Shown piece after piece: positions 1 through 64,000 of a stretch of 64,000 nucleotides of DNA (position 1 is the stretch's first letter; each line of letters begins with the position of its first letter). The notes beneath the pieces were generated by a model. That model worked only from the letters and a program-made list of their open reading frames with translations. It made no database searches and had not been told where the DNA came from. The position numbers and the translations under genes are program-made. The stretch is from Odiellus spinosus (taxonomy: Eukaryota > Arthropoda > Arachnida > Opiliones > Phalangiidae), in assembly GCA_963920705.1 (NCBI GenBank), contig OY987239.1:9577504-9641503 (forward strand), read 5' to 3'.

Positions 1-63
1 TTGGCTCTTCTCTCTCTAACTCAACGCAGCCCCACTTTTCCTCTCCTTGTCTGATCCTTCTTG
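1..63. mobile_element. MITE F, right end only (cut by window start)
   Basis: Matches the last 63 bases of the complete MITE F at 30561-30852, ending in TGATCCTTCTTG followed by ttttgat. Confidence 0.75.
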
Positions 64-184
64 TTTTGATGAAGTCAGCAGCGGGATGAAGATTTTGCAA
101 ACAGGTTTAGGTTTTACATCTTATAAAGAATGGAATGATAGGAAAATTAGTCTCATTTCGCTCTTCTTAAAATGTACGCTTATG

Positions 185-3100
185 CTAAATGTGGTGATCA
201 CTTAATACGGACCTTTTTCGCCAACCTTGATTCGTTAAACATTCGACGCAAAAGGTTAAAATGCCCAATGAAAGACCGATAATCCAAACACGAAAAAGGT
301 TCGTCAGGTACACTTCGTTGATGGACTTGTAAGATACTGAAGTGGAGCCAGAATTATCCGATTCCAATACGTTTCCACGTCTAAGTCTCATAACTGATCT
401 GTAAAAGTGTTCCGTCTGTCTCGTTTCAGTTATTCTCGTTGCCCTGAAAAATAACAAGTTGGGAAACCAAAATATTACCTCTTCGACAATGTTAACCTAA
501 CCTAACCCTACTTCAAATAATAGATGGACACAATGAAATATTTATTTTAAATGTAAATAAGTGGAATTCGAATTCTAACAATATAAATAAATGCATCGGT
601 ATCATTAGGCTGCACTGCGCAGGATATCCGCTTACGCGGGAAGTGACACACACACAGACACGACCAGTGTAAAACCTCCCCCTGAACCTAAGTTTAGTCG
701 GGGAGGTAAAAAGCTATAATTTACTATTACGTGTTAGTGTACGTCTAAGAGTGTGACTCTTATCTGAGGTAGTTTCTTACAGATAGTCGATGTTCTCCTT
801 GATGTCGCGAGGCAGTCGTTTATTGAATAACATGTGCGTGTAGAACGTTTCGTATTCTCTCTTTCCCACGTAGAGTTTCCGCTTACTTCGTTTCAGCATC
901 TTGAAATAGGTAGGAGTCAGTTTCGAGAAGGTTTCGTGGATTATTGTAGCTTCCCCGCTGACAAATTTTTCACTAATTGTTTTGTCCTCTAACCATGACC
1001 GACTTTCGACGCTTCGGAGCTGCACCAACAAATTGCGGTTCTTGGTGACGAAGTCCTGCAATAGAAATTTAATTGTTTAATTTAGGCTTTCTAAAACCTA
1101 GATTTCAAATTTGAATTTTCTGGCTAACACCTATGTTTTATTTTAAAGGATAGTGCAGGCTGCCACCTTGGGAACCGGTATATGTCTACTCTATGTGTAC
1201 GTTACCTAGACTTCAACGTATAAGAGTAATTCCACAAATTGTAATCAACCCAATTACCCAAATATTTCTTTTTGGCAGCTCCTCCCACAAACGAAGTTTG
1301 AAATTGTTAATAATTATCATTTGCTTTGAAATTAGGCCTACTTAATAGTCCTGGTCGATTTCCAAAACCGGAAGTCTAGAGACCCTGGCGAAAATTTTGG
1401 GGGGAAAACTTTTTGTCACGTGATCGTCCGCCATCTTTTTGTAGTGTGAAAATAGCGACAGACTAACCAACGCCTCCAATATTTTATCATATAGGAAGCG
1501 TTGGACCAATAATATATTCAACACAACAATATCGAACCGTACGCTATACCTCTGGTATAACGCTAGTTTCGAACGGGAGGAGCTTACTAGATTTGACGTT
1601 GTATGCGTTATGATTTTCACCCTATCACAAGCTTTCGAGGTCCGCGAGACCGCGACAGAGAGCTAGCTCTACCGGCAGCGCCTATCCCCGCAGCCTGATA
1701 TCCTCCCCCCCCGCACTTATCGTAGAAAACAGCCAACCGCTTCCTGCGCACGTGACATGACGCGCGGCGTAGACCTCCGTAGGCTCCATCCGCTTGAGAC
1801 TAGCGCGCGGACAAAGGTATAGCTCTTCCATATTCTTGTGTTGAATCTATTCTTGGTTGGACTAACAACTTGAATTTGGTTTGTGGGAAATAAAATTAGA
1901 AATAGTCTGGCAGTCTGTTACTACAAAAAGATGGCGGCGCGGCTATGAGACAAGGGCCCTTTTCCGGCAAATCGACCAGGACTATATTTCGTTTAGTACC
2001 GCTATACTTTAAGCCTTAGTACGGTTACCTCGAGGAATCTCTCTGCCCGAGATCCTTCCTTGTAATAGCAAAGAAGATTTGGTTTGGCCAACAAATCCTC
2101 CAGAGAATCGATGAAGAAATTGTCGTCGACGATTTGTTGACTCGTGAAGTTACCACACCAGTTGAAAATTATAGCCGTTACTCCCAAGAGCCAACAGGCT
2201 CGGACGAGCCTTAATGTCGCTTTCTTCGCGTCCGCTACGGCTGCCAATAGAAAAATTAGAATCACCAAATATTACGGGACAATTAAACTCGAGGGTAGCT
2301 TGTTAATTTTAGTATCTAGGACATAAATTCTAAATTAATTGATATAGAAGTTGTTGATTCATAAAGGAGTTTCAGGAGTATACGATTAAAAATAATTACT
2401 GTCCTGTAAGGGGGCGCGACGCTTTTGAGAAGTCTAGTTTATTATTAGTTGTTAAATTTGCGATACTTAACAGTTGTTTAGAATATCAGCCGTGTGAGTC
2501 CAGAGGGACTCGGCGAACGAAGAAAAACGACTTTCACGACGCATCCTCTTTCTGAAGCCGATAAAAGAAGAAAAGGCGGATATCGCGAGCATCGACAGAG
2601 CCACCAAAACCCAAACCGAGTCACTGAGTCCCTGGATTGACAGCAATTCCGAAGCATCCCTCTGATTAGTTTCAACAGACGAATATATTACGAAGGAAAC
2701 AATAAACGAATACGGAGGTACGTGATGAAGACTCGGCGCATCCTCGTCCACATTATAGAAACGAAGCGTTGAATCGGTTATCTGCCCGCGACGAAAAGGA
2801 ATGTATAAACTTGATTATTTGAGCGAGAGTGGGGCCAGGTTGCGGTAAAAGTTAGATGGAGGTCATAAGTTACTCCAAGTTACTCTCACGTTGGATCCCC
2901 CGTTTAAATATGATTGTTTCATAATTAATCATTATCCTTATAGTCTACTTACGCCGTATTCAACACCCCAGTTGTGTATTTCGTGCCTATCCGCCGATTT
3001 TGCATCGCTGAAGTTTGAGAGACGTTTCCGTAATTCAAAATCGTTCATAGATATGAGTTTGACATTTTTTAAATTTTGGAAAATGAGCCAAGTCCAAAAA

Positions 3101-4743
3101 AATATGCTTTGGCTATGAATGGTGTATGGCCACTTGGTAAAAGCCCTCACAAACCCAAGCGTAAACTGAAAATTTCGCAATCGGATTGGAATACTTGTAA
3201 TTACAATTAGAAGCCGATTAAACCCTCCTTTGATGTCTATTACTCCCGGCCCCCGGGTCTTATCTACCCCTCTCTGTATGGGTTCGTCTCAAGAATCGCG
3301 ATTCGTACGCCTCCTCACGGTAGATATTTTCGGAGCGGGAATTCGTCTAGCAACCTTGGAGTTCGTCAAAAAACCGTCGTCGTTTGTGGAGAGAGAAAAT
3401 TTCCAATTTTCCGTAGACAGGGGGGTATGAAATAGGACCCCTCTGATCTCGTAAAATTGTGATTTTTACCCATACAGAGAGGAGCGCTATATGGGACATT
3501 AGAGTAGTAGACTTCGAAGGAGGGTGTCATCGGCTTCTGTTACAAGTAACACTAAAAAATAGAAATCGCCCGCTGTCCAGTGAACTACCACCTTGGTAGC
3601 TGGGTCTGAATGTCTTTTAAACTTGCCTTTCCCACACTAAAGCGCATTGGTGTGTTTTTATCGATTATTCTACTAGCAAGTTGGAAACCAAAATATTACC
3701 TTTATTATTAAGCGTGATTTCTTAGTCACACACTCGTAATCACGCGGATTTATACCGTATAGGCTTAATGGCTATACGCCTATAATATTTTCAACCTTTT
3801 GCGGGTATTTATTTAATCCAAGCTGTGTATTCATCACGAATAGTTTTCACTTACCCCGTTGCAAATATTGCTGCGGGCACCAATGGACGTAGAATATGTT
3901 TTTGTCTTCCCCTAGAGCCGGTTTTTTTGTTTGTTTGTTGGTAAATACACTGACCATTATTAATTTAATGATATTATTAACAATTACAATCGGATATTAT
4001 CATTTGTAAAAAGATACTTTCCAATTTAGTATATTCATTTCAATTTAAATTAGAATTTTACCCTTTGGTCCAGAAGCCGATGAAACCCTCCTTTGAAGTC
4101 TATTACTCCCTGGTCTTGTCTACCCCTCTCTGTATGGGTTAGTTTCAAAAAGCGCGATAGATATTTTCGGAGCGGGAGTTCGTCGAGCGAATATCTCTAG
4201 CAGCCTTGGAGTTCGTCAAAAAAACGTCGTCGTTTGTGGAGAGAGAGAATTTCCAATTTTCCGTAGACAGGGGGTATGAAGTAGGACCCCTCCGATCTCG
4301 TAAAATTGTGAATTTTACCCATACAGAGAGGAGCGCTATATGGAACATTAGAGTAGTAGACTTCAAAGGAGGGTTTCATCTACTTCTGTTTGGTCCAATT
4401 TTGCCATATTTGGTTCATTTAAATTGTCAGATTAAAATGGAATTTTCCATTTGATAATGTAGTGGAATTTTACAGTGCCAAGTGTCGCGAGTTATGATTA
4501 CTTGGAGGGATTACTTTATTTCAAATCTCAACTCTAAATCTCTTCTGATTTTTCTTACAATTCAGAACGCTTCTCGAAGGGCTCTTATTCGCTTCAGCAC
4601 GTACGATTATTGTTTTAGCTCACCGGATGATTAGCGGTAATTCAAAATCAAGCGGTAACGGCAATGAGAAAATGTTTTCTTACCTCTGGTAGACTGTAAG
4701 TGAAATTATAGGGATTTGCCGAAGTGAATTTTTCGTTTTCCAT
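185..4743 (-). CDS. Divergent ionotropic receptor (IR), array copy 1
   Basis: Predicted ligand-gated cation channel subunit of the insect chemoreceptor IR family. Coding exons on the minus strand: 4684-4743, 2953-3165, 2472-2781, 2029-2240, 781-1055 and 185-443. The phases join as 0, 0, 1, 0, 2, giving 442 residues. Residues 21-146 are S1. TM1 is 147-167 (VWVLVALSMLAISAF), followed by the pore segment FAESLWTHTADI. TM2 is 204-226 (LRLVRACWLLGV), with FNWCGNFTS in place of the iGluR SYTANLAAF motif. S2 contains SGEATIIHE (298-306). TM3 is about 404-426 (LTNLFRVWIIGLSLG). Donors such as GTAAGT at 2952 and polypyrimidine acceptors flank every exon. The protein is short: there is no signal peptide and no amino-terminal domain before the LBD, and a stop lies 15 bases upstream of the ATG in frame. 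Extra 5' exons could exist. The family call is firm; the start exon is less so. Confidence 0.82.
1348..1982. mobile_element. TA-flanked element E, intact, IR unit 1 intron
   Basis: The ends are GTCCTGGTCGATTT and AAATCGACCAGGAC, bordered by TA on both sides as in Tc1/mariner-type insertions. Further in, a second inverted match (CGCCATCTTTTTGTAGT near 1430 and its complement near 1921) extends the terminal repeat. Length is about 635 bp with no transposase. It lies in the TM2-S2 intron; copy 5 lacks it. The minus-strand frame across 1342-1620 is part of this element. Confidence 0.72.
3208..3539. mobile_element. MITE A, unit 1, first intron, proximal copy
   Basis: Inverted ends with consensus CAGAAGCCGATGAAACCC; here the first base is T. 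Flanks are ttacaat and ttacaag. The matching site in copy 5 (near 46300) is empty, with one ttacaag. Minus orientation relative to the copy at 45615. The small frames at 3230-3430 belong to it. Confidence 0.85.
4071..4388. mobile_element. MITE A, unit 1, first intron, distal copy
   Basis: Ends CAGAAGCCGATGAAACCC and CTACTTCTG, flanked by the 7-bp repeat tttggtc on both sides. Overlapping frames on both strands are transposon sequence. Confidence 0.87.
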
Positions 4744-6851
4744 CTTGGTGTTGGATAGCTTCTAAGACCCCCTTGTTACGCGTTAATTCCACCTGAAAGC
4801 TTTTTCAATATTTCAAAATATTATTTAGTGCTTAATTGTTCTCATCTATTGACCTTCCTTCGCAAAGAAGTTGAGAAATCGCGTCACTTTATGTGAACGA
4901 TATAATATCATTTTAATTTTAAGGTTTGGAACTGCAACTCGCGCGCTTCGAGTTTAATTTAAAACCTCTCGTTTCAATTAAAACTCAAGAGAATTTGCAT
5001 CAATTGGCAATGAAGTTTAAAACTGGTTATTAAGTCGATGGATCCTTTTTTTTTTTATTTTCCGAGCGTCACGGGTAAACTTACGCGTTTCCGCCTGACA
5101 GACAGATAGTCGTGTTTAGCTCAACGATGCCCTCAATCGTGCTTTTTTTTTTTTTTGCAATTAGATTTCTTTAAGATAGCGTTTTCACCTTGACAGTTAT
5201 GTCAAAATCTTAACCACTAGTAACATCATTTCGAAAAATGTCCACGATTTGAAACAAACCCAACTAGTTGTATTATTATATTCTAGGAATATTGTCTCTC
5301 TATTTGCGACTGTTAAGACGTAATTATCTACGAAATATATAGTTTAATAGACGTCAGGAAAAATTGCCTTTTAAACTTGGCTAAAGGGAGACTGGACATG
5401 GAAAATCATATTATCTCGGAAATGAGCCATAAATAGAATTATTTTGGCCTTAATCGGGTCGTCAACGCCACGTTCGATGTCCATATATCGATCAACTTTC
5501 CTTATCAGCCTCCCTTTGTATTTTATTAAAATCCATTTATAGTCTAGGTCAAAATATCTGGTCGTAACAAAAGTTATTAGTAGCGCTCAATTTTGAAGTA
5601 AAGGTGACAAGAATTTGCATCTTTGGGCTCTATTCGGTGGAATGGGATAGTCTGTCAAATGAGATTTGGCCGAATAGAACAGGATCAATACACCATTTAA
5701 CCATTACTTGGGGCGCTATAGCGGCATAGGGCGAACTTTCTCTTGGTGGAAATGGCAGGGAAAAAATCTTCATGGGGTAATACGCGCGCCTCACCAAGTG
5801 AACGTTTTTTTTTTCGCCACTAGGAAGCGTTTCGAGCGCGGGCATGCGCACAGTGAAAGAGCAAAGTATTGTATTATACTCAACAACCGTTGGGTGTTTC
5901 GTTTATTACAGCTTCCTCTTAGGGCTGAGATTGCAACCAATTAAATTCTTCCCGGAAATAACGTAAAACCCCTTCGTGGCAATTATAGTAAAGGTACAGG
6001 TTAAGAAGACTCTGCCCAGTCACGTGACTGTTTGGAATCCGGGCTTGAATTCCAAAGCGCGGCCATTTTAATTTCTACTGACAATTGGTTACCTAAGGTT
6101 GAGCATCGTTTAAGCAATTTTAAAGCAGCTAGTGGTTGAGCAACTTTTAGGAGATTTTGAGCAGCGTTAGGGTGATTATAAACAACTATCGGCAACTCGA
6201 AAGTTTCTGAATACTTTTCAACAAGATTTAAGGCACATGATTGGCAATTTATCGTCGATTATTTGGCTTTCATTTGTCGACTAGGGTTGCGGTATTTTAG
6301 CGAAATAAATTTAGCTTTTCTGGTGAATTTTAGCCTCGCGATTGGTGCGTGACGTCAGTAAACGAGAACTTTACCTACTCAGATTTAGACTATAGGATAG
6401 TCGTCGCGTTACCGGCGCTTGAAGCCAAAAGGTAAAAGTTTAGAAAGTTATTATTTCCGCGTTTCTTAATAGCGAGCGATAAAAGCCGTTAATGATTTGA
6501 AACACGATATTATATAACGGGAAATTGTCGTCATTTCAAAATACGAGCTTGATTAAATCGCCTATAATAGGGTATTCATTTTTATTGCCGGCCATTTAAA
6601 ACTCATTTCGTTTTTGGAGAATGTTTGCTGATTTTTCGACGGCTATAGTTTTGTCCCTTATATTCTAGCGAGGGGGTGGGATTTCCGCCGTGATTGTGTC
6701 TCTCTCTCTCTCGTCATACTTTACCCAATCAGAATGCTTAGTACCAAAACGTCACCTCCTAACAGATTCATGCAATACGAGTTACCCCTTTGGTGCCCCT
6801 CCCCTGAAAGTTCCTCTTCTATCCAATATTGTCTATCAAGTTTCTACGAAG

Positions 6852-7240
6852 AAATTACTCGTATTCAAACGTATAACGATGGATAAGAAACATTCGCGTT
6901 TCCAGAATTAGTCTAAAATATAAGAAAAATATTTCAAAATTGACTTTTAATTCGATGAATATAAATAAAACGACGAAACTAAGATTTTAAATCATCTTTT
7001 TAATCGTTAATTTTCACGAAAATAAATTTTGAATGTTTTTTATCCGAACGTATAACGCGGATAATATTCTAAGATAAGGCCATTTTTGGATAAAAACGGA
7101 TATGGATTAGGTTATTTTACTTTACCTTCGAATAAGTTAACTCGAATGAAAAATAGTCTATTTTTAATCAAACGGATAATATACATCAAAATTTACTAGA
7201 TTTTATCCAATTAATAAAAATTATACGAATTCCGAGCTCT
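6852..7240 (+). repeat. Dispersed A/T-rich repeat C, unit 1 spacer
   Basis: About 390 bp running from AAATTACTCGTATTCAAACG through TATAACGCGGATAATATTC to TTCCGAGCTCT. It occurs in both orientations elsewhere in the window. No clear inverted ends or coding capacity. Confidence 0.75.
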
Positions 7241-7397
7241 AACATTGAGTAAAAGCAGTTTGCAAATAATATTTATTCATATTCGTGACAGCGCGGCTTT
7301 AAATTTCGTAGCTTTGTTATTTTGGTTACCTAGGCAACGAGAAGCCAGTAATTAAGTTCCCAAGTGCTTATTTAAAATTATAATTTGACAATAACGG

Positions 7398-7447
7398 GAC
7401 AAGACCCGGGAGTAATAGACTTCAAAGGAGGGTTTCATCGGCTTCTG
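7398..7447. mobile_element. MITE A, terminal fragment, unit 1 spacer
   Basis: Only the last 50 bases remain (acaagacccgggagtaatag to ggcttctg). Equivalent fragments occur in the other spacers. Confidence 0.75.
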
Positions 7448-8477
7448 GTAGAACTGGGAATAAATTTTAAAGGAAAGGTCCAATGATTGTCAGAAATAAG
7501 TTGCTTTGATTTCCCTGAACTCAGTTACTCGCAAGTTTATTATTTAATAATTTTAACAAGGAGACACTGCACTATGGTAATACAATTAAAATTTATTAAA
7601 CACTTAATCATCATGTCCATTATACAATTTAGCTAATTTACAAAACAACCTAACCTTTTAAAAAAACAAAAATAAATTATACCAAATACAGATTATTAAT
7701 TTTGAATTTTCTAAATTTAGAATCCATGGTAATATAGAGCAATATTTTCAAACATTTTTTTGAGGGAGTTAGGAAAGTTTTGGTTCCAGCCTCGCAACAA
7801 TGTATTCGGTCTTAGCTGTGTAGTAATTACTGTTCCATGTACGCTGCCATCTTTCTACAAATCCTGGCGATGGTCCTGCCGAATCCATCATTGTGTCTAG
7901 GGAAAAATATATAATATTAATTTGAAAAACAGACTAAGACATGAACAAGATGAACGAAGGAGGCCACTGGAACAACGAACTGTTGCCTGGTCGAAGCTTG
8001 GGCTAAGAAACGATAAATCCAGGACATGACTCTTCTCTGTTCGAGGGAATAAAATTCTCGTTCGGCCAAACAAACAACTTTCGTACAGCGTGTGACGTCG
8101 TATGACGTCACTTTGCTCCCAAAACGCCACAGCTTTAATTGTACAAAATTGACTTCAAAAAACGCGTCATCACGGGTTGGTGATGACGTAGCCTGTTTCT
8201 TTTTGTAGACTCTAGCGTCATGTCCTGGATTCATAGTTTCTTGGCCCATGGTCGAAGTAAAGGCGGCAAAGGTTCCTCCTAGCACCAAATTGCGCCTTTT
8301 CCTTTTCTCTTTTTCGTCATTCCTCGTTCAAAGTGGAAAAGTGTTAATGTCCCCCATTTGATGAAGTCAACAGCGGGATGAAGATTTTGCAAACAGGTTT
8401 AGGTTTTACATCTTTTAAAGAATGGAATGATAGGAAAATTGGTCTCATTTCGCTCTTCTTAAAAAGGTACGTTTATG

Positions 8478-11400
8478 CTAAATGTGGTGTTCACTTAATA
8501 CGGACCTTTTTCGCCAACCTTCATTCGTTAAACATTCGACGCAAAAGGTTAAAATGCCCAATGAAAGACCGATAATCCAAACACGAAAAAGGTTCGTCAG
8601 GTACACTTCGTTGATGGACTTGTAAGATACTGAAGTGGAGCCAGAATTATCCGATTCCAATACGTATCCACGTCTAAGTCTCGTAACTGATCTGTAAAAG
8701 TGTTCCGTCTGTCTCGTTTCAGTTATTCTCGTTGCCCTGAAAAATAACAAGTTGGGAAACCAAAAATTACCTCTTCGACAATGTTAACCTAACCTAACCC
8801 TACTTCAAATAATAGATGGACACAATGAAATATTTATTTTAAATGTAAATAAGTGGAATTCGAATTCTAACAATATAAATAAATGCATCGGTATCATTAG
8901 GCTGCACTGCGCAGGATATCCGCTTACGCGGGAAGTGACACACACACAGACACGACCAGTGTAAAACCTCCCCCTGAACTAAAGTTTAGTCGGGGAGGTA
9001 AAAAGCTATAATTTACTATTACGTGTTAGTGTACGTCTAAGAGTGTGACTCTTATCTGAGGTAGTTTCTTACAGATAGTCGATGTTCTCCTTGATGTCGC
9101 GAGGCAGTCGTTTATTGAATAACATGTGCGTGTAGAACGTTTCGTATTCTCTCTTTCCCACGTAGAGTTTCCTCTTACTTCGTTTCAGCATCTTGAAATA
9201 GGTAGGAGTCAGTTTCGAGAAGGTTTCGTGGATTATTGTAGCTTCCCCGCTGACAAATTTTTCACTAATTGTTTTGTCCTCTAACCATGGCCGACTTTCG
9301 ACGCTTCGGAGCTGCACCAACAAATTGCGGCTCTTGGTCACGAAGTCCTGCAATAGAAATTTAATTGTTTAATTAGGCTTTCTAAAACCTAGATTTCAAA
9401 TTTGAATTTTCTGGCTAACACCTATGTTTTATTTTAAAGGATAGTGCAGGCTGCCACCTTGGGAACCGGTATATGTCTACTCTATGTGTACGTTACCTAG
9501 ACTTCAACGTATAAGAGTAATTCCACAAATTGTAATCAAGCCAATTACCCAAATATTTCTTTTTGGCAGCTCCTCCCACAAACGAAGTTTGAAATTGTTA
9601 ATAATTATCATTTGCTTTGAAATTAGGCCTACTTAATAGTCCTGGTCGATTTCCAAAACCGGAAGTCTAGAGACCCTGGCGAAAATTTTGGGGGGAAAAC
9701 TTTTTGTCACGTGATCGTCCGCCATCTTTTTGTAGTGTGAAAATAGCGACAGACTAAAAAACGCCTCCAATATTTTATCATATAGGAAGCGTTGGACCAA
9801 TAATAGATTCAACACAAGAATATCGAACCGAACGCTATACCTCTCGTATAACGCTAGTTTCGAACGGGAGGAGCTTACTAGTTTTGACGTTGTATGCGTT
9901 ATGATTTTCACCCTATCACAAGCTTTCGAGGTCCAGTGGCGCCGCCAGGAATTTTTCTCACGTAGGCACGGCTTTTTTTGGGGGGCCCCAGTGGCCCTGA
10001 CAATAGCTATCGTTTCCTTTGCTATTTCTGATTCTCAAATCTCTCTCTGAAAGTTTTAGTTTTGGTTTTAGCCACTGCCCCGCTAACACTGGCACGACGC
10101 CAGTAATTAAGCTTATATGTCTACAGGTGTGCAACTCTATACTGAATTATACAAAAAAGAGGTTGCTTCGCACCCTTAAAAAAACTCTTTATCTAACTCG
10201 AATCAAACCCGTGAAGGGACAGAAATTATTTGTTAGAGAAAGAGCAATTTCATATCTTTAAAATCTACTAACTATAATTTTAAAGATATGAAATTGCTCT
10301 TTCTCTAACAAATAATTTCTGTCCCTTCACGGGTTTGATTCGAGTTAGATAAAGAGTTTTTTTAAGGGTGCGAAGCAACCTCTTTTTTGTATAATTTCTG
10401 TCCTTTTTTCTCCAAAAATATACACCTTTTCCACATTTCACTATTTTGCTTTATAGGTTTATTGAACTTTAATTCTTACTAATGCTGAATAAAAATTAAA
10501 GCGTTTAATTGAGGCTTCAATCTATTCGTAATTGAGACCCTGGTACAAATCTCGAAAGGCAGAGATTAACTAACCTAACCTTACCTAAGTTGTAAAACAG
10601 GGATGGGCTAGTTCAATTGATTAACTAACCTAAACTAATCTTACCTAAAATACTACAAGAGGAACGGGTTAGCCCGAGTTGTAGGGATTACCTAGTTGGA
10701 GGGATGGGCTATTTCCAGTGTTTAATTAACCTAATTTAACCTTAAAGATTACTTGATGGAATGGGTAACCCGAGGGATTAACTAGTTGGAACGATGGGCT
10801 AATTCGAGGAATTAACTAACCTAACCTAGCCTTACCTAAAATATTACAAATAGCCCGAGCTAAGGATTAACTAGTTGGAAGGATTGGCTAATTAGAGGGA
10901 TTAACTAACCTAACCTCACCTTAAAGATTACCAGATGGACGGGGGAGGTCGAGGGATTAACTAACCTAGCCTTACCTAAAATATTACAAGAGGGACGGGC
11001 TAGACCGAGCTAGAGATTAAATTTATAATATTGAATCGCATCGACAAAAAATGAGCATGGAAAGCGAAACAATTCTTTAAAGCAGCATGAGAACATAATT
11101 CTGGAGGCCAGAAGTATGTGGCCGTTTATTTAACTCGCCGACATCAATTTCCGTTTCGTATATCCTATTTAAAATTCTAAATCTTTATTTTTTATTATAA
11201 TTGAGTTAGACGTGATTTAGATACAGACTTCAATAATTGGTCAACTACTTAATAGCAACGTTATTACGTAGTTGTAATGACGAAGCTATTGGATCTAAAG
11301 CACATCCTAGTCGCTAAACTCAAGTATTTTAAAAAATAAAGTAGAGATTGAAAACGTTAAACTATAAATTTCATGTGTAATCGAGCACTTGGCAGGATAT

Positions 11401-14400
11401 GAAGTCCAACTCGAGTGATATTTAATCCCTAGAACTCTCATAGTGAAATTTTTTTACAGTGACTTACTATATTATATTGGCCACATTTCTAGGTAAGGCG
11501 ATTTACATTCAATCGCTTCGGTTTATTCGAGTACTCTACCCAAAAGATCGTGAGAAATGAGTCTCTTATCACCGAAATATAGGTGAGAAACGATTGCCTA
11601 AACAATCGAAGACGTCACCATTGCACAAACGAGAGGGCTCCCCACAATTTTAAACGCTAACGTAAACCACGCGTTGGTACAGTGCATCTGTGAGTACTGA
11701 ATATGCAAATCTCGTTTATATAGGCCGAGAAGAGATATATTATTAAAGTTAAAAAATCAAATGATAAGAAAATCATTCCAACTTTTTAATTACGGTGAAT
11801 TAAGGTGAATATAATGGGATACTCATGATATGACATAATAGTCAAAATTAGACGGCTGAAGAGGGCTACCCTAGTAAAAGAACCCAATAAATGCAATTTT
11901 CCGTTAACGATAAAAAATGCCATTAAAAAAAACTTATCAACTGTTTAATAAAATCAATTTTTGTTTATCAATTTAAAGCCAATTAATAAAGCTCGGCTAG
12001 TTATATGTTTTACCCTTTTCGTCACCCATACAGGCATCTGTCTCTCTATTAACTCGAATTCGATGGATATTCATTATCATTCTACTGTTTAAGAAATAAA
12101 ATTTTGTTTACCATTTTGAAGCAATTAATAAAGCTCGGCTAAGCTTATGATTTCACCCTTTTGTAACCCATTCAGGCGCCTTACTTTCTATTAACTCGAA
12201 TTCGATGGATATTCCTTATCATTCTACTGTTTAAGAAATAAAATTTTTGATTATTCATTTTGAAGCAATTAGTAAAGCTCGGCTAAGCTTAAGATTTCAC
12301 CCTTTTGTAACCCATTCAGGTACCTTACTTTCTATTACTTCGTATACTTAATCAACATTTCATTATTGAAATCTGTGTTTAACTAGAGATACTCTTGTAC
12401 CTGATCGAAGTCTTATCAAATTTTTTCAAAAGTACCTTTGTCTGTATTAATTCGAATTCAGTGGACGGTGGGAAGAGGGAAACGACGACGACGACGACGA
12501 CGACGCTTTCAGTTATCAATCGCCGCGGGTCCATTGGAAAAGGCATTACGGTTTCTGATGAAATTCGAGTTCAGATAAAGGGATAAACACGAACGTGTTT
12601 ATCCTAATACGCCAGAGGGCCAGAGTCCAGAGAGCTTCGGCTACTAGAGGGTAGTACCTCAGTAAAAAAACGTAAAGGAAACTCGTAGGGGAAGGGGGCG
12701 AATTTTTAAATCTTACATTCGCGCTCGAATACTGCGCAGTTTTAACTTTTTAAGCGCAAAATAAATGCAACCAACAATTTTCTTTCCAAACTTTTCGACA
12801 TTTTCGTTCGGCTTATGAAATCTGCCACTTAACTGGGAATAAATGAGGCCGCTCGGTCTGAAATCAGGGGCCCCCTTTCTAAAAATTGGGGGGCCCTTCC
12901 AAATTTTACACGTAGGCACGACAAATTTACACGTAGGCACGTGCCTACGTGTGCCTACTGCTGGCGGCGCCACTGTCGAGGTCCGCGAGACCCCGACAGA
13001 GAGCTAACTCTACCGGCAGCGCCTATCCCCGCAGCCTGATATCCTCCCCCCCGCACTTATCGTAGAAAACAGCCAACCGCTTCCTGCGCACGTGACATGA
13101 CGCGCGGCGTAGACCTCCGTAGGCTCCATCCGCTTGAGACTAGCGCGCGGACAAAGGTATAGCTCTTCCATATTCTTGTGTTGAATCTATTCTTGGTTGG
13201 ACTAACAACTTGAATTTGGTTTGTGGGAAATAAAATTAGAAATAGTCTGGCAGTCTGTTACTACAAAAAGAAGGCGGCGCGGCTATGAGACAAGGGCCCT
13301 TTTCCGGCAAATCGACCAGGACTATATTTCGTTTAGTACCGCTATACTTTAAGCCTTAGTACGGTTACCTCGAGGAATCTCTCTTCCCGAGAATTATCCC
13401 TGTAATAGCAAAGAAGATTTGGTTTGGCCAATAAATCCTCCAGAGAATCGATGAAGAAATTGTCGTCGACGATTTGTTGACTCGTGAAGTTACCACACCA
13501 GTTGAAAATTATAACCGTTACTCCCAAGAGCCAACAGGCTCGGACTAGCCTTAATGTCGCTTTCTTCGCGTCCGCTACGGCTGCCAATAGAAAAATTAGA
13601 ATCACCAAATATTACGGGACAATTGAACTCGAGGGTAGCTTGTTAATTTTAGTATCTCGGACATAAATTCTAAATTAATTGATATAGAAGTTGTTGATTC
13701 ATAAAGGAGTTTCAGGAGTATACGATTAAAAATAATTTCTGTCCCGTAAGGGGGCGCGACGCTTTTGAGAAGTCTAGTTTATTATTAGTTGTTAAATTTG
13801 CGATACTTAACAGTTGTTTAGAATATCAGCCGTGTGAGTCCAGAGGGACTCGGCGAACGAAGAAAAACGACTTTCACGACGCATCCTCTTTCTGAAGCCG
13901 ATAAAAGAAGAAAAGGCGGATATCACGAGCATCGAAAGAGCCACCAAAACCCAAACCAGGTCACCGAGTCCCTGGATTGACAGTAATTCCGAAGCATCCC
14001 TCTGATTAGTTTCAACAGACGAATATATTACGAAGGAAACAATAAACGAAAACGGAGGTACGTGATGAAGACTCGGCGCATCCTCGTCCACATTATAGAA
14101 ACGAAGCGTTGAATCGGTTATCTGCCCTCGACGAAAAGGAATGTATAAACTTGATTATTTGAGCGAGAGTGGGGCCAGGTTGCGGTAAAAGTTAGATGGA
14201 GGTCATAAGTTACTCCAAGTTACTCTCACGTTGGATCCCCCGTTTAAATATGATTGTTTCATAATTAATCATTATCCTTATAGTCTACTTACGCCGTATT
14301 CAACACCCAAGTTATGTATTTCGTGCCTATCCGCCCGTTTTGCATTGCTGAAGTTTGAGAGACGTTTCCGTAATTCAAAATCGTTCATAGATACGAGTTT

Positions 14401-15927
14401 GACATTTTTTAAATTTTGGAAAATGAGCCAAGTCCAAAAAAATATGCGTTGGCTATGAATGGTGTATGGCCACTTGGTAAAAGCCCTCACAAACCCAAGC
14501 GTAAACTGAAAATTTTGCAATCGGATTGGAATACTTGTAATTACAATTAGAAGCCGATTAAACCCTCCTTTGATGTCTATTACTCCCGGCCCCCGGGTCT
14601 TATCTACCCCTCTCTGTATGGGTTCGTCTCAAAAATCGCGATTCGTACGCCTCCTAACGGTAGATATTTTCGGAGCGGGAATTCGTCTAGCAACCTTGGA
14701 GTTCGTCAACCAAACGTCGTCGTTTGTGGAGAGAGAGAGAGAATTTCCAATTTTGGGTAGACAGGGGGAAATGAAGTAGGACCCCTCCGATCTCGTAAAA
14801 TTGGGAATTTTACCCATACAGAGAGGAGCGCTATATGGAACATTAGAGTAGTAGACTTCAAAGGAGGGTTTCATGGGCTCCCCAAAAAAACTGTTACACC
14901 ATGAAGTATGGGTCTTTTAAATAATTAGTTAATTTCATTTATATTTCATCATGGTCAATCATTTTAATATTAAGGACGTAGATTATGTTTTTGTCTTTCC
15001 ATATGTCGGGTTTTTTGTTTGTTAGTTTGTAAATACACTGGCCTTTATTAATTTAATGATATTATTAACAAATACAATCAGATATTATCATTTATAACAA
15101 GATACCAATTTAGTATATTCATTTCAATTTAAATTAGAATTTTACTCTTTGCTCCAATCTTTGCCATATGAAATTTTCCTATTTGGTTGATTTTTGTCAA
15201 ACCAGAAGCCGATTAAACCCTCCTTTGAAGTCTATTACTCCCGGGTCTTGTCTACCCCTCTCTGTATGGGTTAGTTTCAAAAAGCGCGATTCGTACGCCT
15301 CCTAACGGTAGATATTTTCGGGTTAGTTTCAAAAAGCGCGATAGATATTTTCGGAGCGGGAGTTCGTCGAGCGAATATCTCTAGCAGCCTTGGAGTTCGT
15401 CAAAAAAACGTCGTCGTTTGTGGAGAGAGAGAATTTCCAATTTTCCGTAGACAGGGGGTATGAAGTAGGACCCCTCCGATCTCGTAAAATTGTGAATTTT
15501 ACCCATACAGAGAGGAGCGCTATATGGAACATTAGAGTAGTAGACTTCAAAGGAGGGTTTCATCTACTTCTGTTTGGTCCAATTTTGCCATATTTGGTTC
15601 ATTTAAATTGTCAGATTAAAATGGAATTTTCCATTTGATAATGTAGTGGAATTTTACAGTGCCAAGTGTCGCGAGTTATGATTACTTGGAGGGATTACTT
15701 TATTTCAAATCTCAACTCTAAATCTCTTCTGATTTTTCTTACAATTCAGAACGCTTCTCGAAGGGCTCTTATTCGCTTCAGCACGTACGATTATTGTTTT
15801 AGCTCACCGGATGATTAGCGGTAATTCAAAATCAAGCGGTAACGGCAATGAGAAAATGTTTTCTTACCTCTGGTAGACTGTAAGTGAAATTATAGGGATT
15901 TGCCGAAGTGAATTTTTCGTTTTCCAT
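8478..15927 (-). CDS. Divergent ionotropic receptor (IR), array copy 2
   Basis: Same six-exon structure as copy 1. Exons: 15868-15927, 14293-14505, 13812-14121, 13369-13580, 9073-9347 and 8478-8736. All join in frame to 442 residues. The intron between the TM2 and S2 exons (9348-13368) is about 4 kb because it holds the TA-flanked element E with a hAT element inside it. The S2 exon reads KSRNLL and SRPWLED, where copy 1 has KNRNLL and SRSWLED. TM1 has SMLVISAF instead of SMLAISAF. The first intron contains the chimeric MITE A that marks a recombination junction at about 15318, so the promoter-proximal part matches copy 1 and the body matches copy 3. No in-frame stop or frameshift was seen. 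Confidence 0.82.
10146..10396. repeat. Long perfect hairpin inside hAT, unit 2
   Basis: Two arms of about 118 bases (ends AATTATACAAAAAAGAGG and its complement) flank a loop of about 12 bases near 10265-10276. The arms appear identical. A transcript would fold into one long double-stranded stem. The open frame at 10019-10261 is one arm of this hairpin plus flank and is not treated as a gene. Confidence 0.88.
10565..11025. repeat. CCTAA-rich degenerate minisatellite in hAT, unit 2
   Basis: Repeated blocks of the kind ggattaactaacctaacct followed by acctaaaatattacaag and a GGACGGGCTAG-like stretch, with variable spacing. Contains many CCTAA pentamers. Equivalent blocks lie at about 21753-22213 and 33063-33523. 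Confidence 0.7.
11944..12345. repeat. Three-copy tandem repeat (about 140 bp) in hAT, unit 2
   Basis: Three imperfect copies, each with AATAAAGCTCGGCTA, then ACCCTTTT, AACTCGAATTCGATGG and TTATCATTCTACTG. The third copy is partial. The same array lies at about 23132-23533 and 34445-34847 in the other two elements. Confidence 0.78.
12482..12505. repeat. (ACG)n microsatellite in hAT
   Basis: About eight ACG units. It creates a poly-threonine run in the frame across 12395-12586, which is not treated as a gene. Equivalents lie near 23670 and 34984. Confidence 0.85.
14548..14874. mobile_element. MITE A, unit 2, proximal copy, right end replaced
   Basis: Same insertion as 3208-3539, but the last bases after TTTCAT are replaced by gggctccccaaaaaaac, so the right inverted end is lost. 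Confidence 0.82.
15203..15572. mobile_element. Chimeric MITE A at recombination junction, unit 2
   Basis: The left flank is gtcaaac, as for the unit 3 copy, but the right flank is tttggtc, as for the unit 1 copy. Inside, a stretch including ttagtttcaaaaagcgcgat occurs twice (about 15270 and 15322). The left part matches unit 3 and the right part unit 1, with the joint near 15318. This is a direct trace of unequal recombination inside the element. Confidence 0.85.
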
Positions 15928-18039
15928 CTTGGTGTTGGATAGCTTCTAAGACCCCCTTGTTACGCGTTAATTCCACCTGAAAGCTTTTTCAATATTTCAA
16001 AATATTATTTAGTGCTTAATTGTTCTCATCTATTGACCTTCCTTCGCAAAGAAGTTGAGAAATCGCGTCACTTTATGTGAACGATATAATATCATTTTAA
16101 TTTTAAGGTTTGGAACTGCAACTCGCGCGCTTCGAGTTTAATTTAAAACCTCTCGTTTCAATTAAAACTCAAGAGAATTTGCATCAATTGGCAATGAAGT
16201 TTAAAACTGGTTATTAAGTCGATGGATCCTTTTTTTTTTTATTTTCCGAGCGTCACGGGTAAACTTACGCGTTTCCGCCTGACAGACAGATAGTCGTGTT
16301 TAGCTCAACGATGCCCTCAATCGTGCTTTTTTTTTTTTTGCAATTAGATTTCTTTAAGATAGCGTTTTCACCTTGACAGTTATGTCAAAATCTTAACCAC
16401 TAGTAACATCATTTCGAAAAATGTCCACGATTTGAAACAAACCCAACTAGTTGTATTATTATATTCTAGGAATATTGTCTCTCTATTTGCGACTGTTAAG
16501 ACGTAATTATCTACGAAATATATAGTTTAATAGACGTCAGGAAAAATTGCCTTTTAAACTTGGCTAAAGGGAGACTGGACATGGAAAATCATATTATCTC
16601 GGAAATGAGCCATAAATAGAATTATTTTGGCCTTAATCGGGTCGTCAACGCCACGTTCGATGTCCATATATCGATCAACTTTCCTTATCAGCCTCCCTTT
16701 GTATTTTATTAAAATCCATTTATAGTCTAGGTCAAAATATCTGGTCGTAACAAAAGTTATTAGTAGCGCTCAATTTTGAAGTAAAGGTGACAAGAATTTG
16801 CATCTTTGGGCTCTATTCGGTGGAATGGGATAGTCTGTCAAATGAGATTTGGCCGAATAGAACAGGATCAATACACCATTTAACCATTACTTGGGGCGCT
16901 ATAGCGGCATAGGGCGAAGTTTCACTTGGTGAAAATGGCAGGGAAAAAAACCTTCATGGGATAATACGCGCGCCTCACCAAGTGAACGTTTTTTGTTTTT
17001 TTTCGCCACTAGGAAACGTTTCGAGCGCGGGCATGCGCACAGTGGAAGAGCAAAGTATTGTATTATACTCAACAACCGTTGGGTGTTTCGTTTATTACAG
17101 CTTCCTCTTAGGGCTGAGATTGCAACCAATTAAATTCTTCCCGGAAATAACGTAAAACCCCTTCGTGGCAAGGGTTGTAAAGGTACAGATTAAGAAGACT
17201 CTGCCCAGTCACGTGACTGTTTGGAATCCGGGCTTGAATTCCAAAGCGCGGCCATTTTAATTTCTACTGACAATTGGTTACCTAAGGTTGAGCAACCTTT
17301 AGCAATTTTAAAGCAGCTAGTGGTTGAGCAACTTTTAGGAGATTTTGAGCAGCGTTAGGGTGATTATAAACAACTATCGGCAACTCGAAAGTTTCTGAAT
17401 ACTTTTCAACAAGATTTAAGGCACATGATTGGCAATTTATCGTCGATTATTTGGCTTTCATTTGTCGACTAGGGTTGCGGTATTTTAGCGAAATAAATTT
17501 AGCTTTTCTGGTGAATTTTAGCCTCGCGATTGGTGCGTGACGTCAGTAAACGAGAACTTTACCTACTCAGATTTAGACTATAGGATAGTCGTCGCGTTAC
17601 CGGCGCTTGAAGCCAAAAGGTAAAAGTTTAGAAAGTTATTATTTCCGCGTTTCTTAATAGCGAGCGATAAAAGCCGTTAATGATTTGAAACACGATATTA
17701 TATAACGGGAAATTGTCGTCATTTCAAAATACGAGCTTGATTAAATCGCCTATAATAGGGTATTCATTTTTATTGCCGGCCATTTAAAACTCATTTCGTT
17801 TTTGGAGAATGTTTGCTGATTTTTCGACGGCTATAGTTTTGTCCCTTATATTCTAGCGAGGGGGTGGGATTTCCGCCGTGATTGTGTCTCTCTCTCTCTC
17901 GTCATACTTTACCCAATCAGAATGCTTAGTACCAAAACGTCACCTCCTAACAGATTCATGCAATACGAGTTACCCCTTTGGTGCCCCTCCCCTGAAAGTT
18001 CCTCTTCTATCCAATATTGTCTATCAAGTTTCTACGAAG

Positions 18040-18428
18040 AAATTACTCGTATTCAAACGTATAACGATGGATAAGAAACATTCGCGTTTCCAGAATTAGT
18101 CTAAAATATAAGAAAAATATTTCAAAATTGACTTTTAATTCGATGAATATAAATAAAACGACGAAACTAAGATTTTAAATCATCTTTTTAATCGTTAATT
18201 TTCACGAAAATAAATTTTGAATGTTTTTTATCCGAACGTATAACGCGGATAATATTCTAAGATAAGGCCATTTTTGGATAAAAACGGATATGGATTAGGT
18301 TATTTTACTTTACCTTCGAATAAGTTAACTCGAATGAAAAATAGTCTATTTTTAATCAAACGGATAATATACATCAAAATTTACTAGATTTTATCCAATT
18401 AATAAAAATTATACGAATTCCGAGCTCT
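18040..18428 (+). repeat. Dispersed repeat C, unit 2 spacer
   Basis: Duplicate of the unit 1 copy. Confidence 0.75.
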
Positions 18429-18585
18429 AACATTGAGTAAAAGCAGTTTGCAAATAATATTTATTCATATTCGTGACAGCGCGGCTTTAAATTTCGTAGC
18501 TTTGTTATTTTGGTTACCTAGGCAACGAGAAGCCAGTAATTAAGTTCCCAAGTGCTTATTTAAAATTATAATTTGACAATAACGG

Positions 18586-18635
18586 GACAAGACCCGGGAG
18601 TAATAGACTTCAAAGGAGGGTTTCATCGGCTTCTG
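18586..18635. mobile_element. MITE A, terminal fragment, unit 2 spacer
   Basis: Duplicate of the 7398-7447 fragment. Confidence 0.75.
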
Positions 18636-19665
18636 GTAGAACTGGGAATAAATTTTAAAGGAAAGGTCCAATGATTGTCAGAAATAAGTTGCTTTGATTT
18701 CCCTGAACTCAGTTACTCGCAAGTTTATTATTTAATAATTTTAACAAAGAGACACTGCACTATGGTAATACAATTAAAATTTATTAAACACTTAATCATC
18801 ATGTCCATTATACAATTTAGCTAATTTACAAAACAACCTAACCTTTTAAAAAAACAAAAATAAATTATACCAAATACAGATTATTAATTTTGAATTTTCT
18901 AAATTTAGAATCCATGGTAATATAGAGCAATATTTTCAAACATTTTTTTGAGGGAGTTAGGAAAGTTTTGGTTCCAGCCTCGCAACAATGTATTCGGTCT
19001 TAGCTGTGTAGTAATTACTGTTCCATGTACGCTGCCATCTTTCTACAAATCCTGGCGATGGTCCTGCCGAATCCATCATTGTGTCTAGGGAAAAATATAT
19101 AATATTAATTTGAAAAACAGACTAAGACATGAACAAGATGAACGAAGGAGGCCACTGGAACAACGAACTGTTGCCTGGTCGAAGCTTGGGCTAAGAAACG
19201 ATAAATCCAGGACATGACTCTTCTCTGTTCGAGGGAATAAAATTCTCGTTCGGCCAAACAAACAACTTTCGTACAGCGTGTGACGTCGTATGACGTCACT
19301 TTGCTCCCAAAACGCCACAGCTTTAATTGTACAAAATTGACTTCAAAAAACGCGTCATCACGGGTTGGTGATGACGTAGCCTGTTTCTTTTTGTAGACTC
19401 TAGCGTCATGTCCTGGATTCATAGTTTCTTGGCCCATGGTCGAAGTAAAGGCGGCAAAGGTTCCTCCTAGCACCAAATTGCGCCTTTTCCTTTTCTCTTT
19501 TTCGTCATTCCTCGTTCAAAGTGGAAAAGTGTTAATGTCCCCCATTTGATGAAGTCAACAGCGGGATGAAGATTTTGCAAACAGGTTTAGGTTTTACATC
19601 TTTTAAAGAATGGAATGATAGGAAAATTGGTCTCATTTCGCTCTTCTTAAAAAGGTACGTTTATG

Positions 19666-22600
19666 CTAAATGTGGTGTTCACTTAATACGGACCTTTTTC
19701 GCCAACCTTCATTCGTTAAACATTCGACGCAAAAGGTTAAAATGCCCAATGAAAGACCGATAATCCAAACACGAAAAAGGTTCGTCAGGTACACTTCGTT
19801 GATGGACTTGTAAGATACTGAAGTGGAGCCAGAATTATCCGATTCCAATACGTATCCACGTCTAAGTCTCGTAACTGATCTGTAAAAGTGTTCCGTCTGT
19901 CTCGTTTCAGTTATTCTCGTTGCCCTGAAAAATAACAAGTTGGGAAACCAAAAATTACCTCTTCGACAATGTTAACCTAACCTAACCCTACTTCAAATAA
20001 TAGATGGACACAATGAAATATTTATTTTAAATGTAAATAAGTGGAATTCGAATTCTAACAATATAAATAAATGCATCGGTATCATTAGGCTGCACTGCGC
20101 AGGATATCCGCTTACGCGGGAAGTGACACACACACAGACACGACCAGTGTAAAACCTCCCCCTGAACTAAAGTTTAGTCGGGGAGGTAAAAAGCTATAAT
20201 TTACTATTACGTGTTAGTGTACGTCTAAGAGTGTGACTCTTATCTGAGGTAGTTTCTTACAGATAGTCGATGTTCTCCTTGATGTCGCGAGGCAGTCGTT
20301 TATTGAATAACATGTGCGTGTAGAACGTTTCGTATTCTCTCTTTCCCACGTAGAGTTTCCTCTTACTTCGTTTCAGCATCTTGAAATAGGTAGGAGTCAG
20401 TTTCGAGAAGGTTTCGTGGATTATTGTAGCTTCCCCGCTGACAAATTTTTCACTAATTGTTTTGTCCTCTAACCATGGCCGACTTTCGACGCTTCGGAGC
20501 TGCACCAACAAATTGCGGCTCTTGGTCACGAAGTCCTGCAATAGAAATTTAATTGTTTAATTAGGCTTTCTAAAACCTAGATTTCAAATTTGAATTTTCT
20601 GGCTAACACCTATGTTTTATTTTAAAGGATAGTGCAGGCTGCCACCTTGGGAACCGGTATATGTCTACTCTATGTGTACGTTACCTAGACTTCAACGTAT
20701 AAGAGTAATTCCACAAATTGTAATCAAGCCAATTACCCAAATATTTCTTTTTGGCAGCTCCTCCCACAAACGAAGTTTGAAATTGTTAATAATTATCATT
20801 TGCTTTGAAATTAGGCCTACTTAATAGTCCTGGTCGATTTCCAAAACCGGAAGTCTAGAGACCCTGGCGAAAATTTTGGGGGGAAAACTTTTTGTCACGT
20901 GATCGTCCGCCATCTTTTTGTAGTGTGAAAATAGCGACAGACTAAAAAACGCCTCCAATATTTTATCATATAGGAAGCGTTGGACCAATAATAGATTCAA
21001 CACAAGAATATCGAACCGAACGCTATACCTCTCGTATAACGCTAGTTTCGAACGGGAGGAGCTTACTAGTTTTGACGTTGTATGCGTTATGATTTTCACC
21101 CTATCACAAGCTTTCGAGGTCCAGTGGCGCCGCCAGGAATTTTTCTCACGTAGGCACGGCTTTTTTTGGGGGGCCCCAGTGGCCCTGACAATAGCTATCG
21201 TTTCCTTTGCTATTTCTGATTCTCAAATCTCTCTCTGAAAGTTTTAGTTTTGGTTTTAGCCACTGCCCCGCTAACACTGGCACGACGCCAGTAATTAAGC
21301 TTATATGTCTACAGGTGTGCAACTCTATACTGAATTATACAAAAAAGAGGTTGCTTCGCACCCTTAAAAAAACTCTTTATCTAACTCGAATCAAACCCGT
21401 GAAGGGACAGAAATTATTTGTTAGAGAAAGAGCAATTTCATATCTTTAAAATCTACTAACTATAATTTTAAAGATATGAAATTGCTCTTTCTCTAACAAA
21501 TAATTTCTGTCCCTTCACGGGTTTGATTCGAGTTAGATAAAGAGTTTTTTTAAGGGTGCGAAGCAACCTCTTTTTTGTATAATTTCTGTCCTTTTTTCTC
21601 CAAAAATATACACCTTTTCCACATTTCACTATTTTGCTTTATAGGTTTATTGAACTTTAATTCTTACTAATGCTGAATAAAAATTAAAGCGTTTAATTGA
21701 GGCTTCAATCTATTCGTAATTGAGACCCTGGTACAAATCTCGAAAGGCAGAGATTAACTAACCTAACCTTACCTAAGTTGTAAAACAGGGATGGGCTAGT
21801 TCAATTGATTAACTAACCTAAACTAATCTTACCTAAAATACTACAAGAGGAACGGGTTAGCCCGAGTTGTAGGGATTACCTAGTTGGAGGGATGGGCTAT
21901 TTCCAGTGTTTAATTAACCTAATTTAACCTTAAAGATTACTTGATGGAATGGGTAACCCGAGGGATTAACTAGTTGGAACGATGGGCTAATTCGAGGAAT
22001 TAACTAACCTAACCTAGCCTTACCTAAAATATTACAAATAGCCCGAGCTAAGGATTAACTAGTTGGAAGGATTGGCTAATTAGAGGGATTAACTAACCTA
22101 ACCTCACCTTAAAGATTACCAGATGGACGGGGGAGGTCGAGGGATTAACTAACCTAGCCTTACCTAAAATATTACAAGAGGGACGGGCTAGACCGAGCTA
22201 GAGATTAAATTTATAATATTGAATCGCATCGACAAAAAATGAGCATGGAAAGCGAAACAATTCTTTAAAGCAGCATGAGAACATAATTCTGGAGGCCAGA
22301 AGTATGTGGCCGTTTATTTAACTCGCCGACATCAATTTCCGTTTCGTATATCCTATTTAAAATTCTAAATCTTTATTTTTTATTATAATTGAGTTAGACG
22401 TGATTTAGATACAGACTTCAATAATTGGTCAACTACTTAATAGCAACGTTATTACGTAGTTGTAATGACGAAGCTATTGGATCTAAAGCACATCCTAGTC
22501 GCTAAACTCAAGTATTTTAAAAAATAAAGTAGAGATTGAAAACGTTAAACTATAAATTTCATGTGTAATCGAGCACTTGGCAGGATATGAAGTCCAACTC

Positions 22601-25600
22601 GAGTGATATTTAATCCCTAGAACTCTCATAGTGAAATGTTTTTACAGTGACTTACTATATTATATTGGCCACATTTCTAGGTAAGGCGATTTACATTCAA
22701 TCGCTTCGGTTTATTCGAGTACTCTACCCAAAAGATCGTGAGAAATGAGTCTCTTATCACCGAAATATAGGTGAGAAACGATTGCCTAAACAATCGAAGA
22801 CGTCACCATTGCACAAACGAGAGGGCTCCCCACAATTTTAAACGCTAACGTAAACCACGCGTTGGTACAGTGCATCTGTGAGTACTGAATATGCAAATCT
22901 CGTTTATATAGGCCGAGAAGAGATATATTATTAAAGTTAAAAAATCAAATGATAAGAAAATCATTCCAACTTTTTAATTACGGTGAATTAAGGTGAATAT
23001 AATGGGATACTCATGATATGACATAATAGTCAAAATTAGACGGCTGAAGAGGGCTACCCTAGTAAAAGAACCCAATAAATGCAATTTTCCGTTAACGATA
23101 AAAAATGCCATTAAAAAAAACTTATCAACTGTTTAATAAAATCAATTTTTGTTTATCAATTTAAAGCCAATTAATAAAGCTCGGCTAGTTATATGTTTTA
23201 CCCTTTTCGTCACCCATACAGGCATCTGTCTCTCTATTAACTCGAATTCGATGGATATTCATTATCATTCTACTGTTTAAGAAATAAAATTTTGTTTACC
23301 ATTTTGAAGCAATTAATAAAGCTCGGCTAAGCTTATGATTTCACCCTTTTGTAACCCATTCAGGCGCCTTACTTTCTATTAACTCGAATTCGATGGATAT
23401 TCCTTATCATTCTACTGTTTAAGAAATAAAATTTTTGATTATTCATTTTGAAGCAATTAGTAAAGCTCGGCTAAGCTTAAGATTTCACCCTTTTGTAACC
23501 CATTCAGGTACCTTACTTTCTATTACTTCGTATACTTAATCAACATTTCATTATTGAAATCTGTGTTTAACTAGAGATACTCTTGTACCTGATCGAAGTC
23601 TTATCAAATTTTTTCAAAAGTACCTTTGTCTGTATTAATTCGAATTCAGTGGACGGTGGGAAGAGGGAAACGACGACGACGACGACGACGACGCTTTCAG
23701 TTATCAAGCGCCGCGGGTCCATTGGAAAAGGCATTACGGTTTCTGATGAAATTCGAGTTCAGATAAAGGGATAAACACGAACGTGTTTATCCTAATAAAC
23801 ACGAACGTGTTTATCCTAATACGCCAGAGGGCCAGAGTCCAGAGAGCTTCGGCTACTAGAGGGTAGTACCTCAGTAAAAAAACGTAAAGGAAACTCGTAG
23901 GGGAAGGGGGCGAATTTTTAAATCTTACATTCGCGCTCGAATACTGCGCAGTTTTAACTTTTTAAGCGCAAAATAAATGCAACCAACAATTTTCTTTCCA
24001 AACTTTTCGACATTTTCGTTCGGCTTATGAAATCTGCCACTTAACTGGGAATAAATGAGGCCGCTCGGTCTGAAATCAGGGGCCCCCTTTCTAAAAATTG
24101 GGGGGCCCTTCCAAATTTTACACGTAGGCACGACAAATTTACACGTAGGCACGTGCCTACGTGTGCCTACTGCTGGCGGCGCCACTGTCGAGGTCCGCGA
24201 GACCCCGACAGAGAGCTAACTCTACCGGCAGCGCCTATCCCCGCAGCCTGATATCCTCCCCCCCGCACTTATCGTAGAAAACAGCCAACCGCTTCCTGCG
24301 CACGTGACATGACGCGCGGCGTAGACCTCCGTAGGCTCCATCCGCTTGAGACTAGCGCGCGGACAAAGGTATAGCTCTTCCATATTCTTGTGTTGAATCT
24401 ATTCTTGGTTGGACTAACAACTTGAATTTGGTTTGTGGGAAATAAAATTAGAAATAGTCTGGCAGTCTGTTACTACAAAAAGAAGGCGGCGCGGCTATGA
24501 GACAAGGGCCCTTTTCCGGCAAATCGACCAGGACTATATTTCGTTTAGTACCGCTATACTTTAAGCCTTAGTACGGTTACCTCGAGGAATCTCTCTTCCC
24601 GAGAATTATCCCTGTAATAGCAAAGAAGATTTGGTTTGGCCAATAAATCCTCCAGAGAATCGATGAAGAAATTGTCGTCGACGATTTGTTGACTCGTGAA
24701 GTTACCACACCAGTTGAAAATTATAACCGTTACTCCCAAGAGCCAACAGGCTCGGACTAGCCTTAATGTCGCTTTCTTCGCGTCCGCTACGGCTGCCAAT
24801 AGAAAAATTAGAATCACCAAATATTACGGGACAATTGAACTCGAGGGTAGCTTGTTAATTTTAGTATCTCGGACATAAATTCTAAATTAATTGATATAGA
24901 AGTTGTTGATTCATAAAGGAGTTTCAGGAGTATACGATTAAAAATAATTTCTGTCCCGTAAGGGGGCGCGACGCTTTTGAGAAGTCTAGTTTATTATTAG
25001 TTGTTAAATTTGCGATACTTAACAGTTGTTTAGAATATCAGCCGTGTGAGTCCAGAGGGACTCGGCGAACGAAGAAAAACGACTTTCACGACGCATCCTC
25101 TTTCTGAAGCCGATAAAAGAAGAAAAGGCGGATATCACGAGCATCGAAAGAGCCACCAAAACCCAAACCAGGTCACCGAGTCCCTGGATTGACAGTAATT
25201 CCGAAGCATCCCTCTGATTAGTTTCAACAGACGAATATATTACGAAGGAAACAATAAACGAAAACGGAGGTACGTGATGAAGACTCGGCGCATCCTCGTC
25301 CACATTATAGAAACGAAGCGTTGAATCGGTTATCTGCCCTCGACGAAAAGGAATGTATAAACTTGATTATTTGAGCGAGAGTGGGGCCAGGTTGCGGTAA
25401 AAGTTAGATGGAGGTCATAAGTTACTCCAAGTTACTCTCACGTTGGATCCCCCGTTTAAATATGATTGTTTCATAATTAATCATTATCCTTATAGTCTAC
25501 TTACGCCGTATTCAACACCCAAGTTATGTATTTCGTGCCTATCCGCCCGTTTTGCATTGCTGAAGTTTGAGAGACGTTTCCGTAATTCAAAATCGTTCAT

Positions 25601-27069
25601 AGATACGAGTTTGACATTTTTTAAATTTTGGAAAATGAGCCAAGTCCAAAAAAATATGCGTTGGCTATGAATGGTGTATGGCCACTTGGTAAAAGCCCTC
25701 ACAAACCCAAGCGTAAACTGAAAATTTTGCAATCGGATTGGAATACTTGTAATTACAATTAGAAGCCGATTAAACCCTCCTTTGATGTCTATTACTCCCG
25801 GCCCCCGGGTCTTATCTACCCCTCTCTGTATGGGTTCGTCTCAAAAATCGCGATTCGTACGCCTCCTAACGGTAGATATTTTCGGAGCGGGAATTCGTCT
25901 AGCAACCTTGGAGTTCGTCAACCAAACGTCGTCGTTTGTGGAGAGAGAGAGAGAATTTCCAATTTTGGGTAGACAGGGGGAAATGAAGTAGGACCCCTCC
26001 GATCTCGTAAAATTGGGAATTTTACCCATACAGAGAGGAGCGCTATATGGAACATTAGAGTAGTAGACTTCAAAGGAGGGTTTCATGGGCTCCCCAAAAA
26101 AACTGTTACACCATGAAGTATGGGTCTTTTAAATAATTAGTTAATTTCATTTATATTTCATCATGGTCAATCATTTTAATATTAAGGACGTAGATTATGT
26201 TTTTGTCTTTCCATATGTCGGGTTTTTTGTTTGTTAGTTTGTAAATACACTGGCCTTTATTAATTTAATGATATTATTAACAAATACAATCAGATATTAT
26301 CATTTATAACAAGATACCAATTTAGTATATTCATTTCAATTTAAATTAGAATTTTACTCTTTGCTCCAATCTTTGCCATATGAAATTTTCCTATTTGGTT
26401 GATTTTTGTCAAACCAGAAGCCGATTAAACCCTCCTTTGAAGTCTATTACTCCCGGGTCTTGTCTACCCCTCTCTGTATGGGTTAGTTTCAAAAAGCGCG
26501 ATTCGTACGCCTCCTAACGGTAGATATTTTCGGAGCGGGAGTTCGTCCAGCGAATATCTCTAGCAGCCTCGGAGTTCGTCAACCAAACGTCGTCGTTTGT
26601 GGAGAGAGAGAATTTCCAATTTTTCGTAGACAGGGGGGTATGAAGTAGGACCCCTCTGATCTCGTAAAATTGTGGATTTTACCCATACAGAGAGGAGCGC
26701 TATATGGAACATTAGAGTATTAGACTTCAAAGGAGGGTTTCATCTACTTCTGGTCAAACTAAAATGGAATTTTCCCTTTGATAATGTAGTGGAATTTTAC
26801 AGTGCCAAGTGTGGCTAGTTTTGGTTACTTAGAGGGATTACTTTAATTCAAATCTCAACTCTAAATCTCTTCTGATTTTTCTTACAATTCAGAATGCTTC
26901 TCGAAGGGCTCTTATTCGCTTCAGCACGTACGATTATTGCTTTAGCTCACCGGATGATTAGCGGTAATTCAAAATCAAGCGGTAACGGCAATCAGAAAAA
27001 TTTTCTTACCTCTGGTAGACTGTAAGTGAAATTATAGGGGTTTGCCAAAGTAAATTTTTCATTTTCCAT
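19666..27069 (-). CDS. Divergent ionotropic receptor (IR), array copy 3
   Basis: Exons: 27010-27069, 25505-25717, 25024-25333, 24581-24792, 20261-20535 and 19666-19924, giving 442 residues in frame. The S1, TM1 and TM2 exons encode the same peptides as copies 2 and 4, and the S2 and C-terminal exons match copy 2. The start exon differs from copy 1 mostly at third positions, with one Ser-to-Leu change, which supports the ATG frame: an alternative frame through this exon gains a TGA in this copy. The TM2-S2 intron carries element E and the hAT. This copy, with copies 2 and 4, may be functionally redundant or young. Confidence 0.82.
21122..24187. mobile_element. Non-autonomous hAT-type element, copy in IR unit 3
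   Basis: Same element at the same site as in unit 2, with the same 8-bp flank tcgaggtc. It therefore spread by duplication of the unit and not by a new insertion. It is 24 bases longer because a short palindromic segment containing AACACGAACGTGTT (about 23772-23820) is duplicated in tandem. Confidence 0.85.
21334..21584. repeat. Long perfect hairpin inside hAT, unit 3
   Basis: Copy of the unit 2 hairpin with both arms conserved. Confidence 0.88.
25760..26086. mobile_element. MITE A, unit 3, proximal copy, right end replaced
   Basis: Duplicate of 14548-14874. Confidence 0.82.
26415..26752. mobile_element. MITE A, unit 3, distal copy
   Basis: Complete, flanked by gtcaaac on both sides. Its insertion site differs from that of the unit 1 distal copy, so these are independent insertions about 250 bp apart in the ancestral unit. 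Confidence 0.85.
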
Positions 27070-29282
27070 CTTGGTGTTGGATAGCTTCAAAGACGCCCTT
27101 GTTACGCGTTAATTCCGCCTGAAAGTTTTTTCAATATTTCAAAATATTATTTAGTGCTGTAGCATTTACCAACTGGTCTAAAAAGGTTATATGCAGATTT
27201 TGTTGCCTTAATTGTTCTCATCTATTGGCCTTCCTTCGCAAAAAGTCTACCAATCGCGTCGTTTTAACGATATAATATCATTTCCATTTTAGTTTTAAGG
27301 TTTGTAACTGCAACTCGCGCGCTTCGAGTTTAATTTAAAACCTCTCGTTTCAATTAAAACTCGAGAGAATTTGCATCGATTGCCATAATTGGCAATGAAG
27401 TTTAAAACTGGTAATTAAGTCGATGGTTCTTTTTTTTTTTATTTTCCGAGCGTCGCGGGTAAACTTACGCGTTTCCGTCTGACAGACAGATAGACGTATA
27501 TAGCTCAACGATGCCCTCAATCGTGCTTTTTTTTTGCAATTAGATTTCTTTAAGATAGCGCTTGCAAATGAAACAAACTGAAAAATTTGCAACGAACCGA
27601 AAACTGAATTTTTCACTTTGACAGTTATGTAAAAATCTTAACCACTACTAATATCATTTCGAAAAATATAGAATATAATAATTGGATTATTATATTCTAG
27701 GAATATTGTCTCTCTATTCGCGACTGTTAAGACGTAATTATCTAGGAAATATATAGTTTAATAGACGTCAGGAAAAATTGCCTTTTAAACTTGGCTAAAG
27801 GGAGACTGGATATGGAAAATCAAATTATCTCGGAAATGAGCCATAAGTAGAATTATTTTGGCCTTAATCGGGTCGTCAACGCCACGTTCGATGTCCATAT
27901 ATCGGTCAAGTTTCCTTATCAGCCTCCCTTTGTATTTTATTCAAATCCATTTATACAGTCTAGGTCAAAATATCTGGTCGTAACAGACGTTATTAGTACT
28001 TAGCGCTCAATTTTGAAGTAAAGGTGACAAGAATTTGCATCTTTGGGCTATATTCGGTGGAATGGGATAGTCTGTCAAATGAGATTCGGCCGAATAGAAC
28101 AAGATCAATACACCATTTAACCATTACTTGGGGCGCTATAGCGGCATAGAGCGAACTTTCACTTGGTGAAAATGGCAGGGAAAAAAACCTTCATGGGGTA
28201 ATACGCGCGCCTCACCAAGTGAACGTTTTTTGTTTTTTTTCGCCACTAGGAAGCGTTTCGAGCGCGGGCATGCGCACAGTGGAAGAGCAAAGTATTGTAT
28301 TATACTCAACAACCGTTGGGTGTTTCGTTTATTACAGCTTCCTCTTAGGGCTGAGATTGCAACCAATTAAATTCTTCCCGGAAATAACGTAAAACCCCTT
28401 CGTGGCAAGGGTTGTAAAGGTACAGATTAAGAAGACTCTGCCCAGTCACGTGACTGTTTGGAATCCGGGCTTGAATTCCAAAGCGCGGCCAATTTAATTT
28501 CTACTGACAATTGGTTACCTAAGGTTGAGCAACGTTTAAGCAATTTTAAAGCAGCTAGTGGTTGAGCAACTTTTAGGAGATTTTGAGCAGCGTTAGGGTG
28601 ATTATGAACAACTATCGGCAACTCGAAAGTTTCTGAATACTTTTCAACAAGATTTAAGGCACATGATTGGCAATTTATCGTCGATTATTTGGCTTTCATT
28701 TGTCGACTAGGGTTGCGGTATTTTAGCGAAATAAATTTAGCTTTTCTGGTGAATTTTAGCCTCGCGATTGGTGCGTGATGTCAGTAAACGAGAACTTTAC
28801 CTACTCAGATTTAGACTATAGGATAGCCGTCGCGTTACCGGCGCTTGAAGCCAAAAGGTAAAAATTTAGAAAGTTATTATTCCGCGTCTCTTAATAGCGA
28901 GCGATAAAAGCCGTTAATGATTTGAAACACGATATTATATAACGGGAAATTGTCGTCATTTCAAAATACGAGCTTGATTAAATCGCCTATAATAGGGTAT
29001 TAATTTTTATTGCCGGCCATTTAAAACTCATTTCGTTTTGGGAGAATGTTTGCTGATTTTTCGACGGCTCCAGTTTTGTCAAGGGCTTATATTCTAGCGA
29101 GGGGGTGGGATTTCCGCCGTGATTGTGTCTCTCTCTCTCTCTCGTCATACTTTACCCAATCAGAATGCTTAGTACCAAAACGTCACCTCCTAACAGATTC
29201 ATGCAATACGAGTTACCCCATTGGTGCGCCTCCCCTGGAAGTTCCTCTTCTATCCAATATTGTCTATCAAGTTTCTACGAAG

Positions 29283-29619
29283 AAATTACTCGTATTCAAA
29301 CGTATAACGATGGATAAGAAAAATTCGCGTTTCTAGAATTAGTCTAAAATATAAGAAAAATATTTCAAAATTGACTTTTAATTCGAAGAATATAAATAAA
29401 ACGACGAAACTAAGATTTTAAATCATCTTTTTAATCGTTAATTTTCACGAAAATAAATTTTGAAAGTTTTTTATCCGAACGTGTAACGCGGATAATATTC
29501 TAAGATAAGGCCATTTTTGGATAAAAACAGATATGGATTAGGTTATTTTACTTTATCTTGGAATAATTTAACTCGAATGAAAAACAGTATATTTTTAATC
29601 AAACAGATAATATACATCA
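29283..29619 (+). repeat. Dispersed repeat C, unit 3 spacer, truncated
   Basis: Missing the last 60 or so bases, ending at ATATACATCAG joined to GAAGCCAGTAATTAAG. Units 1 and 2 have about 120 bases more here. Confidence 0.7.
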
Positions 29620-29678
29620 GAGAAGCCAGTAATTAAGTTCCCAAGTGCTTATTTAAAATTATAATTTGACAATAACTT

Positions 29679-29728
29679 GACAAGACCCGGGAGTAATAGA
29701 CTTCAAAGGAGGGTTTCATCGGCTTCTG
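29679..29728. mobile_element. MITE A, terminal fragment, unit 3 spacer
   Basis: Duplicate of the 7398-7447 fragment. Confidence 0.75.
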
Positions 29729-30330
29729 GTAGAACTGGGAATAAATTTTAAAGGAAATGTCCAATGATTGTCAGAAATAAGTTGCTTTGATTTCCCTGAA
29801 CTCAGTTACTCGCAAGTTTATTATTTAATAATTTTAACAAGGAGACAGTGCACTATGGTAATACAATTAAAATTTATTAAACACTTAATCATCATGTCCA
29901 TTATACAAACTAGCTAATTTACAAAACAACCTAACCTTTTACAAAAACAAAAATAAATTATACCAAATACAGATTATTAACTTTGAATTTTCTAAATTTA
30001 GAATCCATGGTACTATAGAGCAATATTTTCAAGCAACAATGTATTCGGTCTTAGCTTTGTAGTAATTACTGTTCCATGTACGCTGCTATCTTGCTGCAAA
30101 TCCTGGCGATGGTCCTGCGGAATCTATCATTGTGTCTAGGAAAAAATATATAATATTCATTTGAAAAACCGACTAAGACATGAACAAGATGAACGAAGGA
30201 GGTCACTGGAACAACGAACTGTTGCCTGGTCGAAGCTTGGGCTAAGAAACGATAAATCCAGGACATGACTCTTCTCTGTTTGAGGGAATAAAATTCTCGG
30301 TCGGCCAAACAAACAGCCTTCGTACAGCGT

Positions 30331-30350
30331 GTGACGTCATATGACGTCAC
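30331..30350. promoter_or_regulatory. Perfect 20-bp palindrome with two CRE cores
   Basis: GTGACGTCATATGACGTCAC contains TGACGTCA twice, the consensus of CREB/ATF-type bZIP factors. Conserved at 41662-41681 in unit 4; units 1 and 2 have one changed base (8092-8111 and 19280-19299). It lies in the spacer about 3.3 kb upstream of the copy 3 start. A regulatory role is only a possibility. Confidence 0.35.
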
Positions 30351-30560
30351 TTTGCTCCCGAAACGCCACAGCTTTGATTGACAGGCACGGTGATGACGTA
30401 GCCTGTTTCTTTTTGTAGACTCTAGAGTCATGTCCTGGATTCGTAGTTTCTTGGCCCATGGTCGAAGTAAAGGCGGCAAAGGCTCCCCCTAGCACCAAAT
30501 TGCGCCTTTTCCTTCTCTTTTTTAGCATTCCTCGTTTAAAGTGGATCAAGAAGTTTTGAT

Positions 30561-30852
30561 CAAGAAGGATCAGACAAGGAGAGGAAAAGTGAGGACGGCG
30601 CGGTTCCTACTGCGTCGGCCTAAACTCCCACTGTGGGAGAACGGGGGTAGAGACGTTTCGTGGTAAATTTTTGTCGCGTGGGTAAAATGGATCCTTTATG
30701 AGGCGCGTAGTAGTCGACGACGCTAGTGACCACGTGACAACAGTTTTCCTCGAGAATTTCCTATCCCCCCTTTCCACCCGAGTGGGAGGTTGGCTCTTCT
30801 CTCTCTAACTCAACGCAGCCCCACTTTTCCTCTCCTTGTCTGATCCTTCTTG
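30561..30852. mobile_element. MITE F, complete, downstream of IR copy 4
   Basis: Inverted ends of about 30 bases beginning CAAGAAGGATCAGACAAGG, flanked by the 7-bp direct repeat ttttgat (30554-30560 and 30853-30859). Length 292 bp, no coding potential. Absent at the matching position of units 2 and 3, which have an unrelated short sequence there. Confidence 0.8.
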
Positions 30853-30973
30853 TTTTGATGAAGTCAGCAGCGGGATGAAGATTTTGCAAACAGGTTTAGG
30901 TTTTACATCTTATAAAGAATGGAATGATAGGAAAATTAGTCTCATTTCGCTCTTCTTAAAATGTACGCTTATG

Positions 30974-33900
30974 CTAAATGTGGTGATCACTTAATACGGA
31001 CCTTTTTCGCCAACCTTGATTCGTTAAACATTCGACGCAAAAGGTTAAAATGCCCAATGAAAGACCGATAATCCAAACACGAAAAAGGTTCGTCAGGTAC
31101 ACTTCGTTGATGGACTTGTAAGATACTGTAGTGGAGCCAGAATTATCCGATTCCAATACGTATCCACGTCTAAGTCTCGTAACTGATCTGTAAAAGTGTT
31201 CCGTCTGTCTCGTTTCAGTTATTCTCGTTGCCCTGAAAAATAACAAGTTGGGAAACCAAAATATTACCTCTTCGACAATGTTAACCTAACCTAACCCTAC
31301 TTCAAATAATAGATGGACACAATGAAATATTTATTTTAAATGTAAATAAGTGGAATTCGAATTCTAACAATATAAATAAATGCATCGGTATCATTAGGCT
31401 GCACTGCGCTGGATATCCGCTTACGCGGGAAGTGACACACACACAGACACGACCAGTGTAAAACCTCCCCCTGAACTAAAGTTTAGTCGGGGAGGTAAAA
31501 AGCTATAATTTACTATTACGTGTTAGTGTACGTCTAAGAGTGTGACTCTTATCTGAGGTAGTTTCTTACAGATAGTCGATGTTCTCCTTGATGTCGCGAG
31601 GCAGTCGTTTATTGAATAACATGTGCGTGTAGAACGTTTCGTATTCTCTCTTTCCCACGTAGAGTTTCCGCTTACTTCGTTTCAGCATCTTGAAATAGGT
31701 AGGAGTCAGTTTCGAGAAGGTTTCGTGGATTATTGTAGCTTCCCCGCTGACAAATTTTTCACTAATTGTTTTGTCCTCTAACCATGACCGACTTTCGACG
31801 CTTCGGAGCTGCACCAACAAATTGCGGTTCTTGGTGACGAAGTCCTGCAATAGAAATTTAATTGTTTAATTTAGGCTTTCTAAAACCTAGATTTCAAATT
31901 TGAATTTTCTGGCTAACACCTATGTTTTATTTTAAAGGATAGTGCAGGCTGCCACCTTGGGAACCGGTATATGTCTACTCTATGTGTACGTTACCTAGAC
32001 TTCAACGTATAAGAGTAATTCCACAAATTGTAATCAAGCCAATTACCCAAATATTTCTTTTTGGCAGCTCCTCCCACAAACGAAGTTTGAAATTGTTAAT
32101 AATTATCATTTGCTTTGAAATTAGGCCTACTTAATAGTCCTGGTCGATTTCCAAAACCGGAAGTCTAGAGACCCTGGCGAAAATTTTGGGGGGAAAACTT
32201 TTTGTCACGTGATCGTCCGCCATCTTTTTGTAGTGTGAAAATAGCGACAGACTAAAAAACGCCTCCAATATTTTATCATATAGGAAGCGTTGGACCAATA
32301 ATAGATTCAACACAAGAATATCGAACCGAACGCTATACCTCTCGTATAACGCTAGTTTCGAACGGGAGGAGCTTACTAGTTTTGACGTTGTATGCGTTAT
32401 GATTTTCACCCTATCACAAGCTTTCGAGGTCCAGTGGCGCCGCCAGGAATTTTTCTCACGTAGGCACGGCTTTTTTTGGGGGGCCCCAGTGGCCCTGACA
32501 ATAGCTATCGTTTCCTTTGCTATTTCTGATTCTCAAATCTCTCTCTGAAAGTTTTAGTTTTGGTTTTAGCCACTGCCCCGCTAACACTGGCACGACGCCA
32601 GTAATTAAGCTTATATGTCTACAGGTGTGCAACTCTATACTGAATTATACAAAAAAGAGGTTGCTTCGCACCCTTAAAAAAACTCTTTATCTAACTCGAA
32701 TCAAACCCGTGAAGGGACAGAAATTATTTGTTAGAGAAAGAGCAATTTCATATCTTTAAAATCTACTAACTATAATTTTAAAGATATGAAATTGCTCTTT
32801 CTCTAACAAATAATTTCTGTCCCTTCACGGGTTTGATTCGAGTTAGATAAAGAGTTTTTTTAAGGGTGCGAAGCAACCTCTTTTTTGTATAATTTCTGTC
32901 CTTTTTTCTCCAAAAATATACACCTTTTCCACATTTCACTATTTTGCTTTATAGGTTTATTGAACTTTAATTCTTACTAATGCTGAATAAAAATTAAAGC
33001 GTTTAATTGAGGCTTCAATCTATTCGTAATTGAGACCCTGGTACAAATCTCGAAAGGCAGAGATTAACTAACCTAACCTTACCTAAGTTGTAAAACAGGG
33101 ATGGGCTAGTTCAATTGATTAACTAACCTAAACTAATCTTACCTAAAATACTACAAGAGGAACGGGTTAGCCCGAGTTGTAGGGATTACCTAGTTGGAGG
33201 GATGGGCTATTTCCAGTGTTTAATTAACCTAATTTAACCTTAAAGATTACTTGATGGAATGGGTAACCCGAGGGATTAACTAGTTGGAACGATGGGCTAA
33301 TTCGAGGAATTAACTAACCTAACCTAGCCTTACCTAAAATATTACAAATAGCCCGAGCTAAGGATTAACTAGTTGGAAGGATTGGCTAATTAGAGGGATT
33401 AACTAACCTAACCTCACCTTAAAGATTACCAGATGGACGGGGGAGGTCGAGGGATTAACTAACCTAGCCTTACCTAAAATATTACAAGAGGGACGGGCTA
33501 GACCGAGCTAGAGATTAAATTTATAATATTGAATCGCATCGACAAAAAATGAGCATGGAAAGCGAAACAATTCTTTAAAGCAGCATGAGAACATAATTCT
33601 GGAGGCCAGAAGTATGTGGCCGTTTATTTAACTCGCCGACATCAATTTCCGTTTCGTATATCCTATTTAAAATTCTAAATCTTTATTTTTTATTATAATT
33701 GAGTTAGACGTGATTTAGATACAGACTTCAATAATTGGTCAACTACTTAATAGCAACGTTATTACGTAGTTGTAATGACGAAGCTATTGGATCTAAAGCA
33801 CATCCTAGTCGCTAAACTCAAGTATTTTAAAAAATAAAGTAGAGATTGAAAACGTTAAACTATAAATTTCATGTGTAATCGAGCACTTGGCAGGATATGA

Positions 33901-36900
33901 AGTCCAACTCGAGTGATATTTAATCCCTAGAACTCTCATAGTGAAATGTTTTTACAGTGACTTAATTACTATATTATATTGGCCACATTTCTAGGTAAGG
34001 CGATTTACATTCAATCGCTTCGGTTTATTCGAGTACTCTACCCAAAAGATCGTGAGAAATGAGTCTCTTATCACCGAAATATAGGTGAGAAACGATTGCC
34101 TAAACAATCGAAGACGTCACCATTGCACAAACGAGAGGGCTCCCCACAATTTTAAACGCTAACGTAAACCACGCGTTGGTACAGTGCATCTGTGAGTACT
34201 GAATATGCAAATCTCGTTTATATAGGCCGAGAAGAGATATATTATTAAAGTTAAAAAATCAAATGATAAGAAAATCATTCCAACTTTTTAATTACGGTGA
34301 ATTAAGGTGAATATAATGGGATACTCATGATATGACATAATAGTCAAAATTAGACGGCTGAAGAGGGCTACCCTAGTAAAAGAACCCAATAAATGCAATT
34401 TTCCGTTAACGATAAAAAATGCCATTAAAAAAAACTTATCAACTGTTTAATAAAATCAATTTTTGTTTATCAATTTAAAGCCAATTAATAAAGCTCGGCT
34501 AGTTATATGTTTTACCCTTTTCGTCACCCATACAGGCATCTGTCTCTCTATTAACTCGAATTCGATGGATATTCATTATCATTCTACTGTTTAAGAAATA
34601 AAATTTTGTTTACCATTTTGAAGCAATTAATAAAGCTCGGCTAAGCTTATGATTTCACCCTTTTGTAACCCATTCAGGCGCCTTACTTTCTATTAACTCG
34701 AATTCGATGGATATTCCTTATCATTCTACTGTTTAAGAAATAAAATTTTTGATTATTCATTTTGAAGCAATTAGTAAAGCTCGGCTAAGCTTAAGATTTC
34801 ACCCTTTTGTAACCCATTCAGGTACCTTACTTTCTATTACTTCGTATACTTAATCAACATTTCATTATTGAAATCTGTGTTTAACTAGAGATACTCTTGT
34901 ACCTGATCGAAGTCTTATCAAATTTTTTCAAAAGTACCTTTGTCTGTATTAATTCGAATTCAGTGGACGGTGGGAAGAGGGAAACGACGACGACGACGAC
35001 GACGACGCTTTCAGTTATCAAGCGCCGCGGGTCCATTGGAAAAGGCATTACGGTTTCTGATGAAATTCGAGTTCAGATAAAGGGATAAACACGAACGTGT
35101 TTATCCTAATAAACACGAACGTGTTTATCCTAATACGCCAGAGGGCCAGAGTCCAGAGAGCTTCGGCTACTAGAGGGTAGTACCTCAGTAAAAAAACGTA
35201 AAGGAAACTCGTAGGGGAAGGGGGCGAATTTTTAAATCTTACATTCGCGCTCGAATACTGCGCAGTTTTAACTTTTTAAGCGCAAAATAAATGCAACCAA
35301 CAATTTTCTTTCCAAACTTTTCGACATTTTCGTTCGGCTTATGAAATCTGCCACTTAACTGGGAATAAATGAGGCCGCTCGGTCTGAAATCAGGGGCCCC
35401 CTTTCTAAAAATTGGGGGGCCCTTCCAAATTTTACACGTAGGCACGACAAATTTACACGTAGGCACGTGCCTACGTGTGCCTACTGCTGGCGGCGCCACT
35501 GTCGAGGTCCGCGAGACCCCGACAGAGAGCTAACTCTACCGGCAGCGCCTATCCCCGCAGCCTGATATCCTCCCCCCCGCACTTATCGTAGAAAACAGCC
35601 AACCGCTTCCTGCGCACGTGACATGACGCGCGGCGTAGACCTCCGTAGGCTCCATCCGCTTGAGACTAGCGCGCGGACAAAGGTATAGCTCTTCCATATT
35701 CTTGTGTTGAATCTATTCTTGGTTGGACTAACAACTTGAATTTGGTTTGTGGGAAATAAAATTAGAAATAGTCTGGCAGTCTGTTACTACAAAAAGAAGG
35801 CGGCGCGGCTATGAGACAAGGGCCCTTTTCCGGCAAATCGACCAGGACTATATTTCGTTTAGTACCGCTATACTTTAAGCCTTAGTACGGTTACCTCGAG
35901 GAATCTCTCTTCCCGAGAATTATCCCTGTAATAGCAAAGAAGATTTGGTTTGGCCAATAAATCCTCCAGAGAATCGATGAAGAAATTGTCGTCGACGATT
36001 TGTTGACTCGTGAAGTTACCACACCAGTTGAAAATTATAACCGTTACTCCCAAGAGCCAACAGGCTCGGACTAGCCTTAATGTCGCTTTCTTCGCGTCCG
36101 CTACGGCTGCCAATAGAAAAATTAGAATCACCAAATATTACGGGACAATTGAACTCGAGGGTAGCTTGTTAATTTTAGTATCTCGGACATAAATTCTAAA
36201 TTAATTGATATAGAAGTTGTTGATTCATAAAGGAGTTTCAGGAGTATACGATTAAAAATAATTTCTGTCCCGTAAGGGGGCGCGACGCTTTTGAGAAGTC
36301 TAGTTTATTATTAGTTGTTAAATTTGCGATACTTAACAGTTGTTTAGAATATCAGCCGTGTGAGTCCAGAGGGACTCGGCGAACGAAGAAAAACGACTTT
36401 CACGACGCATCCTCTTTCTGAAGCCGATAAAAGAAGAAAAGGCGGATATCACGAGCATCGAAAGAGCCACCAAAACCCAAACCAGGTCACCGAGTCCCTG
36501 GATTGACAGTAATTCCGAAGCATCCCTCTGATTAGTTTCAACAGACGAATATATTACGAAGGAAACAATAAACGAAAACGGAGGTACGTGATGAAGACTC
36601 GGCGCATCCTCGTCCACATTATAGAAACGAAGCGTTGAATCGGTTATCTGCCCTCGACGAAAAGGAATGTATAAACTTGATTATTTGAGCGAGAGTGGGG
36701 CCAGGTTGCGGTAAAAGTTAGATGGAGGTCATAAGTTACTCCAAGTTACTCTCACGTTGGATCCCCCGTTTAAATATGATTGTTTCATAATTAATCATTA
36801 TCCTTATAGTCTACTTACGCCGTATTCAACACCCAAGTTATGTATTTCGTGCCTATCCGCCCGTTTTGCATTGCTGAAGTTTGAGAGACGTTTCCGTAAT

Positions 36901-38383
36901 TCAAAATCGTTCATAGATACGAGTTTGACATTTTTTAAATTTTGGAAAATGAGCCAAGTCCAAAAAAATATGCGTTGGCTATGAATGGTGTATGGCCACT
37001 TGGTAAAAGCCCTCACAAACCCAAGCGTAAACTGAAAATTTTGCAATCGGATTGGAATACTTGTAATTACAATTAGAAGCCGATTAAACCCTCCTTTGAT
37101 GTCTATTACTCCCGGCCCCCGGGTCTTATCTACCCCTCTCTGTATGGGTTCGTCTCAAAAATCGCGATTCGTACGCCTCCTAACGGTAGATATTTTCGGA
37201 GCGGGAATTCGTCTAGCAACCTTGGAGTTCGTCAACCAAACGTCGTCGTTTGTGGAGAGAGAGAGAGAATTTCCAATTTTGGGTAGACAGGGGGAAATGA
37301 AGTAGGACCCCTCCGATCTCGTAAAATTGGGAATTTTACCCATACAGAGAGGAGCGCTATATGGAACATTAGAGTAGTAGACTTCAAAGGAGGGTTTCAT
37401 GGGCTCCCCAAAAAAACTGTTACACCATGAAGTATGGGTCTTTTAAATAATTAGTTAATTTCATTTATATTTCATCATGGTCAATCATTTTAATATTAAG
37501 GACGTAGATTATGTTTTTGTCTTTCCATATGTCGGGTTTTTTGTTTGTTAGTTTGTAAATACACTGGCCTTTATTAATTTAATGATATTATTAACAAATA
37601 CAATCAGATATTATCATTTATAACAAGATACCAATTTAGTATATTCATTTCAATTTAAATTAGAATTTTACTCTTTGCTCCAATCTTTGCCATATGAAAT
37701 TTTCCTATTTGGTTGATTTTTGTCAAACCAGAAGCCGATTAAACCCTCCTTTGAAGTCTATTACTCCCGGGTCTTGTCTACCCCTCTCTGTATGGGTTAG
37801 TTTCAAAAAGCGCGATTCGTACGCCTCCTAACGGTAGATATTTTCGGAGCGGGAGTTCGTCCAGCGAATATCTCTAGCAGCCTCGGAGTTCGTCAACCAA
37901 ACGTCGTCGTTTGTGGAGAGAGAGAATTTCCAATTTTTCGTAGACAGGGGGGTATGAAGTAGGACCCCTCTGATCTCGTAAAATTGTGGATTTTACCCAT
38001 ACAGAGAGGAGCGCTATATGGAACATTAGAGTATTAGACTTCAAAGGAGGGTTTCATCTACTTCTGGTCAAACTAAAATGGAATTTTCCCTTTGATAATG
38101 TAGTGGAATTTTACAGTGCCAAGTGTGGCTAGTTTTGGTTACTTAGAGGGATTACTTTAATTCAAATCTCAACTCTAAATCTCTTCTGATTTTTCTTACA
38201 ATTCAGAATGCTTCTCGAAGGGCTCTTATTCGCTTCAGCACGTACGATTATTGCTTTAGCTCACCGGATGATTAGCGGTAATTCAAAATCAAGCGGTAAC
38301 GGCAATCAGAAAAATTTTCTTACCTCTGGTAGACTGTAAGTGAAATTATAGGGGTTTGCCAAAGTAAATTTTTCATTTTCCAT
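30974..38383 (-). CDS. Divergent ionotropic receptor (IR), array copy 4
   Basis: Exons: 38324-38383, 36819-37031, 36338-36647, 35895-36106, 31570-31844 and 30974-31232, giving 442 residues in frame. It is a mosaic. The start, S1, TM1 and TM2 exons and most introns match copy 3. The S2 exon encodes KNRNLL and SRSWLED like copy 1, and the downstream flank carries MITE F, as at the window start. The switch lies between about 31860 and 32035. The C-terminal exon has a private Ser-to-Thr change (GSTTVSYKS). The open frame suggests a functional gene. Confidence 0.82.
32432..35501. mobile_element. Non-autonomous hAT-type element, copy in IR unit 4
   Basis: Same insertion site and structure as in unit 3, including the tandem AACACGAACGTGTT segment (about 35086-35134). 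It differs by a 4-base insertion near 33963. It carries no transposase. Confidence 0.85.
32644..32894. repeat. Long perfect hairpin inside hAT, unit 4
   Basis: Copy of the unit 2 hairpin with both arms conserved. Confidence 0.88.
37074..37400. mobile_element. MITE A, unit 4, proximal copy, right end replaced
   Basis: Duplicate of 14548-14874. Confidence 0.82.
37729..38066. mobile_element. MITE A, unit 4, distal copy
   Basis: Duplicate of 26415-26752, with gtcaaac flanks. Confidence 0.85.
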
Positions 38384-40615
38384 CTTGGTGTTGGATAGCT
38401 TCAAAGACGCCCTTGTTACGCGTTAATTCCGCCTGAAAGTTTTTTCAATATTTCAAAATATTATTTAGTGCTGTAGCATTTACCAACTGGTCTAAAAAGG
38501 TTATATGCAGATTTTGTTGCCTTAATTGTTCTCATCTATTGGCCTTCCTTCGCAAAAAGTCTACCAATCGCGTCGTTTTAACGATATAATATCATTTCCA
38601 TTTTAGTTTTAAGGTTTGTAACTGCAACTCGCGCGCTTCGAGTTTAATTTAAAACCTCTCGTTTCAATTAAAACTCGAGAGAATTTGCATCGATTGCCAT
38701 AATTGGCAATGAAGTTTAAAACTGGTAATTAAGTCGATGGTTCTTTTTTTTTTTATTTTCCGAGCGTCGCGGGTAAACTTACGCGTTTCCGTCTGACAGA
38801 CAGATAGACGTATATAGCTCAACGATGCCCTCAATCGTGCTTTTTTTTTGCAATTAGATTTCTTTAAGATAGCGCTTGCAAATGAAACAAACTGAAAAAT
38901 TTGCAACGAACCGAAAACTGAATTTTTCACTTTGACAGTTATGTAAAAATCTTAACCACTACTAATATCATTTCGAAAAATATAGAATATAATAATTGGA
39001 TTATTATATTCTAGGAATATTGTCTCTCTATTCGCGACTGTTAAGACGTAATTATCTAGGAAATATATAGTTTAATAGACGTCAGGAAAAATTGCCTTTT
39101 AAACTTGGCTAAAGGGAGACTGGATATGGAAAATCAAATTATCTCGGAAATGAGCCATAAGTAGAATTATTTTGGCCTTAATCGGGTCGTCAACGCCACG
39201 TTCGATGTCCATATATCGGTCAAGTTTCCTTATCAGCCTCCCTTTGTATTTTATTCAAATCCATTTATACAGTCTAGGTCAAAATATCTGGTCGTAACAG
39301 ACGTTATTAGTACTTAGCGCTCAATTTTGAAGTAAAGGTGACAAGAATTTGCATCTTTGGGCTATATTCGGTGGAATGGGATAGTCTGTCAAATGAGATT
39401 CGGCCGAATAGAACAAGATCAATACACCATTTAACCATTACTTGGGGCGCTATAGCGGCATAGAGCGAACTTTCACTTGGTGAAAATGGCAGGGAAAAAA
39501 ACCTTCATGGGGTAATACGCGCGCCTCACCAAGTGAACGTTTTTTGTTTTTTTTTCGCCACTAGGAAGCGTTTCGAGCGCGGGCATGCGCACAGTGGAAG
39601 AGCAAAGTATTGTATTATACTCAACAACCGTTGGGTGTTTCGTTTATTACAGCTTCCTCTTAGGGCTGAGATTGCAACCAATTAAATTCTTCCCGAAAAT
39701 AACGTAAAACCCCTTCGTGGCAAGGATAGTAAAGGTACAGATTAAGAAGACTCTGCCCAGTCACGTGACTGTTTGGAATCCGGGCTTGAATTCCAAAGCG
39801 CGGCCATTTTAATTTCTACTGACAATTGGTTACCTAAGGTTGAGCAACGTTTAAGCAATTTTAAAGCAGCTAGTGGTTGAGCAACTTTTAGGAGATTTTG
39901 AGCAGCGTTAGGGTGATTATAAACAACTATCGGCAACTCGAAAGTTTCTGAATACTGTTCAACAAGATTTAAGGCACCTGATTGGCAATTTATCGTCGAT
40001 TATTTGGCTTTCATTTGTCGACTAGGGTTACGGTATTTTAGCGAAATAAATTGAGCTTTTTTGGTGAATTTTAGCCTCGCGATTGGTGCGTGACGTCAGT
40101 AAACGAGAACTTTACCTACTCAGATTTAGATGAAAGAGTGCAGTGGGCTATAGGATAGTCGTCGCGTTACCGGCGATTGAAGCCAAAAGGTAAAAGTTTA
40201 GAAAGTTATTATTTCCGCGTCTCTTAATAGCGAGCGATAAAAGCCGTTAATGATTTGAAACACGATATTATATAACGGAAAATTGTCGTCATTTCAAAAT
40301 ACGAGCTTGATTAAATTGCCTATAATAGGGTATTCATTTTTATTGCCGGCCATTTAAAACTCATTTCGTTTTGGGAGAATGTTTGCTGATTTTTCGACGG
40401 CTCCAGTTTTGTCAAGGGCTTATATTCTAGCGAGGGGGTGTGATTTCCGCCGTGATTGTGTCTCTCTCTCTCTCTCGTCATACTTTACCCAATCAGAATG
40501 CTTAGTACCAAGGCGCCACCTCCTAACTGATTCATGCAATACGAGTTACCCCATTGGTGCGCCTCCCCTGGAAGTTCCTCTTCTATCCAATATTGTCTAT
40601 CAAGTTTCCACGAAC

Positions 40616-40951
40616 AAATTACTCGTATTCAAACGTATAACGATGGATAAGAAAATTCACGTTTCAAGAATTAGTCTAAAATATAAGAAAAATATTTCAA
40701 AATTGACTTTTAATTCGAAGAATATAAATAAAACGACGAAACTAAGATTTTAAATCATCTTTTTAATCGTTAATTTCCACGAAAATAAATTTTGAAAGTT
40801 TTTTATCCGAACGTATAACGCGGATAATATTCTAAGATAAGGCCATTTTTGGATAAAAACGGATATGGATTAGGTTATTTTACTTTATCTTTGAATTATT
40901 TAACTCGAATGAAAAATAGTCTATTTTTAATCAAACAGATAATATACATCA
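40616..40951 (+). repeat. Dispersed repeat C, unit 4 spacer, truncated
   Basis: Same truncation as unit 3. Confidence 0.7.
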
Positions 40952-41010
40952 GAGAAGCCAGTAATTAAGTTCCCAAGTGCTTATTTAAAATTATAATTTG
41001 ACAATAACGG

Positions 41011-41060
41011 GACAAGACCCGGGAGTAATAGACTTCAAAGGAGGATTTCATCGGCTTCTG
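41011..41060. mobile_element. MITE A, terminal fragment, unit 4 spacer
   Basis: Duplicate of the 7398-7447 fragment, with one change in the terminal block (gaggatttcat). Confidence 0.75.
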
Positions 41061-41891
41061 GTAGAACTGGAAAAAATTTTAAAGGAAAGGTCCAATGATT
41101 GTCAGAAATAAGTTGCTTTGATTTCCCTGAACTCAGTTACTCGCAAGTTTATTATTTAATAATTTTAACAAGGAGACAGTGCACTATGGTAATACAATTA
41201 AAATTTATTAAACACTTAATCATCATGTCCATTATACAAAATAGCTAATTTACAAAACAACCTAACCTTTTACAAAAACAAAAATAAATTATACCAAATA
41301 CAGATTATTAACTTTGAATTTTCTAAATTTAGAATCCATGGTACTATAGAGCAATATTTTCAAGCAACAATGTATTCGGTCTTAGCTTTGTAGTAATTAC
41401 TGTTCCATGTACGCTGCTATCTTGCTGCAAATCCTGGCGATGGTCCTGCGGAATCTATCATTGTGTCTAGGATAAAATATATAATATTCATTTGAAAAAC
41501 CGACTAAGACATGAACAAGATGAACGAAGGAGGCCACTGAAACAACGAACTGTTGCCTGGTCGAAGCTTGGGCTAAGAAACGATAAATCCAGGACATGAC
41601 TCTTCTCTGTTTGAGGGAATAAAATTCTCGGTCGGCCAAACAAACAGCCTTCGTACAGCGTGTGACGTCATATGACGTCACTTTGCTCCCAAAACGCCAC
41701 AGCTTTGATTGACAGGCACGGTGATGACGTAGCCTGTTTCTTTTTGTAGACTCTAGAGTCATGTCCTGGATTCGTAGTTTCTTGGCCCATGGTCGAAGTA
41801 AAGGCGGCAAAGGCTCCCCCTAGCACCAAATTGCGCCTTTTCCTTCTGTTTTTTAGCATTCCTCGTTTAAAGTGGATCAAGAAGTTTTGAT

Positions 41892-42182
41892 CAAGAAGGA
41901 TCAGACAAGGAGAGGAAAAGTGAGGACGGCGCGGTTCCTACTGCGTCGGCCTAAACTCCCACTGTGGGAGAACGGGGGTAGAGACGTTTCGTGGTAAATT
42001 TTTGTCGCGTGGGTAAAACGGATCCTTTATGAGGCGCGTAGTAGTCGACGACGCTAGTGACCACGTGACAACAGTTTTCCTCGAGAATTTCCTATCCCCC
42101 TTTTCCACCCGAGTGGGAGGTTGGCTCTTCTCTCTCTAACTCAACGCAGCCCCATTTTCCTCTCCTTGTCTGATCCTTCTTG
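41892..42182. mobile_element. MITE F, complete, downstream of IR copy 5
   Basis: Same site, ends and 7-bp flank ttttgat as the unit 4 copy, 291 bp. Shared by duplication. Confidence 0.8.
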
Positions 42183-42843
42183 TTTTGATGAAATCAGCAG
42201 CGGGATGAAGATTTTGCAAACAGGTTTAGGTTTTACATCTTTTAAAGAATGGAATGATAGGAAAATTAGTCTCATTTCGCTCTTCTTAAAAAGGTACGTT
42301 TATGCTAAATGTGGTGATCACTTAATACGGACCTTTTTCGCCAACCTTGATTCGTGAAACATTCGACGCAAAAGGTTAAAATGCCCAATGAAAGACCGAT
42401 AATCCAAACACGAAAAAGGTTCGTCAGGTACACTTCGTTGATGGACTTGTAAGATACTGTAGTGGAGCCAGAATTATCCGATTCCAATACGTTTCCACGT
42501 CTATGTCTCGTAACTGATCTGTAAAAGTGTTCCATCTGTCTCGTTTCAGTTATTCTCGATGCCCTGAAGAATAACAATTTGGAAACCAAAATATTACCAC
42601 TCCGACAACGTTAACCTAACCTAACCATACTTCAAATTAAAGATGGACACAATGAAATATTTATTTTAAATAAGTGGAATACGAATTCTAGCAATATAAG
42701 CAAATACATCGGTATCATTAGGCTGCACTGCGCAGGATATCCGCTTACACAGGAAGTGACACACGCACAGACGCGACCAGTGTAAAACCTCCCCCTGAAC
42801 TAAAGTTCAGTCGGGGAGGTAAAAAGCTATAATTTACTATTAT

Positions 42844-43214
42844 CAGAGGTATATAATAAGTATGAAAGCCCCTATACTACCAATGCTAAAAATCACGAAC
42901 AACAAGAGCCCGCTGCTGACTATCTAGGCCACTAGCTCACGCTGGACTTCTCAATGTCCCTACTCTAGTAAATGGTCTTTGTATAAACAAGACGGCTCTA
43001 TTTGTGTTTAGAACTTCCTTTCTCAGGAGTCAGGCTGTCTGTTAAAATGGAGTCGAAGGTTGACTTCAGCTCGCGAGTTCCGGAAGTGTGCGTAGGAAAA
43101 ATTTAGTGGGTTCAAAATGGTGTAACTATTCGATCCGCCGCGATTTACGCCGGGCACTTGTTATTTTGCCTACCTTTCATACTTCCCCCCGAAGGAGGTT
43201 ATTATATACCTCTG
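42844..43214. mobile_element. MITE I, about 371 bp, IR copy 5
   Basis: Inverted ends CAGAGGTATATAATAA, flanked by the 7-bp direct repeat ctattat on both sides. Units 1-4 show the uninterrupted tttactattacgtg at this place. It lies in the intron between the S2 and C-terminal exons. Confidence 0.8.
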
Positions 43215-44762
43215 CTATTATGTGTTAGTGTACGTCTAAGAGTGTGACTCTTATCTGAGGTAGTTTCTTACAGATAGTCGATGTTCTCCTTGATGTCGCT
43301 AGGCAGTCGTTTATTGAAGAACATGTGCGTGTAGAACGTTTCGTATTCTCTCTTTCCCACGTACAGTTTCCTCTTACTTCGTTTCAGCATCTTGAAATAG
43401 GTAGGAGTCAGTTTCGAGAAGGTTTCGTGGATTATTGTAGCTTCCCCGCTGACGAATTTTTCACTAATTGTTTTGTCCTCTAACCATGAAATACTTCTGA
43501 CACTTCGGACCTGCTTCTTCAAATTGCGGTGCTTTGACTCGTAGTCCTACAATAGAAATTTAATTGTTTAATTTAGGCTTTCGAAAACGTACATGTCAAT
43601 TTGAATTTTTTCGCTAACACCTATGTTTTATTTTAAAGGATATTAGAGGCTGCCACCTTCTCCGGATATTTCACAGTAATTATGATCATAAGTCTATTAT
43701 TATCTCTAAGTACCCAAATAAAACCTCTCGATTGGGCATCTATGTCTACAAAACGTTTTGTCAGGGCTAGCTCGCGATTTTGAAAATATTCTCGAACCCA
43801 GCGCTGCTGGTTGAGTATAAAGGAAAATAAACCAGTTTATATTAACGGTCCGTGGTTACCTCAAGGAATGTCTCTGCCCGAGATCCTTCCTTGAAATAGC
43901 AAAGAAGATTTGGTTTGGCCAACAAATCCTCCAGAGAATCGATGAAGAAATTGTCGTCGACGATTAGTTGACTCGTGAAATTACCACACCAGTTGAAAAT
44001 TATAACCGTTACTCCCAAGAGCCAACAGGCTCGAACGAGCCTTAATGTCGCTTTCTTCGCATCCGCTACGGCTGCCAATAGAAAAATTAGAATCACCAAA
44101 TATTACGGGACAATTGAACTCGAGGGTAGCTTGTTAAATTTAGTATCCCGGACAGAAATTCTAAATTAATTTATATAGAAGTTTTTGATTCATAAAGGAG
44201 TCTCTGAAGTATACGATTGAAAATAATTTCTGTCCCGTAAGGGGGCGCGACGCTTTTGAGAAGTCTAGTTTATTATTAGTTGTTAAATTTGCGATACTTA
44301 ACAGTTGTTTAGAATATCAGCCGTGTGAGTCCAGAGGGACTCGGCGAACGAAGAAAAACGACTTTCACGACGCATCATCTTTCTGAAGCCGATAAAAGAA
44401 GAAAAGGCGGATATCGCGAGCATCGACAGAGCCACCAAAACCCAAACCGAGTCACCGAGTCCCTGGATTGACAATACTTCCGAAGCATCCCTCTGATTAG
44501 TTTCAACAGACGAAAATATTACGTAGGAAACAAGAAAAGAAAACGGAGATACGTAATAAAGACTCGTTGCTTTTTCTTGCATAAAATAGAAACGAAGCGT
44601 ACAATCGGTTATCTGCAAGCGACCAACGAAAGGAATGTATCAAGTCGATTACTCTGAGCGAGAATGGGGTTAGGTTGCGGTATAAGTTAGGAAAATTCAG
44701 GCTTCAAAAATAATATCAAGAATTGGTTTATTTCCATCTTATGAGAGAGTATGCTTGGTTTA

Positions 44763-45262
44763 TAGCCATTAGCGCAGTTTCCCGAAAGCGCAGTTCCCAA
44801 AAGCGCATTTCCTAATAGAGCAGTTACCCTCAACCAGCGAAATATTCGTATACTTGTACATAATATCTTGAACAAAAGACAAAATCTTTCATTGTTAATT
44901 TTTAAGTTAATTTTAAAATCATTTTAAAAGAGTTTGGTACATAGTGTCGAAAATCATAATCTCGAATGACAGATTAAATAACCTAACCTTACGTAAACTA
45001 GCCCTAACCTAACCTATCGTAACCCAACCTAACTGTATCTATCCTATTTAACCTCACCTAAAATATTTTTGTAAATTTTCAGCATTCGACGTCCAAAAAC
45101 AAAACCAGCAAAAATTATAAGAAAATGCGTTTATACGAAAACACCATTTTGGAAGTGCGCAATTGAGAACTGCTATTTTGGGAAACTGCTCTTTTGGCAA
45201 AACTGCGCTTTTGAGAAACCGATCTTATGGTAGTGCGAACATGGCAACTGCGCTTATGGCTA
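44763..45262. mobile_element. Foldback-like element G with iterated GCGCAGTT motif
   Basis: The ends are TAGCCATTAGCGCAGTT and its imperfect complement. Inward from each end, a motif of about 16 bases (GCGCAGTTCCCAAAA and variants) is repeated several times in opposite orientation. A CCTAA-rich patch lies in the middle (about 44980-45060). It sits in the S1-TM1 intron of IR copy 5. No transposase; superfamily not recognised. Confidence 0.6.
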
Positions 45263-45327
45263 CATACCAGTATGGTTATCTTGATGCTATTGGTTGACGC
45301 TTTGTTACTTTACACCCTTAATTAGGT

Positions 45328-45966
45328 CATGGATTAATCAACCTCACAGGGATAATTCACTATTTGCTATACTAGTAGTTGAAGATGTTTGTTTCAAACA
45401 TGGCTGCCAGACATTTTATCCGACCCCTCAATTTTACCCCCTTACCGATACAAATCCGGAAGTAATCCATGAGAGCATCGTCTGCTTTAGAGTTTTTTTC
45501 CCCTTCAATATTTCACCCCGTGTATCAGTAGCTAGAAATATTCCGGTGTAGACAATTTTGTCACCAGGGTGCGATTCGAACAATCATTTTACCAGAGTGA
45601 ATTATCCCTGAGGTCAGAAGCCGATGAAACCTTTCTTTGAAGTCTACTACTCTAATGTTCCATATAGCTCTCCTCTCTGTATGGGTAAAATTCCCAATTT
45701 TACGAGATCGGAGGGGTCCTACTTCATACCCCCCTGTCTACGGAAATTCTCTCTCTCCACAAACGACTACGTTTTTTTGACCAACTCCAAGGCTGGTAGA
45801 GATATTCGCTCGAGACGAACTCCCGCTCCGAAAATATCTACCGTTAGGAGGCGTACGAATCGCACTTTTTGAAACTAACCCATACAGAGAGGGGTAGACA
45901 AGACCCGGCAGTAATAGACTTCAAAGGAGGGTTTCATCGGCTTCTGCTGAGGTTGATTAATCCATG
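45328..45966. mobile_element. Element H with long inverted ends, interrupted by MITE A
   Basis: Inverted ends of about 34 bases (CATGGATTAATCAACCTCA followed by CAGGGATAATTCACT). The right arm is split by the MITE A at 45615-45946. Removing the MITE and one copy of its duplication restores the arm apart from a 2-base difference. Located in the S1-TM1 intron of copy 5. Confidence 0.65.
45615..45946. mobile_element. MITE A nested in element H
   Basis: Complete, flanked by ctgaggt on both sides. The half near CAGAAGCC reads TACTACTCTAATGTTCC; I use this as the plus orientation of the family. Confidence 0.87.
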
Positions 45967-46471
45967 ATTAGATGGAGGTCATAAGTTACTCTCTCACGTT
46001 GGATCCCTCCTTTAAATATGATTGTTTCATAATTAAGCATTATCATTATCGTCTACTTACGCCGTGTATAACACCCAAGTTGTGTATATCGTTCCTATCC
46101 GCCCATTTTGTATCGTTAATGGTTGAAAGTCGTTTCCGTAAATCAAAACGTTCATAGATATGAGTTTGACATTTTTTAAATTTCGGAAAATGAGCCAAGT
46201 CCAATAATATGTGTTTTGACTACGAAAGGTGTATGGCCAATTGGTAAAAAAATCCACAAAATTTTTCACTAACTGAAAGTTTCGCCATCGGATTGGAATA
46301 TTTGTAATTACAAGTAACACTAAAAAATAGAAAGCGCCCGCTGTCCAGTGAACTGCCACCTTGGTACGCTCCATTTTGCCATTTAAAGCAAAATCGAGTA
46401 TTTTTATTATATTACCTTTATTATAGTGGGATTTTACAATGCCAAGTGTGGCTAGTTCTGATTACTTGGAG

Positions 46472-46808
46472 CAGAAGTAAATGAAACCCTCCTTTGAAGT
46501 CTACTACTCTAATGTTCGATATAGCGCTCCTCTCTGTATGGGTAAAATTCCCAATTTTACGAGATCGAAGGGGTCCTACTTCATACCCCTTGTCTACGGA
46601 AATTTCGAAATTCTCTCTCTCCACAAACGACGACGTTTTTTTGACGAACTCCAAGGCTGCTAGAGATATTCGCTCGACGAACTCCCGCTCAGAAAATATC
46701 TACCGTTAGGAGGCGTACGAATTGCGCTTTTTGAAACTAACCCATACAGAGAGGGGTAGACAAGACCCGGGAGTAATAGACTTTAAAGGAGGGTTTCATC
46801 GGCTTCTG
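46472..46808. mobile_element. MITE A, copy 5 first intron
   Basis: Complete, with cttggag on both sides and slightly diverged left end CAGAAGTAAATGAAACCC. Confidence 0.87.
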
Positions 46809-47065
46809 CTTGGAGGGACAACTTCGATTCAAATCTATACTTTAAATCTCTTCTGATTTATGCTTCTTGAAGGTCTCTTATTTTTGGTAGAATCGGTAAC
46901 TCATAATTCTTCGCTTGACCACGTACGATTATTGCTTTAGCTCACCGGATGATTAGCGGTAATTCAAAATCAAGCGGTAACGGCAATGAGCAAATGTTTT
47001 CTTACCTCTGGTAGACTGTAAGTGAAATTATAGGGGTTTGCCGAAGTAAAATTTTTGTTTTCCAT

Positions 47066-48065
47066 CTTGGTGTTGGATAGCTTCAAAGACCCACCAAATT
47101 TTCAATATTATAATCTATTATTAAGTAGTGTAGCGTTGGTCAACTGGTCACTACTAATATCATTTCGAAAAATATTCACGATTAGAAACAAGTAGTTATA
47201 TTATTATATTCTAGGAATATTGTCTCTCTATTCGCGACTGTTAGGACATTATTATCTAGAAAATATATATTTTAATAGTCTGTAAGGCCCTTTATGACAT
47301 TGATAGGTCGTCAACGCCCTTAATGATTTCAAAACACGAAACAATATAACGGGAAATGGACGTCATTACGAAATACGAGCTTGATTAAATCGCCTATAAT
47401 AGGGTATTCATTTTTATTGCCGGCAATTTAAAGCTCGTTTCGTTTTGGGCGAAGTTTTGCTGATTTTTCGACGATGTTAATTCCAGATCGCGATTTCGCT
47501 CCAGTTTTGACCCTTATACTCTAATTTTTTCGCCGAGTAAAGCAAGGGGGGTGGGGTTTCCGCCAAGATTGTCTCTCTCTCGTCATACCTTACCCAATCA
47601 GAATGGTTAGTACCAAAGCGCCACCTCCTAACAGATCCTCAAAGTGCGCCGCCCCTGGATGTTCCTCTTCAAACCAATATTGTCAGAAGCTGATGAAACC
47701 CTCCTTTGAAGTCTACTCCACAAACGACGACATTTTTTTGACGAACTCCCGCTCCGAAAATATCTACCGTTAGGAGGCGTACTAATCGCGCTTTTTGAAA
47801 CTAACCCATACAGAGAGGGGTAGACAAGACCCTGGAGTAATAGACTTCAAAGGAGGGTTTCATCGGCTTCTGACCAAACCTATAACCCAACTAGAAATAG
47901 TTTTAATAGAAATTGGTAGAATTGGGTATAAATTTTGGAGGAATGGTCCAATGATCATCAGAAATAAGTTTACATGAACTCCGTTACTCCCAAGTTCGTT
48001 CCAATTTAAAATAAAGTTTATTGTTTAATAATTTTAACAAATTAATTTAATAAAAAGTTGATTAA
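47066..48065. other. Upstream region of IR copy 5, no gene seen
   Basis: Decayed sequence related to the spacers of the other units (for example TGATTTGAAACACG-like and CGCCTATAATAGGGTATTC near 47390), plus a deleted MITE A. No exon recognised. Confidence 0.55.
47684..47872. mobile_element. MITE A, internally deleted
   Basis: Both ends are present but about 150 internal bases are missing. No matching 7-bp flanks were seen, so it may have been rearranged after insertion. Confidence 0.75.
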
Positions 48066-48320
48066 AGGGAGAATGCCACCTAACAACAAGTGATTTTTTT
48101 TATCGATTCCTTATTGTTTAAATAGGCCTAATCCACTACAGAAAATATTTGCAAACAAATATTAAACTAGAAATAAATTTAAAACTTACCCTGAAAATAG
48201 GCTTAGTGGGATTCATGGAGGTCCTGTTTTCCTCGCGTGTAAGGTCTAGCGACCAATCGCGCGCGACGTAATTCTCGTGGAGATCTCCCGTGAACGACGG
48301 GCCTTTGCTCATTGGTCCCT
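48066..48320. mobile_element. TTAA element B, asymmetric deletion form
   Basis: TTAA lies at 48062-48065 and 48321-48324. The left arm is complete, but most of the right arm is missing and the element closes with GGTCCCT. Lies just 3' of the diverged IR pseudogene. Confidence 0.65.
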
Positions 48321-48486
48321 TTAAGCACTTCATCAACAAATGTATTACTAACTAGCTAGTTTACAAAACATTTTTTTTTATTTATCCACATTTTCTGAAA
48401 CTGAAACCTACATGCTTAAATGAAAATATTTTGTCAAAAGGTCAAAAGGTCGCGTACGAAATAACATTATGATGTTATTTATTGTT

Positions 48487-51400
48487 TTATATAACTCCAA
48501 AAAGGTTGCTTTTACTGTTATGTTTTGCATCTTTGGGATATATACGATTTCGTTTCGCTCTTCTATTGTTGTAAATTGCCAGGATTGTTTCGAAGAATTT
48601 ACAAGTTAAAGCAGCTGCTAATCCGTAACCGTAAATTTGATAGGGAACCGTCAGATCTGCCATTTCATAGGCCGTGAACAGGCGCTCGTCTTTTTTGAAT
48701 TTACTGGGATTTTTTAAACGAAGTTTAAATTCAAAACGATCCTTAGTTCCAGTTGATCCTTCGTACATTCGTAGGTCCCTAAAATTAAATAAAAATAAAA
48801 ACTACAAGAGGTATCCAGACAGTCTGGATAAACGTGAAGTGATGGTCAATCGAGTACTCGGTAACCGCGTAAAAAATGTAAATGATTACCCGCGCAAAAA
48901 AAAATAAAAAAATAAATAAATGGAGAAAGGAGTCTTCGTATGATCGCGCCAGATGGCGCCACGGACTCTATACAAGCTTCCGCCAGAGAGAGAGAAAACT
49001 CTCAACTGTCGACGAAAAATGGGTGCTGTAAACACGAAAATTTTGCCCTTTTTTAGGAACGACACGAAGGGGAGTAAACGTAAAAATGGGGAGACTTTAA
49101 AACTTTACTGCCAACCGTGTAAAATATCCTAGTCCCTACGCTGATGTTTAGCGGCTGAATGATTTAATGTTGGCTTACCAGTTCATGATAGTTTCGTGTA
49201 CTCGAGGATCGTACTTGTAAGTACTCGATTCTGTAGTTCCTCGACTTACTACCTGTAATATTAATCTCTCAAAAGCTGATTTTTTCGAGATGTAAACGGG
49301 AATATCAATTTTAGTTCGTTCGTGCAAGTACACCCTCTTCATACGTATTCCCTTCCCGTATTCTAGATAAAAAAAAATATTACCTTGTTTTCAATAAAAC
49401 TAAGTGTTAAGTTCTGTGTATATAAGATTGCGAAATATTAGCATTAAGTGCAAATTATGCTTACGGACTCGCGACGGATTTATACCGAAGGGCTGAATTA
49501 GACGCATTTCAATTTACTAAATTCGTGTGCGGGAAAACTAGTCCAAAAATTGCCTTATCTTAGCATATTATCCGCGTTATACGTTAAATAATAGAAGGTG
49601 AATATATTATTACAAGTTTTCTTACTAGTGGTGGTATAAACTTCATGCCCTGGTTTCTGAAAAATAGGAAGATCGATTAGTTCTACAGCCCAACAATCTA
49701 ACAGTTTAAACGTCATCGCCATGCTCTAGAGAATTGTCAAACAGAGTTCGGCGTTTGAATAAAATTATCTGCTAATTTTGCGATTATATACGATTAACCC
49801 TAAATGATTTGTTAAATTTATCGTTTCATAATTTTATACTTTTATCTTTTAAAACAACTATCTATAAAAATCACACCGTTTTCACTAACGATAAAAAGTT
49901 AAAAAAAAATGTGGTATATGGTTTTGGTTAAGCGTTTATTCATTGGATAGAATAAATAACATTTTTCGCGAAATTTCATTTCCAATTATTTTGAACAATA
50001 CGATTGACCTCATCAATTATTAAGACTTAATCTGAAAATATTACTCTCGCGAATATCTTTGAAATTCTTGGAAAGTAATTACGCAAATATGTGTTTGAAT
50101 AAGCGGTTAATTGTGGATAATCGATAAATTTGAACTAAAATTAATTTTAAACTTTTTGACTGTTTTCAAGTGATGGGCTGATTGTATTAAACTACGAGTT
50201 AGTTGTTTACTTTTAGGAAGTAAAGTTATGGACTTTTGATACTATTAAACTACCATATTTAAAATTTTATACGTCTCACTTGAAGCGTTTCTAAGAAACT
50301 TCACAAAGAAAATGTCAAAAATGTGTAGGCAATTATTTTTTACGGAATTCCAACCGTCTAACTGAGTAGCCCACCCTTTTTTCGTACTTTAATAGTAATT
50401 TTGAAGCCTCTCGTAACCATGTCTTCTTCCTTTTCGACAACGGCGTATTCTTTGTAAGATAGTTTTCCTTTTAAGACCGCGTTAACTTCGATGCAGAATA
50501 TGGAAATGCCCAATAACCAGAAAGCAAGAACAAGACGAATTGATAATGCTCCCGAATTCGATGGGAAGGCTGAAACGAAACCAAAGAGTCATAGACGTAA
50601 TCTTTTATCTAGCGCCTGTTGTGGCTGGGAGGTCTGCCGAACGCCTACCCCGACGAAGTACCCAGTACCCGTCACGTTTGGTCTGATCGTAACGCGAAAT
50701 AGATTGACGAAGTGTGTCTTACGTTCGTAGAAGAAGGTAGAGAAAAAATCCCAGAGAATTGTTGAAAACCTGCTGAATCTCGGTAAGTGTTGGCGGAGAC
50801 ATCTCGTCGAGAAGTAAACTGTTGCGGTGGACAGAAGCATCAGGAATAAGACACACAATGAGGACTGGGGAGAAACCAAGAACAATGTGTTACAATTGGG
50901 ACCTAATCTCAGCACGAATGAAGCTATGGACTTTCTCTCGTCTTTTCGAAAGCGAAACGCGGATAAAAATATAAAAAAAACACACACATCATATGGTCCC
51001 ATCATGGACTCTAGACGGGAAAAGCAGCCTAGTTCTGAAGCCTCTCACTATTCGTTTGCGGCCTACTTAGCTGAAATAGTCGGCCGTACCTTAAAGATGG
51101 GCCCCGAAGGTTATTTCGGAAAGCACACGATAAATGGCTCGTGTCTTTGACGGCCCGCCTATTGAAAATTTTGTCCTAGCCCATGGCCCCATCTATTGGA
51201 TCCTTGAGCGAATGCTATTCAGTCTAGATAGTCAAGCTAATGGGCAGTGATAGTCACGAAGGACCAACGCGTTGTGGACATTCCTCAACATTCCCCTGGT
51301 CTGACAACAGCCAGACTCTGCAACCGAGACACCCCGGCCGTACTTTAAGCTTATAGTTGGAGACCATGCAGCCCCAGTGCTAATTTTATTTACCTGAATG

Positions 51401-51561
51401 TCAATTTCAACGATTGAACCGGAATGATTCCACACCAGATAGGGATTTTCAGTGTAATAATACCACGATACCCATTCGTGAATAGGTGCCAATGGGGTAC
51501 AGTTCGTGTGTTTATGAATATCACTCAAGGCATAAGGATATAATCCAATACAACCCGAGTC
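48487..51561 (-). pseudogene. Second, diverged ionotropic receptor gene, probably a pseudogene
   Basis: Recognised exons: 51394-51561 (start of S1, ending NPYLVWNHSGSIVEIDIQ), 50723-50864 (TM1 LCVLFLMLLSTATVYF and pore RFSTILWDFFSTFF), 50388-50571 (TM2), 49626-49725 and 49179-49362 (S2), and 48487-48778 (TM3 LTVPYQIYGYGLAAAL and C-terminus). Introns match the array genes in position and phase: 1 after the pore, 0 after the TM2 exon, 2 before the last exon. In TM2 the splice-predicted frame reads SIRLVLAF and then breaks; two bases on, FLWLLGISIFCIE continues in another frame. This fits a 2-bp CT insertion at about 50519-50522. About 40 residues of S2 before 49725 were not found, nor any S1 sequence between 50865 and 51393. 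It is an IR relative rather than a copy of the array unit. Confidence 0.68.
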
Positions 51562-51604
51562 CTGGAAAGGTAAATTTAAAATTGGCACATTTATTCTTTC
51601 TTAA

Positions 51605-51905
51605 AGGGAGAATGCAAAACTAACAACGAGAGATTTTTTTTATCGATTCCTTATTGTTTAAATAGGACTAAAAATTTACGAACAAATATTAAACTAGAAA
51701 TAAATTTAAAACTTAACCTGAATATAGGCTTAGCGGGATTCATGGAGATCCTGATTTCCTCGCGTATTAGTTCTAGCGACCAATCGAACGCGATTGTAAA
51801 TCTCCTGGAGATCTCGCGTGAACGACGGGCCTTTGCTCATTGGTCGCTAGACCTTATACGGAGGCAATTCAGGCTCTCCATGAATCCCGCTAAGCCTACT
51901 CTAAC
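51605..51905. mobile_element. TTAA element B, right end missing
   Basis: TTAA at 51601-51604 is followed by AGGGAGAATGC and the left arm; the right arm is truncated after CCGCTAAGCCTA. Lies immediately upstream of the first recognised exon of the diverged IR. The plus-strand frame at 51742-51948 is palindrome sequence. Confidence 0.65.
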
Positions 51906-53335
51906 TCAATTTGGAATTCATAAACAATTCGTGGCAGCCACACTTTAAATTAAATATAATTTATACCCATAATTCAGTGTATCGCACAGTCTTGACTCTG
52001 TTTTGAAAAAGGAATATTATATAACCTATGTAGAAGAGGCAAAGCAATGAATCATCTTCGAATGGAGCTCTAGTCTCTACTTGTTAAAAGTTTTTTATTC
52101 ATTTTAAAGCGGTAGCAAAGAGTTATTAACACTAGATGGCGCTGATTTTCATAATAGGGGTCTCAGTTTTTCCCGGGGTATGGATTGTTTGCGAATGAAT
52201 TCTCAGACTACTGAAGACTCTCACTTACCTCTTTCCCCAGTATCCCTCCTCACGCGACGGGTGAGCTTACTGTAGACCAGCAAGATGACGGGTCTCGAAT
52301 AATAAGGCTCTATTGTGGCGACATCTTTGAGTTAAAACCGCGAACTCCTAACATTTGTGGTTCGCTTTAATATAGGTACGACAAATGACCCTTTTTGGTG
52401 AGTTACCTACCCATTGACTACCGCCTTAATACGCGATTACGATTGGTTGGTATATATCTCATACATTTTAATTTCGTCTACGCTTCGTTTGTAGGAATAC
52501 TCTAGGTTTCTGAGTCCATTCGAAGTTAACTTTTTGTGGTGAATAAAATAATAGCGAGTTCCACTGGGTGCTCTCTACAGCAAGAGAAACCACTCCAAGT
52601 GTAAGTTTTATACTCCATAAGAGCATTCGAGATCCACCAAAAAAGTACACAACGCCCGGTAGTGAATGGGGAAATTGCGGTGTTTGGGACAATATAGCCA
52701 TGGGGGCCCCGCCGAAATTCCGTCTCTCTCTCCCGACTCAAAACGTCGAGGAAGAGCTCAAATCACTCTTGATGAACTTTTGATTCCATTAGAGAAAAAG
52801 GAGCACTCGCTAAGAAGTTTTTTTACTGATTTCTTTGGGGGATACGTTCCATTTCTCCATGCTAAATGGCGAACAAGGGCAAGATAATTCATGGAGATCT
52901 CGAGCACTGTGAGAGTGGTCCACTGGAACTCGCTATAATATAGTGTAGCGAACCTAAAATGAGAGACCATTTTCTCGTACAGATATTCCGCTCTGACCGA
53001 GCGAGTGTTGTAGTAGGGGCTCTAAATACAAGTAAATAGGCATTAATATGATTTAAAATGATATTTTTCACCTTTAATTATGTTAATAACCCTAAGGGTA
53101 TGTTCCCATTTCTCCCAATTGATATTTCTACCAAGGTTTTCAGCTATCCTAAAAAAGAGTAGTCCCTTTTCACCCAATCCGTAGGTTACGTTAGAATGTG
53201 AGAAATTGTTAACTCAAACAGTGATAATACAATAGCTACCATAGAAATTGATGAAATAAAACAAGTCAACATGGCAGATATTCAAAACTTGTCAATAAAA
53301 AATAGATTAGATTCAAACGCAGGCAAACTCATTTG

Positions 53336-53337
<2 letters not shown>

Positions 53338-53371
<34 letters not shown>
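53338..53371 (+). repeat. Poly-A tract
   Basis: Uninterrupted run of more than 30 adenines inside otherwise unique A-rich sequence. It may be the tail of an old retroposed fragment or simple slippage; no target duplication was recognised. Confidence 0.85.
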
Positions 53372-53374
<3 letters not shown>

Positions 53375-54254
53375 CTGCAAAATCGAGGCACAGATAAATA
53401 TTATTCAAGGATCAATTGAAGACATTCCAGGACATCTTTATTAAGGAAGTAAGAAATATTGAATGTTTAGAATGTTTGGTAAAACAAAACACCATTTAAA
53501 ACGCCATATTCATAATTTTATACCTCTGGGTTCACGCGTTAATTAATGATTCATATAATGGTTGCGTCACACATACCAGAACTTGATAACAGACTGTTAT
53601 ATTAACTCGAGAATCCATTTCCGGGCGAATAATTGCTTAAATGTTGTTGAGGAGCCGAGTTAGAACCACGCGACCTTTGGTCCTTTTCGTTATTCGTCGC
53701 GTAACACTAGTATTTTATAGAAATTAATTAAAATAATTAGTTACCAACGAATAACAGTTTATTAAAGTTAGACTGAAGGTAAAATAAAAAGCGGTTTTTG
53801 ACTTTTGGTCGCTTTTGGTACTGATTTATGCTTCAGGTCCTCAGTTTTTGAAACAGATCATTTACTTGAGATGCTAGACTTTTGGAAAATACCGTTTATA
53901 TTCTTGAGGTCTACTACCTTTGCAAGTCTAGGGTGAGAAATAAGGATTTTTTTTTTTTAAAGTGGACCTATGAACCCAGACCCCCTTGGTCTTTTAAATA
54001 AACTGGTCCGTGACCATTGAGCAGGGCACGTCGTCTGTTAGGCTGAGTCACAATTTCATAAAGACTAGGCTCTCAACGACTAGGACCTACAGGCTACAAA
54101 ATTTGTGGGTCCAAACTTAATCTTCCAAATACTCAAGTATCAAGAAGAGTTTAATTTTCATAGTGATCCAGTGGACCCCTATGATTTAATTTTTAAACTG
54201 GACCAGGTTATTTTTAAAGTGGTCATTTGCCCTGTGCCCCCGCCTTATTTCTCA

Positions 54255-54405
54255 CGCTGTTTGCAGCTGGTCAAGTACTTAAGATTCCCTACATTTTCAA
54301 CATGTCAAGTATTTGAGTTTTCTTTTTGCAGTAGGTCAAGTACTTGGGGCTGCAGCATTTGCTATCGACCAACCACTTGAGGTTCGATTAGGTACTCGGG
54401 GTTAA
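54255..54405 (+). repeat. Degenerate repeats of GTCAAGTACTTGAGG type
   Basis: Four or so imperfect units (GGTCAAGTACTTAAGATTC, TGTCAAGTATTTGAGTTT, GGTCAAGTACTTGGGGCTG, CCAACCACTTGAGGTTCG), each centred on a short palindrome. The frame at 54105-54380 runs through them and is not a gene. Confidence 0.5.
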
Positions 54406-54539
54406 TTGACACTTTGTGAGAGTCAAACTCAAGCGATATAATCTGCTACGGAAAATTAAATCAAGATTTAACCATCAGTTTCTTGTGGCTAGAATCGAAT
54501 GAAAATGATTAATGTTATGATGAGGCTAAATTATAGTAG

Positions 54540-54876
54540 CAGAAGCAGATGAAACCCTCCTTTGAAGTCTACTACTCCAATGTTCCATATAGCGCTCCTC
54601 TCTGTATGGGTAAAATTCCCAATTTTACGAGATCTAAGGGGTCCTACTTCATCCCCCCTGTCTACGGAAAATTGGAAATTCTCTCTCTCCACAAACGACG
54701 ACGTTTTTTTGACGAACTCCGAGGCTGCTAGAGATATTCGCTCGACGAGCTCCCGCTCCGTAAACATCTACCGTTAGGAGGCGTACGAATCGCGCCTTTT
54801 GAGAATAACCCATACAGAGAGGGGTAGACAAGACCCGGGAGTAATAGACTTCAAAGGAGGGTTTCATCGGCTTCTG
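54540..54876. mobile_element. MITE A, intergenic
   Basis: Complete, with atagtag on both sides. Confidence 0.88.
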
Positions 54877-55369
54877 ATAGTAGCGTAATTCTTTTTAAGA
54901 GTTACTTTCCAAAATTCTGTGCTACGAAAAGGAAACCAAAATAAACTTATTGGAATGTTTTTACTACATGGCAATGTCTTAATTTAATCTGTTCAGATAC
55001 CTTCAATCTTTAAACGTAACTCAGATCAGTTCAATCGGATTTTTAAACTGGATTTTTTCGCTTCGACAGATATGTTTTTGAAATAAAATAAAACAGCCTT
55101 AAAAAGATCAAAATTTTTATCGCTTACGACTTCTCATTTCGAAAAATATCCACGATTTGGAACAAACCAAACTAGTTATATTATTATATTCTAGGAATAT
55201 TGTCTCGCTATTCGTGACTGTTAAGACGTAATTATCTAGGAAATATATAGTTTAATAGTCTATAAGAGAAAAATTGTCTTTTAAACTTGGCTAAAGAGAG
55301 ACTGAATATGAAAAATCTAGTCATTTAATTCAGATTATCTCAGATATGACTTGAATTCTTTTCCCTTAA

Positions 55370-56122
55370 AGGGAGAATGCAACCGAATCGATTTCTTATC
55401 TTTTAAATAGGCTTAATTCATCAATAAAAAGTTCACAAAACTAAATTTGAACCTTAACCCGGAAAATAGGCTTAGCGGGATTCATGGAGATCTTTAATTG
55501 CCTTCGTGTAAAGTCTAGCGACCAATGAGCAGAGGCCCGTCGTTCACGTGAGATCTCCATGAGACCAGAAGCCGATGAAACCCTCCTTTGAAGTGTAATA
55601 CTCTAATGTTCCATATAGCGCTCCTCTCTGTATGGGTAAAATTCCCAATTTTACGAGATCTGAGGGGTCCTACTTCATACCCCCCTGTCTACGGAAAATT
55701 GGAAATTCTCTCTCTCTCTCCACAAACGACGACGTTTTTTTAACGAACTCCAAGGCTGCTAGAGATATTCGCTCGACGAACTTCCGCTCCGAAAATATCT
55801 ACCGTTAGGAGGCGTACGAATCGCGATTTTTGAAACTAACCCATACAGAGAGGGATAGACAAGACCCGGGAGTAATAGACTTCAAAGAAGGGTTTCATCG
55901 GCTTCTGATGAGACTTACAATCGCGTTCGATTGGTCGCTAAACTTTATACGCGAGGAAATCAGAATCTCCATGAATCCCGCTAAGCCTATTTTCAGGGTA
56001 AGTTTTAAATTTATTTCTAGTTTAATATTTGTTTTGTAAACTTTTTATTGCTGGATTAGGCCTATTTGAACAATAAGGAATTATCGATAAAAAATCACTG
56101 GTTCTTCGGTTGCATTCTCCAT
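55370..56122. mobile_element. TTAA palindromic element B, interrupted by MITE A
   Basis: Starts AGGGAGAATGCAACCGAA and ends with the near-complement, with TTAA at both outer edges. Without the nested MITE A (55566-55907) it is a near-complete palindrome of about 400 bp, each half including AATAGGCTTAGCGGGATTC and TCTAGCGACCAAT. TTAA flanks suggest a piggyBac-like or Kolobok-like source. The frame at 55830-56039 crosses the nested junction and is not a gene. Confidence 0.8.
55566..55907. mobile_element. MITE A nested in element B
   Basis: Complete, with atgagac on both sides, inserted near the centre of the B palindrome. Confidence 0.88.
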
Positions 56123-56345
56123 TTAATTGAGTAGTAGGCCTTTTATGACCGTGATAGGTCGTCAACGAAATGATTGAGGTCCATATTGGTTAGTGTTTCC
56201 TTATCAGCCTCCCTTTGTATTTTATTAAAATACATTTATACAGTCTAGGTCAAACTCTCTGGACGTTATTATTTTCATTAGTAGAGCTCATATTTGAAGT
56301 AACGGTGACACGAATTTGACACCGCAATTCGAATATAATGTATAA

Positions 56346-56600
56346 AACATAATCCATATCCGTTTTTATTATCCAACAAAAATGGCCTTATCTTAGAATA
56401 TTATCCGCGTTATACGTTCGGATAAAAAACATTCAAAATTTATTTTCGTGAAAAATAACGAATAAAAAGATGATTTAAAATCTTAGTTTCGTCGTTTTAT
56501 TTATATTCTTCGAATTAAAAGTCAATTTGAAATATTATTTCTTATATTTTAGACTAATTCTGGAAACGTGAATTTTCTTATCCATCGTTATACGTTTGAA
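56346..56600 (-). repeat. Dispersed repeat C, partial, reverse
   Basis: Reverse orientation, from AATCCATATCCGTTTTTAT to the TATACGTTTGAA end, then joined to a MITE A fragment. Confidence 0.75.
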
Positions 56601-56668
56601 CAGAAGCCGATGAAACCCTCCTTTGAAGTCTACTACTCTAATGTTCCATATAGCGCTCCTCTCTGTAT
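56601..56668. mobile_element. MITE A, left-end fragment
   Basis: Begins CAGAAGCCGATGAAACCC and stops after CTCTCTGTAT. Abuts repeat C. Confidence 0.8.
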
Positions 56669-57203
56669 TTTTTCATATATTTTAGATTGATTCTGGAAAT
56701 TTTAATTTTCTTATCCAATAATAAATTTAGCTTTTTGGTGGATTTTACCCTCGGGATTTGTGCGTGACGTCAGTAAACCAGAACTTTACCTACTCAGACT
56801 TAGACGAAAGAGTGCAGTGGGCTATAGGATAGTCGTCGCGTTACCGGCGCTTGAAGCCAAAAGGTAAAAGTTTAGAAAGTTATTATTTCCACGTCTCTTA
56901 AAAGCGAGCGATAAAAGCCGTTAATGATTTGAAACACGAAACTATATAACGGGAAATTGTCGTCATTTCAAAATACGAGCTTGATTAAATCGCCTATAAT
57001 AGGGTATTCATTTTTATTGCCGGCAATTTAAAACTTATTTCGTTTTGGACGAATTTTTGCTGATTTTTAGACGGCGTTAATTCCAGATCGCGAACTTCGC
57101 CTGCGTTTTATATTATAATATATAATAATATAATATTCTAGGTTTTTTGACAAATTTAGTGTCCTTTCTCATAAACCAACTTTCAGGGGCTTTATCTACG
57201 AAC

Positions 57204-57600
57204 AAATTACTCGTTTTCAAACGTATAACGATGGATAAGAAATTCACGTTTCCAGCCAGAATTAGTCTAAAATATAAGAAAAAATTTCAAATTGACTTTT
57301 AATTCGAAGAATATAAATAAAACGACGAAACTAAGATTTTAAATCATCTTTTTATTCGTTATTTTTCACGAAAATAAATTTTGAATGTTTTTTTATCCGA
57401 ACGTATAACGCGGATAATATTCTAAGATAAGTTGCCATTTTTGTTGGATAATAAAAACGGATATGGATTAGGTTTTTTACTTTATCTTGGAATAAGTTAA
57501 CTCGAATGAAAAATAGTCTATTTTTAATCAAACAGATAATATACATCAGAATTTAGTAGATTTTATCCAATTAATAAAAATTATACGAATTCCGAGCTCT
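57204..57600 (+). repeat. Dispersed repeat C upstream of DRAM
   Basis: Full length, about 360 bases upstream of the DRAM start codon. The minus-strand frame at 57352-57546 is part of it. Confidence 0.75.
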
Positions 57601-57960
57601 AGTTTCAACCTACAATTGGAGGCGTCCCTGAAAAATTTTCTTTGCCTATTTTATAAACGGATTTGTTTAGTTGGTTTATTTTCCTGATAAGGAATAGATT
57701 TGAATTCAATCTCTCTTTGAAGATGTCTAATCTGAATGTTATTATATAAAGACGACGAAGCTCTCAAAAAAAAAAAAAAATGTGATATTACGAGCATATT
57801 GGCCGAGATTAGATTGTAGTCGTATGTATTGCACCAAATCAATTTGAAACGAACTAGATAATGATTAATCATTTTGAAAAGTGGCACTTTTGAGTGCTAG
57901 AAGGTCTCTAAGGGCGAGACACCTCACTCAGGCTGCCGAAAATTATATTTTGGACCAAAT

Positions 57961-60900
57961 ATGTTGTGTTTACAGCCGGGATGGCTTCCGGCCACGGCTG
58001 GAATATCTCTTTTCACCGGAGCCATTGTGTCCTACATCTGCGCCGTCATACAAGGACAAGTCACGCCTTATGTTCCTCTAATTAGGTATAATCTTATTAT
58101 TATTATCAAAATTTTATTATTTGGGGTCTAAAACTTTATCCGCGTTCGATTTAAATCGTGTCGCTAGATTAATGAGAACTAGAGCTCAGAATTCGTATCC
58201 TTTTTATTAATTGGATAAAATCTACTAAATTCTGATGTATATTATTTGTTTGATTAAAATTAGACTATTTTTAATTCGAGTTAACTTATTCGAAGATAAA
58301 GTAAAAAAACGTAATCCGTATCCGTTTTTATCCAAAAATGGCCTTATCTTAGAATATTATCCGCGTTATACGTTCGGATAAAAAACATTCAAAATTTATT
58401 TTCCGGGAAAAATAACGAATAAAAAGATGATTTAAAATCTTAGTTTCGTCGTTTTATTTATATTCTTCGAATTAAAAGTCAATTTGAATTTTTTTCTTAA
58501 TTTTAGACTAATTCTGGCTGGAAACGTGAATTTCTTATCCATCGTTATACGTTTGAAAACGAGTAATTTGTAGATAGATAAAGCGGCGAAGGCTTATCTT
58601 CGGGTAAACCTTTTAACAATTATACGAATATAGAAGTTTCATTGTTTTAGTTACAACAATTTATCCGAAAATAAAATATCTGAAACATACGAATGATATA
58701 AGATCATGAATATTCGATTCCGAGCTCTAGTTAAACCATATATTATAGAGACCAAAAGACGCCCATTTCAAAATGAGAGTAACAATATCATCGTCTAATT
58801 ATATATTTCTATATATATAGTGAAGCGGCTGGTTACATGCCGCAAAGTGGAATTTTTGCCATTTTCCTGATAATCTCATTTATCTCCAGTAAGTACAAAC
58901 ATTTGTAGCAAAACGATGCACAATAAATGATTAAAGAATAGCTTGGAACTAAAAATGTCATAACAAAAAGCGTATTCTAGAATTTTGATATCAGAATTTG
59001 CATATTCATAAACTAACTTCAATTGTCTAAGGCCATTGGGGTACAAATATAATGATGAATTATCACAATAGATGGCGCGCTTACGCCTCTCTCTATCTCT
59101 CGCTCTGGTACCTATCCACGTATTACACCCGTTGCTATGGGAAACGCGTCGAGTCTCGTAGCGCGAGAGAGGGGTTACCGGGCCTAATTTGTCTCTCTCG
59201 TCATAGCTTAGCCAATCAGGATCAGAATGGGAACTACGATAGCGACATCTTTAAAAACAGATCGGGACGTAAAGAGTGTACCCCAATGCAAGTTCCTCTT
59301 CTATTTCGAATTCGTTACCCAATGGAAAGCTCTGGTTCTCGAACCCTGATTTTCTGGTCCATGTTAAGCTAGAAATTGTTGTTTCAATAGTTTTTGATTT
59401 TATCGTACTAGTTTCGATTTGAGACTTTAACGAATCCATATCACCAGAAGCCGATGAAACCCTCCTTTGAAGTCTATTACTCCCGGGTCTTGTCTACCCC
59501 TCTCTGTATGGGTTATTCTCAAAAGGCGCGATTCGTACGCCTCCTAACGGTAGATGTTTTCGGAGCGGGAGTTCGTCGAGCGAATATCTCTAGCAGCCTT
59601 GGAGTTCGTCCAAAAACGTCGTTTGTGGAGAGAGAGAATTTCCAATTTTCCGTAGACAGGGGGGATGAAGTAGGACCCCTCCGATCTCGTAAAATTGGGA
59701 ATTTTACCCATACAGAGAGGAGCGCTATATGGAACATTGGAGTAGTAGACTTCAAAGGAGGGTTTCATCGGCTTCTGATATCATGTGAAGAACATAAAAA
59801 TGAGTTCTCGATGGCAGGGTATAAAGTCTTTTTAATTGTCTTATAATAAAATGTAAATTGGATACATTTATTTAGGTACTATGACCGTTTATATTCGTTA
59901 TACGATGGTAAAAGAGCTAACTTCCAATCACAGCAAAAAAGTGCAAAACGTCAACTTTATTTCTGGCGTATTTGGATTTTTTTCTGCCTTGGGATTACTT
60001 ATCGTTGCTTCTTATCCAGTAAGTAATTAATATAATCTTTGGAAATAAACTCTTAGAACATCAGATTTAAGACACGCAGCCAGACTCGATTCCTTAGCTT
60101 TTAAATAGGCCTAATCCACCTGTAAAAAAAATTACAAACCAATATTAAACTAGGAATAAATCTAAAACCAGAAGTAGATGAAACCCTATCATTTGAAGTC
60201 TATTACTCCCGGGTCTTGTCTACCCCTCTCTGTATGGGTTAGTTTCAAAAAACGCGATTCGTACGCCTCCTAACGGTAGATATTTTCGAAGCGGGAGTTC
60301 GTCCAGCGAATATCTCTAGCAGCCTTGGAGTTCGTCAAAAAAACGTCGTCGTTTGTGGAGGGAGAGAATTTCCAAATTTCCGTAGACATGGGGGTATGAA
60401 ATAGGACCCCTCTGATCTCGTAAAATTGTGGATTTTACCCATACAGAGATGAGCGCTATATGGAACATTAGAGTAGTAGACTTCAAAGGAGGGTTTCATC
60501 GGCTTCTTCTAAAACATACCATCAAAATAGGCTTAGCTGGATTCATGGAGATCCTGATCTCCTCATACCAATGAAATTGCTCGCTAGTCCTTATATGGGG
60601 AGCTAAGCCTATTTTTAATTTTATTTCTAGTTTAATATTAATTTGTAAATTTTCTTTTACTGCGGATTAGGACTGTTTAAACGATAAGGAATCGATAAAT
60701 ATCACTTATTGTTAGGTTGCATTCTCCCTTTAATGACAAGATCTTAGGTAGTTCACTATCCCTTTGATGCGTATTATCAAACATTGTCTTTTATAACCTT
60801 TAAAAAGATTGAGTACTTCGGAAACTTGATAAAATTTTATTTTTAATCTAATTTGTATCTATTGTTATTAGATAACGAGTATTGTAAACGCTCACGACAC

Positions 60901-63324
60901 TGGAGCATACACGACATTTTTCTGTGGGGTGGTCTATTCATTTCTGCAAACTTATCTGACCTATCAGCTTTGTCCTGAATTCAACGGAGTATTAATTTGC
61001 CATATGAGGCTTCTTATCACAATATTCAGTTTCTCCTCAATGAGTGTCCGTATCCTTTTCTTTATAATATTAATTAATGAAAACCCAACTAGTTACAATT
61101 CCCAAAAGCACAGATTTTTCATTGGGCATGCTATTACATTATAAATTATTATGAATATCCCTGATACTTTTTAAATTCATTATTTATTTTAAGTTAAAAT
61201 TTTCATCGAAAGTATCTTAGTTGCAGGATGTATCTTAGTTGCGGGACGTATCTTAGTTGCGGGATGTATCTTAGTTGCGGGACGTATCTTAGTTGCGGAA
61301 CGTATCTTAGTTGCAGAACGTATCTTAGTTGCAGGACGAATCCTAGCTGTTGGACGTATCCTAGCTGTTGGACGTATCCTAGCTGTTGGACGTATCTTAG
61401 TGTCGGGACGTATCTTAGTGTCGGGACGTATCTTAGTTGCGGGACGTACCTTAGTTGCGAGACGTATCTTAGTTGCGGGACGTATCTTATTTGCAAGACG
61501 TATCTTAGTTGCAAGACGTATCTTAGTTGCAAGACGTATCTTAGTTGCAGGACGTATCTTAGTTGCAAGACGTATCTTAGTTGCAGGACGTATCTTAGTT
61601 GCAAGACGTATCTTAGTTGCGGGACGTATCTTAGTTGCGGGACGTATCTTAGTTGCGGAACGTATCTTAGTTGCAGAACGTATCTTAGTTGCAGGACGAA
61701 TCCTAGCTGTTGGACGTATCCTAGCTGTTGGACGTATCCTAGCTGTTGGACGTATCTTAGTGTCGGGACGTATCTTAGTGTCGGGACGTATCTTAGTTGC
61801 GGGACGTACCTTAGTTGCGAGACGTATCTTAGTTGCGGGACGTATCTTATTTGCAAGACGTATCTTAGTTGCAAGACGTATCTTAGTTGCAAGACGTATC
61901 TTAGTTGCAGGACGTATCTTAGTTGCAAGACGTATCTTAGTTGCAGGACGTATCTTAGTTGCAAGACGTATCTTAGTTGCGGGACGTATCTTAGTTGCGG
62001 GACGTATCTTAGTTGCGGGACGTATCTTAGTTGCGGGACGTATCTTAGTTGCGGGACGAATCTTAGCTGTTGGACGAATCTTAGTTGCGGGACGTATCTT
62101 AGTTGCGGGACGTATCTTAGATGCGGGACGTATCTTAGTTGCGGGACGTATCTTAGTTGCGGGACGTATCTTAGTTGCAAGACGTATCTTAGTTGCAAGA
62201 CGTATCTTAGTTGCAAGACGTATCTTAGTTGCAAGACGTATCTTAGTTGCAAGACGTATCTTAGTTGCAAGACGTATCTTAGTTGCAAGACGTATCTTAG
62301 TTGCAAGACGTATCTTAGTTGCAAGACGTACCTTAGTTGCAAGACGTACCTTAGTTGCAAGACGTATCTTAGTTGCAAGACGTATCTTAGTTGCAAGACG
62401 TATCTTAGTTGCAAGACGTATCTTAGTTGCAAGACGTATCTTAGTTGCAAGACGTATCTTAGTTGCAAGACGTATCTTAGTTGCAAGACGTATCTTAGTT
62501 GCAAGACGTATCTTAGTTGCAAGACGTATCTTAGTTGCAAGACGTATCTTAGTTGCAAGACGTATCTTAGCTGCAGGACGTATCTTAGTTACAAGACGTA
62601 TCTTAGTTGCAAGACGTATCTTAGTTGCAAGACGTATCTTAGTTGCAAGACATATCTTAGTTGCAAGACATATCTTATCTGCGGGACGTATCTTAGCTGC
62701 GGGACGTATCTTAGTTGCGGGACGTATCTTAGTTGCAAGACGTATCTTAGCTGCAGGACGTATCCTAGTTTTCTTTTATATTAAACTGTTAAACTATGGT
62801 GAATTAGTTATCAGTTTCATTATTTAAATTTATTTAAACTTGCTGCGTCTAGCAAACTTGGAAAATATTACAAATATATAATTTTATTTCCACCTAAAAA
62901 GTATTTTAATTAATCCTTAATATTGAAAGTAATTGTATTTTACATAATGGGAAGAATGAAATGGGATGCTGTTCTTCATAACCATAATAAAGACAAGAGG
63001 ATGCCATGGGAAGAAGTATGACATTATTTTTAATTTTATTTACTAAAATTTTAATAACAGAAAAGTAGTAGTTAACAGTAATTTAAATTAGACTGCTAAA
63101 TATAGATTGTATAACTATTTCAGGGTTTTCAAGAACTCTTAATTGCCTCGATAGCCGAATGGTGTTTGGCCATATCTTTCATATTATTTTTCTATTCGTT
63201 TATCCGTGAATTCCGAAAAGGTTACGTACAACTCAATTCTCGTCTGCTGGTCAGGCATTTCGACGAGGATGTTAGCCTTAGGATGACCTGGAGGGATGAA
63301 CACAGACCTATCTTGGTCAGTTGA
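57961..63324 (+). CDS. DRAM: DRAM-family (DNA damage-regulated autophagy modulator) protein
   Basis: Six coding exons: 57961-58085, 58821-58888, 59876-60018, 60872-61049, 62930-63015 and 63124-63324. Phases 2, 1, 0, 1, 0 close exactly, giving 801 bases and 266 residues, the length of vertebrate DRAM2. The ATG at 57961 begins MLCLQPGWLP, close to the start of vertebrate DRAM1. The rest follows the family: PYVPLIS, then PQSGIFAIF at the second membrane segment, CGVVYSFLQTYLTYQLCP in segment 4, and AEWCLAISFILFF in segment 6. Six hydrophobic segments lie near residues 11-30, 52-71, 92-111, 124-143, 158-178 and 207-226. Family members sit in lysosomal and related membranes and promote autophagy; that role is inferred by homology. 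The exon 4 donor (C before GTATCC) is weak; it was chosen because phase and length then match vertebrate DRAM. If unspliced there, the frame stops at 61144. No 5' UTR exon or AATAAA signal was identified. Confidence 0.9.
58181..58569 (-). repeat. Dispersed repeat C in DRAM intron 1, reverse
   Basis: Full length, reverse orientation. With the forward copy at 57204-57600 it forms an inverted pair around DRAM exon 1. Confidence 0.75.
59034..59288. repeat. Repeat D in DRAM intron 2
   Basis: Bounded by CATTGGGGTACA and TGTACCCCAATG. It includes TCTCTCTCGTCATAGCTTAG and CCAATCAGGATCAGAATGGG. Probably a MITE. Related but degraded sequence occurs in the IR spacers (for example near 6700-6830). Confidence 0.65.
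59445..59777. mobile_element. MITE A in DRAM intron 2
   Basis: Complete, minus orientation. Flanks atatcac and atatcat agree at six of seven positions. The frames at 59454-59846 and on the opposite strand are MITE sequence. Confidence 0.88.
60071..60729. mobile_element. TTAA element B in DRAM intron 3, interrupted by MITE A
   Basis: TTAA lies at 60067-60070 and 60730-60733. The left terminus is degraded; the right end reads GGTTGCATTCTCCCT. Both arms carry AAATAGGC/GCCTATTT and the TTAATATT-AAACTAG block. A MITE A sits at 60169-60508. Confidence 0.75.
60169..60508. mobile_element. MITE A nested in element B, DRAM intron 3
   Basis: Flanked by ctaaaac on both sides. Diverged left end (CAGAAGTAGATGAAACCC) and final base T. 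Confidence 0.87.
61210..62772 (+). repeat. 18-bp satellite in DRAM intron 4
   Basis: About 87 tandem units of CGTATCTTAGTTGCAAGA and variants. A 20-unit block of 360 bp occurs twice in a row with essentially identical variants (about 61261-61620 and 61621-61980). The later part is more uniform. Because 18 is divisible by 3, long frames open up on both strands (hexapeptides LSCKTY, RILVAR, LQLRYV). They are bounded by the array and are not genes. Confidence 0.95.
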
Positions 63325-64000
63325 CAAATGTAACCCTTAATTTATTGTAAAAACAAGACGAATTGACCCCGGTACCAACCATAGATCTTACTGCGCTATT
63401 GACGAATTCGAAATATTCATACTCATAAACCAACTTGTCCAGGGGCTACGGCCATTGGGGTACAAATATAATTATGAATTATCGCAATAGATGGCCTCTC
63501 TATCTCTCGCTCTCGTATTACACCCGTTGCGTCGAGTTTCGAAGCGAGAGGGGAGGGGTTACCGTCTAGTTTGTCTCTCTCGTCGTAGCTTAGCCAATCA
63601 GGATCAGAATGGGAACTACGATAGCGACATCTCTTAACAGATCAGCGCGTAAAGAGTGTACCCCAATGGCGCGCTGCCCCTGCAAGTTTCTCTTCAATTT
63701 CTAATTCTTCTATAGAGATATGCCTCTTTGGGTAACTTACAAAGCGACCTAAATCCCCTTATCAGAGATGGCGCTGCAATCAATCAGCGTTTTGTCGACG
63801 GCATAGATGGTATGGGAAGAGGAATACCTCTATAGGGCAGCGTTGTAAGATCTTTGGTATGAGCCGTGTCATTTTGTTTGTAAAGGAAACCAGTAATTAT
63901 CTTAAAAAACATGTAATGTTTCTCAGTATTTAATTATTAAAGTTATTGGTTATGCTTATTTAATGCCAACCACCGAAAATAGGCTATTTATCTTAACAAG
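63325..64000. other. Downstream of DRAM, 3' UTR and repeat D
   Basis: The 3' UTR begins after TGA at 63322-63324. No canonical AATAAA was found in the first 150 bases. Repeat D follows, then unassigned sequence to the window end. Confidence 0.5.
63453..63668. repeat. Repeat D downstream of DRAM
   Basis: Second copy with the same CATTGGGGTACA and TACCCCAATG ends; flanking sequence (aaaccaacttgtcc) is also partly shared. Confidence 0.65.

Follow-up and report, generated by a model that had tools for sequence, protein, structure and literature searches.

A probable young cluster of divergent ionotropic receptor genes in Odiellus spinosus

We found that a six-exon gene occurs five times on the minus strand between positions 185 and 47065 of the window, the whole stretch of 64,000 nucleotides of Odiellus spinosus DNA analysed here, and these copies are probably divergent ionotropic receptor (IR) genes in a young cluster. 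IRs are a variant family of the ionotropic glutamate receptors and act in protostome chemosensation (taste and smell). An earlier note on this DNA had claimed such an array, and exon-by-exon reconstruction bore it out. Joining at splice sites gave the exon order A, B', 2, 3, 5 and 6 with intron phases 0, 0, 1, 0 and 2, and the minus-strand stop codons at 185, 8478, 19666, 30974 and 42305 place the five copies head-to-tail. Because nine single ORFs gave no useful Pfam match, the exons had to be joined. The spliced product is exactly 442 residues plus a stop in copies 1, 2, 3 and 4 and is thus taken to be the model of the earlier note. The exons are as follows.

4684..4743, minus strand: copy 1 exon A (first exon, candidate)
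2953..3165, minus strand: copy 1 exon B' (S1)
2472..2781, minus strand: copy 1 exon 2 (last part of S1, then TM1 and the pore helix)
2029..2240, minus strand: copy 1 exon 3 (TM2, NWCGNFTS, start of S2)
781..1055, minus strand: copy 1 exon 5 (S2)
185..443, minus strand: copy 1 exon 6 (TM3, stop)
15868..15927, minus strand: copy 2 exon A (candidate)
14293..14505, minus strand: copy 2 exon B'
13812..14121, minus strand: copy 2 exon 2
13369..13580, minus strand: copy 2 exon 3
9073..9347, minus strand: copy 2 exon 5
8478..8736, minus strand: copy 2 exon 6
27010..27069, minus strand: copy 3 exon A (candidate)
25505..25717, minus strand: copy 3 exon B'
25024..25333, minus strand: copy 3 exon 2
24581..24792, minus strand: copy 3 exon 3
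20261..20535, minus strand: copy 3 exon 5
19666..19924, minus strand: copy 3 exon 6
38324..38383, minus strand: copy 4 exon A (candidate)
36819..37031, minus strand: copy 4 exon B'
36338..36647, minus strand: copy 4 exon 2
35895..36106, minus strand: copy 4 exon 3
31570..31844, minus strand: copy 4 exon 5
30974..31232, minus strand: copy 4 exon 6
47006..47065, minus strand: copy 5 exon A (candidate)
46061..46272, minus strand: copy 5 exon B' (lacks one base, which breaks its frame)
44303..44612, minus strand: copy 5 exon 2
43860..44071, minus strand: copy 5 exon 3
43272..43546, minus strand: copy 5 exon 5
42305..42563, minus strand: copy 5 exon 6
43714..43803, minus strand: copy 5 optional extra exon in the exon 3-5 interval (the open stretch of copies 1-4 in this interval is another one)

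Identity as an ionotropic receptor is supported by a Lig_chan match of the channel exons, by the alignment of the gate and by three TM peaks. The earlier note had proposed a search of the spliced model with Pfam PF00060 (Lig_chan; cut-off 30.8 bits). In copies 2 and 5 the channel exons passed this cut-off (32.4 and 32.5 bits; 32.6 and 33.0 bits with the optional exon added), but the 442-residue models, scanned for copies 2 and 1, fell just under it (29.9 and 28.0 bits). One reversed and one shuffled control gave no PF00060 match. PF10613, a profile of the ligand-binding lobe (S1) named alongside PF00060 in PMC2924276, gave no match up to E 10, in a search that discards most hits weaker than E 0.1 and might therefore have lost a weak one. 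Against solved structures (PDB), a single sequence found nothing up to E 10. With a four-sequence profile the top matches were NMDA receptors, at a weak best E of 0.031, and 56 of the 59 rows listed up to E 10 were ionotropic glutamate receptors (GluN2A/GluN2B), the GluN2A/GluN2B rows being near-duplicates of one another. In the profile alignment the segment from TM1 to the gate is in register with GluN2A. The degenerate SYTANLAAF segment pointed out earlier was recovered in this weak match (E 0.031), NWCGNFTS lying opposite SYTANLAA of GluN2A with the second N as the sole identity. Three KD19 hydropathy peaks, at least 1.3 in copies 1 and 2, stand at 147, 202 and 409 of 442, where an IR has its TMs, and the order S1, TM1, pore, TM2, S2, TM3 was found, with S1 and S2 placed by position only.

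It is extremely unlikely that the array encodes no receptor, that is, that it consists of chance frames in repeat-rich DNA or encodes some other three-helix membrane protein. The full models do score just below the Pfam cut-off, and copy 2 has a weak ATP synthase A match of about 15 bits (cut-off 33.9); however, one exon set with one shared open frame recurs across several copies, Lig_chan is matched and the NMDA receptor alignment is in register. In addition, a relative of the array adjoins it at 48487-50864, with intron phases after TM1 and TM2 equal to those of the array genes. This sixth IR-like gene, absent from the earlier note, is far more divergent; its best Pfam match, PF00060, is far under the cut-off (14.8 bits, E 0.025), and BLASTP aligns it to the array with E 9e-05 across 68 residues.

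50723..50864, minus strand: sixth gene, TM1 exon
50388..50569, minus strand: sixth gene, TM2 exon
49626..49656, minus strand: sixth gene, short S2 exon (tentative)
49179..49362, minus strand: sixth gene, S2 exon (donor chosen among alternatives)
48487..48778, minus strand: sixth gene, TM3 exon and stop

The receptor had been described as short, which is doubtful: the model has no signal peptide, its first exon lacks support and 146 residues precede TM1. Since tuning IRs carry about 200 residues ahead of S1 alone, according to PMC7882480, the shortness probably reflects an incomplete 5' end of the model. A signal peptide and an N-terminal region of about 200 residues are expected of an intact tuning IR and do not define the family. 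Hydropathy revealed no N-terminal hydrophobic peak or signal peptide in the 442-residue model, and an upstream 5' exon with a signal peptide, sought by eye, was not found. Exon A (20 codons) is unproven because its conservation does not exceed that of the flanking intron (between copies 5 and 1, 4/60 differences in the exon vs 5/99 in the flank). Two candidates for the 5' end were rejected. A start at 46374 in copy 5, with a hydrophobic leader before exon B', is not intact in copies 1-4: copy 1 has an inserted element and no ATG at this site, and copies 2-4 showed no such leader. At the acceptor of exon B' the divergence from copy 5 rises abruptly, from 3/40 to 19/60 in copy 1 and from 4/40 to 20/60 in copy 2, so the stretch ahead of exon B' behaves like intron. 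Each of the ORFs 7917-8327, 19105-19515, 30066-30488 and 41397-41819 matches its own opposite strand, and a stop in the first two falls where the other two read through; they are therefore taken for an inverted-repeat element. As for an extra exon between exons 3 and 5, copy 5 has a phase-fitting open stretch and copies 1-4 have a different one. Including the stretch adds only 0.2 (copy 2) and 0.5 (copy 5) Pfam bits, and the exon 3-5 intervals of copies 5 and 1 show no likeness (Smith-Waterman 21, reached by 79/500 shuffles).

The earlier note stated that the exons recur five times with matching phases. The exons are indeed present in all five copies, but copy 5 is not intact: its exon B' lacks one base near 46149, after which the model hits stops, a break that had been missed. 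The 442-codon frame is open in the other four copies, and exons 2, 3, 5 and 6 are open in all five although they carry 61 substitutions between copies 5 and 1 and 71 between copies 5 and 2. In neutral simulations of 5,000 trials each, these four exons stayed open in 0.22% (copy 1) and 0.08% (copy 2) of trials. This result leans on the indel rate, which was taken from the introns (3 gaps per 53 substitutions), because the exons stayed open in 8% and 6% of trials without indels. The open frames in the copies are more than chance.

These frames bear on a pseudogene reading of the whole array, in which an IR ancestor lost its 5' end and its remnant was amplified inside an 11-kb repeat unit. We regard this as unlikely. 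In its favour, besides the frame break in copy 5, the model lacks a signal peptide, exon A is conserved no better than its flank and the dN/dS of exons 2, 3, 5 and 6 is 0.71-0.85, which indicates weak constraint. No AATAAA was found past the stop codons, over 600 bases for each of copies 2-5 and over 184 bases for copy 1; there is one ATTAAA in copy 2 and one in copy 3. Taken jointly, exons 3 and 6 are not less different than introns between copies 5 and 2 (23/471 vs 47/788, p 0.45), but they are between copies 5 and 1 (14/471 vs 53/790, p 0.004). Moreover, neutral drift with intron-like indels would rarely have kept the four exons open in five copies and the whole model open in four.

The near-identity of copies 2-4 claimed by the earlier note was confirmed, as their 442-residue products differ at 1-6 positions (1 between copies 2 and 3, 6 between 2 and 4, 5 between 3 and 4). 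The product of copy 1 differs from these at 18-21 of 442 residues. Two 11.2-kb stretches are 99.6% identical across an 11,216-base alignment, introns included, and the identity of the long matches ranges over 99.0-99.6%. The introns are repeat-filled, as had been noted: interspersed repeats are present, and a BLAST comparison of one 332-base element with the window gave 17 matches, counting its own. Rfam (at gathering scores) and ARAGORN found nothing in the window. Two elements in copy 1 are relevant to the history of the array.

3208..3539, minus strand: 332-base inverted-repeat element upstream of exon B', copy 1
1348..1982, minus strand: copy 1, exon 3-5 interval, 635-base element with terminal inverted repeats

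Both ends of the 635-base element are also present in copies 2-4, about 3.7 kb apart. For the 332-base element, copies 2-4 carry an identical right-hand junction and copy 5 has the empty site. Since this insertion is common to copies 1-4 and missing from copy 5, copy 5 is the outgroup. The near-identity of copies 2-4 together with the common insertion supports a recent tandem expansion.

Copies 1-4 are a recombinant mosaic in which sequence has been exchanged, an aspect absent from the earlier note. Copies 1 and 2 group against 3 and 4 at 86 sites of a 5' block, and copies 1 and 4 group against 2 and 3 at 13 sites, 11 of which lie in two 3' blocks. From the inserted element to exon 3, copy 1 is set apart at 47 of 47 variable sites, and copies 2-4 show no two-state difference across 1,517 bases. 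It is quite improbable that copies 2-4 are partly an assembly artefact, namely alternative haplotypes or mis-joined repeats set in tandem. Long stretches 99.0-99.6% identical are within a possible allelic range, and a single residue distinguishes the product of copy 2 from that of copy 3; however, the site groupings conflict along the unit, which is not simply explained by a smaller array present as two haplotypes.

Copy 5 differs from copies 1-4 unevenly, by 18-29% in the ligand-binding stretches and by 2-7% in the pore exons, a pattern that uneven gene conversion and diversifying selection could produce, singly or jointly. Selection that diversifies ligand specificity seems unlikely as the sole cause. 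It would fit exon B', which differs from copy 5 at 38/210 sites in copy 1 and 41/210 in copy 2, against 53/790 and 47/788 in introns (p 2.4e-6 and 2.3e-8), and it would fit a pN of 0.22 in the patches, whose limits in exons 2 and 5 were set after the data were seen, against 0.06-0.07 in introns, with an ML omega of 1.5-1.7. However, the departure of this omega from 1 is not significant (p 0.13-0.25), and divergence is also raised at synonymous sites (0.18-0.19; p 0.0007-0.004 against introns) and in the intron ends before exons 2 and 5 (15/79 and 9/60, copy 5 vs 1). Modular concerted evolution may be proposed tentatively, and we consider it rather unlikely: gene conversion would keep the channel core alike (the rest of exon 2, exon 3, the rest of exon 5 and exon 6), and both ligand-binding lobes would escape and diverge several-fold more. 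If so, the array would place different sensors on a common channel, and it would be a compact test case for the gain of new ligands.

For the preferred reading, a young IR cluster, the following picture may be drawn. Matching exons in five tandem copies on one strand encode a channel core like that of iGluRs, with TM1, a pore helix, TM2 and its degenerate gate motif, and TM3. Copies 1-4 may act as tuning subunits of sensory neurons, where they would assemble with co-receptors into cation channels and bind the ligand through S1 and S2. The gustatory lineage presumed in the earlier note is putative. Copies 2-4, 1-6 of 442 residues apart, would add dosage and not new specificity. The missing 5' exon(s) would encode the signal peptide and N-terminal region. 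Exon-by-exon reading recovers a receptor gene despite introns filled with mobile elements, and within 47 kb one can trace how receptors of the chemosensory type duplicated, exchanged sequence and decayed. As a discovery this is modest, being ordinary recent family growth: young IR expansions with pseudogenes are already well documented.

The known systems nearest to this array are the following. In Drosophila, tandem arrays such as the IR94 and IR52 clades resemble the present one in that related divergent IRs are clustered and have grown by duplication, according to PMC2924276. The same paper reports weaker constraint on divergent than on antennal IRs, some pseudogenes and a median dN/dS of 0.149 for divergent IRs; in contrast, copies 2-4 here are almost identical, and 0.71-0.85 is far above that median. 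The papers on Blattella germanica (PMC6175461) and Campodea augens (PMC6938034) describe very recent lineage-specific IR expansions, as here, and many pseudogenes, mostly with a single lesion like copy 5. The expanded IRs in those papers are mostly described as intronless in the coding region, whereas our model has five introns that contain mobile elements. In Drosophila, gene conversion between chemosensory paralogues (PMC4122928) has likewise given parts of IR paralogues different histories, with a possible effect on gene trees in two IR groups and a negligible one on turnover estimates; unlike in that study, the mosaic here is visible within one array. Finally, the TM1-pore-gate region of the NMDA receptors GluN2A/GluN2B aligns with the array model, SYTANLAA opposite NWCGNFTS, although the model differs from them in having no amino-terminal domain and a degenerate gate motif, and the match reaches E 0.03 at best.

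The array and the neighbouring IR-like (ionotropic receptor-like) gene both lie on the minus strand. Gene reconstruction was based on splice signals and reading frames, and the copies were numbered along the window, copy 1 being leftmost. When the six exons A, B', 2, 3, 5 and 6 were joined, copies 1, 2, 3 and 4 each gave exactly 442 residues and a stop. Because of this exact length, the reconstruction was taken to be the 442-residue model of the earlier note. The earlier note had also counted five copies of the gene; the six exons were indeed found five times, but the frame of copy 5 is broken, since one base is missing from its exon B' and the spliced product hits stops. Exon number 4 was reserved for an optional exon, present in copy 5 and not common to copies 1-4.

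Last-exon stop codons of copies 1-5: 185, 8478, 19666, 30974, 42305, minus strand
Exon lengths in bases: A 60, B' 213 (212 in copy 5), 2 310, 3 212, 5 275, 6 259
43714-43803, minus strand, optional exon, copy 5 only

Pfam, profile alignment and hydropathy, taken together, support an IR channel core in the array gene. Scans with Pfam Lig_chan (PF00060; cut-off 30.8 bits) covered copies 1, 2 and 5. The channel exons of copies 2 and 5 passed (32.4 and 32.5 bits; adding the optional exon raised these to 32.6 and 33.0), whereas the 442-residue models of copies 2 and 1 fell just below the cut-off (29.9 and 28.0 bits); neither control, one reversed and one shuffled sequence, gave a match. A single-sequence search of solved structures returned no match up to E 10. 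With a profile built from four sequences (copies 1, 5 and 2 and the neighbouring gene), ionotropic glutamate receptors made up 56 of the 59 rows up to E 10, nearly all of them GluN2A or GluN2B and thus near-duplicates of one another. The best alignment (E 0.031) covers TM1, pore and gate, and pairs NWCGNFTS with SYTANLAA. Copies 1 and 2 have three hydropathy peaks, at residues 147, 202 and 409, and no N-terminal peak. The ligand-binding lobes S1 and S2 were assigned by position alone.

A sixth, highly divergent IR-like gene, absent from the earlier note, adjoins the array.

48487-50864, minus strand, sixth gene, exons for TM1, TM2 and TM3

The gene model covers the TM1 exon onward. The TM1-TM2 segment matches the array by BLASTP (E 9e-05, 28% over 68 residues), and Lig_chan is its top Pfam match, at 14.8 bits (E 0.025), far below the cut-off. 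Intron phases equal those of the array, being 1 after TM1 and 0 after TM2; the phase before TM3 is likewise 2, the donor of the preceding exon having been chosen among alternatives to fit. The S2 part as drawn is tentative.

In tuning IRs, about 200 residues precede S1, according to an excerpt of PMC7882480. The array model has 146 residues in total ahead of TM1, and conservation of its exon A does not exceed that of the flank (4/60 against 5/99 differences). We therefore think that the "short" receptor described earlier is an incomplete model. A shared block precedes all five copies, copy 5 having 161 bases of it, and the sixth gene; it has no further match in the window at E 1e-6.

56720-57075, minus strand, upstream block of the sixth gene (356 bases)
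40045-40401, 28730-29068, 17492-17831, 6304-6643, 47313-47473, same block in the array

The array copies of this block are 89-94% identical to that of the sixth gene, though the proteins are only distantly related. The block may contain a promoter, a 5' exon or a mobile element.

Two elements with inverted repeats lie within the array.

3208-3539, minus strand, 332-base inverted-repeat element upstream of exon B' in copy 1, also in copies 2-4
1348-1982, 635-base element of copy 1, located between exons 3 and 5 and bearing terminal inverted repeats
35849/32150, 24535/20840, 13323/9652, ends of the exon 3-5 element in copies 2-4 (about 3.7 kb apart)

The right-hand junction of the 332-base element is identical in copies 1-4. 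TTGTAA stands at both flanks in copy 1, and the left flank in copies 2-4 is a different sequence. Since copies 1-4 hold the element and copy 5 has an empty site, copy 5 was the first to branch off, and copies 1-4 originated afterwards. Site groupings, counted in aligned blocks of copies 1-4, conflict with one another. In the 5' block 86 sites pair 1+2 against 3+4, and 63, 4, 13 and 21 sites isolate copies 1, 2, 3 and 4, respectively. From the element to exon 3, copy 1 is the odd one out at 47/47 variable sites. Of the 13 sites pairing 1+4 against 2+3, the 5' block has 2 and the exon 5-6 block has 6, alongside 12 sites that isolate copy 1 and 2 that isolate copy 4; all 5 sites of the 3' flank make up the rest. 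These conflicts indicate exchange among copies 1-4, by unequal crossing-over or conversion.

The 332-base element is abundant, with 17 BLAST matches in the window including itself, some partial. An 18-base minisatellite (61212-62770, about 87 copies) is open in several frames on both strands. The exon 3-5 interval of copy 5 (43660-43853) is unalignable with that of copy 1 (1169-2022), with both sides more than 90% identical; it has been replaced in one lineage.

Divergence of copy 5 is uneven. Exon B' differs from copy 1 at 38/210 sites against 53/790 in introns (p 2.4e-6), and from copy 2 at 41/210 against 47/788 (p 2.3e-8). Pooled, exons 3 and 6 differ at 14/471 from copy 1 (p 0.004 versus introns) and at 23/471 from copy 2 (p 0.45). 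In 60-base window scans, differences cluster at the start of exon 2 (p 1e-4 for copy 1, 2.5e-4 for copy 2) and of exon 5 (p 5e-5 for either), and no clustering was found in exons 3 and 6 (p >= 0.12). Divergence reaches 21-29% in codons 1-25 of exon 2 and 1-21 of exon 5, patches whose boundaries were fixed post hoc on data already inspected, and is 2-7% in the remainder of these exons and in exons 3 and 6. Relative to copy 1, the intron ends ahead of exons 2 and 5 are also raised (15/79 and 9/60), and the 40 bases ahead of exon B' are not (3/40). B' and the patches together diverge by 0.22 at nonsynonymous and by 0.18-0.19 at synonymous sites, and the maximum-likelihood omega of 1.5-1.7 does not differ from 1. 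This is probably an older paralogue pair that was unevenly homogenised, least of all in the exons of the binding lobes; selection for differing lobes may have contributed.

Exons 2, 3, 5 and 6 have an open frame in all five copies. In simulations of neutral drift from copy 1 (5,000 trials each), set to as many substitutions as were observed and to the 3:53 gap:substitution ratio of introns, these exons stayed open in 0.22% of trials with 61 substitutions and 0.08% with 71. The strength of this result depends on the indel rate, because 8% and 6%, respectively, were free of stops. Comparing copy 5 with copies 1, 2 and 4 gave dN/dS values of 0.77, 0.85 and 0.71 for these exons, and constraint is therefore weak. 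Copies 1-4 are possibly functional, and copy 5 is interpreted as a young pseudogene, unless the missing base is a sequencing error.

This locus is not named in the titles and opening lines of abstracts that a text search of the literature retrieved. Divergent tandem arrays of IRs, relaxed constraint, gene conversion and pseudogenes have all been described already, as excerpts of earlier studies state (PMC2924276, PMC4122928, PMC6175461, PMC6938034).
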